A stretch of DNA of 64,000 nt from Utricularia gibba (Eukaryota > Streptophyta > Magnoliopsida > Lamiales > Lentibulariaceae): assembly GCA_002189035.1 (NCBI GenBank), contig NEEC01000016.1:2503001-2567000 (forward strand), given 5' to 3'. The position numbers and the translations under genes were made by a program. Positions 1 through 64,000 of the stretch are shown in pieces. Positions within the stretch are counted from its first letter, which is position 1. Every line of letters starts with the position of its first letter. The notes below the pieces were generated by a model. That model had not been told where the DNA came from. It was given only the letters and a program-made list of their open reading frames with translations, and did not search any database.

Positions 1-84
1 CATGATTTCATTCTAAATTGGAAGAAAATAGAGATAATTTGGGTGGAGGTTAACATTGAGCTATGTGGATGAAGACTTGTGATA

Positions 85-1200
85 AGTGATTGTGTGTCAA
101 TTATATTTATGTTTTTTAGAACTTACTTAGATAAGTTTCGCATCCTTTTTATCTCACATTTCCTATGTTTTTAGAAGAATTTTATATCTTTCAGGAGGGA
201 AAGTATGTTTTGTGATTTTTCAAAATAATTTTGACCTAATTTGGAAGATTTTCGAGTTGACTTTGATGGAGGCAAAGATTTGGTCTATCTAAATGAAGAC
301 TCAGTCAAAGATTCTCATATAAGATAAGATTCGTATCTTATCTTTGAAAATTTACATCTTACCCTAGAAGATTCAGATGAAAGACTTGATATCGGCCCAT
401 CAAGAAAGCTTGACAAGTCTTCATCATTATATAAAGACCAGAACTCGAAGATCGAGGGGGGGGGTGAGAGAGAGTCAGTTTAGGGTTTAGAGTCGTGTCC
501 AACATGTTTTGGATTCTTTTCCTTTCGTTTTTCATCAACTTTTATTGTTTCGAGTCGAGCATGTGCGTGTGAGCTATTGCGGCTAAGGATATGCGGTGAA
601 GCCTTGCTTGCACAAGTTCTTCGCATGTGACTATCTTACTATATTTTTCAGCATTTAATTTAAAATTTGATTCTATTTTTCATAACGTTTTCTTTTCCAA
701 TGTGATCTTTAGTACCATATAACCATAAGAGAGTGTGGGATAATCAAAAGATGGCCTCAAGCACTTAAGGGGAAGGGCTCAATCGAACATCATTGGTAAG
801 ACATATTCTGTCTAATCAGTCTGTAAGGTAAGAGATGTAGGGGTTAGATTTGGATGTGGCTTTAGTGGCGTGGTTGATTCCATAATCGCACAAAACAAAG
901 GACGGTGCTATAATGGTCATCGAGTAGCACTACATTAGAATAATACTCCCAAAGCTTGCGCATGCAGGCCAGCCTTCAAGGTTTACATATACACACAAGG
1001 ATGAGTTTTAAGCAAGGTGAATCCTAGATCCAAAGCCTCTTTTCTTATTGTTCTTAAAACCAAATCTTTCTTTTGTTTTCAGTCTTTTTGAGTCTTTGTT
1101 TGAAAAGAAAATTCCAATAACAATTCTATGTGGATACGATCTTATTTTATTACTTCGACGGTTTCTGTGCACTTGCAGAAAGTGTGTCAAGTACACATGC
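85..1200 (+). repeat. LTR relic, family E, copy 1
   Basis: This stretch resembles 31506-32225 and about 35990-37070. Shared landmarks in the same order are the text agtaccatataaccataaga near 710, a tract ending in cattggtaagacatatt near 790, aggggttagatttgg near 840, and a run ending in ctgtgcactt near 1170. Three diverged copies in one orientation fit LTRs of an old gypsy-type element. No clear TG/CA ends or target duplication can be placed here. Boundaries are approximate. Confidence 0.6.
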
Positions 1201-2253
1201 ACCTAGCACCACAACGTGTATAGCTTGTCCTGTATTGTGCTTTTGCTAAACTGTCATAAAAAAAAAGTATTGTGTAAAACCCTTTCCCTTGTTCCCTTTC
1301 CATTACTTGCGATTACAATTAATTGCAGTAGTTATTAACTAAAACGTGTATTAAACTCCCTACATGCATGCAATCATGACACGTAATGTGTTACTTTTCT
1401 CCAAAAGATTCATTATCGGTGTTCGTTCAGCTACCCTATTTTCGATAAATGCTTTGACAACACCGCTTACTAAAACACCCTACACCCCTCACGGTGTGCT
1501 ATCAGTGTCCGTCACCTAGAAGTGTACGCCATCATCGATTTTAGCAGTTGCTATCCATTGAATGTCAGCTTTTGAAGTGCTTACTTTGTTATTTTTTGTA
1601 GATGTTGACATCAGAAAAAATACGTGTGAGATTCATAGTCCTAGAGCCATTTCGTATGTGGGACAAATTGCCTGACGAAACATAAGACTCCGAACCTCTA
1701 GAAAGGATTGTACCCACACACTTCGTGGAGAGCACTAAGCATTTTTTATATGGGTTGTGCCTACTTCCACCTCCATTCATGATAGAGATAGTTGTGGCAC
1801 AACATATCTAATTCTCGTACTAAACTCCACAATCCCTTGCACACATATTGTCATTTATTGAGATATGCAAGGAGGAGAGCATATCGTTGGAACTACATGT
1901 CTTTTGTGTGGTATTTGTGTGCGTGCACTTATAACAAACCTTAGAAGTGCGTACGATGATTGGTAGACTAGTTTTGTATGGGTGTGTCCACTTAGCCCAC
2001 CCACATAGCAAATAGTTCTGAAGGACTTCGAGCACATTGGACAGTCTTCTGATAAGTCTAGTGCACAATCTTTCTTGGGTACACTGGATATGATACATAG
2101 AGATCTACTATTTGTGTATATTGGCATTGATAGCACACAAATTTTCCTATTTTTATGATATGAAAATCACAAATTTTTAATTATGTTTAGTTTTTAATTT
2201 CATAGTTTTAAGTGTTTTTATATGATTAGGGAAAATGTGATTTTTTGTGTATT
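1201..2253. other. No recognisable gene
   Basis: AT-rich sequence with only short chance reading frames on either strand. I see no domain, splice-consistent exon or clear repeat boundary. Confidence 0.5.
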
Positions 2254-2283
2254 AGTGGGCTAAATCCTTTGATTTAGCCCACT
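2254..2283. repeat. Perfect 13-bp hairpin, 4-nt loop
   Basis: The arm agtgggctaaatc at 2254-2266 is followed by cttt and then its exact reverse complement at 2271-2283. A close relative with compensated bases lies at 29078-29105, and a shorter one at 27594-27618. Confidence 0.85.
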
Positions 2284-2338
2284 TGGCTAAATCCTAATCG
2301 AAGGAATTCCTCTTGGCAACAGCTGGGCACACTCTTGT

Positions 2339-2671
2339 CAATCAGAGTGTAAGGGAGAGTAGGCTATTCCTTGCTCCTATAACCAGCTATTTGGAAGAAA
2401 TCAGTGAAAACCGAGGCATGGACGGACAAAGGAAGGAGATGGAATCTGATTCCCAGGAACTGCGTACCGTAGTCAAGGCCCATCACTTAGGTTGTAACTT
2501 TTATTTCTGCATTCCAAAAACCCCCTTTTGCAAAACCGTGACATTTTGTGAAAGTTCTTTACAAAACACTCTTCACGAAAAACAACTCCCTGTGATCGAT
2601 ACTCGTACTATGCTTTCTAGTGTTTTACGTTTTAAATATTTAAAATTTGTTGAGGAAACGACACGCAACAG
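2339..2671 (+). repeat. Dispersed retroelement leader segment, copy 1
   Basis: About 330 bp matches 24831-25162 along its length. Both begin caatcagagtgtaag and end near gttgaggaaacgac. Here it runs straight into a gypsy gag reading frame, so it is probably the untranslated leader or LTR edge of that element. Confidence 0.65.
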
Positions 2672-2677
2672 AAGGCA

Positions 2678-3628
2678 ATGGGATATCTGGAGCCACAAAG
2701 GAAGAAATATGATCCCTATTCGAACACTTACAATCTTGGTTGGAGGGATCATCCAAATTTCAGATGGAATAACAATGATAATTCTTACAAGGGTGAGAGT
2801 TCATCAGATGGACAACAAGGATTTCAGCAAAATTTCCAAGAGTAGCAGCAACGTTCTTATCAAGCTCCACCATTTCGCAAGCCAAACAAGCAAATGCAAC
2901 AGCAATTTCAGCCTCCAAACCAGAATAATTCTAGAGGAAATTCAAGAAGTTCATTGGAGGATATTTTGAAGACTTTTATGACCCAATCTATCAAGAACCA
3001 AGTTGAGAACCAACAAGCTATAAAACAAATGGAAATTCAAGTTACTCAGCTAGCAATAGAGGTTGGGGAACTGAAGCAAAAAGGAAGCTTACCGTCGCAA
3101 GCCAAACAGAATCCCAACTCTGGGGGAGAACAAAATATCAGCGCAATGATACTAAGAAGTGGGAAAGCAAAACTTTGAAGAGAATTAGTCCAAACTGAGA
3201 GTAATTTAGCGGCGGGAGAAGTGTATGAAGTTGAGGTTGAAGGAGAAGCTGAAGAATAGGAAGCGGAGATTGCTACAAAACCTCTTGTGGTAAAAGTAAA
3301 CCCACCACCATTTCCAGGAAGGCTGAAAGTGAGAGAGGAGCAAAATGAGAAAGAAAAAATGTTGAGAGCTTTAGGTAATACTCAGTTAAATTTGAAATTG
3401 TTGGAGTATATTGACTTGGTGCCCAAAAGCGTGAAATACTTGAAGCAGCTCTATATGTCAAAGCCAAAATTGAAGGAAAAAGGTAAGGTGAAGCTGAGTG
3501 AGAGTTGTTCAGCCCTTTTGATTAGGAAATTATGGGAAAAATGCATCTTGGGTTCAGTAATGTTGTTACTTTTCTTGCTCAAAGGTTATGCTATGATAAA
3601 ATTTCCGAGTTGGAATTCCTGCATGTAG
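2678..3628 (+). pseudogene. Gypsy gag C-terminal region, decayed
   Basis: Capsid-precursor remnant of a Ty3-gypsy element. From 2708 the frame reads YDPYSNTYNLGWRDHPNF, a segment typical of Athila/Tat-type gag proteins. A glutamine-rich stretch, then LPSQ and MILRSGK near 3087-3170 follow, the usual gag C-terminal block. After a break, PPPFPGRLK at about 3300-3330 and KYLKQLYMSK start the gag-protease junction. In-frame stops occur near 2848 and 3258, and the frame ends at 3626-3628 before the protease active site. The hAT element begins about 220 bp downstream. It cannot make a working protein. Confidence 0.8.
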
Positions 3629-3969
3629 AAACAAAATTAGCCCTCTTAATGCTCATTTTCTTAAAACTACTGGACTAATTCGGGCATGAGGAAGTGGATA
3701 TGTCTTTAGGTCTCTTGCGGGAAAGAACTCCCATTGAAGGAAAAGGGAGAAACCTCTGCTCAAACACTCACAACCCGAAAGAATGAAAAAGGCTGCTGAT
3801 ACAAGGAGCAAATTGGTATGGTTTATCACAGGCTTGGGCATTTGCTAAGAGTAGAGGTGGGTTTGGTTCGAACCGAAACCTTCGGTTTCGGTTCCAGGAG
3901 GTGGATGTCAATACGGTTCCGGTTCCGGAACCGTGGAACCGACAGTTACGACCCGTGTATGAACCGTAC

Positions 3970-4035
3970 TGTTCATGGTCCCGACACTCACAAGCTTAGG
4001 TGGGTGTCTAAAAAAATGTAATTTTATTGTATATG
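3970..4035 (-). repeat. Single copy of the hairpin-type repeat unit
   Basis: Reading cgacactcacaagc, then tgggtgtctaaaaaaatgta, this matches the reverse complement of about 10270-10336 including the following attttattgtatat. It is an isolated, inverted relative of the tandem array at 10298-10535, here just inside the hAT left end. Confidence 0.6.
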
Positions 4036-4684
4036 TTTTCAATTACTAATAATTTAATCACTTTAATAATTTATTTCATTTATTGTATATACTATAAATT
4101 ATAAAATTAGAGTGAAATTAATAAATATAAATGTATAACCTCAATAGAAAAATACTAAATTACTCAAATTTATTGAATAATTTCGATAGTTCAACCAAAT
4201 AAATATTTTAACATTTCATTATCTATATATTTTTCTCAATAACCAGTTATGCATTGCCAAGATCTCTAATTTATCTATATTGATAGCACAATGTATATTT
4301 AAACATAAGTATATATTGAAAATACTCATGTGAAGACTGCCATGACAGCATCATATTTAAAATATATTTTTTATGTATATATTAATCTCAACGGCTAGTA
4401 CATGCATTTGTGATTGTGCACACTATGGAGTTGCACATGGTTTTGAAAGTATCCGTTGCTATTAGTTTAATAAAAAAATTTGTCTATATATATGATATGG
4501 TTGTCTTATAGTTTTTCCATTACTTTCTCTAATTGTCTCATCACTCATTATCAGAAATAACTCTATTTCAACTTCTACATACAACTCGTGATTGGAGATA
4601 CTCTTAAGTCTCAAGTTTCAAATTTCCACTTGGACGACATTGGTGAGGCCTGCAGGGTAACAGGTTTTTTTTATTTTTTACTAA

Positions 4685-6791
4685 ATGGAGGGGTCTGGTT
4701 TACTAAATTCGTCTCAAGCTTCTCAAGCTGATTCTACTATACCTTGTGTTTTTGAAAATGATAGAGAATTTTCTTTTGGGGAAGATCTTCAATTTTTACA
4801 AGAGCTTGAATGTAGTCCTTTACCCGAACATAATGATTTTTCTAATCCTCAAGAAGTGGGTTCTTCTACCTCATCGAGTCTCCTTTGTCGTAAAATATCA
4901 AAAAATACTAGTGATGATTCTTTGGATGTTGGAGAGCATTTTGTTGTTTCTAATCCCAAAAAAATTTCTTGTAATAATTGTGGTAAAGAGTATACTTTCA
5001 AAAAAGGTTGGGGAACCGATATATATAAGAGGCATGTTAGAGAGAAGCATAATGATAAATTACCACAATTTCGTCAGACTAGATTATGTTTAGAGGGTGA
5101 TAATAGTGTGGGATTATCGAATTTTGTTTTTAATTATAAACTTTTTCAAGTAAGTGTGGTGCGTTATTTGATACTTAATGAACTTACTTTTTCATTAGTT
5201 GAAAAATCTTCTTTTAATGATATGTTGAAACAAGGTCAACCGTGATACAAAAATTTTTCTAGGAAAACCGCGCATCATATGGCACTTGAGGATTCTAAAA
5301 ACATGCGTGACTCTTTAATTTCTACTTTTAAATCGCTACAATGTACTTTTTGTTTGACTTGTGATGGTTGGAAAGGTTGTAACAATGAGAGTTATATTGT
5401 TATTACATGTTCTTGGGTAGATAATTTTTGGTGTATGCAAAAACGAATTTTAGCTTTTCAAGAATGGCCATCACCACATAATGGTTTTTCTATTGCTAAA
5501 ATCATTGAAAAGGTCACAGCATTTTATGGAATATTTGATAGGATTTTTTCTATTTCTTTGGATAATGCCTCTACAAATAAAAATGCTATTGACATTTTGA
5601 AAAGTAGCATGAATCCTATGTTGAATAACATTTTTTTCCACACTAGGTGCACATGTCATATCTTAAATTTGTGTGTTCAAAATGGTTTAAAAGAATGTGA
5701 AATTTTTTTAACTCCTATTTGTGATTTAGTGAGTATGATTAAAACTACACCTAATAAAAGAGATAATTTTAAGAGGATTTGTCAAGAAAGAAATATCTTT
5801 TATCGAAGTGATTGTCCAACTAGATGGAATTCTACATATGATATGGTACAATTTTTGATTCCTTATGAAAATGTTCTTATTGAATTTTGTGAATCTTTCA
5901 TGGGTTTCAGTTTCTTGACTCATTCTATTTTTGAAAAAATAAGAGATTTAGTAAATTTACTAGAAACATTTTATTCTTGTACTAAGATTTTGAGTGGTAT
6001 TTTATTATCCAAATTCTCAACTTGTGCTTTCATGTATTTGTAAAATTTCGTTTGCTTTTTATGATCATCAAACTGATTGTGATTTTTTGGGAGATGTAGT
6101 GCGAAATATGAAAAATAAGTTTTTGAAATATTTTGATGAAATCCCACAATTGTTTCTTATTGCACCTATTTTGGATCCTCGGGTTAAATCTAGAGGTGTG
6201 AAAACATTACTTGAACCCATTTCGGAGTCATTTAGTGTAGAGAATGTTGCTTTTTCCATTAAAAATTGTGAAGAAATAGATGTTGATGCTAACAATATTT
6301 TACATGCCATGTATTCCCTTTATGCTTTTAAATATAGTGATCTTAGTGTTCCTATTCCTAAAACATGTAATAATTCGATGTTTGGCAGTCGCAATCCGAT
6401 GGACATTATTCGTAGAAAACATAGCTCATTTGTGTCATCCTCTTCATCATCTTCATTAAATTTTGTTGATCAAATTACACTTTACAATAATACTCGTATT
6501 GTTGAGGGTGTTGATGATGACAACTTTGATATATTGGGTTGGTGGAAGACAAATTCTACTACTTACACTATCTTGGTTAGAATGGCCAAAGATATTCTAA
6601 CACCTTCAGCATCTACAGTGGCATCCGAAAGTGCGTTAAGTGCAGGGGGGCGAGTTCTTAATCACAAGCGGTCCAAGTTGAACATAGAGACCCTGGAGGC
6701 ATGCATTTGTCTAAAGGATTGGCAAGAGGCATTGAAAAGAAATCAAAGATTATACTCAAGTTCAAGTGAAGATGAAGTTGAAGACTCCTAG
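4685..6791 (+). pseudogene. hAT transposase, broken
   Basis: Transposase relic in three pieces. Residues about 98-127 of the first piece (4685-5245) form a BED-type zinc finger: CNNCGKEY, then RHVREKH. A TGA at 5243-5245 interrupts the same frame, which resumes to 6043 with the catalytic-core region (SLDNASTNKNA, then CTCHILNLCVQ). A frameshift near 6000 leads to the third piece (5994-6791). That piece ends in the hAT dimerisation region, including TPSASTVASESALSAGGRVL and LEACICLKDW. Family membership is clear. One stop and one frameshift make it non-functional. Confidence 0.9.
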
Positions 6792-6871
6792 GTTGATAAC
6801 ATTGTGTGCTTCATGAAGTACTATTACTTTGTAATAGTATGTTGTATTCATGCCTTTCATTAAAATTATAT

Positions 6872-6970
6872 GATCCAGGCACTTACCAAAACCTTTGGAT
6901 ACATCCTTACCAGGCACCCACATTTACGCATGTGGATGCTTGGAATAGGGTTACACTCATACGGATCGAA
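6872..6970 (+). repeat. Isolated hairpin-type repeat unit
   Basis: Contains ccaggcacccacatt followed by gcatgtggatgcttgg, which can fold back on itself. It resembles the units in the array at 10298-10535. From here to 7215 I see no gene. Confidence 0.5.
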
Positions 6971-7215
6971 CATAAGGATAGAGTGCAATATTTTCAAGTC
7001 AAATAAATAATACACTCGATCCTTATCGTTCTGAAATATAGAGTGTATTTATTTTATTATACACTGATATTCGATACTTAGAAAACATAAATACTCCCCT
7101 TATATTTTTGGTGATGCCTACACTTCATTTTGGAGGCTCCCTCTAAAAAAGTCATCAACAAAAATACTACAACTACAATATAAATGTTTAAAAGAACTAA
7201 TATTAGAGGCTCCCT

Positions 7216-8444
7216 CTAACAATCTTGTAGGCATGCATAATACTCCCATAAAGCATGTCCCTCACGTATCGGAGGCTGTCCTATTCGGTTCTCATGAACA
7301 TAACTTGGAACATCATGAGCATACCGTAACCCTTCAAGGAAAGTCCGCATCTCACCATCAACATTTTTTGATGCATCATCCCTATTAGTATGTGAATAGG
7401 GACTTGGAAAAACATCATTATTTTCCTGAAAAATTAATGGTTAGTTTTTATGTGTAACCAAGTGTATGCTAGAGTAGAAAAGCAAAAATGACTTACCGGA
7501 TTTTTCTTTGACTTGTGAGGCGAATCATCAATCAATAAGGTGTTTTGACGGTCATATCTTGTGTTTAATCCATTGTTGACAGCCCATGCACGATTCAACT
7601 CCTTCATGTAGACCGTGTTGCTAGGATTGCTGTGAACACGTACACCCATGTCCGTAGTCATCGTTTAATCCCACACAAAAATGAGTTTATCAAATTACGA
7701 AGGTAGAAAGACCCATTTAGTGATTGCTTGTAGCTGCTCCCTACAAAATAAATCAATTGCAAGAATGGGCACCATTCTAAATACCAATCTCAAAAAAAAG
7801 TAACACACATACCTGCCACGGGATGACCCTAAGGCTACATCAAAATTATCCATACACCACCTAATAAAGTCATGGGCATATGGACATAGAAAGACTGCAT
7901 AAATTACACCAAAAATCACCTATGATATCTCACAAATCTTGAATGCATATAACACCCAAAAATAAGTGTTGTTTTAGTACTTGATCGGCCATATATAATT
8001 TTATCTGGAGGGATTCGTGATCTTGACGGTCCAGCCCATACATGATGTCTGCGAGCACACCATTGACATCCAAGATTATCAGCTTTCGTTGAGGTTCAGA
8101 GGTACTCAAAGAGTGTTCGGTATATGCCCAACGGCTCTCATACCAATACAACTTGTAGCGAAGCTCTTAATTCTCCTTTGTTATAAATTCAAGTCTCTCA
8201 TCCACATCATTGAGACCATGTGTGAGCTTGTCCCCTTCAACATCATTACACTCTTGTGTCCTCTCATTACTAGACAAGTCTTCATTCTTTTGGGATACTC
8301 TAGGATTCTTCAACACACCACACCAATAACATTTTGTCCCCGGTGCATCCACAAATGGTGGTAAAATGTCAATAAAACTCCTTTGCATACTAGAGAAAAG
8401 GAGTATAAGATCTTGCACATCTCTCTTGTGCAAGGTATCAAATC
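7216..8444 (-). pseudogene. FCP1/NIF-type phosphatase pseudogene with introns
   Basis: Remnant of a plant haloacid-dehalogenase-type phosphatase with an FCP1 homology (NLI-interacting factor) domain. Exons on the minus strand are about 8444-7996, 7894-7813, 7740-7497 and 7425-7216. The 7741-7812 and 7426-7496 introns have GT/AG ends (donors gtatgt and gtaagt). Order of motifs: LIILDVNGVLADI (nucleophile Asp), FIRWCMDNFDVALGSSRGR, KELNRAW, NTLLIDDSPHKS (second acidic motif), then EMRTFLEGLRYAHDV and a C-terminal tail ending at the TAG 7216-7218. TAA codons at 8167-8169, 7695-7697 and 7665-7667 fall inside otherwise colinear exons. The join between exons near 7996 and 7894 is unclear. It is a decayed gene or captured gene fragment, not a processed copy, because introns remain. 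Confidence 0.8.
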
Positions 8445-8484
8445 CTACAATAAAAAAAGATTTATTAACAATAGATTCAACAAA

Positions 8485-8985
8485 AATATTCAATAAAAAT
8501 ATTAAATATGAGTAATTTCGACAAGTCTAAACTCGACATTAATAAATTGAATACACACATTGGAAAAGAGTATTGAAAAAAAATATTCAATAACACTAAA
8601 CTATATAAATATATACTCAATAAGAATAGATTAAAAAATATTCAATAATGATAGATTGAATAAAAATATATAGAAAAGTATTCAATAAGAATAGATTGAA
8701 TAAAAATACATTGAAAAAAACATCTTTCAAAAATATTGAATAAGAATAGAATCAAAAACAAATTAACAAACAAATTTAATTAGATTAGATCGAATAAAAA
8801 ACAAATTACTGAAAAATATTCAATAAAAACTAGATTTAATAAGATTAACTTCACTAAAAATATTTAATAAAACTATTCAATAACAATAGATTTAATAAGA
8901 GTAGATTAAAAAAACGTTCAATCATAATACATTCAATAAAAACATTGAATACAAATATTCAATAAAAATATTTCATATTTTGATT
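8485..8985. repeat. Degenerate AT-rich tandem repeat
   Basis: The words attcaataaaaatatt and aatagattgaataaaaat recur many times at irregular 20-45 bp spacing. No gene is visible. It abuts the 5' side of the phosphatase pseudogene and could be an expanded old intron. Confidence 0.7.
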
Positions 8986-9157
8986 CATATTTCTTTTAGC
9001 AATACAATGAAAGATTTATCTTTTGCCTTGTCTACTACTTCACTCGAATTAGGATCCATTTGAGGAAATTTTGTTTCCATTTGAGGAAATTTTGAGGAAA
9101 TTTTGTTTTCATTGGAGGATGTATCCAAACAAAGCTTGTCCACCATTTCTCAAATCC

Positions 9158-9553
9158 TCATCTCACATCTTTCACTAGCACCAACCCTTTTTTCCCCTTT
9201 AGGGTGTAGTGGTTCTTGTTTGGAGTCCTAGAGCATACACTCACAGCAAAAAAATAACGAAGTTCCACCTCAAGAGATAACTCCTCACAAATACTCACAA
9301 AAGCCAACACATATGAGATAGATCTTAGAGTCAAATGACATAATGGAATCTCTAAACATTCTAATATTTCTTCTAAAATGGGCAACAATGGTAAGCGCAA
9401 ACCACAACGAAAATGCTCTGTGATTAAGGAAAATCCCATTGGACCCACACGGTTTGGAATTTCACTCTCAATCAACTCATCCGATTCTTTGTCCCAAATC
9501 TCATATTCATCCGGTATCAAGAATCTAGTTCTCAATTTTTCAGAAGTGTACAT
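9158..9553 (-). pseudogene. Transposon-type reading frame, unassigned
   Basis: A 131-residue open frame with a believable globular composition. It includes IPDEYEIWDKESDELIE, GFSLITEHFRCGLRLPLLP and a lysine-containing end. The pattern of an aspartate/glutamate-rich start followed by FRCGLRLPL and LRSISYVLAFVSICEEL resembles the putative plant transposon protein domain often found in repeat-rich plant DNA. I cannot tie it to a specific element, and the first methionine may not be the true start. It could be an exon of a larger lost gene. Confidence 0.4.
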
Positions 9554-9559
9554 CTACAA

Positions 9560-10290
9560 AACACCCATAGGTATTGTATAAAAAATCAAACTACAATAAT
9601 TGGACAAGGTATTTCAATTTGGAAGACAGATCAGCAATCCATGGTGGAAAATAAATCACATACCTTGTTTAATTTCCCCGACTAGGGAGGACGGGGAAAG
9701 AGGTAAGAAAATTTTCTTACTGGATGGGTGGGGATTAGGTTGTCTTAATTGACAATGTGGGGAGTGGGTAAAGTAGGGACTGGGGTGGTGATGTGTAGTG
9801 CTATGTATGAGTGTGTGAAGAGTTAGTTTAATTACCCAAATCATTAGGAAATGATTACACGCAATATGTCTCTACGTTCATAGTTGTTGGTAATTACTTT
9901 TTTTCTTTTCAGGTGAGAAGTGTCGCTCGCTTGAATCGATCCGAACCCACTGTGTAATTCTTTTGGAAATGCTGTTTAATTACTCTAATTTTGAGGCATC
10001 GAGAGTTGCTAATGTGGGCGACTAGCACCGTCACCCGTAAAATTGTATTATCTAGGCACCCATACTCTAATATTTGGGAATTGCGCAATTTTGAAAGAAG
10101 ACTTAATTTTAAAAATACCAATGTTTTCGCGCATTAATTGGAATATAAAAAATTGAAAATGAAATTCTTTAATATATCCTAAATATTACAAAAAATATTA
10201 AATCACATGTTAATTAAACATTGAAATAAAATTTCAGTAAATAAAGAATATACATTGAAAAATTAAATTTCAGTTAATATACAATAAAAT
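9560..10290. other. No recognisable gene
   Basis: Only short frames. A fragment ctaggcacccatactcta near 10052 resembles the hairpin-type units just downstream. Otherwise nothing identifiable. Confidence 0.5.
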
Positions 10291-10297
10291 TACATTT

Positions 10298-10535
10298 TTT
10301 TAGACACCCACATTGGCTTGTGAGTGTCCGGGAAGAACATCTGAAAGACTAAGACCATTCTCTAGCCACCCGCATTTGCTCATGACTCATGTAAGAGTGT
10401 CATGAGGGCACTTGAGATCATTTTCCAAGCACTCACATCTATCGTCAGTGTGTCTGGCAAGGGGTGTTTGAAAAGATTTTCCAGGCACCCACTTCCATCA
10501 TATGGGTGTATGAAAAAAGTGTCTGAAATAATATA
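10298..10535. repeat. Tandem array of about 60-bp hairpin units
   Basis: Four diverged units start at about 10299, 10361, 10423 and 10479, with spacings of 62, 62 and 56 bp. Each has a left half like ccaggcacccac and a right half like atgggtgtatga or gtgagtgtccgg, so each can fold. Arrays like this are common as subterminal repeats of CACTA and some other DNA transposons, but I cannot find the termini here. Confidence 0.7.
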
Positions 10536-10750
10536 CAGTTATTTATTTTTTAATGATTTTTTAATTTTTTAATTTTTTTTAATTTTTTTAATTTTTTTTT
10601 TTAAATTTTTTAAATTTTTTAATTTTTTAATTTTTTTAATTTTTTAATTTTTAAAATTTTTTAATTTTTAAAATTTTAATTTTTTTAAATTTTTAAATTT
10701 TTAAATTTTTTAAATTTTTTAAATTTTTTTTTAATTTTTAAATCTACGAT
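10536..10750. repeat. A/T low-complexity tract
   Basis: About 200 bp consisting almost only of runs like ttttttaattttttaaa. It lies directly before the LTR of the truncated copia element. Confidence 0.95.
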
Positions 10751-10757
10751 TTAATTT

Positions 10758-12241
10758 TGAGAAACCCCCAACGCAGATTTTGGAATACGGTATATGTTAG
10801 TGTATGTGTTCTAGAGACAATCAACTCATTGGCAAATCTTATCTTTTGATAGAATTGTGATCAAATTTATATCATTGATAAAATCCTCTACTTGATCTAT
10901 GTGCTATAGAAATTATGATGAGATCATAATGTGAGATTCTTCAAGTACTCATGATCAAGTTAAATCTCCCTGGCTAGGAGTATTTGTGAAATGAGTATAT
11001 CACAAATATGGATAAGCTGACACACATTGAGTTCCCTAAACAGTTTAGGCAATGGTTCTAACAATTGATGTAATGCTATTACTAGAACCTATGTGTGGGT
11101 ATCGATTAGAGAATCGATTCACTGGATGACTCATCTTCGAGATGCTACTATGGGAAGCTAACCAAGTGTCAGTAGCAACATCTCGAATATGACAGTCGTG
11201 CAAGTAAGCTTAGACTTGAGGTCAACAAAGTTATCTTGATCTTAAACTCACATTTTCGCTCATTACTAATGGGAGCCTAACCATGGCTTGCCTAGTGTGG
11301 ATGAGTAGGGATGTGACTCCTTAAGGTTGGAGATAGATGATTGATCAATAAAGGATTCATCACTCATGTTAGCAATGAGATCATATCTCAAGTAATTGCA
11401 TCAAAGCCTAACAGTAAGTCTTGGACCCAGGATAATGACACTCGAATTGTTTGAATAGGTCATTGAGTGTTGGTGCTTGAATGTTATTATAAGTTCAATA
11501 TATCAGAAAGACACACACCCATGTTCTGGTATCGAATGAGATATAACTATGATGAAAGCTATTCATTGCATGGTGGCTAGTGATGGAAAGGCTCAATGAG
11601 TTCACCTGATTATTCTTCAATCTTGGGGATCATGACATGTTGCTAGACATCACTCATGATCGATAATGATGGATTTGATTAATTAAGAGTTAATTAATAA
11701 ATCCATTATTACGGCCTTGATTGAGGAAGCCTATAGGGTCAAACACAATAGTGGAGTTACTCATCGATATAAAATAAAATGACACAATTACATGAGATGT
11801 AATTGGTAAAGTGGATAAATTAAATAGAGAATTATTTTGAGATTAATATTGATTAAACTCAAAATAAAAGATCTCATATAGATATGATTTGATATGTCAC
11901 AATATATCTATCATCAAAAAGATTTAGATCTTGATATTTGCTCCAAGGTCTTCGTGTTCTCTGAAACTGATCCACAAGGAGGCGTTTTTCTCTACTAGCA
12001 CCTGAGAAATTCGACCAGCATTCAAGAGCCTTGAGAAAGTTATCGACGGAGTGCTCCGCGTGTGGATACCATAGAGGCCGTCTGCTATTGACAGTTGGTG
12101 AACAATGGAGTCATCTTAAAGGTACTTTGAACATCCTTATGTCTGATGTATACCGTATTCCAAGATCTGCGTTGGGGGTTTCTCAAAATTTTTAAAATTC
12201 CGCTGCTTTTGAGACATACGATGTCTACGAGAAACCCAACA
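10758..12241 (+). repeat. LTR of copia D
   Basis: It ends in acccaaca, directly before a primer site. Its first 39 bp (10758-10796, tgagaaacccccaacgcaga onward) are a near-perfect reverse complement of 12147-12185, so the LTR is partly palindromic. The portion 11460-12241 is repeated at about 26376-27084, and inverted pieces occur at 15670-15834, 25787-26345 and 27085-27372. The true left end is uncertain. Confidence 0.7.
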
Positions 12242-12242
12242 G

Positions 12243-12254
12243 TGGCATCGGAGT
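12243..12254 (+). promoter_or_regulatory. Primer binding site, copia D
   Basis: tggcatcggagt lies 1 nt after the LTR end. It is a mutated relative of tggtatcagagc, complementary to the 3' end of initiator tRNA-Met. Confidence 0.7.
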
Positions 12255-12278
12255 AAGGTTACAAAATACATGTATATG

Positions 12279-12520
12279 TTAGAATCTTTGCTGATTTTAC
12301 GAGATGTTCTCGTATGTTGCCTTGCTGGTGACACATTAGAATCTTTGCTGATTTTACGAGATGTTCTCGTATGTTGCCATGTCGGTGACACGTTATAATC
12401 TTTTCTGATTTTTCAAGATGTTCTAGTATGTTGCCTTGCCGGCGATCATCATAATAGCATGTGATTTTGCGAGATGTTTTCGTATGTTTCCTTGCCGGCG
12501 ATCATGAGAATAGCATGTGA
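12279..12520. repeat. 57-bp tandem repeat in copia D leader
   Basis: Units start at 12279, 12336, 12393 and about 12450, plus a partial unit. The core is ctgattttacgagatgttct. The first two units are nearly identical and later ones drift. The period is a multiple of three, which produces a chance repeated frame on the minus strand. Confidence 0.9.
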
Positions 12521-13137
12521 TGCACGAAATCTGATTATGTTGGATTGTTTTGCTGCCCTAGGATGCACGAAATTTGATTGATGATTGATGCTTTCGAGAA
12601 GCATATCTTACGTGTATATGCGCAGCATGATGATGGTTTATGTGTGAAAGTCGTGGGGCATGTTGGCCTTTGCACGAATTTTGATTATGATGATCATATT
12701 GGTGAATTATCGATGCATATGATGTTTGATAATTTATTTTTGATCAAGGCATCTAGGGTCAATTAGGATTTTCGAGCTTTATGTATGAAAATCCAAGGAA
12801 ATGATGCGTTATGAACGAAATGGCAAGGGTTGTCAAGATTCCTATCTGATAGGATATCAATATCTATAGTGCAAGTGTTGCCTATGGAAAAATCCCCTAT
12901 CAAATAATTAAGCTTATTCCTTCCACTGACATAAGGAGAACGAGAGTCATTTTTAGTGCATAGAGTTGTTGGCTACCGTCAAGCTCTCCACTACACATGA
13001 TGTGTTTGTGTTTTGTTAGTAAGGGCTGCCATCTCGAAAAAAATAGTGGGAGTATATCACATTTATTAAAGACCAGTTAGATGTGATTTAAGGAACACTA
13101 CATGATGTGTTTGCTTTCTCTTCTTCAGGTTGAAGAT

Positions 13138-13916
13138 ATGTCCTCCAGCGTGAATTTGAGATCTATTCTAGAGTCCAACAAGTTGGTTGGCTCGAATTTT
13201 ACTGATTGGCACCGCAATTTGAGAATTGTTCTCAAGGCAAAGAAGATTGCTTACATCCTTGAGCAAGATGTTCCTGCACAACCCAGGGCTAATGCAGCTG
13301 AAGATGTTCGGTGTGCATATCAGAAGTATCTAGATGATGCTGAGCTTGTCTCCTGTATCATGCTTGCTTCGATGGCCCCTGATCTCCAAAAACAGCATGA
13401 GGCGATGACTTGCCAACAGATGATAACACACCTCAAGGATCTGTTTGGTGAGCACTCACGACTTGAAAGGTTCAAGACATCAAAGTTGTTGTTCAATTGT
13501 CGCTTGGCAGAAGGACGTTCTGCTGCTGATCATGCGACATTGATGTTGAGTTACATTGAGAAGTTGTCCACTCTTGGTTTTATGTTGGATAAAGACTTGA
13601 GTATTGACTTAATCCTTACCTCACTACCTATAGCTACTCATAGTTTGTGATGAACTATCAGATGAACAAGATGGATCAAACTATTCCTGAATTGATTAAG
13701 TTTCTCAAGTCTATTGAGACAACTATCACAAAGGAACAAAAGAATGTCATGCTTGTTTCTTCAAGGAAAAAGGTTTCCAAGAAGAAGAGTCAAGACAAGA
13801 AACTCAAAGCTAAAAGTGAGATCAAAAAGAAGAAGCCTATTGAAAAACGGGCTAAGGGTGAATGCTTTCATTGCGGGAAATCTGGTCATTGAAAGAGAAA
13901 CTGCAAAGCCTATTTA
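13138..13916 (+). pseudogene. Copia D gag, broken
   Basis: Capsid protein relic. The likely start is the ATG at 13138 (MSSSVNLRSILESNKLVG), followed by FTDWHRNLRIVLKAKK, typical of copia gag (UBN2-like domain). The first frame ends at 13648-13650. A frame from 13647 carries a lysine-rich stretch and a zinc knuckle CFHCGKSGH that is cut by a TGA at 13890-13892 before its last cysteine. Confidence 0.9.
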
Positions 13917-13967
13917 GAGTCAATCAAGGGCAAGAAGCAGAATGAGAATTCAGCTTCAGGTATACAC

Positions 13968-15674
13968 ATGATTGAGATTAACACTACTATCAAGAATGGT
14001 TCTTGGGTGTTAGATTCTGGTTGTGGTGCTCACATTTGCACTAACATGCAGGACCTAATGAGTAGTAGAATCTTGAAGAAAGGCGATATTCACCTAAGAG
14101 TTGGGAATGGTGCACGAGTTGCTGCCATGGTAGTTGGGACTTGCCACATCGCCCTACCTTCTAGATTATCTCTTAAATTAGATTCTGTTTATTGTGTTCC
14201 CTCATTGTCTAAGAACATCGTCTCTATTTCTTGTTTGGACAAGATTGGTTTCGAGTTTTCTATAAAGAACAATTAATGTTCCATACGACGAGGGAATGTG
14301 CAGTATGGTACTGCTACGATAGTAAACGGAATATATGTTTTGGATCAGCATGATTCGGAATAGATTAACATGTGCATAAAAAGGCCAAGGATTGACAATG
14401 TCTTGAATTCTTACCTCTGGCATTGTCGTTTAGGCCATATAAACAAGAAGCATGTTGAGTACTTATATCGATTGGGATATTTGGACTCAGAAGATTTTGA
14501 ATCTTATGAAACATGCGAATCTTGTTTATTGGGCAAAATGACAAAGCAACCTTTTCTAGGAAAAGGAGCAAGAGCTGAAAACTTATTGGATGTAATACAT
14601 TCTGATGTATGTGGTCCAATGAGCATCACTGCTAGAGGGGGTTTCTCGTATTTCATCACTTTTATAGATGACCATTCAAGATATGGATGCATCTACTTGA
14701 TGAAACGAAAATCTGAAGCCTTTGAAGAGTTCAAAGAATTTCGGATGGAGGTCGAGAACCAGCTTGAGCGTTCCATCAAGAAACTTCGATGAGATCGTGG
14801 TGGGGAATACTTGAGTAATGAATTCAAGAATCATCTGAAGGACAATGGTATTGTCTCAGAAAGAACTCCTCCTGATACACCTGAGCACAATAGTGTTTCT
14901 AGGAGGATAAATCGAACTTTGCTTGACATGGTTCGATCAATGATGAGTTTTGCAGAACTACCAAGGTGCATGTGGGGATATGCTTTAGAGGCAGCGGCTC
15001 ATGTTTTGAACAAAGCCCCATCGAAATCGGTTGAAACCACTCTTTATGAGATTTGGACTGGCAGAAAACCGAGTTTTTCCTATCTCAAAGCTTGGGGATG
15101 CCCTGCTTAGGTAAGAAGGTTGAAGTCAGATAAGTTGGAGAACAAATTTGACAAGTGTTTCATTCTTGGATATCCACAAGAAACCAAGGGATACTACTCC
15201 TATAATCCTCAAGAGGGAAAGGTTTTCATCTCGAGGAATGCTGTCTTTTTAGAGAAAGAGTTTCTCCTCAAAGAAGCAAGTGGGAGTCGTTTTGAACTTG
15301 AGGAGATGTTTGAGAACGAGCCAGTGACACCTATAGAGATGCCAGTGGGTGACTCAAAAGGTAATCTAGGCTCACCATCTCGAAATTGTGTCCCAGAAGC
15401 TGGTAATGTACCAGTGAGCAATCAACCTGAGCAATCTAACTTGCCAAATGTACCAAGCACGTTTTCTGTCAGAAGATCAGTTCGACAACATAACCCTATT
15501 GTGAGATATGGTTTCATTGTTGATGCCGAAGGCATGGGAGACCTCATATTAGATGAGGAACCTCGGACTTATGACGAAGCAATCAATAGTGCTAAGTCAA
15601 GTAAATGGCTTGTTGCCATGGGGGCAGAAATGGATTCCATGTATGAGAACAATGTATGGAAGAGTAATGGTTAG
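13968..15674 (+). pseudogene. Copia D protease-integrase, broken
   Basis: From 13968 the frame encodes a retropepsin-like region (WVLDSGCGAHIC, with Asp-Ser-Gly retained). It stops at 14274-14276. From 14370 come the integrase zinc-binding part (LWHCRLGHI, then CESCLLGK) and the core (HSDVCGPMS, FITFIDDHSRYG). TGA at 14790-14792 falls just before RGGEYLSNEFK, the second-Asp region. TAG at 15108-15110 follows AWGCPA. The last piece reaches 15674 at AMGAEMDSMYENNVW, the threshold of reverse transcriptase, where an inverted LTR fragment replaces the rest. Confidence 0.9.
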
Positions 15675-15834
15675 GCTCCCATTAGTAATGAGCGAAAATG
15701 TGAGCTTAAGATCAAGATAACTTTGTTGACCTCAAGTCTAAGCTTACTTGCACGGCTGTCATATTCGAGATCTTGCTACTAAAACTTGGTTAGCTTCCCA
15801 TAGTAGCATCTCGAAGATGAGTCATCCAATGAAG
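15670..15834 (-). repeat. Inverted fragment of the copia D LTR
   Basis: Starting gttaggctcccattagtaat, this is the reverse complement of about 11120-11282. It replaces the expected reverse transcriptase, which suggests rearrangement rather than a clean deletion. Confidence 0.85.
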
Positions 15835-15885
15835 GCAGATCATCTCCATTGGAGACTCACAATAACTTTCTGTAGAAGGTTTTCT

Positions 15886-15913
15886 AGGGGGGGGGGGGGG
15901 AGAAGGAGGAAGA
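15886..15913 (+). promoter_or_regulatory. Homopurine tract with 14 G
   Basis: A run of 14 G (15887-15900) followed by agaaggaggaaga. The next words, cgaacaggaacgaagctgatg, are nearly the same as those after the tract at 27851. This suggests the polypurine tract of a gypsy family whose LTR starts close by. Confidence 0.5.
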
Positions 15914-15927
15914 CGAACAGGAACGAA

Positions 15928-16700
15928 GCTGATGCTTGAAAACTATTTTTTATTTCCAAAAATTATTACTCTTAGCTAAGAATAGCTAACGACATTCCCG
16001 CTTTCTATTGAACTTTTAAGTTTCCTTCTTGTTCATTTTCTAGTTGTCGACTGAGGGATGAGTACATTGTCGATGATGTTTTCTTTTCTATTTTCATTTA
16101 TCTTAAGCATGAGTGGCTAAGTACTTAGGGGGTGACTTGGGGTGAAAGGGGGAGAAACGTGCTAATCAATCTTTAGACCTAATTAGCCATAAGTTTCGCC
16201 ACTTCCTTAACAAACCAGGATAGATCCAGGAGGGGGAAGTAGTGAAACCCAGCTTAACAACCCTAATTATAGGTAGACCAAAGATTATGGGGAAAACAAG
16301 AGTCTGGGTAGACCTAGACCTTGTAAGTTAATTGTATGATTTATGGTTTGTGTGAGCTTGTTTAGTGATAAGTAAATATCCCCTAAGAATCCCAAGGCAT
16401 CACCAATTTCATATTAGAAACCACTGAGTCCAAAGCTTGTTACTTTTCTTTACTGCATTCCATCCTTAGTCCTAGTTAAGACCAATTCGACGAACGTGAC
16501 ACTGATTTCGTGCATTGACCTTCACATGGCAAGCACCTAGCTCCTTATGTTCGACTGTAGTCCACTATGCTCATATTTTTCATATGATTTGATGTGAATT
16601 AGGTTTACAAATTTTATTTGATAGCAGAAATTACAAATTAATGACTTTGCACAAATAATTTTTTTATCAAGAATATAATGAAAAAAGAAGAAAACTCGAA
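15928..16700 (+). repeat. Gypsy LTR relic, family G, copy 1
   Basis: Shares ordered landmarks with 29229-29960 and 31122-31505: agtacattgtcgatgatgtt, aaaccaggatagatcc, ggaagtagtgaaaccca and a gggtagacctagac-type sequence. In copy 29229 the same sequence leads into a gypsy-type leader, so these are LTRs. The far end is decayed. Confidence 0.7.
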
Positions 16701-18330
16701 AAATAATTGACTTCTCACCTGAAGGAAGCCTCTAGATTGGTGCTACTATTCTGAGATGAATAGTAGATGATGGAAAGAAACTTGACTTTTTTTTAGCTCT
16801 GTGTTTATCAGATACTTGTTTAGGGTTATGACTATGACATTGTTCTTAGTTTTCATTATAAAGTGCACATTATGCTTATTTTTATGATTGGCTAAGTTTA
16901 GAAGATGTCTTAGGGTATGCGAAGGTGGATTGGGTCAAGGTTTACACTTTAATCTCAATTTCTACACATTTCCTACTTGTATTATCATGTCTTAGGTAGA
17001 CCTAAAGGGAAGACTATGCAATAGCACAACTTAGAAACTCAATTCAAAGGTAGATCAAAGAGTTGAAGCAAGCATACTAGACACTATTCTCGGGTATAAT
17101 CAAGTAGACTTAGTTCTAGTTATTTCATAGGTGAGTTGACCTATGAGTAAAATGAATTGGGAAACTAGAAGGTATGGTAGGCAAACTAAGGCAAATGACC
17201 CAAATAAATTTAGATTATTTGAACTTGTGTAAGTGTGAAGATGAGATGTAAAATTTGGAGCTTGTTTACCACTACTTGAATACTCTAAGACATCACATTT
17301 CTCTTTGTACAAAAATCCAAGGTTATTTACTTTCTACATTATTATTTGATCTGAATTACCAGTTTTCTATGTCAATATAGGTTTCACCTAAGACTAAAAG
17401 TAAAGTTATTCTGCGATCTTTTATTTAATAAAGTATATAGCAAGCATTTACTTCTTGTGATCGACCTTGAAACCTACTGTACGATTTTATGCTAAACTTG
17501 TATTTTATGAAGATTTGGAACTATAAATTATTTGATACGAAAGTTGATTTTTTTGGAAGCGATAGTAAAATTTTCATTTATCAATAATGGATACACAATA
17601 TTTAGAAATCAAGCATTTGATCTCTATTGTTTTACTGTTTGATAAAATTGATCTCCATGTACTAAACCATCGGGGGTCATTGATCACGGGATAAACTGGG
17701 AGGACCAAGGAGGATGTGCCTCACTTGATTCTTGTGCATCACCAACAAGGCACGACATTAGGTGGGACATGATAGGCATTTGGTGGCGACAAATGATAAA
17801 TGATCGGAAGAGGAGAAACTTGAGATAAAAAGATTAGGATTTAGTAATGAGAAACAGCTTTCCTATAATAGAAAAGAGTGAAATTGATTTTACCTAATTT
17901 CAAAATATTGAAAGTCAATTGTATATGATTTTCAGGTAGTTGGGATGAATAACTATACTTTCCATTTGACAACAATGAGGACTATGTAGACAATTTTCCC
18001 ATCCTTGAATTGATAGCTTGATAGGCTTTGTGTTAGCTTTATCATCCATATTTGTGAAGGGAAAAGACTTTTTATTAATGGTGGTAAATAAATTCTCAGA
18101 AATAACACAATTCATTCTTTCTTACAAAGTAATATTGCCTTCCATGCAGTTGATTTGTTATTTAGGGAGATTATGAGGCTTACGAATGCCACTTACCATT
18201 GCAAGTGAACGAAAAGTCAAGTTTTTGACAACACATATTTTTGTTGATGTTTTCGTTCATGTAATCAAGCTGATTTGTTATAAAATTAGAATTTTGTGGT
18301 ATAAGTTTCAATGTTTTGTAATTCTATTAG
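16701..18330. other. Decayed LTR-type DNA, no gene
   Basis: About 16985-17310 has gtctacc/ggtagacc words and order similar to family G and to the reverse strand of 28190-28500, so it is probably another old LTR. From 17600 to 18330 I see no recognisable gene or repeat. Confidence 0.4.
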
Positions 18331-18334
18331 AGTG

Positions 18335-18493
18335 TGTTTGGTACATGTATAAATAATACTAGGGATAAGAGGAGGTATATAAAAAGTGGATATATGACAG
18401 TATAATTTTATCCCAACCTCTCCCCTTGCATTATTTTATCCCATAGTCATAGGACAAATTATACTTAGTATAATTTATCCCACCTACCAAACA
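18335..18493. mobile_element. Candidate MITE
   Basis: The inverted words tgtttggta (18335-18343) and taccaaaca (18485-18493) bracket an AT-rich, internally symmetric stretch that contains tataaa and ttatccc words. This is typical of small non-autonomous elements. The inverted ends are only 9 bp and no target duplication is certain. Confidence 0.4.
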
Positions 18494-18499
18494 TCTTGT

Positions 18500-19490
18500 T
18501 TTTCCCTTTTAATCAACTTTTCCCTGTTAATTATATTCAATATAATTAAACTTAGTATAATTTAATCAAACCTTCCCTTTTAATGATAGTTGTCTTTTAA
18601 GTTTGGCTGCACATTTCATTCCCACCAGCCTTCACCAACATTACTACGAATCCAAGTGGAGGAAATGATCCAAGGACAAAATAAACATAGGGAACAAGCG
18701 TAGAACTTTTCATATGCAGGTTTCAAAATGGTAGCTTTACAAGCACACACATGTCATGGGAGACACCTCAAGAAAAGTAAACTATGATTGCACTCCAGCT
18801 TGTACAAGAAAAAAAGGAAGGGAAGAAGATAGCAAAAATCATTAATCTCAAGGAGAGGAGAAAAGGGAATCAAAAAAAATCAAAGAGCACATTCCTGATC
18901 AAAAGAAAAGAAGCATGACAAAAAGAGTTAAAAGAAGTTGATGGAAACATATCAACCCAATTGAAAAACTCAATCCCATTCAAGAAACATTACTTCTAAC
19001 AAGGAGCAGTATTGTGAGATCCAAATACACAATGTGATATTTTTTTCTTAGGATTTACTTACTTTCTGTTTGATTTTTGTTTTTTGAACTGCAACCATGA
19101 AAATACTCTCATTCTCATTCCGCCCAATCTTTTGTTTTCATATCAAGCATGAGATGCTAAATAAGGATGATGCCTCAAAGGGAAAAGAGGGGTGTGATCA
19201 TTTATTTCGAGTCCCAACTGACTAAGTTGGTGTATTCTTTTTTTAGAAAACTTGAAAAGATCTAAGAGGGGAAAAATTTAATACATCTAACTAAAGAAAC
19301 CTAACTTGGAGATAGGTCAAGGAGTCAGGTGATATTTAATATATTAGGTTTTTTTTTGGGTAAGGATCAATACAACTATAGAGAATTAGTCCTATATACT
19401 TTGCAAATTAGTAGATCTAAATATAGGAATATCTAGGACACTTAGGTACACTTGAGCCTTCTTTTGTTAGTTTCTCAGGAAAGTTAAGAC
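18500..19490. other. No recognisable gene
   Basis: Purine-rich and AT-rich stretches with no domain or clear repeat. Possible LTR debris near 19200-19490. Confidence 0.4.
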
Positions 19491-19499
19491 AAGAATTTG

Positions 19500-19860
19500 A
19501 GTGAGCATATGACCCCTAATACTTTGAGATATCACATTTGAGTTGTTTGAATTAGTTTTTAAGCTATTTTATCTCTTTACTATAACCTTTACCAGTGTGG
19601 TTTACCTTGTTGGTGTTAGCTATGACTTAAAATTGATCATGAAATCAGAATGTATGAACTATTACCCACAAGAACTAGGTTTCATGATATCAACCCCGAA
19701 GCAGTTTATATTATTTTTGAATTTGTAGACTCATGTGCATTATGCATTATAAATTTTATTTGATTAAAAAATTCCATTATTTCGCAATGACTCATTTTTT
19801 ATTTTCATGGAGTGGTTTTTAATTGTTGTGTGATTTTTGTTGATGCAGCCAAAAGAAATG
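19500..19860 (+). repeat. Old gypsy LTR edge
   Basis: The part around 19614-19800 (ttagctatgacttaaaattg, then tgcatta-type words and aaaaattccattatttcgca) parallels 22975-23150. Similar order and spacing suggest the end of an old LTR family. A phrase like agtggtttttaattgttgtg near 19811 also occurs after the gypsy leader at 29950. Confidence 0.5.
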
Positions 19861-20278
19861 ATGATTGAGAAAGAGGTTAAATTGAAGAGGTAACCATACA
19901 CGAAACAAAAAAGGATAGCACCAATGGAGAAAATACTGAAAAAATCAAAGGAGGTAGAAGTAGAAATGGTGAAGGAATTGGAGAATCCCTAAAATTTTTA
20001 GGAGGAAAATAAATACAAAGACTTGGACATTTGAGGGGATGTGGATGAGGAAGAGGGTGACAACACCTCTAAGTGTTTGGAGAGAGTAATAACGTATTAT
20101 ATGAAGAGGACATATTACGACAAATCGAAAATGCAGAAAATTGAAGTTGAAGAAGTCGAGAACTCATAAGATGAGATAGATATTGAGAAGGATGTAATGA
20201 AGAACAAAGAGAAATTTCAAAATATTTTTGAGTTCTAGAAGATGCATATGACCATGAAAAGAGAAGTTTCATCAGAGA

Positions 20279-20697
20279 GTGATTAACAAGGGCATTCCTT
20301 ATTTCAAGCATCACACTCGCATGCTAAACCTCACGTATTTGAGCTTCAAAGATGAAGCGCATGATTTTGATTATCCTTGGTCTGAGACAAATGCAGCAAC
20401 TTTGCTAGACAGTATATGCAAACCCCGTGATAAGAATAATCTAGTCAATCATATTCCTGCATCGTTCTCTCTGATGAGCTACTAGGTCATCCAGCAAGGG
20501 AGGAGGTGGAGGTATCCATTGAGTTATTACCATACACCCAACCAATATCTAAGGTTCTATACCTATAATGATCTGCAATCTCTGAATCCATTTACTCATC
20601 TAAAGGGTCAGGAAGATGTCATCTACAACTAAGCTAGTCGTTTCTCTAAATGTTCATACTTTATGTATAGTATCCACAAAGGCTAGGGATAACACCA
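20279..20697 (+). pseudogene. Unrecognised decayed coding relic
   Basis: One frame remains coding-like for about 139 codons: FKDEAHDFDYPWSETNAATL, then SYYHTPNQYLRFYTYNDLQS and SLNPFTHLKG. TAG at 20483-20485, TAA near 20630 and TAG at the end interrupt it. I do not recognise the protein. It sits downstream of an LTR edge, so a retroelement gag-like origin is likely but unproven. Confidence 0.35.
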
Positions 20698-22940
20698 GTA
20701 TGGGGCTTATTAAAAGCAATCAATAGTAGTGTTGCAAGTGCTAACCAGGAGAGAAGGCTTCATGGTTACCTTAGTATAGGAGGAGTGCTGACTTATGCAA
20801 TTTCTTAAGTACTGGTGGTAGAGTAGTTTGGGAAACCTTGAGAATGAAAGTTGTTTAGGAAGGAGAGTAGAGGATACAAGAAGAGAGTAAAGGGAGGTTC
20901 TTGATTTTAGCTGTAAGAAAGGGGTTACTTATGTAAAGAATAACGTAATTGAAAATGTATGCTATAATTTGCTTTAAGAAGCATCTTTTCATGCTTCTGA
21001 AACATATGTGAATACTTGCCTATATGTTTTTCTATTATTTTGGAAGAGGTTTTTCTCTGTTTGATAAACCTATCTTTCTTCTTTGTTCTTCATTGTTCTA
21101 AAAAGTCCAACACGGCAGGTTACATTGAAATCATCCGTTATTTTTGTTGTTTTGTTCGAAAATCCATTTAGAGTCTCTAAAATCCTTTTGAATTAGCATT
21201 AATAGTTTTACTTAAGGATTAGTGCCCTTTTTGGTTGTTTTCCAAACAAGTTTTACTCTTTATACATGATTCTTTCAGAAGAAGTGTAGGAAATGTTCAA
21301 GTTCCTTGTTTGTGTGCTATGTAATTATATCTTAGAAAATGGTGAGGGGTGTGGATCCACACTCCTTACTTCACTAATGTTTATTTTTTTACCAAATTAC
21401 GGTAGTATGACCATTTCATGTTTTACACTTGTTCCAAGTGTAGAGGGGAATAGCTGAAGGTTTGGTGATCAACCAAACTAAGAGTATGGCAATCCAAGCT
21501 TTGAGAGGCCTCTTAATAGGTGCAGGGTCTTTAGTTTCTCAAGATATGTATCATATGTAGGCTGGTTGTAATATGTATGCATGTTAAGGTAGCATATGGC
21601 AGTGTGTATGTAAGCTTACCTTATGTGGTTTCTCCAAGTTAAATAAGAGTTAGGTTACCTTTAGTGCTAATGTTATTAGGGACTTGCTAGTCATGTCTCA
21701 TGCCTCTTGGGACATTAGCAATGGTCATGACAAAAATTATATTGATGTTGCAAGTTTAAATATTTTCTCCATTAAAAATAATTTATAAAATGAACAAACA
21801 AAACACATTTCATTTGGAAAGAAATTAATGTAGCACAAGTCCAGGTCAATCCATTGGGAACAAAAAAATTTTAGTTGTTGGATCTATGTGTAAGTAGGAT
21901 TAAATATGGGGCTTTGTTTGGAAGTGGGTTTTGACTCTTAAGTGAAATTGATTAAATACTTCTAATGATTTATAAATCGAAAGTAAAAAAAAAAAAAAAC
22001 AAATAAATCGGCATTTTGAGCAATAAACAATGGTAATTGCACTTAATCCAAAATTAAACTGCACCTCAACATATAGAAGTTCATCTTCAGGTTGCTCAAA
22101 TGATGAAAGCATTCAAACACATTGAACAATAAAAACATGAAACAAAAATAGTGTGCAAGTTCGGGAAGTATAATGCAGAAAATATATTCACGAGAAAAGT
22201 ATAATATTTGTTCGATTCTCCAGTTTTGATGTTTTCAAAGGCCTCCCTTTTTTTTGTTCTGGTCTCAGCTTTACTTCTACATTTTAGTCCTAATTCACAT
22301 TGGAGCACCTCTTCCTTCATTTTTTCTTCCACTGCAATTGCAAAGAATGCTTTCTAAAGAGAAAATCTCTCTCAAACAGAAGATTCCTCCCTAAAACAGA
22401 AGATATCATCGGTGAAAAAAGTCTCTCAAGGTAGGAGATCTTTTCCTCGATTTATTCACATGAGTCTCATGTGCCTCCTACACTTAGTTACGTCTGTGGC
22501 AAGCTTCTTGCCTTCTTTTCTACTGGCTTTCTGTATCCTTCCTCCACACTCAGACTTATAATTTCCATTTTGCCACTGTACTCATTATAACTTTTCAGAT
22601 TAGTTAGATTATAACTAAGGCCTAAGTTCATGAAGGTGTGAATTTGGGTCTTGATAGTTTGCGTTAACCTTTTTGTATGAAATGCCCAAGTCCATGATTA
22701 ACCTTGTCTTATTTGCATTATGAAATAGCAGATTCAAGTGTGACGTGATCTAGGGAACTTAAGAAAATCAAAAAACCAAAAAATCATAAAGATTGATCCG
22801 GACACACCTAGGTTGTCTCAAGTTACTTATCATTTTTTGAGTTTTAAAATCAAAGGTCAAGTGAACATACTCTCTTGAAATTCCTGAAACATATATGCTT
22901 TCATTTTGTCAAAATTAGTGTTTATTGCATTATTTTCTCT
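20698..22940. other. No recognisable gene
   Basis: AT-rich sequence with scattered poly-A (for example 21987-22000) and short frames only. I see no domain, LTR terminus or tandem repeat. Confidence 0.4.
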
Positions 22941-23180
22941 AATTTTATATTTTTCTGTTGACCACTTGTTAGTTTGAGCTAATACTTAAAATCGATTGCG
23001 GCAACCGAAAATGCATGAATAATGACACATAAGCACCAACTTCTTGAGCTTGACCTCTAAATCACTATGCATGTTGTATTTGATTTGTATGTCCTAGGGA
23101 ATTAAGTTTTATAAAATTATTTATTCGTAAAGTCCATTATTTTACCATGACTTGAACTTTGTGTCTATCTGCCTACTGCT
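22941..23180 (+). repeat. Old gypsy LTR edge, second copy
   Basis: Parallels 19560-19800: gagctaatacttaaaatcga, a tgcatgaataatgacacata stretch, and aagtccattattttaccatg. Diverged, with unclear ends. Confidence 0.45.
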
Positions 23181-23279
23181 TCTTTATTTGATTACATTGA
23201 TGAATTTTATGTTGAAGATGTAAATGGTGTGTTGACAAAAAAAAATATGTGATAGAATTCAATGTTAGGGTGTCACAAC

Positions 23280-23500
23280 TAGGGATATCATAACGAATGA
23301 ACAGCTCGTTTTTGAATTGTGTTCAACTCGATTAAGATCATTTATTTTTGTTTGAATTGTATAAACAAACGAACACAAACAAAATCTATGTTCGATTACT
23401 TTATTGAATGAACACAAACAAAATCTATGTTCGATGATGTTCAATTTGTTCGAACACAAACAAGATCAATATTCGATGATGTTCAATTTGTTCGATTATA
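23280..23500. repeat. hAT-like end with 42-bp tandem repeats
   Basis: tagggatatcataacgaatg near 23281 looks like the start of a small hAT element (compare tagggctgtaaacgg at 30088). Inside, gaacacaaacaaaatctatg-type units recur about every 40 bp (starting near 23366, 23408 and 23451), each followed by ttcgat and a gttcaatttgttc-type tail. I could not find a right terminus. Confidence 0.5.
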
Positions 23501-23509
23501 ATACCATTT

Positions 23510-24830
23510 TTTCATTCTTAATCTCTTTATTTTTTTGTTGCATGAATGGTCACTTTTGTTCATCTAAAATATCATTCATCTTCTAATGAGTGTTTTCCGA
23601 TAGAGGTCATCGTGGTTAACTATAACTACTATTTGAGATCAATTTTCGTCTCCTTTTCTTAATGGGATTTTACCCTCTTTTTTCACTTGTTTTTGCATCC
23701 ATAAGAAATTGAAAATAGTACAGGGATGATGAAGTCTGGAAAATTTCATACAATATATCCATACATTTAAAATCTATCCAAAATAACATACAAATGATTA
23801 ACTCCGGTTGGTAAACTTAAAAATTTAACAAACATCAAGTGAGCACATTGCAAGCTACCCATAGCATCACTTGGAGGGGGTTGAATTGATCATCTAATGT
23901 GATATGTTCATTTTGATGATTTTGATTGAACTTTTTGAAAGATCTTTGGGGCTTAATTCTATATGCAAACATCTTGTGATGCAATATGTACATTTTTTGT
24001 TTCTATACATCTTTGTGGTTTGTTAAGTGTCATTTTCTAAGTATTTATTATATATTATTACGTATTAATTAGGCTTGGAGTGTTGCAGTCACATTTCGTA
24101 CTTTTCATGCAACTTTGGTAAATTGTGGGCGGAAGACTGACACTAGTCAGGACCCCTGACTTACGGCATGTCAGAGTCTACAACAATGATTGGGCACTTA
24201 TTTGCACGCATAGGAAAGCTGGTGGCATGCAAGACAGAAAAAATGATGGAAGGGGAGCAGAAGAAGTTAATGCATCCGGGGAGTAAATTAAAACGAACTT
24301 GAAACACTTTCTTTCAAACTTTTCACACTTAGAACTTTTGGTTCTTCCTCTCCACCAAGGGAGAAAGAACACTTTAGCTTTCCATTTCCTTTTCTATTTT
24401 CATGGCCATTCGTGACTTAACATTTTCAGTTTCTAGGAATAGATGAAGTTTACTTCCAAATCTTGAGCATCAATCTCAATTCTTTACTGAAATTCTTCCG
24501 AATTTCGCATATTTCACATCTTGTTGTAGTCTTTCTATAATGTCTTTCAGACACAATCCATGAGTAGAAGGTTACGCCTCAAGGCTTTTGATAAAAAGAA
24601 AAGTGAAGAGCACCATCTACAACCCTACCAGTTCGAGGGAAGTAGTGAATTGTTTGTGACCGATGTGCCACGACAATGGATAGGTAGTGACCTCGTACCT
24701 GCCATTGGTCATTGGCAATAGTTGGGCACACGTGCGAAATTTGGTTTTTTTAAGGCAATCGACGGCAATACTCTTGTCTTCTCAATTGTCCAAGAGGGAA
24801 CAACATGAGGCTATTTCCATGCTTCCTTAT
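23510..24830. other. No recognisable gene
   Basis: No supported coding region, LTR end or repeat. Short frames do not look like proteins. Confidence 0.4.
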
Positions 24831-25162
24831 CAATCAGAGTGTAAGGAAGAGTAGACTATTCATTGCTCCTATAACCAGCTATTCGGAAGGAATCAATGAA
24901 AGTCGAGGCAAGGATAGACAAACGGAGGAAACGGAGTCCATTTCCCAGGAACTGTGTCCCTTAGTCAAGGTCCATTATTTTTGTTGTATCTTTCATTTCT
25001 ATATTTCAAAAATCCCCTTTTACAAACCCGTGACAATTTGTAAAAATTTCTATAAAACACTTTTCGCAAAATTCAACTTCCTAAGATCGACACTCGTACT
25101 ATGCTTTATTGTATTTTACATATTTTCTAAATTAAAATTTGTTGAGGAAACGACATGCAACA
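24831..25162 (+). repeat. Dispersed retroelement leader segment, copy 2
   Basis: Matches 2339-2671 along its length, with shared words caatcagagtgtaagg, ataaccagctatt and actcgtactatgctt. The following sequence differs from copy 1, so this is a fragment. Nothing coding follows. Confidence 0.65.
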
Positions 25163-25786
25163 TGGTTTAATTCTAAGAAACATGAGTTATTTGTGATATC
25201 ATGCCTAGAAGGTGAGCGCTCAAAATTGTATTGCATCCCCCACATGAGCCATAAAATGATCATTTTCAGTTTAGTCTACAATCCATCATTACTACTCTTA
25301 AAATGCCACCACCACATGGCTAGCCATGTTATATTTGATACTTATAGACAACTTGATCTAAACTCACCTATGCACAATTCCTCAATATTCTATATTTGCT
25401 ACTACATCTAGTAGCAATGACATTCCAAATTTCTTCTTCTATAGAAGATTGTTCCAACCTATTGATTGATTAAAATGGGGACTCGGTGGGATCAGACCCC
25501 CCATTTTGTGATAATTGCATAATAAGCTCCCATAGTTATGTTTTGCATACACACTGTTAAAAAAACCCATACAAGAATAGTGCCCTCTATTTGAAACCCA
25601 AAGACAATTATTCCTCATAATTTGCAAATGTGGCATTTTCGTCCCCCAAAAATTAGTCCCATTATTTATTCAAATAGTTACACATAAACAAGCCTTATAA
25701 TTTCACTAATTTGTCACAAACATTCCCTATTGGTACTATTGCAGCAAAATCAGTGCCCAAAAGAAACTATATACAGATCATGCTAT
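25163..25786. other. No recognisable gene
   Basis: Short frames only. No feature recognised before the inverted copia D-type LTR begins. Confidence 0.4.
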
Positions 25787-26345
25787 TAGGTTTCCCATAG
25801 ACATCGTATGAATTCTATGTAGCGGAATTTAAAATTTTTCGAGAAACCCAAATCACAGATCTTGGAATATAGTATACAGCAGATAAAGCGATTCTAAAAA
25901 TACCTATCAATACACTCCATTGTTTACCAACCGCCAATAGTAGATGGCTTCTATACTATCCACATACGAAGCACTTCGTCGATAACCTTCTCAAGGTGCT
26001 TGTAGAGAAAGTTGCCCCTTGCAGATAAATCTCATAAAGAATGAAGAGATGGAAATCTCTATGGATAAAATCTTTTTGATTATCTAATATAGATATTTTG
26101 TAACATATCTAATCAAATCTCCATAAAGATCTTATCTTATGTAGATACATATATGTTCCAAATCTTATCTATATCAGATATTTTATTTTGAGTTTAATCA
26201 ATATTAATCTCAAAATAACTCTCTATTTAATTTATCCACTTTATCAATTACATCTCATGTAATTGTATCATTCTATTTTACATCAATGATTGACTTTACT
26301 ATTGTGTGTGACTCTATAAGCTTCTTTATTCAAGACAGTAATAAT
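25787..26345 (-). repeat. Copia D-type LTR, inverted part 1
   Basis: Reverse complement of the right-hand part of the LTR at 10758-12241. It includes the tail (gagaaaccc at 25840), the ccaagatctgtga-type sequence and the stretch that ends in aataatggatttattaatta. Confidence 0.8.
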
Positions 26346-26375
26346 GGATTTATTAATTAATTCTTAATTAAGTTA

Positions 26376-27084
26376 CATGGAAGGTGATACAAGTATGATG
26401 AAAGTCATTCATTGCATAGTGGCTTTTCATGGAAGGGCTCAATCAGTTCACCTTATTATTCTTTAATCTTAGGGATCATGATATGTTGCTATACATCACT
26501 CAAGATCGATAATGATGAATTTGATTAATTAAGAGTTAATTAATAAATCCATTATTACGACCTTGATTGAAGAAGCCTGTAGGGTCACACACAATAGTGG
26601 AGTCGCTCGTTGATATAAAATAGAATGACACAATTACATGAGATGTAATTGGTAAGGTGGATAAATTAAATAGAGAGTTATTTTGAGATTAATATTGATT
26701 AAACTCAAAATAAAAGATCTCATATAGATATGATTTGATATGTCACAAAATATCTATCAAAAGATTTAGATCCTGAGATATGCTTCAAGGTCTTCGTGCT
26801 CTCTGAGATTGATCCATGAGGGGACGTTTTTCTCTACTAGCACCTGAGGAATTCGACCAGCATTCAAAAACCTTGAGAAGGTTATCGACGGAGTGCTCCA
26901 CGTGTGGATACCATAGAGGCCGTCTACTATTGGCGGTTGGTGAACAACGGAGTCCTCTAAAAGGTAATTTCAGCATCCCTTTGTCTGATGTATACCGTAT
27001 TCCAAGATCTGTGTTAGGGGTTTCTCAAAATTTTTAAAATTTCGATGCTTTTATGACATACAATGTCTACGAGAAACCCAACAG
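26376..27084 (+). repeat. Copia D-type LTR, direct copy
   Basis: Colinear with about 11530-12241 of copia D. It ends in gtctacgagaaacccaaca as the copia D LTR does, but it is not followed by a primer site. It lies between two inverted pieces of the same LTR. Confidence 0.85.
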
Positions 27085-27372
27085 ATGTGTGACTCCACTA
27101 TTGTGTGTGACCCTATAGGCTTCTTCAATCAAAACCGTAATAATGGATTTATTAATTAACTCTTAATTAATTAAATCTATCATTATCGATCTTGAGTAAT
27201 GTCTAGCAACATATCATGATCCTCAAGATGGAAGAATAATCAGATGAACCGATTGAGCTTTTCCAGGACCAGCCACCATGCAATGAACAACTTTCATCAT
27301 ACTTATATCTCATTTGATACCAGAACATTGGTGTGTCTCTTTCTTAATTATTTCAACTGCTATTATTTTATG
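27085..27372 (-). repeat. Copia D-type LTR, inverted part 2
   Basis: Reverse complement of about 11505-11770, starting with gtgactccactattgtgtgt and ending in the ctcatttgataccagaaca region. Together with 25787-26345 it flanks a direct copy. Confidence 0.8.
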
Positions 27373-27850
27373 TCTTACGCGCATAGAAGATCCATTAACT
27401 ATTTGCCTCATGCTAATCTTAGTTAGAACTTGAATACAAGTCTATTGTCATTGTAGCATAATGTGATAACACATATTTTTGAGTGATTGAGTATGGGAAA
27501 TGACTCATATTGTGCTACAAAAAAAATTAAGTTTTACTGCCTAATTCAATATTTTTGCGCATAGTACCGTAGTTGTGTTATTTTAGTATTAGCTAGGACT
27601 AAATCTAATTTAGTCCTAACCTTACTTCTAAATAGTTTTCTTTGAGCAATGCAGCAAATGTCACAACACAAATCCCAAGGAGTCGGATATGAATAGTGTA
27701 GTGGCAGAGGATGAGACAGAAGTCTGAAAAAGAGTGCACACAAAATCCAAGGAAGAGAAAAAGTGGGATTTTAGACAAAAGGGGGACAAGATGGAGAGAG
27801 AAAAATATCTCCCCCATTGGAGACACATGATATTCTTTTTGAAGATTTAT
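27373..27850. other. No gene; short hairpin inside
   Basis: Nothing coding recognised. A hairpin with 11-bp arms (taggactaaat, spacer cta, atttagtccta) lies at 27594-27618 and is related to those at 2254 and 29078. Confidence 0.5.
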
Positions 27851-27891
27851 GGGGGGGGGGGGGGGGAGGGGGGAGGGAAGAAAGAAGAAGA
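27851..27891 (+). promoter_or_regulatory. 41-bp homopurine tract with 16 G
   Basis: Sixteen G followed by a G/A-only run to 27891, then cgaatcaggaacaaggctga, close to the sequence after the tract at 15886. Probably the polypurine tract of the same gypsy family. Confidence 0.55.
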
Positions 27892-27909
27892 CGAATCAGG
27901 AACAAGGCT

Positions 27910-28630
27910 GATGTGATAAACGGAAATTTTAGCATATCGTTGCAATAAAAGAAAACTTCCGTATCAAATAAATTTATAAGCCCTAATCTACACAAAATAC
28001 AAATTTATAAGCCCATATCATTGCATTTTTATAAATGCATAATTCGGAGTAACAATAAGTCTTAGTGTAAGCTCGGACCAACAGTGGTAAACAAGTCCGG
28101 TAAACAAGATCAGTAAACAATATCAGGTCATAACGCTAATGGTAACAAGTGTTCTAATGCAGAGTAATACTAAGATGCCTTAAGGATCCGTAGGTGGTGT
28201 GGTGCTAAAATATCTAACTTAAATTTCCATGTTCCTACACTCACAACTTCAAATAACCTAAGTCTACCCAGGTCATTTGTCATATTTTTGGCTAAGCTAG
28301 TCCTGAATATCATCACCAACATTGTAATTAGGTCTACCCGCATGCAAAGTGTATAGAACTAGATCTATCCGGTTCTACTGGTTCTACCTCGGATTAACAC
28401 CTATTGTGCCCGCCTTGATTTGTTGATCTACCTCTAAACCAAGCTTCTTAGTTGCGAAGTTACTTGTTCCCCTCCTTAGGTCTACCCATGAAATGTTAGA
28501 AACAAGAACTAAGAAACAATGATAAATTTTATTAAGAATCCTAGACCCACACCACCATGTTTCACCTTAAGGCATCCCTAAGGTTCTAGCAACTCATACT
28601 TGGAAAATAAACCATGATTTCATTCAGATA
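27910..28630 (-). repeat. Gypsy LTR relic, family G-like, inverted
   Basis: On the minus strand this reads gggtagacctaaggagggga, then agaggtagatcaaca and further ggtagacc-type words, like 16985-17310. The right edge is vague. The remaining DNA to 29077 holds no recognised gene. Confidence 0.5.
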
Positions 28631-29077
28631 GTGTGGTGAAAATAACAGAAACATTGTAAGCAAGTCAAATACAGAAACTCAAAATGTTCAGAAAACTAAA
28701 AGGAAATGAAGATTGTTTTTTCTGCTCGGTGGCTAGTGTTCACGACCCAGAACAGTAGCACTAGACTGAGCTCTGATGCTCTTCTCCTCTTCTGGTCGGT
28801 GGACTTCGCCTTGGGAAAGAAGCCCCCTTGCATCTGTATGCTCCCTTCGCTCCCCTTTTCGAAAAATATCTTTCTTCCTTTACTCCAACTCACTGTTCTT
28901 GACAACAGCACTTTTCCCACCCTGAACTTGTAGACTGTAGGCGGTAGAACAGTGTTCATTATCCCTCTTCGGCTATTGTGCCCCTTTCTACTTGTTCCAC
29001 ACATTTGCGAGTTTGATTTTTTTTCTTTTTTTCGCCAATCTCCTACTGAACTCGGTCAAACATTATTAATAACGGTG

Positions 29078-29105
29078 GTGGACTAAATCAGAGGATTTAG
29101 TCCAC
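29078..29105. repeat. Perfect 12-bp hairpin, 4-nt loop
   Basis: gtggactaaatc, agag, gatttagtccac. It differs from the hairpin at 2254-2283 by an A for G in the left arm and the matching T for C in the right arm, so base pairing is kept. Confidence 0.85.
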
Positions 29106-29228
29106 TTTTTAACATAAACACACAAAATTAACATAAACACACATAAAACTTGAAAAACCACATATACCTAACTTAAACCACAATACAACCTAACTATTTT
29201 GTATTATAAAATTCGGAGAAAATGTTTG

Positions 29229-29960
29229 AAGACTATTTTCTGTTTTCGAAGAATATTACTCTTATTTAAGAGTAACATTTTCTAGCTTTCTGTAGAACTT
29301 TTAAATTCCCTACTTGTTTACTTTCTAGTAGTCAACTGTGAGATGAGTACAATGTAGATGATGTTTTCTTTTCTATTTTCATTTACCTTAAACATGAGTG
29401 GCTAAGCATTTAGGGGTGCCTTGGGGTGAAAAGGGGAGAATTGTGCTAATCGATCTTTAGACCTAATCAACCATAAGTTATGCTACTTCCTTAACAAACC
29501 AGGATAGATCCAAAAGAGGGAAGTAGTGAAACCCAACTTAACAACCCTAATTAGAGGTAGACCAAAGATTAGTGGGAAACAAGAGTCCGGGTAGATCTAA
29601 ACTTTGTGTGTTAGTTTTTTCATTTATGGTTTGTATGAACGTGTTAATGATAAGTATACATTCCTAGGAGTTCCAAGGCATCACCCATTTCATTCCAGAA
29701 ACAACCAAGTTCCAAAGCTTCTTCTATTTCTTTACTCAAATCCATCGTAGTTTTGCCTTGGTCTTAGTTAAGACCCAAATCTATCAATGTGACACTGATT
29801 GCATGCATTGATAATCACATGACAAGCACTTGCCATAATTGTATTATGTTTTAATGTGTATTAGGTTATAAATTCATTTGATCAAAAAGTTTGCAATTCT
29901 AACGACGTTGCATAAATTTTTCATATATCAAATTGGCGTCGTTGCCAGGGAGTGGTGTTT
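29229..29960 (+). repeat. Gypsy LTR family G, copy 2
   Basis: Colinear with 15936-16690 (agtacaatgtagatgatgtt, aaaccaggatagatcc, ggaagtagtgaaaccca). It runs directly into a gypsy-type leader at 29933, which identifies this as the 5' LTR side of an element. Confidence 0.7.
29933..29951 (+). promoter_or_regulatory. Gypsy leader/primer-site region
   Basis: ttggcgtcgttgccaggga is the hallmark sequence at the start of the internal region of Athila/Tat-like plant gypsy elements. It matches a tRNA 3' end only in part. Confidence 0.6.
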
Positions 29961-30087
29961 AATTGTTTTGTGATTCGGTTGATGCATTTGTGTTCTTCTG
30001 GTGCAAGTGATCTTGTTATCTATCCAGAAATCAAGAGAGCTACCAGCAAGAACCGCACAAGAGTGAGAGAAGCAGCAAGGTTGAGCA

Positions 30088-30766
30088 TAGGGCTGTAAAC
30101 GGGTCAAGCCGGCTCGCAAGCTGTTTCAAGTCGGCTCGAGCTCGACTCGACTATAGCTCGGCTCAATTGAGCTCGAGCCGAGACAATATCGAGTTCGAGC
30201 TAGTTGTCAAGCCGAGCTCGAGCTTAATATTCCAAGGCTCGAGGCTCACGAGTTGGCTCGCAAGCTTTTTTATAACATTGTCAAATAAATATATTCAATA
30301 TGAAAAATGAATTATACAATAAAGATACATAATATTTTATTGTTTAAGAAATTAAATCAATTAATATATTTAAAAATGATCTAATAATATAAAATTGAAT
30401 GTCAACCATATTTTATTGTTTAAGAAATATATTCAAAATGAATATATGATATAATTAAATATTTTTTGTGGTTTGTTTTTATTTTGATTGTATTGTATTT
30501 TTCAATAATTATAATTAACAATAATATTTTAGATATTAATTTTATAAAATAATTTTAAATTAAAAACTATATAAATAAAAAAAATTATAAAAAAATTCGA
30601 ATTGACCCCAGTTGGGCTTGAGCTTGAATCGAGTTCGAGCTCAAGCCAAGTTTTCCCAAGCTTTGGCTTGAGCTCGAGCTTGAGCTTAAAAATGTGTGAT
30701 CGAGCTCGAGCTGGAGCTCCAAATTTTCCAGAAAGCTCGGCTTGGCTCGACTCGTTTGCAGCCCTA
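30088..30766. mobile_element. 679-bp non-autonomous hAT element
   Basis: Left end tagggctgtaaacgggtc; the right end reads tagggctgcaaacgagtc on the other strand. Both sides carry the exact 8-bp target duplication gttgagca (30080-30087 and 30767-30774). Near both ends are dense gctcgagctcgag words, typical hAT subterminal repeats. The centre (30260-30590) is AT-rich and codes for nothing. Frames at 30585-30854 and 30602-30799 are by-products of the repeats. Confidence 0.95.
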
Positions 30767-30806
30767 GTTGAGCAGACTCCCTACTGTAACTTAAGCTAAT
30801 TTTATC

Positions 30807-31122
30807 ATGGCAAAACAGTAGAAGCCCCTGAGTGAACTTGATGTAGCTGACCATATGTACAGGGGGCTGTGTATCAATTTTTCTAATAACACAGCCAACG
30901 AATTAAAGCTAGCTATGATTAATTTTTTGTCTAAGTACTATGGAAAGGTGGGATAAAACCCACACAAACATCTTAACAATGTCACTACTGTTTGCACCTC
31001 TTTTAAGAGTGTTGGGATGACTGAGGATGTCATCTGTTTGAGAACATTCCAATTTACACTAGAAGGAAATGCAAAAATGTGGTTCAACTCTTTGAAGCCT
31101 AGGAGCATCACAGATTGGTCAG
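30807..31122 (+). pseudogene. Gypsy gag fragment
   Basis: From the ATG at 30807, one frame reads SELDVADHMYRGL, LKLAMINFLSKYYGKVG, NPHKHLNNV and AKMWFNSLKPRSITDWS. This is the capsid region of Athila-type gag. Stops occur early (TAG near 30819) and after KVG. It ends where a family G LTR begins at 31122. It belongs to the element whose leader is at 29933, now split by the small hAT insertion. Confidence 0.75.
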
Positions 31123-31505
31123 GGATGAATATTACTCTCAGCTAAGAGTAGATAATGATAGTTCTAGTTTTCTATTAAACTTTTGAAATTGCTTGCTTGT
31201 TTATTTTCTAGTAATCGACTATGAGATGAGTACAATGTGGATGATGTTTTACTTTCCATTTTTGTATGTGCATGTCAATAGTATATAAGGAAATGACACA
31301 TACTTAGGGGTGCCTTGAGGTAAAAAGGGGAGAAATATACTAATCCATCGTTAGACTTTATTAACCATAAATCACGTCACTTCCTTAACAAATCAGGATA
31401 GATACAAGAAGGGGAAGTAGTGAAACTCATCTTAAAAACCCTAATCAAAAGTAGACCAAAAATTAGGAGAAAACAAAAGTTCGGGTAGACCTAGACTTTG
31501 TTTGT
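31122..31505 (+). repeat. Gypsy LTR family G, copy 3, truncated
   Basis: Repeats agtacaatgtggatgatgtt, the aaatcaggatagatac-type sequence and gggtagacctagactttgtt. Only part of the LTR is present and it abuts a family E LTR at 31506. Confidence 0.7.
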
Positions 31506-32225
31506 TAGATATAAGATCTTATTCAAACCCATCAAATAAGATTAATACGAAGATTTAGATCTTTTATATTCAAGTCAAGCTTGTGCGTCTCGGTGTTTGT
31601 AACTAAGGATCTACGATGAAGTCTTGCTAGTGTAAGTCCTACAAGTGTGGTTGTTTTATTATGTTCTTTGACATTTAATTTGACATTTGATTCTGTTTTT
31701 TGCAATGTTTTCTTTACCAACATGCTCTTTAGTACCAATGAGTACCACATAAGCCTAAGGGAGTATGAGAGAATTTAAGATTGGACTCAAGCATCTAAGA
31801 AGAAGGGTTCAATCGGACATCGTTGGTAAGACACATTTTATTTAACTATCTGCATGGTGTAGGGGTTAGATTTAGGCGTAAGGAAAACATGAGTTATCAC
31901 AAAATATGAAATAGTTTTGGTAATGTGGTTGATTATATAATCACACTAAACGAGGGAGGTGCTATAACGGTTATAAGTAGTACTACTTTAGAATAGCACC
32001 CCCAAAATATGCCTAAATAGATCAATTTTTAAGGTTTACATATACAAATATGGACGAGTTTTGAGTAAATGTATCCTAAATCCAAAGTCATTTTTTGTAT
32101 TATTTTTAAAAATGAATTTTTGTTTTGTTTTAGGTGTTTTGAGTCATTGTTTTACAAGAAAAATTTAATAATAATTTCATGAGAATACGATCTTATTTTA
32201 TTATTTCGATTGTTTCTGTGCACTT
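31506..32225 (+). repeat. LTR relic, family E, copy 2
   Basis: Matches about 310-1170 of the window and 36200-37060 (ggatctacgatgaagtcttg, aggggttagatttagg). It stops at ctgtgcactt, where an LTR starting tgatgggatataaatc interrupts it. Confidence 0.7.
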
Positions 32226-32591
32226 TGATGGGATATAAATCGGTCGAAGATAGTCTATCTCTGAAAAGGCTGCCGAAAGGAGCTCTGAAGGGACACCAAC
32301 TCCTGGCAGACCGGTACGTGTCAGAGGGCTGAAAGTGAGGAATCCTAAGCCCCCTAACCTGTACCTTTCTTCATCACATCCCTTGAGTAATAACTTTCTC
32401 CGGTAAGCTCCAACAGCTCCGTGGTTTTTTCTATCTTACTGCGGTTTCCACATAAAAATCTCCGCCTACCCCCGTTCCGATTAACCAAACTGAACAAAGT
32501 CGTGAAAAACATAAGAAGGTACGGAATTTCCCGATTGCACCTTTCACCCGAAAATCGGTCCCTTCACAAACGTCGATTTTCACTCATAACA
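32226..32591 (+). repeat. LTRx copy, solo-LTR-like
   Basis: Starts tgatgggatataaatcgg and ends near cactcataaca. Related to the split LTR at 43608-43988 plus 37896-38067: both contain the gctccgtggttttt-type region and aaaaatctccgcctacc. It sits inside a family E LTR. No clear target duplication. Confidence 0.6.
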
Positions 32592-33900
32592 CACGTATAA
32601 TTATTATCAGTGGTAATCCGATCAACATATGTTTTGGAAATTACTTTTATAAGATTACTAAAACACAATATAAGTATTAAATTTTTTAAAATAATTCATG
32701 CACATTCAATTTAAAGAATATATCTAAATACAATTCATATTTTAAAATAATTATTATCAAATTTCTTATATAATTAGAATTAAATATATTTAAAAAGTAA
32801 TAAATACATCCATGACCGCAATTTTTTAGGCAATAAATATAATAAATGCAATAAGTTTAAAGAAAAAATTGAAAAGTTAACAAATATAATTATTACCAAA
32901 ATCCAATGGTTCAAAAATCCATTTGGGCCTACGTGACAAGCAACCGGCTCACTGTTCCACGACGTACGGCAGCTCTTCGGGTTGGGCCGTGAATCGGGCA
33001 AACTTCTTTTCCTAGGCTCAGCCTTCAACGCGCTAACTGGGGCGCGTAATGGCCCAGTTTCCCAGCGCCAATTGGGCAGCGTTCGTCGTCGGTGGGAGCA
33101 CCACGGAGGCACCACCACGCGCCATCGTCGCGTGGCCACGTGACATGACATGAGGGGGGCAGCAACCGGCCGATGTGCGACGAGGATGGGCGCGGCATCC
33201 GGCGACCGGGACCAATTTTGCCAACAATTGAAATAATAGAAACTATTGGTGGGAATAACATTTGGGATTTAATTTTTCAAAATATTCAAACATTGGGGAT
33301 TAATTGTGTCTGAGTTTTGAACAGTGGGGGCCAATAATGCCTGGTATACATATTATAGGGATTGGCAATGCCGGTTTTAATTATGTAAGTAATCCAAAAT
33401 ATTAGGGATCATGAATACGTAATAGGACTAATTGTGTTTTTCACATGAAGTTTTGGGGATCATTTTGGACATTATGTAAAACAATTGGGAAGTTTTAAAC
33501 AATTTTCCCAATTATAATAGTCGAATGCTGTCTGCTTTAATACAACTGGATCTTCAATTCAAAGGCCATATCTGAGCTCCAAATAGTGATTGTTGAATGC
33601 TATTACACCAGGAAATTGTGAAAATAGCTTGTGTTTTCATCACCAAATGTGAGCCATTTTTTCCTAGTTCATACGCGACAAAAGTCCTTATACTTCAAGA
33701 TGAAAATAAAAACACGATTGCGGTTAGATATCGATCACCAATTTACCGATAAATGTAATCTTCTCCACATACTGGTTTATTTTTCTTCAATGTAAACAAT
33801 AAATACTAATAATAATAATAATAAATACTAAAGCTGACCCAAGGGAAGAAACTTTCCTCTGTGTGTTTTTCTACCTTTACATGAAATAACAACGGTTACC
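32592..33900. other. No gene; small GC-rich island
   Basis: AT-rich except about 32930-33220, which is GC-rich and opens overlapping minus-strand frames of arginine/proline-rich composition. These look like composition effects, not proteins. 33240-33510 has repeated ttggggatcattttg-like words of unknown origin. Confidence 0.45.
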
Positions 33901-34023
33901 AAGATTATGAGAGGAAGTAGCTGTAGTAACGACTGCTGCCAGTGTCGCCTAGTTACATTGAAGCAAAGCAATTCATTCACATTCAAGAGAGGAGAGAGAG
34001 CTCGCTTACTCTACCGACTTTAG

Positions 34024-35016
34024 TCATCCCCAAACTGGGATTATTCCTTGAGCAGCCAAACGCTTCTCCACCCAGAAAACTACGAGCTTTGCTGTTGGTC
34101 TCTTCTCATCCACCAGAAATGGCTCCACACTGCTGACTCCAGAGCCATATGAGGCTATAGAGAAACACTTGGGCCCTATAAGTATGAATTGGTAATGATA
34201 CTCTTCTCTGTCTAGTTCAAAGAATGTTGATATCCAACCAGCGTTCCTCATAAAAGACAAGCAGTGGGTAATGCAACTCAATTTCAATGACAAAATAACA
34301 TTGCGGCGCATACATTTCGAGTGTCCGCATGCTTACCGTTGATAACTCCAGCGGGAAAGAACGCCCAGAACGTATAGGGAATTCCCTTCTTCAGAAAAGA
34401 GACTTCCAACTGCCGCCATGCCATTTGATATGAAAAAAATCACAAAAACTTCAAACCACATCTATCTTCTGATTATCCAAATATGAATGTTGGCGCACAG
34501 AGATTTAATGGGCAATGCCATGCAAGTAAGGGTGTTTTGGCAAGTATATGTTGATTTTCAACTTCAAGCTAAAAAACGAGCACGAGGAACTGCTTTTTTG
34601 ATAATCACCGTTTGCTACTGTAACTAGCCAACACTATCCATATAGAATACAAGCCTCGTCAGAACCTATAGAGTTTGATCCCACTAGGCAGGAAATATCC
34701 AAGGACATTACCTGACCTTGTTATCAGAAAAAGATAGCTGAATCTCAGCGACATCTTCTTGCGCTTCTAATGTTGATCTAAGGGATGGTATTACATCTTC
34801 TTCCACCAAGAGACGCAGAGGTTTCGCTGGCGCTTTTTCTGCGGACTTGAGCTTAATAGAGGCAGAGATGGGCCTCCCCTCTGTTTCCTCCACAGCATTA
34901 ACACCCTTGTCCTGGGTTTCAGTAGAAGCTAATCCGATGCACATCATACATGATAAATCATCCGAATAAGAAGAACACAAGATTGAATGGGCTGTAGAAT
35001 CCATTTCAACAAACAT
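34024..35016 (-). CDS. Conserved uncharacterised plant protein, 3 exons, 174 aa
   Basis: The one intact host gene model in the window. Coding exons on the minus strand are 35016-34717, 34409-34337 and 34175-34024. Introns have GT/AG ends (donors gtcagg and gtaagc; acceptors cggcag and ttatag), and phases join cleanly into 174 codons plus TGA. The N-terminus is serine/acid-rich and likely disordered. The middle reads LLVEEDVIPSLRSTLEAQED and VAEIQLSFSDNK, followed across the junction by LEVSFLKKGIPYTFWAFF. The C-terminus is GPKCFSIASYGSGVSSVEPF and VFWVEKRLAAQGIIPVWG. No signal peptide or membrane segment is obvious. It resembles an uncharacterised plant-specific family, but I cannot name its function. 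A second ATG 12 bp downstream (MDSTAH) is an equally good start. Confidence 0.8.
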
Positions 35017-35221
35017 CACCTGTAGACGTAGAAGAGTCTAGAACTGCAAAAAACTGCATCTTTCTCGGTTGGCTCAGTGCATTTGCAAACTGTTGACAAA
35101 CAACGAAAGCTTAAATTATCCTGCAGAAGATGCGAGGTTGATAAAGAACATCTAACAAAGATACAAACAGGTAATAGAGACCAGAGCTTCAGCTCAATTT
35201 ATCAACAAAAACCACAATTCT

Positions 35222-35389
35222 TCATGCAACTAGAACAGTCAATTTAACAAAGAAACCCGATCTCAACACGCTGAGCCAGGGGTGCAGAATCAGTACCACC
35301 GACATCCTGGAAGCCGTAAGACTGCTTTTAGCGAACAAACGAGAAGAGGGGTAACTGAAAAAAGCCAAGGATCCTGCGTTAGACATCAT
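35222..35389 (-). other. Possible upstream exon or 5' leader of the host gene
   Basis: A 55-codon frame starting ATGATG at 35389 (MMSNAGSLAFFSYPSSRLFA) lies upstream of the 174-residue gene. It is serine-rich like an organelle-targeting peptide. An acceptor-like ctacag precedes GTGATG at 35020. It could be a spliced first exon, a leader with an upstream frame, or chance. Confidence 0.25.
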
Positions 35390-35399
35390 TGCTTCGCTT

Positions 35400-35985
35400 G
35401 ATTGCGACTGTAGTAATTCCGCTCTATCAGCGATTTTGTCGTGGTTCCTTCAGCCTCAGGTATGCCAGGAACTGCAAAAAAAAGGAGAACGATGGTGGTT
35501 TAGTTGGACGAGGGACAACTCACAACTAATCTTATTCCTCGATGTATCTTCCACACATTATATTATTTTCGGAGATGGGGCGGTGCTGAGGGCCACAAGG
35601 TTTTCAAAGCGCGCAAATCTTGGCCTTCAATTTTTTGTGGAGAGAAAAAAGTTGGAATTGAGCTAAAAAGAACCGCCGCTGCGATGAGACCAGGAATCAC
35701 ATTTAGTCCATGTTTAATCCATAATTTGGTTAATTTCAATTCGTCATAAGTATATTACAAAAAATAAATATAGATATTTAAATAATATTTTTTATTATAT
35801 CAAACCTAAAAAATCATGACTTCTAATTTAATTGAGCTGAATCCAAGGTTTTAGTACACTATATTCTGTCGTAATATAGTAATTACCTAGATACTCTAAA
35901 AACAAGATTGTATTATAACACTAGTAATAAGTGATTTTATATTCCTTATATTTTTTATTTTTATGATTATGTCAGGTCAAATTTA
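35400..35985. other. Probable promoter region, no gene
   Basis: Lies upstream of the minus-strand host gene. Plus-strand frames at 35436-35749 overlap each other and do not look like a known protein. From 35700 on it is AT-rich. Confidence 0.35.
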
Positions 35986-35989
35986 CATT

Positions 35990-37070
35990 TCTTTATTTCA
36001 ATTTAATCTATATTATTAAATAAATTTTATATCTTTTTTATAAATTTTGGAGCTAAAGTATATTTTGTGATTTTTCAAAATAATTTTAATCTAAATCAAA
36101 GGAAATTAGAGTAGACTTGTGAAGTCAAAGATTTGGGCTATCGGATGAATACCCAGTAAGACATAATTGGAAAAGATAAGATGCAAGAAGATTTGGATCT
36201 TATTGTAAGACATTTATATTTTATCTTAGAAAATTTGATACAAGCCCATCAATAAAATTTAGCAAATCATCTCCTCTATGTAAAGGCCTCATCACCAAGT
36301 TGTTGTGGGGACTAGAGTTTTTTGAGTCACTTTAGGAGTCCAAAGTCAAATTTAGCATCTTTTGATTCATTTACTTTTTTTTTCATCAATTTTTGAATGT
36401 TAGAGTCAAGCATGCGTATATAGATACTTGGGTTAAGGATCTGTAGTGAAGTCTTATTTGTGCAAGCCATGTTCATGCTCATCAATATGAATGTTTTCTA
36501 TTTTTCAACATTTAATTTGAGATTTGATTTTGTTTTTCGTAACGTTTTTTTTACCAACATGCTTTTTAGTACAACATAACTCTAAGAGAGTGAGGAAAAA
36601 TATTGGATTGGCCTCAAATATCTAAGGAGAAGTGCTAAATTGAATATTGTTGGTAAAATACATTCGATCTAATCTATCTATGAGGTGTGAGGCATAGGTG
36701 TTTGAATTAAGTGTGCGGATAATATGCATTATCACAAGAGGTGAAATGACTTTAGTGACGTGATTGATTCTGTAATTCTACTAAATGAAGAACACTACTA
36801 TTGGTTATCAAGTAGCATTACATTATAATAACACCCTCATAACTTGCGTAAGAAAGTCATTTCTCAATATTTACACACACAAATAGGTGAAATTTAGTAA
36901 GATGTAATCTAGATCCAAATCCACTTTTCATATTGTTTTCAAACTAATTCTTTGTTTTGCTTTCAGTCCCTTTTGGGTTATCATTTTAAAGAAAATTTCA
37001 ATAATAATTTTATGTAGAGACAACCATTAATTATTACTTTATGTTTTCTATACACTTATAGAATTACTAT
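35990..37070 (+). repeat. LTR relic, family E, copy 3
   Basis: Colinear with copy 1: ttttgtgatttttcaaaata, aagataagatgcaagaagat, ggatctgtagtgaagtctta, aacactactattggttatca. It ends near gaattactatcaag, just before a leader-like sequence. Confidence 0.7.
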
Positions 37071-37074
37071 CAAG

Positions 37075-37505
37075 TTTTTGACATTGTTACTAGGGATTTG
37101 TATTTCTTTGGATTTAGTTTCTTGTTTTTTTTTATTTTTCCATTATTTTTTTTTAGTTTTTATCTGTTTGTGCATTTGTGCAAACAATTTCTCTTTATTT
37201 ATGTTGCATGCACACACACAAGGCTTCAACCGAGATGTGCTTGTTGGTCTTGGAAATTGACAGGATTTTCTAGAGAATTAGGTTGGAAAATCGTCAAGTG
37301 TTCGAGCATCAAAGGGAAAAAGTGCATGAAGCAGATGCTAGGACAACAGCCAAGGAGGGCAACTATTTAAACCTTACTTGCATATGAAGGGGTAATAAGC
37401 ATAGGTAGATCTTCTGCCTTTCATGAATGTGCAGAGTCCTATCGAAGGAGAAGCGATGGATTTGATCAAGAACATGCACGGGAACGAACATCAGTAGGAG
37501 TGGAA
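37075..37505 (+). other. Decayed gypsy leader after family E LTR
   Basis: ttgacattgttactagggat (37078-37097) looks like a mutated form of the ttggcgtcgttgccaggga leader at 29933. The next 400 bp hold no intact frame. Short plus-strand frames are pyrimidine-tract artefacts. Confidence 0.45.
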
Positions 37506-37509
37506 TCAA

Positions 37510-37895
37510 CTCGATGAAAACACAAGATGTTGGAACTCGATTCTAAAACTTCTAAACTGACATAAAGGCTTTTGATTCTCCAAATGTTTAGTGCTTAGGT
37601 CATGTGAAGATCTGATGGACTTTGTTGTTGAGTTTGTATCAAATATTCTAACACAATATCTAATTTTTCTAAGATAAAATTTAAATCTTATCTAATTTGA
37701 GATTATTTTGACTTGAGTATTCATTCAAGTAGTTGAATTTATACCTTCACCAAGATCATCTCTATTTTTCTCTAATTTAGATTGAAATAATCCAAAAAGA
37801 TTACAAAATATATTTTTTCCTCTTCAAAGATCAAATTGATACAAAAGATGTAAAATTCATTCAACAGCATAGATAAAGTTAAATAAAAGAGATAT
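37510..37895 (-). repeat. LTR fragment, family E-like, inverted
   Basis: On the minus strand it reads acaaaatatat-type and aatctaaattagag-type words in the same order as the first third of copies 1 and 3. An opposite-facing partial LTR, ending against LTRx at 37896. Confidence 0.45.
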
Positions 37896-38067
37896 TGTTG
37901 AGGGCAAAAATCGGTATCCGAGAGAAGGTCGATTTTCTGGTTATGGGTGCAGCCGGATGTGCTGCACCTAGTTACGCTTTTGGTGTTTCGCTTGGCTCAT
38001 TTAGCAGAAATGAAGATAGGCGGAGATTTTTACGTGGAAACTGTCGGAGAACGGAAAAACCACGGAG
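37896..38067 (-). repeat. LTRx, 3' part, cut by copia
   Basis: On the minus strand this begins ctccgtggtttttccg, directly after the copia A 3' LTR, and ends ccctcaaca. It resembles the right part of 32226-32591. Its matching left part, ending in ctccg, is at 43608-43988, not on the other side of copia A. Confidence 0.75.
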
Positions 38068-38389
38068 TGTTGATGCAAGAAAAAGAGAGTCTTGGGAAGT
38101 AACAAAAAGGTAATGCTTCTGAGATCACCTTGGATGAAAAACGACTCATGAACAATAAGAATGACCAAAACCCTCATTCACGCATTCCTAGTAGGGTTTA
38201 TATATACCCAATACCTAGGTTAACCAACAGTGGGCCACAATTATTGAAAACACACAAAAAGCCCAACAACTCGAATCCAACACTTCCATGCTCGAACTCA
38301 ACACCTTTTTAATCTGAAATATAACATTATGACACAAGATTAGTGCTTCCAATCACCTTCAGACTTTGGATTGAGGCTGATCTCCAACA
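38068..38389 (-). repeat. Copia A 3' LTR (variant beta)
   Basis: Has inverted TG...CA ends (tgttgg...caaca on the minus strand). It carries variant-beta marks: aggaatgcg, gagggtttt and ctcagaagc. It shares them with the fragment at 43989-44365 and with copia B's 3' LTR. The TATA-like tatatataaa is present. Confidence 0.95.
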
Positions 38390-40925
38390 CTCCCCCCAGA
38401 CCGAGATCTCCCAACTTGAGAAAGTCTTCTATAGTCATGAGATTCATGTTCTTCCTTGCTAGCTCAAACTGAACTCTGTTCAAACCTTTGGTGAGCCCAT
38501 CAGCAAGCTGATTCCCACTCTCAACATACTGCACTTTAATCTTCTTCTCCTTGATGTAATTCCTTATGACATGATACCTGATTCTTATGTGCTTGGCTTT
38601 GCTGAAGTTCGTTGGATCTTTGGCAATGGAGATTGCAGCTCGATTATCCATAAGCAGATGTGTAGCTTCCTTTTGTATGAATCCAAGTTCGTTTAGCATC
38701 TGCCTCAACCAAACACAATAGTTCGAAGCATGTGCTGCTGAGATGTATTCTGCTTCAGCTGTTGATTGTGCTACCACTTTTTGTTTCTTCGAAAACCAGA
38801 CTACAGGACTCTTATTTAAGAAGAAGAGTGCACCAGATGTGCTCTTGCTATCTTCAGCCATACCATAATCACTATCTGAGTAGGCTCCAAGTTTCAAGAC
38901 TGGTTTTTCACCTTCATAGGGATAGAACAATCCGAAATCAGTAGTAGATTTTATGTACCTGAAAGATCTTTTCACAGCTGCCATGTGAGTTGTTGTTGGT
39001 TTGTTGAGGAAGCGAGATAAGACATTTACACAAAAACACAAGTCAGGCCTTGTATGCTGGAGATAAATGAGGCTTCCAATCATACTTCTATAAGTAGTGG
39101 CATCCACATTCTTTCCCTGATTGTTCTCTCCAATCACTTGTTTGTAATCCAAAGGCGTTTTTGAAGGATTGACATCTTTGAACCCAAACCTTTCAAGAAG
39201 TTCATTACAGTACTTTTTCTGAGATATGAATGTTCCAACACCTTCAAGTTGATGAATTTCCATGCCTAGATAATAGGACATCATTCCAAGGTCAGTCATC
39301 TTGAATTCATTTTTGAGTAGAGCTTTGAATTCCTCAATCTTCCTTTCATTACCTGAGGTAATCATAAGATCATCCACATATAAGCTAATAAATAAACGAT
39401 CATCTTCTTTTCCTTTAACATATAATGAGTAATCACTATATGTTTTTCTGAAACCAATACCCTGGAGAAAGTTATCCATGCGTTCATTCCATGCTCTAGG
39501 AGCTTGCTTCAACCTATAGAGAGATTTCTTTAGCTTCAATACCTTGTCTTCATGACCTGACACTTCGAAACCCTTTGGTTGTTCAACAAAAACAACCTCC
39601 TCCAACACACCATTCAAGAACGCAGTCTTGACATCCATGTGATGCACTTTCCATCCATGAGCAGCTGAAATGGCAAGAAGTACTTTAATCGTGTCAAATC
39701 TTGCTACTGGTGCAAAAATCTCATGAAAATTTATTCCTTTGATCTGACTATATCCCTTGGCTACTAATCTAGCCTTATATTTGTTGATAGAGCCATCTGC
39801 ATTCATCTTGGTTTTGAATAACCACTTGAGGCCAATAGGTTTGAAACCCCTATCCTTGGGTTTCTCAACTAATTCCCATGTTTCATTTTCAAGTATAGAA
39901 TTCATTTCTTCCTTCATGGCCTCTCTCCATTTAGGATTTTGTACAGCCACTTCAAATGATGTTGGATCTCCTGTCAATAATACAGCCAAAATATCAGCCA
40001 CAGCATCTTGGACATCATCATTCAACTTGGAGAAACTTATTGTAGGAGCCTTGTTTCTTTTGCTTCTTCTAATGTCAGTAACATGACTATCTTCATTATC
40101 TATTGAATCTCTGATGTTTTTGCGTTTCCTCCTTTGCCCATCACGATCAGATGGGTAATAATCTTCATCATCAGTATCAGGTTCCTCTCCATTAGATTCA
40201 TCTGTTGATGAGTCTTCTACATTCGTGCCTTGCTCCTCTTCTGGGATTTCGAAATTCCCATCTGAAGGTTGATCATTGGCCTGATGAGATCGTCCATACA
40301 GGGGTTCAGAGTTTGATTCTGAATTCTTATTGGGCGAGCCATCTTGATTTGTGACCTTCTCCTCCTCTTGAGCTGGAAAATTCTCATCTGAATGCTGATC
40401 ATTTACTTGATTTGAATCTTCATGAACGAGTTCTGAAGTTTCTTGGTTTGTTGAATTGCTGGAAGAGAAGTTTTGAGGCATGTGTGTCCAGAGGTCTCCT
40501 TTCACATGGGTGCTATGCCTTTCAAGACTTTTATGAGCTTCTGAATCATTCAGAGCAATGCAATTATCAATTAAAGTATACCTTGCACCTTCATCAAAAG
40601 TGACATCATGGCTGAGGATAAATTTCTTCTGTTGAGGTAGATAAACTTTATATCCCTTGGTAGTGTTGCTATAACCAACAAATACACCAGATACATATTT
40701 CTTTTCAAGTTTTCCTCGTTTTTGGTCTGGTATATGAGTAAAACACAGACTACCAAAGATATTGAGATGATCAACCTTTTTAATATAACCATGCCATTTT
40801 TCATGGGCGGTTTTTCCACTAATCGCCCTTGAAGGAAGCAAGTTCAACAGATATACATATGTAGATACCGCTTCAGCCCAGAAACTTACAGGAAGACCTT
40901 TCTCAAACAATAGGCATCTTGACAT
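38340..40925 (-). pseudogene. Copia A reverse transcriptase-RNase H
   Basis: An 861-residue open frame that begins inside the integrase C-terminal part. Residues 1-110 complete the integrase, and 140-300 form an acidic serine-rich linker. Reverse transcriptase starts near 320, with Asp431 in MDVKTAFLNG and catalytic YVDD at 516-519. RNase H has SDSDYG near 683-687, the AEAEY Glu residues near 724 and MDNRAA Asp760. The frame ends inside the 3' LTR. All catalytic residues I can check are present, but the frame is cut off from gag by the integrase break, so I call it a pseudogene. Confidence 0.92.
38390..38397 (-). promoter_or_regulatory. Copia A polypurine tract
   Basis: ggggggag on the minus strand immediately before the 3' LTR; plus-strand DNA priming site. 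Confidence 0.9.
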
Positions 40926-42994
40926 ATCAAGGATTGTTCTGTTTCTCCTTTCACATATACCATTCTGTTGTGGACGGTGAATTGATGCATGATTCCCTCA
41001 TTTTCGCAGAACATTCTCATGCTATTATTGTAGAATTCGCCTCCATTGTCTGATCTAATCATCTTCAAAGAGCATCCACTCTGATTCTCGACCATCACTT
41101 TGAATTTTCGAAAGATATGAGGAAATTCTGACTTGCTTTTAAGAAAGTAAACCCAACAATAACGTGAATAATCATCAATGAATGTAACAAAGTATCTACT
41201 CCCCCCTAATGAACATTCCTTAAATGGTCCACAAACATCTGTATGCACAAGCTCTAATTTCTCCTTTGCTACTGAATCACTGGAATAAAAGGGCTTTCTA
41301 CACTGTTTACCTTGATGACACACTTCACATATGGCATTAGCAAACTTGATGTCTTTCAATTCCAGTACTTCCTTATTCTTCTGCAATATTTTCAGATTGT
41401 TGAAGCTATAGTGCCCAAAACGTTTGTGCCAAAGGCTGCTTTGATCTTGAAGTGAGAAAATACAACTTTTATGATCACTGACCATGATTTGGTAGAGGTT
41501 GTAGGTGGTCAACACAGCATGGAATTCAATCTTCGTTTTTGGATCAGCAACCTTAACTGTAGTGGTTATACCACCAGCATCTTTCATCAGCTCAATGTCA
41601 AAACCTTGCCTGCTCAATTGGCCAAAGCTCAACAGGTTCTGTTTGAGGTTTGGTGAATAATAAACATCATCAACTTGAACAATTCCTTCTTTTAGCAAGA
41701 GTAAAATGCTTCCTTTGCCCACAATGCCAATATTTTCACCAATGCACGTGCTTACCTCCTTCCCAATCCTTTCAAGCTTGAGAAATGACCTTGTATCACA
41801 ACATACATGATAGGAGGCGCCAGAGTCCAAGTACCAGCCTTTAGCATCTGAGGCTACTGTCATTAGAGCACACTCATACTCAAAAGGATCTTCAAAAGAT
41901 ATTTCTGGCTCATCTTCAAAGTAGGTAAAGGATGCATGTGATTTCTCTTCCCTGGAAGTAGCCTTCTTGTTATGCTCAACTTTTATTGGATTTGACATTC
42001 CACATACCTTGTCAAGATGGCCTCTTTGATTGCATTTCGTGCACAAAGCATCAGGCTTCCACCAACAAAACTCACTCCTGTGATTCTGTTTGTTACAATG
42101 CTTGCAAGCATTTGTGCTTAAAGTCCAACAATCTTCACTCTTATGGTTGGATTTGTCACAATGCCTGCACTTCTGATTGCCCATCGTTGATGTGGGGATT
42201 GACGTTGGTGATTGTTTGATGGCTGTTGATTTGACATCCTTGACATTGTTAATTGCACCTGAGTTTATATTCATATTCTGCATTTTGGTGAGGAGAGCAG
42301 CTTCACCATAAGTTTTCTCAACTTCATAACCATCTCTTAGCTCCAATCTCTTTTGTGTAGATTGCAACTCAATCATGAACTCTCTAAATGTTGGCTCTGG
42401 TGTAACAGGATATTCAGGATATAACTGATGGAGCTTTCCTTCAATAATGTCAAGGATTCTTCTTTCTGTCTCAAGTGCACATAACTTTGGCTCGAATCTT
42501 GCAGGTAGGCTCATGATTGCCTTGCTAATCACCTTTTGATCCTCAAGTTGTTTCCCCAATCCTCGAATCTCCTTCACAAGCTTCGCAGTACGTTCATAAT
42601 AGACTTGTATGGTTTCATTGTCTAACATTTTGTTCCTATCAAAGTCCTCCAACTTGTTTTTGCATAATATTTCTCTAAGTTTGGCATCACCTTCATAATG
42701 GGATTTGAGAGTATCCCATATTTCTTTTGCTGATTGACACTCTGCAATATCATCAAATAGATGTTCAGAGATGGCTTGATACAAGGCATCCATTGCTTCA
42801 TCTTTTCTCTGTTGAAGATATTCAGCTTCCTCTTGCTGTTCTGATGTGGATTTGCTTGTTATTGTAATCGTCGGAATCTCCCTTTCAACAACATCCCAAA
42901 TCTTTCTGACCCGCAGGTAGCTGCGCATCTTTTTGACCCTGCTTCCATACCCTGAACCATCAAATATTGGAGGTCCTCTACCAGATGCCATCAT
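40886..42994 (-). pseudogene. Copia A gag-protease-integrase
   Basis: A 702-residue frame starting at the ATG for MMASGRGPPIFDG. The open frame extends further upstream, but only through LTR and primer-site sequence. Gag spans residues 1-340 and has three consecutive CX2CX4HX4C zinc knuckles at 276-289, 297-310 and 318-331. The protease Asp-Ser-Gly is at 390-392. Integrase zinc-binding residues are His523, His528, Cys556 and Cys559. The core has Asp586 (HTDVCGP) and Asp649 (IRSDNGGEF). After about residue 674 the frame leaves the integrase, and the third acidic residue is missing. Copies B and C have the same break. Confidence 0.92.
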
Positions 42995-43100
42995 AGCCAC
43001 CGCTTGAAAAGCTTTGAGTTGATACTTTGTAATCCACCAAGTAAAAAACGCTGAACGGTAAATAAAATACTGAAACGAGCACAGGTTTGAGAACCTTACT

Positions 43101-43112
43101 GCTCTGATACCA
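43101..43112 (-). promoter_or_regulatory. Copia A primer binding site
   Basis: tggtatcagagc on the minus strand, directly after the 5' LTR. Exact plant initiator tRNA-Met complement. Confidence 0.95.
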
Positions 43113-43434
43113 TGTTGATGCAAGAAAAAGAGAGTCTTGGGAAGTAACAAAAAGGTAATGCTTTTGAGATCACCTTAAATGAAAAACGACTCATGAACAA
43201 TAAGAATGACCAAAACCATCATTCACGCATTTCTAGTAGGGTTTATATATACCCAATACCTAGGTTACCCAACAGTGGGCCACAATTATTGAAAACATAC
43301 AAAAAGCCCAACAACTCGAATCGAACACTTCCATGCTCGAACTCAACACCTTTTTAATCTGAAATATAACATTATGACACAAGATTAGTGCTTCCAATCA
43401 CCTTCAAACTTTGGATTGAGGCTGATCTCCAACA
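43113..43434 (-). repeat. Copia A 5' LTR (variant alpha)
   Basis: Variant-alpha marks are agaaatgcg, gatggttttgg and ctcaaaagc. By eye it differs from copia C's 5' LTR (61183-61504) at one position in 322. TATA-like tatatataaa is present. Confidence 0.95.
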
Positions 43435-43607
43435 ATTGAGAAGTGAATATTATTAGCCAACCATGAAGCAAGATATTACTGAAACAATAATATCTTTTCC
43501 TTTCTTTTCCTCCTATTTTAATCTTAATTTTAAAACCTCACATAAGTGGTTTTCTGTTATATTATATTTATGATTTTTAATAACTTTTTTAGATCCTTTT
43601 ATGCGTG
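43435..43607. other. Unassigned 173-bp spacer in left arm
   Basis: AT-rich DNA between copia A and LTRx, mirrored at 61010-61182. No gene. Confidence 0.6.
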
Positions 43608-43988
43608 ATGGGGCATTAATCCGACTGAGTTAATCGGTCTATGAAAAGTAGCCAAAGGGTGTTTTGATGCCCTAGTGCAGGCCGACAGACCGATAACTAT
43701 CAGGACTTGTCAATGGTGGCCGTTTCAGACAAACCGAAAAGTAGCCAAATTATGGCAATAGCATAGCAGTCGGCAGTTATCCAGGGGTAGAACCGTAGTA
43801 CGTACAGCAGACGTAGAAAGCAGCCAACACTTGCAGAACCCCGAATTCAGTCGGGTTCACCCCATCTATAAATGCGAGAAACATTACAGTGGAAGGGGTT
43901 CAACTCGAAGCCCCCCCTCCCCCAACTTGTATCTTTTCCCACCATCTCCGTCTAGTGAAGATTTCCTCGACGAGCTCCGACAACTCCG
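43608..43988 (+). repeat. LTRx, 5' part, cut by copia
   Basis: Starts tgatggggcattaatccg and ends cgacaactccg at a copia LTR. Its last five bases, ctccg, match the first five bases on the other side of copia A (minus strand, 38067-38063). This looks like the target duplication of one original insertion. Confidence 0.8.
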
Positions 43989-44365
43989 TGTTGGAGATCA
44001 GCCTCAATCCAAAGTTTGAAGGTGATTGGAAGCACTAATCTTGTGTCATAATGTTATATTTCAGATAAAAAGTGTTGAGTTCGAGCATGGAAGTGTTGGA
44101 TTCGAGTTGTTGGGCTTTTTGTGTGTTTTCAATAATTGTGGCCCACTGTTGGGTAACCTAGGTATTGGGTATATATAAACCCTACTAGGAATGCGTGAAT
44201 GAGGGTTTTCGGTCATTTTTATTGTTCATGAGTCGTTTTTCATCCAAGGTGATCTCAGAAGCATTACCTTTTTGTTACTTCCCAAGACTCTCTTTTTCTT
44301 GCATCAACATGGTATCAGAGCAGTAAGGTTCTCAAACCTGTGCTCGTTTCAGTATTTTATTTACC
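43989..44365 (+). mobile_element. Truncated copia 5' end (LTR plus primer site)
   Basis: A complete 321-bp LTR of variant beta (43989-44309), primer site tggtatcagagc at 44310-44321, and 44 bp more. At 44366 it switches abruptly to a gypsy fragment. It has the opposite orientation to copia A. Mirrored exactly at 60252-60628. Confidence 0.92.
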
Positions 44366-44569
44366 TTTTTGGAAATTAGGTGCCCTAAAAATTCCATTAT
44401 CCACCAAAAAATGATATTTTTCAGAATTTAAAACCAAATTCTTTTCCACACATTTCTTCAAAACCTGATCCAAATGGTCTAAGCTTGACTCAAAATTTTC
44501 TCCATTTACCATAAAATCATTCATAAATATTTCAATAAAGTAAATAATCCCTCTCTCATTCCACAAAGT
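44366..44569 (-). pseudogene. Gypsy reverse transcriptase fragment
   Basis: Minus-strand frame with IYFIEIFMNDFMVNGENF, then LDHLDQVLKKCVEKNLVLNS and EKYHFLVDNGIF. This is the palm/thumb region of gypsy reverse transcriptase. The catalytic motif reads FMND where the family has FMDD. A fragment only. Confidence 0.8.
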
Positions 44570-44758
44570 GATGAGCCCCAGGAAGATAATGAAGTGTATT
44601 TGAAGAATGATGAAGAGTTTGTCCAAGTGAACACATTAGAAACAAAGATGATTCAACCAGGACCAATGACTAGGAGCAAGACAAAGATGGTGGAAGATAC
44701 ACTTAAGTGTCTACTCAATACCATTGGAATCAAACATGGGCTTGAAGAAATCCCATGA
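44570..44758 (+). pseudogene. Gypsy pol C-terminal tail
   Basis: Plus-strand frame of 62 codons ending in TGA at 44756-44758. It contains IQPGPMTRSKTKMVEDTLK, the GPMTRS-type motif at the C-terminus of many plant gypsy polyproteins. It is followed by LTR-like sequence, and its orientation opposes the adjacent RT fragment. Mirrored at 59859-60047. Confidence 0.7.
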
Positions 44759-44769
44759 AAAGAGCTCAA

Positions 44770-45136
44770 CTACTTGAACGTGGATTTACCTTAGAGCATT
44801 GGGCTTGTTAGACTTTTCTATTTCATTTAGTTTGGGCTATATAATGTTAGAGCCCAATCCTAGAGTATAAATACTCTAGAGATTTACTATTTCAGGATCT
44901 GTAGTCATTTGATGTATGTTGTGAGGATTCTCCTCTTCTTTGAGTGGTTGAACACTCTGGACTTATCAAGCTTCGAGCTTGTGGTGTCTTAGGATTATCA
45001 CTTCCAATTCCAACTATTTTTGAAGTGTGGCTCCTAAATTTCCTTTCTTTTCAAAGTCTGGTTGCAAGAGATTGATTCTCTTGAGGGTAGACTTGAGTGG
45101 GTTTCTTTCTAGGCTTCCAGATCACTTCTTGTTGAA
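44770..45136 (+). repeat. Gypsy LTR with palindromic TATA region
   Basis: Follows a pol tail, as a 3' LTR would. It holds ctagagtataaatactctag (44860-44879), a 9-bp perfect inverted repeat around a TATA-like core, and gggctatataatgttagagc just before it. Mirrored at 59481-59847. Confidence 0.55.
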
Positions 45137-45440
45137 TGATGGGGGATAAATCAATCGAGCGTAATCGGCTTCCAAAATGCTGCCAAAAGACACTCTGAGG
45201 GGATAATGCCAGTCTACAGACCGATATTTATCAGAGATCTGACAGATATGACCATATGGCACAGTCTGAAAAGCGAGATCGTATAGCAGGTGCAGAAAGC
45301 AACCGATATTTGCAGATGTTAGGATTCGGCCATATTGAGCTCTTCTTTAAATCGAAGCATTCATTACGGAGAATGGGTTTGACCCTAAGAACTCTTCAAC
45401 TTATATCATTTTCTTCAACAAGTAAACCCTAGGTGCTTTC
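45137..45440 (+). repeat. LTRx-like fragment
   Basis: Starts tgatgggggataaatcaatc and shares cagaccgata and gcagaaagca-type words with 43608-43988. It ends near the 3' end of the minus-strand gypsy element. Mirrored at 59177-59480. Confidence 0.6.
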
Positions 45441-45531
45441 TCATGAGGGTGGGGGGGTGGTGAGAGAGGTCCACTAGAACATGCAATGTGTCCATGGAAG
45501 ATTTTACTCCTTTATGAAACCGTTTCAATCT

Positions 45532-46800
45532 CTAAATATTTACCATAAATTCTCCATGATCACGGTGAGTGATGAGGACTGCTCCACTAGGGTAGATTTT
45601 CTTGATGGTGTATGGTCCACGCCATCTAGACTTGAGCTCTCCTGGAAAGAGGCAAAAAGGAGAGTTAAATAACAAAATTGGGTCACCTTCTGCCAGGTCC
45701 TTCTTGCGCAAGTGATTGTCATGCCAAGCCTTCATTTGTTCCTTGTACAGTTTTGTATTTTCGTAGGCACTCATCCTTAGCTCGTCCAGCTCTTGGAGTT
45801 GCAAGATCCTCTGCTCTCCAGCTGCGTTGGCATCCAAATTTAATTCTTTGATAGCTCAATATGCCTTGTGCTCTAATTCCACAACCAAGTGACAAGCTTT
45901 TCCATACACCAAACGATAAGGGGAGGTCCCCAAGGGAGTCTTATACGCTGTGGTATAAGCCCATAAAGCACCAGTTATTTTAGTTGCCCAATCCTTGCGA
46001 GTTTTGGCCACCGTACGCTCCAGAATCCTCTTCAATTCCCTGTTAGTTACCTCCACTTGTCTGCAGGTTTGTGGGTGATATGGAGTTGATGCCTTGTGTC
46101 TCACTCCATACTTGCGCAAGAGCTTCCGGAATTCTCTTTCAATGAACTGTTTCCCTCCATCACTTATAGCGTATCTTGGGGCTCCAAACCTGGGTAGAAT
46201 GATCTGTTTGAAGAGCTTAATTATGGCTCTTCGATCAGCTGCTGGAGCCGCAATAGCTTCTACCCATTTTGAGACATAATCCACTGCTACAAGAATTTGA
46301 GTGTTTCCATAAGAAGATGGAAAGGGTCCCATAAAATCCAGCCCCCAAACATCGAAAATTTCCACCTCCAGGATATAAGTCATGGGTCCTTCATCTCTCC
46401 TGGAAATAGAACCCGCATGCTGACATGGTTCGCATGCTTGAACAAATGCCCTCACATCTTGACTCATGGTGGACCAATAAAATCCAGATTGAAGAATTTT
46501 GAAGAGTGTTTTTGATGCTGCTGAATGCCCTCCATAGGGTGATGAATGGCAGTGCCAAATAACGTCCCTTACCTCCTCTGGTGGTAGGCATCTTCTGATA
46601 ATTCCATCACCACAACGTTTGAAAAGCATAGATTCTTCCCAGAAATAATGCTTTGCTTGCGCAAGGAAGCGCTTCCGCTGGTTGAAGTTCAGATTTTGGG
46701 GCAAGACTCCTCCAACAAGATAATTGACAAAATCAGCATACCATGGCAGATTGCCATCTTGGACAGCAAGGATACGTTCTGTGGGGGAAAGAATCATCAA
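45532..46800 (-). pseudogene. Gypsy integrase, left arm
   Basis: Two frames separated by a TGA near 45838. The first (46800-45856, 314 residues) has the zinc-binding region [10 protein letters not shown] and CEPCQH. Its core has Asp in WGLDFMGPF, Asp in ISDGGKQF and Glu in [12 protein letters not shown]. The second (45837-45532) is the C-terminal part with the WRGPYTIKKIYPSGAV motif. The catalytic acids are present, but the frame is isolated from upstream pol. The right-arm copy (57850-59085) is almost identical. Confidence 0.9.
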
Positions 46801-46940
46801 TGGGCAACTCCCCCCACACTTGTTTCAAGGTGTAGGTGTGACAAATGATCAGCCACTCCATTTTCCTTGCCCTTCTTGTCACGAATTTCCATATCAAATT
46901 CTTGCAGAAGTAGTATCCATCTTATCAACCTGGGTTTCGA

Positions 46941-47849
46941 TTACTGCTTTCTCAAAAGATATCTCAAGGCAGCGTGATCCGTATGAACAATTACCTTTGC
47001 ACCCAACAAATAGGATCTGAATTTTTCAATGGCAAAAACAATGGCCAACAACTCATTTTCTGTGGTTGTGTAGTTCCTTTGGGCTGCATTGGGAGTTGTT
47101 CTGGCATAATAAATCACATAATTTACCTTGTCTTTTTTCTGTCCAAGAACAGCCCCTACAACACAATCACTTGCATCACACATCAATTCAAATGGCAAGG
47201 TCCAATCTGGTGGTTGAAGAATGGGTGCAGTAATAAGAGCTTGCTTCAGCGTGTTGAAGGCGTGCACACATTGTTCATGAAAACAAAAATCCGCGTCTTG
47301 CGCAAGCAGCGTTGTTAGTGGGCGAGAAATGTGAGAAAAATTAGCAATAAATCTCCTATAAAATTCTGCATGCTCCAAGAAGCTTCTAATCCCCTTCACC
47401 GTAGTTGGTTCTGGTAATTTTTCAATCACCTCGATTTTTGCTGGATCCACTTGAATGCCTTTGGAAGAAATGTGATGTCCAAGCACAATGACTTCTTCAA
47501 CCATAAAATGACACTTCTCCCAATTGAGTACCAGGTTGCATTCAATACGCCTCTCCAAAATGATGCCTAAGTTCTACAAACATGAATCGAAATCAGTCCC
47601 ATAAACAGATATATCATCCATAAATACCTCCATGATCTTCTCCATATGTTCCGAAAAAATGGCTGTCATGCAATGCTGAAAAGTTCCAGGAGCATTGCAC
47701 AAACCGAATGGCATTCTCTTGTATGCAAAGGTGCCAAAAGGGCAAGTAAATGTGGTCTTGTGTTGATCTTCCGGATGAATTGGAATCTGAAAATATCCGG
47801 AATAACCATCAAGGTAACAATAGAAAGCTTGGTTACTTAACCTTTCCAT
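46941..47849 (-). pseudogene. Gypsy reverse transcriptase-RNase H, left arm
   Basis: 47849-47574 carries reverse transcriptase with YCYLDGYSGYFQIPI and the catalytic EVFMDDISVYG. A TAG at 47574-47576 interrupts. 47558-46941 resumes with LVLNWEKCHFMVEE, then the RNase H region with MCDASDCVVGAVLGQ, TENELLAIVFAIEKFR and HTDHAALRYLL. It ends at a stop after LLRKQ. Identical breaks occur in the right arm. Confidence 0.9.
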
Positions 47850-48024
47850 AATTTGATCAATAAATGGTAATGGTTAATGATCCTTTCTGGTGGCATCATT
47901 GAGTTTCTGAAAATCTATACACATCCTCCAGCTAGTGACCTTGTGCAAGGGGATGAGGTCTTCCTTCTCGTTTTGTCACTGTCATGCCTCCTTTCTTTGG
48001 TACGCAGTGCGCTGGGCTAACCCA

Positions 48025-49075
48025 TTAGCTATTTGAAATAGAGTAGATGATATCAGCATCCAACAATTTCAAAATTTCGTTTTTAATCACTTCTTTTAGC
48101 ATAGGATTCGCCCGCCTTTGTTGTTGCACAATTGGTCTCGCCTCAGGTTCCAAATAAATCCGATGGGTGTAGAATTGAGGGTCAAGCCCTTTCAAGTCAT
48201 CCAAGGTGTACCCAATGGCTTGTTTGTGCTTGCGCAAGACATCCAGCATTTGGGTGTAGTATTCATTCAATCCTGCATTAACAATCATGGGGTAAGTGAT
48301 CATCCTCAAGAAATTCGTACCTCAATGATGGTGGCAGCTTCTTCAACTCAATTTTTTCTCTAGCATCAAGTTCCTTGTTTGTTAGCTGAGCCATGATTGG
48401 TGTGTCATCTGGAATGTCTTCTTTTTCATCCTGCAGAAGATTTATTTCCTGAATTCCGCGCAGAAAAACTGCTTGCGCCTGCTCCTGCATAACAGCATCT
48501 TCCGCTTCCCTTTGCGCAAGCTCGTCGCAGTCAAATCGCTTCATTGCTTGATCAACATTGAACTTCAGTTCCTCTTCTCCGAATCTGAGTGTCAATTTCC
48601 CTGCTCTAACATCAATTAAGGCTCCTGTGGTTGCCATAAAGGGTCTCTCAAAAATGATTGGCACTACCACATCAAGTGCCATATCCAAAACAACAAAATC
48701 ACAAGTAACAAAATATTTTCCAATTTTTACCGGTACGTTTTCTACCACTCCTTTGGGATTCTTCATGGATTTATCAGCAAATACCAGTTGAATTTTCGTG
48801 GTTCTTAGCTCCTCAAGATTCAGTGCTTTGAATAAAAAATAAGGCATCAAGCTGATACTTGACCCAAGATCATATAAGCACTTCTCAAAATTGCTTCTTC
48901 CAATGATACAAGGGATTGAAAAAATTCCATGATTTGCATGCTTTTGAATCAACCCCTGTGTAAGAACCGTGCTGCACTGCTTGGATAATTCAATAACAGC
49001 ATCATTCTCAATCTTGCTTCGATTGGCCAGAATATCCTTCAAGAATTTCGCATAAGTGGGCATTTGCAACATCAC
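48025..49075 (-). pseudogene. Gypsy protease and RT N-terminus, left arm
   Basis: 49075-48278 starts in the gag-protease linker (QMPTYAKFLKDILANRSK). It includes a retropepsin-like site LYDLGSSISLMPYF (Asp69). A frame change near 48300 leads to 48309-48025: MIVNAGLNEYYTQML, then RRANPMLKEVIKNEILKLL, the entry to reverse transcriptase. It stops at 48025-48027. The next 175 bp to the RT frame at 47849 are frameshifted relics. Confidence 0.9.
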
Positions 49076-49084
49076 ATCAGTGGA

Positions 49085-49883
49085 TGCACAGCCTGTTCCT
49101 CCATTTCCTCTGCATGCCGAGTGTTGTTCTCACCTCCAGCCTCCTCCTGATTCTTTTCCTCCAGAATTTCATTTTCAGCCTTCGGAACCTCCTCTGCCGC
49201 CTCTTCTTCATTTCTGGAAATTCTAGAATTTTCCTCCATGGTGGGCAGCACTTGTTCTTCCGGCACAACATGTTCCTTCGCATGCACAGGTTCCTTCAGC
49301 AAAGCCTTCTGCTTTTTTGTCCCATGTTTCTTTCCCTTCTTCTTAGACGTGATCTGCGGCAATGTTGGTGGTTCTTTCGCTGGAGATTTTCTCTTCTTAT
49401 AAGTCTACTGCATGTCCTTCAATCGTTGCTGAAGGCTAGTATGTTCTAATTTGGAGGCTGGGTCCTTCCGTTTATTCCTCTTAGAGGATTCCCCCACCTC
49501 TCCCGTCTGAGGAATCACGTCCACTTCCCAGAGGTTCTCTTTAATGGCAGCAGCAGGCTGAACCGCTTCTTCCTGGGTTGGAGCAATAGTGGTGGCGGCA
49601 CAGCATCCCCAGTGCCATCCTTCACTTGCTCCTTCTGCATCTTTTTCTGGCCAGGCTTCTCTTTTGCAGTATTCTTTGCGCTTCGTGTTGCGGCATTGTG
49701 TTTCTAATTCTGTAATTTTTCGTAGAAAAATCGCAGACAAATGAGTGAAGTGAAGAATAGTAACTGTTCTTCAAAGTAATTTTAAGCATGAAGGGCATTT
49801 CTATCATTCCCCTTTGGTACAACTTCCCACTCATCTCAACGGTCTGATTTTTTTGTAAGTCCTCATCAATAACTCCTCTTAAC
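49085..49883 (-). pseudogene. Acidic/lysine-rich frame at the inverted-repeat centre
   Basis: Minus-strand frame from about 49740 to 49072, interrupted by TAG at 49405-49407. It contains KKKGKKHGTKKQKALLKEP and a long Glu-rich tail. Upstream (49880-49690) another frame reads MSGKLYQRGMIEMPFMLKI. It is joined to the gypsy gag-protease linker only by a short shared word, so this may be a foreign piece. Absent from the right arm. Not recognised. Confidence 0.45.
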
Positions 49884-50203
49884 TGTTGGAGCTCAGCCTC
49901 AATCCAAAGTTTGAAGGTGATTGGAAGCACTAATCTTGTGTCATAATGTTATATTTCAGATAAAAAGTGTTGAGTTCGAGCATGGAAGTGTTGGATTCGA
50001 GTTGTTGGGCTTTTTGTGTGTTTTCAATAATTGTGGCCCACTGTTGGGTAACCTAGGTATTGGGTATATATAAACCCTACTAGAAATGCGTGAATGATGG
50101 TTTTGGTCATTCTTATTGTTCGTGAGTCGTTTTCCATCCAAGGTGATCTCAAAAGCATTACCTTTTTGTTACTTCCCAATACTCTCTTTTTCTTGCATCA
50201 ACA
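49884..50203 (+). repeat. Copia B 5' LTR
   Basis: TG...CA ends. Reads tgttggagctcagcctc at the start where other copies have gatc. TATA-like tatatataaa is at 50065-50074. Alpha-type marks agaaatgcg and ctcaaaagc are present. Confidence 0.95.
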
Positions 50204-50215
50204 TGGTATCAGAGC
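50204..50215 (+). promoter_or_regulatory. Copia B primer binding site
   Basis: tggtatcagagc directly after the LTR; initiator tRNA-Met type. Confidence 0.95.
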
Positions 50216-50321
50216 AGTAAGGTTCTCTAACCTGTGCTCGTTTCAGTATTTTATTTACCGTTCAGCGTTTTTTCCTTGGTGGATTACAAAGTATCAACCC
50301 AAAGCTTTTCAAGCGGTGGCT

Positions 50322-52429
50322 ATGATGGCATCTGGTAGAGGACCTCCAAAATTTGATGGTTCAGGGTATGGAAGCTGGGTCAAAAAGATGCGCAGCTACC
50401 TGCGGGTCAGAAAGATTTGGGATGTTGTCGAAAGGGAGATTCCGGCGATTACAATAACAAGCAAATCCACATCAGAACAGCAAGAGGCAGCTGAATATCT
50501 TCAACAGAGAAAAGATGAAGCAATGGATGCCTTGTATCAAGCCATCTCTGAACATCTATTTGATGATATTACAGAGTGTCAATCAGCAAAAGAAATATGG
50601 GATACTCTCAAATCCCATTATGAAGGTGATGCCAAACTGAGAGAAATATTATGCAAAAACAAGCTGGAGGACTTTGAGAGGAACAAAATGTTAGACAATG
50701 AAACCATACAAGTCTATTATGAACGTACTGCGAAGCTTGTGAAGGAGATTCGAGGATTGGGGGAAATACTTGAGGATCAAAAGGTGATTAGCAAGGCAAT
50801 CATGAGCCTACCTGCAAGATTCGAGCCAAAGTTATGTGCATTTGAGACAGAAAGAAAAATCCTTGACATTATTGAAGGAAAGCTCCATCAGTTATATCCT
50901 GAATATACTGTTACACCAGAGCCAACATTTAGAGAGTTCATGATTGAGTTGCAATTTACAAAAAAGAGATTGGAGCTAAGAGATGGTTATGAAGTTGAGA
51001 AAACTTATGGTGAAGCTGCTCTCCTCACCAAAATGCAGAATATGAATATAAACTCAGGTGCAATTAACAATGTCAAGGATGTCAAATCAACAGCCATCAA
51101 ACAATCACCAACGTCAATCCCCACATCAACGATGGGCAATCAGAAGTGCAGGCATTGTGACAAATCCAACCATAAGAGTGAAGATTGTTGGACTTTAAGC
51201 ACAAATGCTTGCAAGCATTGTAACAAACAGAATCACAGGAGTGAGTTTTGTTGGTGGAAGCCTGATGCTTTGTGCACGAAATGCAATCAAAGAGGCCATC
51301 TTGACAAGGTATGTGGAATGTCAAATCCAATAAAAGTTGAGCATAACAAGAAGGCTACTTCCAGGGAAGAGAAATCACATGCATCCTTTACCTACTTTGA
51401 AGATGAGCCAGAAATATCTTTTGAAGATCCTTTTGAGTATGAGTGTGCTCTAATGACAGTAGCCTCAGATGCTAAAGGCTGGTACTTGGACTCTGGCGCC
51501 TCCTATCATGTATGTTGTGATACAAGGTCATTTCTCAAGCTTGAAAGGATTGGAAAGGAGGTAAGCACGTGCACTGGTAAAAATATTGGCATTGTGGGCA
51601 AAGGAAGCATTTTACTCTTGCTAAAAGAAGGAATTGTTCAAGTTGATGATGTTTATTATTCACCAAACCTCAAACAGAACCTGTTGAGCTTTGGCCAATT
51701 GAGCAGGCAAGGTTTTGACATTGAGCTGATGAAAGATGCTGGTGGTATAACCACTACAGTTAAGGTTGCTAATCCAAAAACGAAGATTGAATTCCATGCT
51801 GTGTTGACCACCTACAACCTCTACCAAATCATGGTCAGTGATCATAAAAGTTGTATTTTCTCACTTCAAGATCAAAGCAGCCGTTGGCACAAACGTTTTG
51901 GGCACTATAGCTTCAACAATCTGAAAATATTGCCGAAGAATAAGGAAGTACTGGAATTGAAAGACATCAAGTTTGCTAATGCCATATGTGAAGTGTGTCA
52001 TCAAGGTAAACAGTGTAGAAAGCACTTTTATTCCAGTGATTCAGTAGCAAAGGAGAAATTAGAGCTTGTGCATACAGATGTTTGTGGACCATTTAAGGAA
52101 TGTTCATTAGGGGGAGTAGATACTTTGTTACATTCATTGATGATTATTCACGTTATTGTTGGGTTTACTTTCTTAAAAGCAAGTCAGAATTTCCTCATAT
52201 CTTTCGAAAATTCAAAGTGATGGTCGAGAATCAGAGTGGATGCTCTTTGAAGATGATTAGATCAGACAATGGAGGCGAATTCTACAATAATAGCATGAGA
52301 ATGTTCTGTGAAAATGAGGGAATCATGCATCAATACACCGTCCACAACAGAATGGTATATGTGAAAGGAGAAACAGAACAATCCTTGATATGTCAAGATG
52401 CCTATTGTTTGAGAAAGGTCTTCCTGTAA
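50322..52429 (+). pseudogene. Copia B gag-protease-integrase, broken
   Basis: Starts at the ATG for MMASGRGPPKFDG. Three CX2CX4HX4C knuckles and the Asp-Ser-Gly protease site are intact, as in copy A. The frame is lost near 52110, where a run of 5 G replaces the 6 G of copies A and C. It then ends at 52218-52220. The integrase core continues in another frame (52100-52429: [22 protein letters not shown]) and then hits the break common to all copies. Confidence 0.93.
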
Positions 52430-54972
52430 GTTTCTGGGCTGAAGCGGTATCTACTTATGTATATCTGTTGAACTTGCTTCCTTCAAGGGCGATTAGTGGA
52501 AAAACCGCCCATGAAAAATGGCATGGTTATATTAAAAAGGTTGATCATCTCAATATCTTTGGTAGTCTGTGTTTTACTCATATACCAGACCAAAAACGAG
52601 GAAAACTTGAAAAGAAATCTGTATCTGGTGTATTTGTTGGTTATAGCAACACTACCTAGGGATATAAAGTTTATCTACCTCAACAGAAGAAATTTATCCT
52701 CAGCCATGATGTCACTTTTGATGAAGGTGCAAGGTATACTTTAATTGATGATTGCATTGCTCTGAATGATGCAGAAGCTCATAAAAGTCTTGAAAGGCAT
52801 AGCACCCATGTGAAAGGAGACCTCTGGACACACATGCCTCAAAACTTCTCTTCCAGCAATTCAACAAACCAAGAAACTTCAGAACTCGTTCATGAAGATT
52901 CAAATCAAGTAAATGATCAGCATTCAGATGAGAATTTTCCAGCTCAAGAGGAGGAGAAGGTCACAAATCAAGATGGCTCGCCCAATAAGAATTCAGAATC
53001 AAACTCTGAACCCTTGTATGGACGATCTCATCAGGCCAATGATCAACCTGATGGGAATTTCGAAATCCCAGAAGAGGAGCAAGGCACGAATGTAGAAGAC
53101 TCATCAACAGATGAATCTAATGGAGAGGAACCTGATACTGATGATGAAGATTATTACCCATCTGATCGTGATGGGCAAAGGAGGAAACGCAAAAACATCA
53201 GAGATTCAATAGATAATGAAGATAGTCATGTTACTGACATTAGAAGAAGCAAAAGAAACAAGGCTCCTACAATAAGTTTCTCCAAGTTGAATGATGATGT
53301 CCAAGATGCTGTGGCTGATATTTTGGCTGGATTATTGATAGGAGATCCAACATCATTTGAAGTGGCTGTACAAAATCCTAAATGGAGAGAGGCCATGAAG
53401 GAAAAAATGAATTCTATACTTGAAAATGAAACATGGGAATTAGTTGAGAAACCCAAGGATAGGGGTTTCAAACCTATTGGCCTCAAGTGGTTATTCAAAA
53501 CCAAGATGAATGCAGATGGCTCTATCAACAAATATAAGGCTAGATTAGTAGCCAAGGGATATAGTCAGATCAAAGGAATAAATTTTCATGAGATTTTTGC
53601 ACCAGTAGCAAGATTTGACACGATTAAAGTACTTCTTGCCATTTCAGCTGCTCATGGATGGAAAGTGCATCACATGGATGTCAAGACTGCGTTCTTGAAT
53701 GGTGTGTTGGAGGAGGTTGTTTTTGTTGAACAACCAAAGGGCTTCGAAGTGTCAGGTCATGAAGACAAGGTATTGAAGCTAAAGAAATCTCTCTATGGGT
53801 TGAAGCAATCTCCTAGAGCATGGAATGAACGCATGGATAACTTTCTCCAGGGTATTGGTTTCAGAAAAACATATAGTGATTACTCATTATATGTTAAAGG
53901 AAAAGAAGATGATCGTTTATTTATTAGCTTATATGTGGATGATCTTATGATTACCTCAGGTAATGAAAGGAAGATTGAGGATTTCAAAGCTATACTTAAA
54001 AATGAATTCAAGATGACTGACCTTGGAATGATGTCCTATTATCTAGGCATGAAAATTCATCAACTTGAAGGTGTTGGAACATTCATATCTCAGAAAAAGT
54101 ACTGTAATGAACTTCTTGAAAGGTTTGGGTTCAAAGATGTCAATCCTTCAAAAACGCCTTTGGATTACAAACAAGTGATTGGAGAGAACAATCAGGGAAA
54201 GAATGTGGATGCCACTACTTATAGAAGTATGATTGGAAGCCTCATTTATCTCCAGCATGCAAGGCCTGACTTGTGTTTTTGTGTAAATGTCTTATCTCGC
54301 TTCCTCAACAAACCAACAACAACTCACATGGCAGCTGTGAAAAGATCTTTCAGGTACATAAAATCTACTACTGATTTCGGATTGTTCTATCCCTATGAAG
54401 GTGAAAAACCAGTCTTGAAACTTGGAGCCTACTCAGATAGTGATTATGGTATGGCTGAAGATAGCAAGAGCACATCTGGTGCACTCTTCTTCTTAAATAA
54501 GAGTCCTGTAGTCTGGTTTTCGAAGAAACAAAAAGTGGTAGCACAATCAACAGCTGAAGCAGAATACATCTCAGCAGCACATGCTTCGAACTATTGTGTT
54601 TGGTTGAGGCAGATGCTAAACGAACTTGGATTCATACAAAAGGAAGCTACACATCTGCTTATGGATAATCGAGCTGCAATCTCCATTGCCAAAGATCCAA
54701 TGAACTTCAGCAAAGCCAAGCACATAAGAATCAGGTATCATGTCATAAGGAATTACATCAAGAAGAAGAAAATTAAAGTGCAGTATGTTGAGAGTGGGAA
54801 TCAGCTTGCTGATGGGCTCACCAAAGGTTTGAACAGAGTTCAGTTTGAGCTAGCAAGGAAGAACATGAATCTCATGACTATAGAAGACTTTCTCAAGTTG
54901 GGAGATCTCGGTCTGGGGGGAGTGTTGGAGATCAGCCTCAATCCAAAGTTTGAAGGTGATTGGAAGCACTAA
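52390..54972 (+). pseudogene. Copia B reverse transcriptase-RNase H, one stop
   Basis: Colinear with the 861-residue frame of copy A but with TAG at 52657-52659 and one codon deleted in the acidic linker. Reverse transcriptase (HHMDVKTAFLNG, LYVDDLMITS) and RNase H (YSDSDYGMAEDSKST, AEAEYISAAHA) are intact downstream. The frame ends in the 3' LTR. Confidence 0.93.
54915..54922 (+). promoter_or_regulatory. Copia B polypurine tract
   Basis: ggggggag immediately before the 3' LTR at 54923. Confidence 0.9.
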
Positions 54973-55207
54973 TCTTGTGTCATAATGTTATATTTCAGAT
55001 TAAAAAGGTGTTGAGTTCGAGCATGGAAGTGTTGGATTCGAGTTGTTGGGCTTTTTGTGTGTTTTCAATAATTGTGGCCCACTAAGAATGCGTGTCAATA
55101 GGGTTTTCGGTCATTTTTATTGTTCATGAGTCGTTTTTCATCCAAGGTGATCTCAGAAGCATTACCTTTTTGTTACTTCCCAAGACTCTCTTTTTCTTGC
55201 ATCAACA
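54923..55207 (+). repeat. Copia B 3' LTR, promoter part deleted
   Basis: 37 bp shorter than the 322-bp LTRs. The missing part after gtggcccact includes the tatatataaa TATA-like box. Variant-beta marks (ttttcggtcatt, ctcagaagc) are present. Confidence 0.93.
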
Positions 55208-55532
55208 AGAAGGAGTGAATAAAGAAGTGATGGAGCAACTAAAAAAGGTGAGTGAGCGTGTGGAGCTACTCAGTATGACTACACACATCCTGGACAGTTG
55301 GATGAATAATGTTGCTCATACCCACAAGGTTTCGAGGCTCCCAAGTCAACTAGAGAAAAATCTTGCTGAATGCAAAGCTGTGGCAACAAGGAGTGGGATG
55401 CATGGTACAACAACAACAGAGTATCTCCACCTTCTCATAATCCTCCAGTTCCTTATCCATAGAGACAGGCCAAATCATCAGTGGATCAACAATATTCCAA
55501 GTTTCTGCAGATGCTGAAAACGCTTCATGCCC
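55208..55532 (+). pseudogene. Gypsy gag C-terminal fragment
   Basis: Frame pieces include LPSQLEKNLAECKAVATRSG and KSSVDQQYSKFLQMLKTLHA, the gag C-terminal and gag-protease linker blocks of plant gypsy elements. Several stops. It continues naturally into the protease of the right arm, so this side is the original join. The left arm has a different sequence here. Confidence 0.75.
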
Positions 55533-55542
55533 ATTCACTGAT

Positions 55543-56593
55543 GTGATGTTGCAAATGCCCACTTATGCGAAATTCTTGAAGGATATTCTGGCCAATCGAA
55601 GCAAGATTGAGAATGATGCTGTTATTGAATTATCCAAGCAGTGCAGCACGGTTCTTACACAGGGGTTGATTCAAAAGCATGCAAATCATGGAATTTTTTC
55701 AATCCCTTGTATCATTGGAAGAAGCAATTTTGAGAAGTGCTTATATGATCTTGGGTCAAGTATCAGCTTGATGCCTTATTTTTTATTCAAAGCACTGAAT
55801 CTTGAGGAGCTAAGAACCACGAAAATTCAACTGGTATTTGCTGATAAATCCATGAAGAATCCCAAAGGAGTGGTAGAAAACGTACCGGTAAAAATTGGAA
55901 AATATTTTGTTACTTGTGATTTTGTTGTTTTGGATATGGCACTTGATGTGGTAGTGCCAATCATTTTTGAGAGACCCTTTATGGCAACCACAGGAGCCTT
56001 AATTGATGTTAGAGCAGGGAAATTGACACTCAGATTCGGAGAAGAGGAACTGAAGTTCAATGTTGATCAAGCAATGAAGCGATTTGACTGCGACGAGCTT
56101 GCGCAAAGGGAAGCGGAAGATGCTGTTACGCAGGAGCAGGCGCAAGCAGTTTTTCTGCGCGGAATTCAGGAAATAAATCTTCTGCAGGATGAAAAAGAAG
56201 ACATTCCAGATGACACACCAATCATGGCTCAGCTAACAAACAAGGAACTTGATGCTAGAGAAAAAATTGAGTTGAAGAAGCTGCCACCATCATTGAGGTA
56301 CGAATTTCTTGAGGATGATCACTTACCCCATGATTGTTAATGCAGGATTGAATGAATACTACACCCAAATGCTGGATGTCTTGCGCAAGCACAAACAAGC
56401 CATTGGGTACACCTTGGATGACTTGAAAGGGCTTGACCCTCAATTCTACACCCATCGGATTTATTTGGAACCTGAGGCGAGACCAATTGTGCAACAACAA
56501 AGGCGGGCGAATCCTATGCTAAAAGAGGTGATTAAAAACGAAATTTTGAAATTGTTGGATGCTGATATCATCTACTCTATTTCAAATAGCTAA
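55543..56593 (+). pseudogene. Gypsy protease and RT N-terminus, right arm
   Basis: Mirror of 48025-49075. The 265-residue frame (55543-56340) has the LYDLGSSISLMPY site and one visible difference (DAVTQEQ here, DAVMQEQ left). The RT entry frame 56309-56593 ends at a TAA. The same breaks as in the left arm. Confidence 0.9.
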
Positions 56594-56768
56594 TGGGTTA
56601 GCCCAGCGCACTGCGTACCAAAGAAAGGAGGCATGACAGTGACAAAACGAGAAGGAAGACCTCATCCCCTTGCACAAGGTCACTGGCTGGAGGATGTGTA
56701 TAGATTTTCAGAAACTCAATGATGCCACCAGAAAGGATCATTAACCATTACCATTTATTGATCAAATT

Positions 56769-57677
56769 ATGGAAAGGTTAAGTAACCAAGCTTTCTATTG
56801 TTACCTTGATGGTTATTCCGGATATTTTCAGATTCCAATTCATCCGGAAGATCAACACAAGACCACATTTACTTGCCCTTTTGGCACCTTTGCATACAAG
56901 AGAATGCCATTCGGTTTGTGCAATGCTCCTGGAACTTTTCAGCATTGCATGACAGCCATTTTTTCGGAACATATGGAGAAGATCATGGAGGTATTTATGG
57001 ATGATATATCTGCTTATGGGACTGATTTCGATTCATGTTTGTAGAACTTAGGCATCATTTTGGAGAGGCGTATTGAATGCAACCTGGTACTCAATTGGGA
57101 GAAGTGTCATTTTATGGTTGAAGAAGTCATTGTGCTTGGACATCACATTTCTTCCAAAGGCATTCAAGTGGATCCAGCAAAAATCGAGGTGATTGAAAAA
57201 TTAACAGAACCAACTACGGTGAAGGGGATTAGAAGCTTCTTGGAGCATGCAGAATTTTATAGGAGATTTATTGCTAATTTTTCTCACATTTCTCGCCCAC
57301 TAACAACGCTGCTTGCGCAAGACGCGGATTTTTGTTTTGATGAACAATGTGTGCACGCCTTCAACACGCTGAAGCAAGCTCTTATTACTGCACCCATTCT
57401 TCAACCACCAGATTGGACCTTGCCATTTAAATTGATGTGTGATGCAAGTGATTGTGTTGTAGGGGCTGTTCTTGGACAGAAAAAAGACAAGGTAAATTAT
57501 GTGATTTATTATGCCAGAACAACTCCCAATGCAGCCCAAAGGAACTACACAACCACAGAAAATGAGTTGTTGGCCATTGTTTTTGCCATTGAAAAATTCA
57601 GATCCTATTTGTTGGGTGCAAAGGTAATTGTTCATACGGATCACGCTGCCTTGAGATATCTTTTGAGAAAGCAGTAA
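56769..57677 (+). pseudogene. Gypsy reverse transcriptase-RNase H, right arm
   Basis: Mirror of 46941-47849. TAG at 57042-57044 after the FMDD region and a stop after LLRKQ at 57675-57677, as in the left arm. RNase H landmarks CDASDCVVGAVLG and HTDHAALRYL are present. Confidence 0.9.
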
Positions 57678-57849
57678 TCGAAACCCAGGTTGATAAGATG
57701 GATACTACTTCTCCAAGAATTTGATATGGAAATTCGTGACAAGAAGGGCAAGGAAAATGGAGTGGCTGATCATTTGTCACACCTACACCTTGAAACAAGT
57801 GTGGGGGAGTTGCCCATTGATGATTCTTTCCCCCACAGAACGTATCCTT

Positions 57850-59085
57850 GCTGTCCAAGATGGCAATCTGCCATGGTATGCTGATTTTGTCAATTATCTT
57901 GTTAGAGGAGTCTTGCCCCAAAATCTGAACTTCAACCAGCGGAAGCGCTTCCTTGCGCAAGCAAAGCATTATTTCTGGGAAGAATCTATGCTTTTCAAAC
58001 GTTGTGGTGATGGAATTATCAGAAGATGCCTACCACCAGAGGAGGTAAGGGACGTTATTTGGCACTGCCATTCATCACCCTATGGAGGGCATTCAGCAGC
58101 ATCAAAAACACTCTTCAAAATTCTTCAATCTGGATTTTATTGGTCCACCATGAGTCAAGATGTGAGGGCATTTGTTCAAGCATGCGAACCATGTCAGCAT
58201 GCGGGTTCTATTTCCAGGAGAGATGAAGGACCCATGACTTATATCCTGGAGGTGGAAATTTTCGATGTTTGGGGGCTGGATTTTATGGGACCCTTTCCAT
58301 CTTCTTATGGAAACACTCAAATTCTTGTAGCAGTGGATTATGTCTCAAAATGGGTAGAAGCTATTGCGGCTCCAGCAGCTGATCGAAGAGCCATAATTAA
58401 GCTCTTCAAACAGATCATTCTACCCAGGTTTGGAGCCCCAAGATACGCTATAAGTGATGGAGGGAAACAGTTCATTGAAAGAGAATTCCGGAAGCTCTTG
58501 CGCAAGTATGGAGTGAGACACAAGGCATCAACTCCATATCACCCACAAACCTGCAGACAAGTGGAGGTAACTAACAGGGAATTGAAGAGGATTCTGGAGC
58601 GTACGGTGGCCAAAACTCGCAAGGATTGGGCAACTAAAATAACTGGTGCTTTATGGGCTTATACCACAGCGTATAAGACTCCCTTGGGGACCTCCCCTTA
58701 TCGTTTGGTGTATGGAAAAGCTTGTCACTTGGTTGTGGAATTAGAGCACAAGGCATATTGAGCTATCAAAGAATTAAATTTGGATGCCAACGCAGCTGGA
58801 GAGCAGAGGATCTTGCAACTCCAAGAGCTGGACGAGCTAAGGATGAGTGCCTACGAAAATACAAAACTGTACAAGGAACAAATGAAGGCTTGGCATGACA
58901 ATCACTTGCGCAAGAAGGACCTGGCAGAAGGTGACCCAATTTTGTTATTTAACTCTCCTTTTTGCCTCTTTCCAGGAGAGCTCAAGTCTGGATGGCGTGG
59001 ACCATACATCATCAAGAAAATCTACCCTAGTGGAGCAGTCCTCATCACTCACCGTGATCATGGAGAATTTATGATAAATATTTAG
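57850..59085 (+). pseudogene. Gypsy integrase, right arm
   Basis: Mirror of 45532-46800. The open frame formally starts at 57721, but its first part is out of frame with pol: 57690-57850 in another frame reads [19 protein letters not shown] and [11 protein letters not shown], the RNase H to integrase linker. Zinc-binding and core residues are as in the left arm. A stop near 58761 separates the C-terminal piece 58780-59085. Confidence 0.9.
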
Positions 59086-59176
59086 AGATTGAAACGGTTT
59101 CATAAAGGAGTAAAATCTTCCATGGACACATTGCATGTTCTAGTGGACCTCTCTCACCACCCCCCCACCCTCATGA

Positions 59177-59480
59177 GAAAGCACCTAGGGTTTACTTGTT
59201 GAAGAAAATGATATAAGTTGAAGAGTTCTTAGGGTCAAACCCATTCTCCGTAATGAATGCTTCGATTTAAAGAAGAGCTCAATATGGCCGAATCCTAACA
59301 TCTGCAAATATCGGTTGCTTTCTGCACCTGCTATACGATCTCGCTTTTCAGACTGTGCCATATGGTCATATCTGTCAGATCTCTGATAAATATCGGTCTG
59401 TAGACTGGCATTATCCCCTCAGAGTGTCTTTTGGCAGCATTTTGGAAGCCGATTACGCTCGATTGATTTATCCCCCATCA
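59177..59480 (-). repeat. LTRx-like fragment, right arm
   Basis: Mirror of 45137-45440, starting tgatggggg on the minus strand at 59480. Confidence 0.6.
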
Positions 59481-59847
59481 TTCAACAAGAAGTGATCTGG
59501 AAGCCTAGAAAGGAACCCACTCAAGTCTACCCTCAAGAGAATCAATCTCTTGCAACCAGACTTTGAAAAGAAAGGAAATTTAGGAGCCACACTTCAAAAA
59601 TAGTTGGAATTGGAAGTGATAATCCTAAGACACCACAAGCTCGAAGCTTGATAAGTCCAGAGTGTTCAACCACTCAAAGAAGAGGAGAATCCTCACAACA
59701 TACATCAAATGACTACAGATCCTGAAATAGTAAATCTCTAGAGTATTTATACTCTAGGATTGGGCTCTAACATTATATAGCCCAAACTAAATGAAATAGA
59801 AAAGTCTAACAAGCCCAATGCTCTAAGGTAAATCCACGTTCAAGTAG
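59481..59847 (-). repeat. Gypsy LTR with palindromic TATA, right arm
   Basis: Mirror of 44770-45136. The TATA palindrome ctagagtatttatactctag is at 59738-59757. Confidence 0.55.
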
Positions 59848-59858
59848 TTGAGCTCTTT

Positions 59859-60047
59859 TCATGGGATTTCTTCAAGCCCATGTTTGATTCCAATGGTATT
59901 GAGTAGACACTTAAGTGTATCTTCCACCATCTTTGTCTTGCTCCTAGTCATTGGTCCTGGTTGAATCATCTTTGTTTCTAATGTGTTCACTTGGACAAAC
60001 TCTTCATCATTCTTCAAATACACTTCATTATCTTCCTGGGGCTCATC
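59859..60047 (-). pseudogene. Gypsy pol C-terminal tail, right arm
   Basis: Mirror of 44570-44758, with the same GPMTRSKTK motif and stop. Confidence 0.7.
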
Positions 60048-60251
60048 ACTTTGTGGAATGAGAGAGGGATTATTTACTTTATTGAAATATTTATGAATGA
60101 TTTTATGGTAAATGGAGAAAATTTTGAGTCAAGCTTAGACCATTTGGATCAGGTTTTGAAGAAATGTGTGGAAAAGAATTTGGTTTTAAATTCTGAAAAA
60201 TATCATTTTTTGGTGGATAATGGAATTTTTAGGGCACCTAATTTCCAAAAA
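60048..60251 (+). pseudogene. Gypsy reverse transcriptase fragment, right arm
   Basis: Mirror of 44366-44569 with the same FMND motif and the same junction to the copia fragment. Confidence 0.8.
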
Positions 60252-60628
60252 GGTAAATAAAATACTGAAACGAGCACAGGTTTGAGAACCTTACTGCTCT
60301 GATACCATGTTGATGCAAGAAAAAGAGAGTTTTGGGAAGTAACAAAAAGGTAATGCTTCTGAGATCACCTTGGATGAAAAACGACTCATGAACAATAAAA
60401 ATGACCGAAAACCCTCATTCACGCATTCCTAGTAGGGTTTATATATACCCAATACCTAGGTTACCCAACAGTGGGCCACAATTATTGAAAACACACAAAA
60501 AGCCCAACAACTCGAATCCAACACATCCATGCTCGAACTCAACACTTTTTATCTGAAATATAACATTATGACACAAGATTAGTGCTTCCAATCACCTTCA
60601 AACTTTGGATTGAGGCTGATCTCCAACA
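60252..60628 (-). mobile_element. Truncated copia 5' end, right arm
   Basis: Mirror of 43989-44365: LTR 60308-60628 and primer site 60296-60307 on the minus strand, with the identical breakpoint. Confidence 0.92.
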
Positions 60629-61009
60629 CGGAGTTGTCGGAGCTCGTCGAGGAAATCTTCACTGGACGGAGATGGTGGGAAAAGATACAAGTTGGGGGAG
60701 GGGGGGCTTAGAGTTGAACCCCTTCCACTGTAATGTTTCTCGCATTTATAGATGGGGTGAACCCGACTGAATTCGGGGTTCTGCAAGTGTTGGCTGCTTT
60801 CTACGTCTGCTGTACGTACTACGGTTCTACCCCTGGATAACTGCCGACTGCTATGCTATTGCCGTAATTTGGCTACTTTTCGGTTTGTCTGAAACGGCCA
60901 CCATTGACAAGTCCTGATAGTTATCGGTCTGTCGGCCTGCACTAGGGCATCAAAACACCCTTTGGCTACTTTTCATAGACCGATTAACTCAGTCGGATTA
61001 ATGCCCCAT
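60629..61009 (-). repeat. LTRx, 5' part, right arm
   Basis: Mirror of 43608-43988, ending tgatgggg on the minus strand at 61009. The unassigned spacer 61010-61182 follows. Confidence 0.8.
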
Positions 61010-61182
61010 CACGCATAAAAGGATCTAAAAAAGTTATTAAAAATCATAAATATAATATAACAGAAAACCACTTATGTGAGGTTTTAAAATTAAGATTAAA
61101 ATAGGAGGAAAAGAAAGGAAAAGATATTATTGTTTCAGTAATATCTTGCTTCATGGTTGGCTAATAATATTCACTTCTCAAT

Positions 61183-61504
61183 TGTTGGAGATCAGCCTCA
61201 ATCCAAAGTTTGAAGGTGATTGGAAGCACTAATCTTGTGTCATAATGTTATATTTCAGATTAAAAAGGTGTTGAGTTCGAGCATGGAAGTGTTGGATTCG
61301 AGTTGTTGGGCTTTTTGTATGTTTTCAATAATTGTGGCCCACTGTTGGGTAACCTAGGTATTGGGTATATATAAACCCTACTAGAAATGCGTGAATGATG
61401 GTTTTGGTCATTCTTATTGTTCATGAGTCGTTTTTCATTTAAGGTGATCTCAAAAGCATTACCTTTTTGTTACTTCCCAAGACTCTCTTTTTCTTGCATC
61501 AACA
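61183..61504 (+). repeat. Copia C 5' LTR (variant alpha)
   Basis: 322 bp, TG...CA ends, about one difference from copia A's 5' LTR by eye. Followed by the primer site. Confidence 0.95.
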
Positions 61505-61516
61505 TGGTATCAGAGC
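61505..61516 (+). promoter_or_regulatory. Copia C primer binding site
   Basis: tggtatcagagc, initiator tRNA-Met type. Confidence 0.95.
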
Positions 61517-61622
61517 AGTAAGGTTCTCAAACCTGTGCTCGTTTCAGTATTTTATTTACCGTTCAGCGTTTTTTCCTTGGTGGATTACAAAGTATCAACC
61601 CAAAGCTTTTGAAGCGGTGGCT

Positions 61623-63554
61623 ATGATGGCATCTGGTAGAGTACCTCCAATATTTGATGGTTCAGGGTATGGAAGCTGGGTCAAAAAGATGCGCAGCTAC
61701 CTGCGGGTCAGAAAGATTTGGGATGTTGTCGAAAGGGAGATTCCGGCGATTACAATAACAAGCAAATCCACATCAGAACAGCAAGAGGCAGCTGAATATC
61801 TTCAACAGAGAAAAGATGAAGCAATGGATGCCTTGTATCAAGCCATCTCTGAACATCTATTTGATGATATTACAGAGTGTCAATCAGCAAAAGAAATATG
61901 GGATACTCTCAAATCCCATTATGAAGGTGATGCCAAACTGAGAGAAATATTATGCAAAAACAAGCTAGAGGACTTTGAGAGGAACAAAATGTTAGACAAT
62001 GAAACCATACAAGTCTATTATGAACGTACTGCGAAACTTGTGAAGGAGATTCGAGGATTGGGGAAACAACTTGAGGATCAAAAGGTGATTAGCAAGGCAA
62101 TCATGAGCATACCTGCAAGATTCGAGCCAAAGTTATATGCACTTGAGACAGAAATAAGAATCCTTGACATTATTGAAGGAAAGCTCCATCAGTTATATCC
62201 TGAATATCCTGTTACACCAGAGCCAACATTTAGAGAGTTCATGATTGAGTTGCAATCTACACAAAAGAGATTGGAGCTAACAGATGGTTATGAAGTTGAG
62301 AAAACTTATGGTGAAGCTGCTCTCCTCACCAAAATGCAGAATATGAATATAAACTCAGGTGCAATTAACAATGTCAAGGATGTCAAATCAACAGCCATCA
62401 AACAATCACCAACGTCAATCCCCACATCAATGATGGGCAATCAGAAGTGCAGGCATTGTGACAAATCCAACCATAAGAGTGAAGATTGTTGGACTTTAAG
62501 CACAAATGCTTGCAAGCATTGTAACAAACAGAATCACAGAAGTGAGTTTTGTTGGTGGAAGCCTGATGCTTTGTGCACGAAATGCAATCAAAGAGGCCAT
62601 CTTGACAAGGTATGTGGAATGTCAAATCCAATAAAAGTTGAGCATAACAAGAAGGCTACTTCCAGGGAAGAGAAATCACATGCATCCTTTACCTACTTTG
62701 AAGATGAGCCAGAAATATCTTTTGAAGATCCTTTTGAGTATGAGTGTGCTCTAATGACAGTAGCCTCAGATGCTAAAGGCTGGTACTTGGACTCTGGCGC
62801 CTCCTATCATGTATGTTGTGATACAAGGTCATTTCTCAAGCTTGAAAGGATTGGGAAGGAGGTAAGCACGTGCACTGGTGAAAATATTGGCATTGTGGGC
62901 AAAGGAAGCATTTTACTCTTGCTAAAAGAAGGAATTGTTCAAGTTGATGATGTCTATTATTCACCAAACCTCAAACAGAACCTGTTGAGGTTTGGCCAAT
63001 TGAGCAGGCAAGGTTTTGACATTGAGCTGATGAAAGATGCTGGTGGTATAACCACTACAGTTAAGGTTGCTGATCCAAAAACGAAGATTGAATTCCATAC
63101 TGTGTTGACCACCTACAACCTCTACCAAATCATGGTCAGTGATCATAAAAGTTGTATTTTCTCACTTCAAGATCAAAGCAGCCTTTGGCACAAACGTTTT
63201 GGGCACTATAGCTTCAACAATCTGAAAATATTGCAGAAGAATAAGGAAGTACTGGAATTGAAAGACATCAAGTTTGCTAATGCCATATGTGAAGTGTGTC
63301 ATCAAGGTAAACAGTGTAGAAAGCCCTTTTATTCCAGTGATTCAGTAGCAAAGGAGAAATTAGAGCTTGTGCATACAGATGTTTGTGGACCATTTAAGGA
63401 ATGTTCATTAGGGGGGAGAAGATACTTTGTTACATTCATTGATGATTATTCACGTTATTGTTGGGTTTACTTTCTTAAAAGCAAGTCAGAATGTTCTGTG
63501 AAAATGAGGGAATCATGCATCAATTCACCGTCCACAACAGAATGGTATATGTGA
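61623..63554 (+). pseudogene. Copia C gag-protease-integrase, deleted core
   Basis: Starts at MMASGRVPPIFDG. Three zinc knuckles, the protease Asp-Ser-Gly, the zinc-binding residues and the first integrase Asp are present. Near 63490 it jumps from SKSE to a different frame because 112 bp found in A and B are missing, including the second catalytic Asp region. The frame ends at 63552-63554. Confidence 0.93.
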
Positions 63555-63579
63555 AAGGAGAAACAGAACAATCCTTGAT

Positions 63580-64000
63580 ATGTCAAGATGCCTATTGTTT
63601 GAGAAAGGTCTTCCTGTAAGTTTCTGGGTTGAAGCGGTATCTACATCTGTATATCTGTTGAACTTGCTTCCCTCAAGGGCGATTAGTGGAAAAACCGCCC
63701 ATGAAAAATGGCATGGTGATATTAAAAAGGTTGATCATCTCAAAATCTTTGGTAGTCTGTGTTTTACTCATATACCAGGCCAAAAACGAGGAAAACTTGA
63801 AAAGAAATCTGTATCTGGTGTATTTGTTGGTTATAGCAACACTACCGAGGGATATAAAGTTTATCTACCTCAACAGAAGAAATTTATCCTCAGCCATGAT
63901 GTCACTTTTGATGAAGGTGCAAGGTATACTTTAATTGATGATTGCGTTGCTCTGAATGATGCAGAAGCTCATAAAAGTCTTGAAAGGCATAGCACCCATG
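63580..64000 (+). pseudogene. Copia C second frame, partial
   Basis: Open from [20 protein letters not shown] to the window end, colinear with copy A residues 1-140. It lacks copy B's TAG and reads TTEGYKVYLP at that spot. Completeness cannot be judged. Confidence 0.85.

Follow-up and report, generated by a model that had tools for sequence, protein, structure and literature searches.

Local rearrangement among copia retrotransposons as the probable origin of a retroelement palindrome in Utricularia gibba

The locus described here raises the question of how a mirror-image array of retroelements came to occupy part of a 64,000-nucleotide window (the whole stretch of DNA analysed) of the Utricularia gibba assembly, and whether that array is a by-product of recombination, an error of assembly or a source of silencing RNA. 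An earlier note had placed a mirror axis at about 52308 with a nearly constant pairing sum, and both features were recovered by self-BLAST and a repeat finder as an inverted pair (41122-49086 / 55532-63496) with its axis at 52,309 and a coordinate sum of 104,617-104,618 throughout 7.96 kb. Alignment of the arms, a check that the note had suggested, returned 45 mismatches (27 transitions and 18 transversions) and 2 gap columns in 7,964 compared sites, equivalent to 99.4% identity over ~8 kb or 0.57% divergence. The arms are separated by a 6.4-kb spacer. The note's description of the repeat as nested is confirmed by a second inverted pair (38068-43441 / 49877-55207; 97.9%) with an axis near 46,650, and the outer piece it had reported (40505-41017 / 63488-64000) is present with an offset of 113 because the right copy misses 112 bp after 63487. 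The outer homology extends beyond the window (38229 / 66277), as does a direct repeat (52298-59482 / 63488-70675; 99.43%) that continues past the window end and places a third gypsy copy (G3) outside it.

Three copia elements belong to the structure. Element C1 (38068-43434, minus strand) is delimited by its LTR ends and flanks, with 3' LTR a at 38068-38389 and 5' LTR b at 43113-43434, both on the minus strand, and its half at 41122-43434 forms part of the left arm. Element C2 (49884-55207, plus strand) lies between LTR d (49884-50203) and LTR e (54923-55207), while C3 (plus strand) begins with LTR g (61183-61504) and runs from 61183 to the window end at 64000 and on to 66401. The copia-type gag and reverse transcriptase between the LTRs indicate that all three are Ty1/copia elements, with the Pfam domains (Retrotran_gag_2, Pol_BBD, gag_pre-integrs, SH3_retrovirus and RVT_2) scored on C1 and the assignment of C2 and C3 made by alignment. 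The family has many copies, which are 93-97% alike in the LTR. Two deletions occur in these copies: LTR e has a 39-bp deletion and thereby lost the TATATA motif, and C3 has the 112-bp deletion after 63487, unseen in other copies, the joint of which is spanned in 1 of the 77 matches listed.

Inward of C1 the left arm continues with a 554-bp block (43435-43988, plus strand), which lies between C1 and LTR c and appears to have been turned around relative to the sequence that first adjoined it on the right. It is followed by LTR c (43989-44309) with 59 bp of copia leader (together 43989-44368, plus strand), cut off against a gypsy fragment, G1 (44369-49086, minus strand). The right arm begins at 55532 within a second gypsy fragment, G2 (55208-60248, plus strand), and continues through LTR f (60308-60628) with its 59-bp leader (together 60249-60628, minus strand), which mirrors LTR c, and the mirror copy of the 554-bp block (60629-61182, minus strand), 99.5% identical to its counterpart, before entering C3. 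The gypsy part of the stem amounts to 4.7 kb. On the minus strand G1 encodes RT_RNaseH (46941-47573) and Integrase_H2C2 with rve (45856-46824; Pfam), and this order on the coding strand, with RNase H before integrase, points to G1-G3 being Ty3/gypsy. The earlier note had stated that the arms are non-identical, contain retroelement pieces and share breakpoints, which agrees with the 45 substitutions and with the same internal joints in both arms. As to the mirrored stop codons that it described, the 3' ends of three gypsy frames match (45856/58761, 46941/57677 and 48278/56340), but one upstream frame limit does not (46824 vs 57697). Neither a tRNA search (bacterial code) nor Rfam at its gathering thresholds gave a hit in the window.

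Among the 40 matches listed in the assembly for the 554-bp block, two copies are at least 99% identical and the next-best is 80%. The joint between the LTR stub and gypsy (44368/44369) is spanned in 2 of the 40 matches listed, both of which are the arms. The arms are thus a local duplication and not separate insertions, because these internal joints recur nowhere else among the matches scored. At the inner end of the left arm (breakpoint 49079-49087), gypsy gives way to a 797-bp piece of a different repeat (49087-49883), which forms the left flank of C2 and for which the next-best of 31 matches listed are at 81-82%. Only 1 of 40 matches listed spans the break at 49086/49087, namely the window itself, while 21 cover the gypsy side only and 18 the other side only. 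The two sides overlap by 8 bp of microhomology (49079-49086), and this singular, non-homologous breakpoint with its short overlap fits what would be expected of a segmental inverted duplication. G2 retains the original gypsy order across 55532. A gypsy copy on C460, outside the window, continues past 55532 yet matches the left arm only as far as 49086.

The flanks of the copia elements carry a separate signal. The normal target duplication of the family is 5 bp, as seen in the GCATC on either side of a full-length copy at the C4 cluster, and two single LTRs of the family are flanked by duplications of GCAAG and GACCC. At this locus, none of the three elements (0/3) has a 5-bp target duplication of its own, the flanking 5-mers being CGGAG/ATTGA for C1, TTAAC/AGAAG for C2 and TCAAT/AGAAG for C3; target duplications are also absent from two of three full-length copies outside the window, so the lack is not peculiar to this region. 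The 5-mer CTCCG adjoins C1 on its 3' side and LTR c on its 5' side, the one pair for which such an exchange was seen. LTR a and LTR c show 4 differences in 320 sites, against 9 in 322 between LTR a and LTR b, with which it is now paired, though this margin is small. When joined, the flanks of C1 and LTR c align to locus L024 without interruption (one paralogue, 77%). Unequal flanks and an exchanged flank are hallmarks of LTR ectopic recombination, and their presence here argues for that process. Intact elements without target duplications are among the known products of such recombination (PMC7251063), a likeness seen in all three copia elements and in the flank that matches another LTR; the present locus differs in combining an inversion with multi-element inverted and tandem duplication, and inversion is not named among the products in the part of that account bearing on them. 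At C460, two oppositely oriented LTRs are linked by a similar flank match (GACAC). The C460 parallel also carries additional rearrangements.

Taken as a whole, the palindrome was most probably built by local, multi-step rearrangement, consisting of a copia-mediated inversion, an inverted duplication and then a tandem duplication. In the first step, two oppositely oriented copia elements with 554 bp between them would have recombined and inverted that block, a step proposed because of the swapped target duplication, the LTR kinship and the uninterrupted paralogous site. In the second, half of a copia element, the 554-bp block, the LTR stub and the gypsy fragment would have been duplicated in inverted orientation, with one end joined to an unrelated repeat through the microhomology at 49086/49087 and the other lying within copia sequence; the arms and the breakpoint are observed, and template switching or break-induced replication may have been the mechanism. 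In the third, part of the right half underwent tandem duplication, giving rise to the 3' part of C3 and the third gypsy copy beyond the window. That duplication is directly visible, while its placement third in the order and a mechanism of unequal exchange between copia copies are plausible suggestions.

The order proposed for these steps was drawn from 14 variable sites among G1, G2 and G3, of which 9 are private to G1, 4 to G2 and 1 to G3; the pairwise differences are 5 of 3,949 sites for G2-G3, 10 of 3,950 for G1-G3 and 13 of 3,951 for G1-G2. A C2 origin for the 3' half of C3 rests on the common LTR deletion, flank and gypsy copy. At 44 variable sites after 63497, C3 is only a little closer to C2 (16 sites shared) than to C1 (12 sites), and 15 are private. 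The copia part of the arms differs at 28 of 2,694 sites, compared with 17 of 5,271 otherwise (Fisher p 1e-4). The copia parts may have kept exchanging sequence with relatives as a fourth step. Recombination among copia copies appears sufficient to explain the tested features, and a function is not required. To this extent the locus would be ordinary genome evolution and a good example of an already known process, valuable as a base-level illustration that clustered retrotransposons can yield inversions, inverted duplications and tandem copies.

That two haplotypes or two similar copia clusters were misjoined in the wrong orientation inside a copia copy during assembly, and that the plant has no palindrome, is unlikely, although the note had raised the concern of an artefact. 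The repeated segments are linked by C2 and C3, members of a many-copy family with LTRs 93-97% alike in which assemblers may make misjoins, and 0.57% divergence between the arms is compatible with two haplotypes. However, the joint at 49086/49087 lies outside copia and is non-homologous, with microhomology, the arms differ by 45 substitutions with only 2 gap columns, a 6.4-kb spacer is unlike a fold-back read, each of the three gypsy copies has private changes, and no near-identical copy of the searched pieces occurs on other contigs of the assembly.

A role in silencing, which the note had put forward as an inference, is more doubtful still. Under such a reading the palindrome would be a functional locus of the Mu killer type, its transcript folding into a long hairpin that yields small RNAs targeting both the gypsy and the copia family. 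The geometry makes a hairpin of this kind possible, with the gypsy stem and the spacer in place, and LTR f, which retains TATATA, points into the palindrome. Judging from the LTR positions, only a hairpin transcript running leftward from LTR f (60308-60628) would escape same-strand LTRs, the first one reached being LTR b. Working loci of this type have precedents in maize Muk, whose perfect 2.4-kb hairpin transcript has been demonstrated to silence MuDR (PMC2563033), and in Arabidopsis IR71, where DCL2, DCL3 and DCL4 act on ~3 kb of dsRNA (PMC12825306), as far as these accounts describe them. As at Muk, a transposon segment was duplicated and inverted at a single locus, whereas the arms here are 99.4% alike, comprise two retroelement families, enclose a 6.4-kb spacer and are known from sequence alone. 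IR71 likewise occurs naturally in its genome as an inverted repeat several kb long, its counterpart here being read directly from the assembly. Against a functional reading, geometry by itself is weak evidence, and the structure is already accounted for by recombination. Just as speculative is a broader proposal in which a self-inserting copia family repeatedly reshuffles its clusters through inversions and inverted duplications, trapping other retroelements in long palindromes, some of which, here through a leftward promoter in LTR f, would become one-transcript sources of hairpin RNA silencing the gypsy family so captured. Silencing would be important if demonstrated, and the locus offers a concrete test of whether a young multi-kilobase palindrome of retroelements turns into a source of hairpin RNA.

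The reading least able to survive, and a highly improbable one, is that the mirror arose by chance through separate nested insertions of these families in opposite directions. Self-insertion does occur in the copia family and can make small palindromes, as in the C4 cluster where the GCATC-flanked copy nested in another copy forms a 2.3-kb inverted pair at 99.2%, but for the large arms separate insertion of every part was rejected on the identical internal joints, which both arms share and which are absent elsewhere among the matches scored. The level of identity also excludes chance, with 99.4% over 8 kb set against 80% for the next-best relative of the 554-bp block, 93% over 1.67 kb for the best gypsy relative aligned at length and up to 95% for short gypsy pieces. 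The C4 cluster, with copia copies inside their own family, resembles the autoinsertion described for plant LTR retrotransposons (PMC6911290, to the extent of that description), while the large arms differ in being duplicated DNA rather than independent insertions. An origin by autointegration or reverse transcription was suggested by a site outside the window (83160-87944) at which a 3' LTR end lies directly against copia internal sequence, but the idea was abandoned for the large arms in view of the non-copia DNA inside them.

The giant inverted repeat belongs to a larger structure, which emerged when the window was compared with itself and then with 134 kb of surrounding native sequence. The window lies at C402:2503001–2567000, and its retroelement content suggests plant DNA. 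Three Ty1/copia elements (C1–C3) and three Ty3/gypsy fragments (G1–G3) follow one another as C1(-) G1(-) C2(+) G2(+) C3(+) G3(+), with G3 and the end of C3 beyond position 64000. The arms (41122–49086 and 55532–63496) are non-identical, as the earlier note had claimed, with 45 mismatches (27 transitions and 18 transversions) and 2 gap columns over 7,964 aligned sites, and the computed mirror axis of 52,309 confirms its centre near 52308. Its mirrored stop codons held in part: the 3' ends of three gypsy frames are mirrored in the opposite arm, and one upstream frame limit is not. An outer inverted piece (40505–41017/63488–64000) is offset, since 112 bp are deleted from the right copy, and in the 134-kb comparison its homology extends beyond the window, to 38229/66277. 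A second inverted pair (38068–43441 and 49877–55207) matches at 97.9%, and the 134-kb comparison adds a direct repeat (52298–59482 and 63488–70675) at 99.43%. The left half of the window also contains older direct and inverted repeats (11497–12242 and 25783–27352) of 0.2–0.7 kb and 71–90% identity.

C1 has copia-type gag, Pol_BBD and gag-pre-integrase domains and, after these, SH3 and RVT_2, between 322-bp LTRs (a, 38068–38389; b, 43113–43434) that begin TGTTGG and finish CAACA; next comes TGGTATCAGAGC, presumably the primer-binding site. Adjoining C1 is a 554-bp block (43435–43988) and then LTR c (43989–44309), a second 5' LTR with 59 bp of leader that continues into gypsy sequence; LTR f (60308–60628) is its mirror copy. 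The gypsy fragment encodes RNase H and then integrase, both on one strand. The 3' LTRs of C2 (54923–55207) and C3 (66117–66401, outside the window) have a common 39-bp deletion, which takes out a TATATA motif that the six remaining LTRs of this locus have kept. Further left, frames of a hAT-type transposase occupy 4685–6791, and the C-terminal frame (5994–6791) has Dimer_Tnp_hAT and hAT-like_RNase-H domains; a Pfam search returned no match for the two upstream frames.

Judged from sequence, the arms are copies of each other, produced by local duplication rather than repeated insertion, because their internal joints are common to both and occur in no other scored match. Searches covered 100 Mb of the genome in 516 contigs, with about 40 candidates scored for each joint or block and pieces only as queries, so that family sizes are minimum values. 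Two copies of the 554-bp block reach at least 99%, both at this locus (the second at 60629–61182), and the next among the best 40 matches is at 80%. The joint between the LTR stub and gypsy sequence was crossed by 2 of 40 scored matches, the two arms, and the C2/gypsy joint by 2 of 45, one from the window and one from its tandem copy; among those 45, further gypsy copies have the gypsy side without this joint, the longest at no more than 84% and short parts at no more than 95%.

The arms differ in how they end. A gypsy copy on contig C460 aligns with the right side through 55532 to 55206 (90.7%) and with the left arm only to 49086 (93.1%), thus the gypsy order is intact in the right arm, and 49086/49087 marks a break, beyond which lies a 797-bp fragment of another repeat. 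Only the window itself, among 40 scored matches, crosses this joint; the gypsy side alone is matched by 21 (including G2 and G3), all finishing at or before query position 187, and the other side alone by 18, 12 of which begin at query position 180. The overlap of about 8 bp (49079–49086) constitutes microhomology, and the joint may have formed by microhomology-mediated joining or template switching. This non-homologous joint, present in one arm only, also speaks against misassembly, as do the 6.4-kb spacer, the private changes in all three gypsy copies and a pattern of arm differences made up of substitutions, not indels. In favour of misassembly, the segments are joined via copia copies that assemblers may confuse, and the divergence is within the range of two haplotypes. 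We consider misassembly unlikely, though a risk worth keeping in mind.

The locus exemplifies, in complex form, the known process by which clustered LTR retrotransposons recombine and are duplicated. The 5-bp flanks are mismatched in C1, C2 and C3 alike (CGGAG/ATTGA, TTAAC/AGAAG and TCAAT/AGAAG). That the copia family makes 5-bp duplications follows from a full-length copy on contig C4 with GCATC on either side and from single LTRs on C4 and C460 flanked by GCAAG and GACCC; matching flanks are also absent in 2 of 3 readable full-length copies outside the window, so such loss is common in the family's clusters. On its own strand the 3' flank of C1 reads CTCCG, and so does the flank on the 5' side of LTR c. 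Between LTRs a and c, 4 of 320 sites differ, as against 9 of 322 between a and b, its present partner; b is nearest to its arm copy g (61183–61504; 1 of 322). This kinship agrees, by a small margin, with a and c as a former pair. If a and c were once parts of a single element, what now lies left of 38068 would have adjoined the 554-bp block, and these flanks, joined by script, align across the joint (query 172–733, joint at 554, 77%) to an unbroken stretch elsewhere in the genome (locus L024). Recombination between two head-to-head copia elements, which would invert the block, is the simplest account. A C460 locus with further rearrangements has a comparable flank match in a joined stretch, GACAC at a 5' LTR (4636) and, reverse-complemented, at an oppositely oriented 3' LTR (909). 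In the copia cluster at C460:181001–194000, a full-length copy has unlike flanks (GACAC/GGGTC) that recur at neighbouring LTRs of opposite orientation, a parallel to the window's flank swap. In the copia cluster at C4:1992001–2022000, a copy with GCATC on both sides is nested inside a same-family copy, yielding 2.3-kb inverted copies that are 99.2% identical.

The gypsy fragments differ at 5 of 3,949 sites (G2–G3), 10 of 3,950 (G1–G3) and 13 of 3,951 (G1–G2), with 9 private sites in G1, 4 in G2 and 1 in G3; these counts weakly suggest that the tandem copy arose after the inverted one. The 3' LTR of C3 has the 39-bp deletion and flank in common with that of C2, and among 44 variable C3 sites after 63497, 16 agree with C2, 12 with C1 and 15 are private. 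The arms diverge more in their copia part (28 of 2,694) than in the rest (17 of 5,271; p = 1e-4). Both this and the mixed sites of C3 would fit sequence exchange with other copia copies. If 1.3e-8 substitutions accrue per site each year and the arms do not exchange sequence, the non-copia divergence of 0.32% would roughly correspond to an age on the order of 0.1 million years.

Inverted repeats can be transcribed into hairpins: maize Muk, in which part of MuDR is duplicated and inverted, is described as yielding a 2.4-kb hairpin transcript (PMC2563033), and Arabidopsis IR71 as producing about 3 kb of dsRNA (PMC12825306). Rightward from LTR c, the same-strand LTR d (49884–50203) is reached after about 5.6 kb. 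Leftward from LTR f, which retains the TATATA motif, G2, C2 and G1 are crossed before the same-strand LTR b (43434). From these positions and this motif, a hairpin RNA, if one exists, is predicted to start in LTR f and run left; the silencing role proposed in the earlier note is a guess.

Beyond the window, 83160–87944 (C402:2586160–2590944) holds a second inverted repeat, of copia 5' halves, with 2.19-kb arms (0 mismatches, 2 gaps) spaced by 411 bp in which a 3' LTR end adjoins internal copia sequence. Autointegration, a nested insertion with a later deletion, or a fold-back in the assembly might explain it. A tandem array of units of about 2.3–2.5 kb, many copy pairs 96–99% alike, occupies 102372–114000 (C402:2605372–2617000), close to the contig end (2,629,907).
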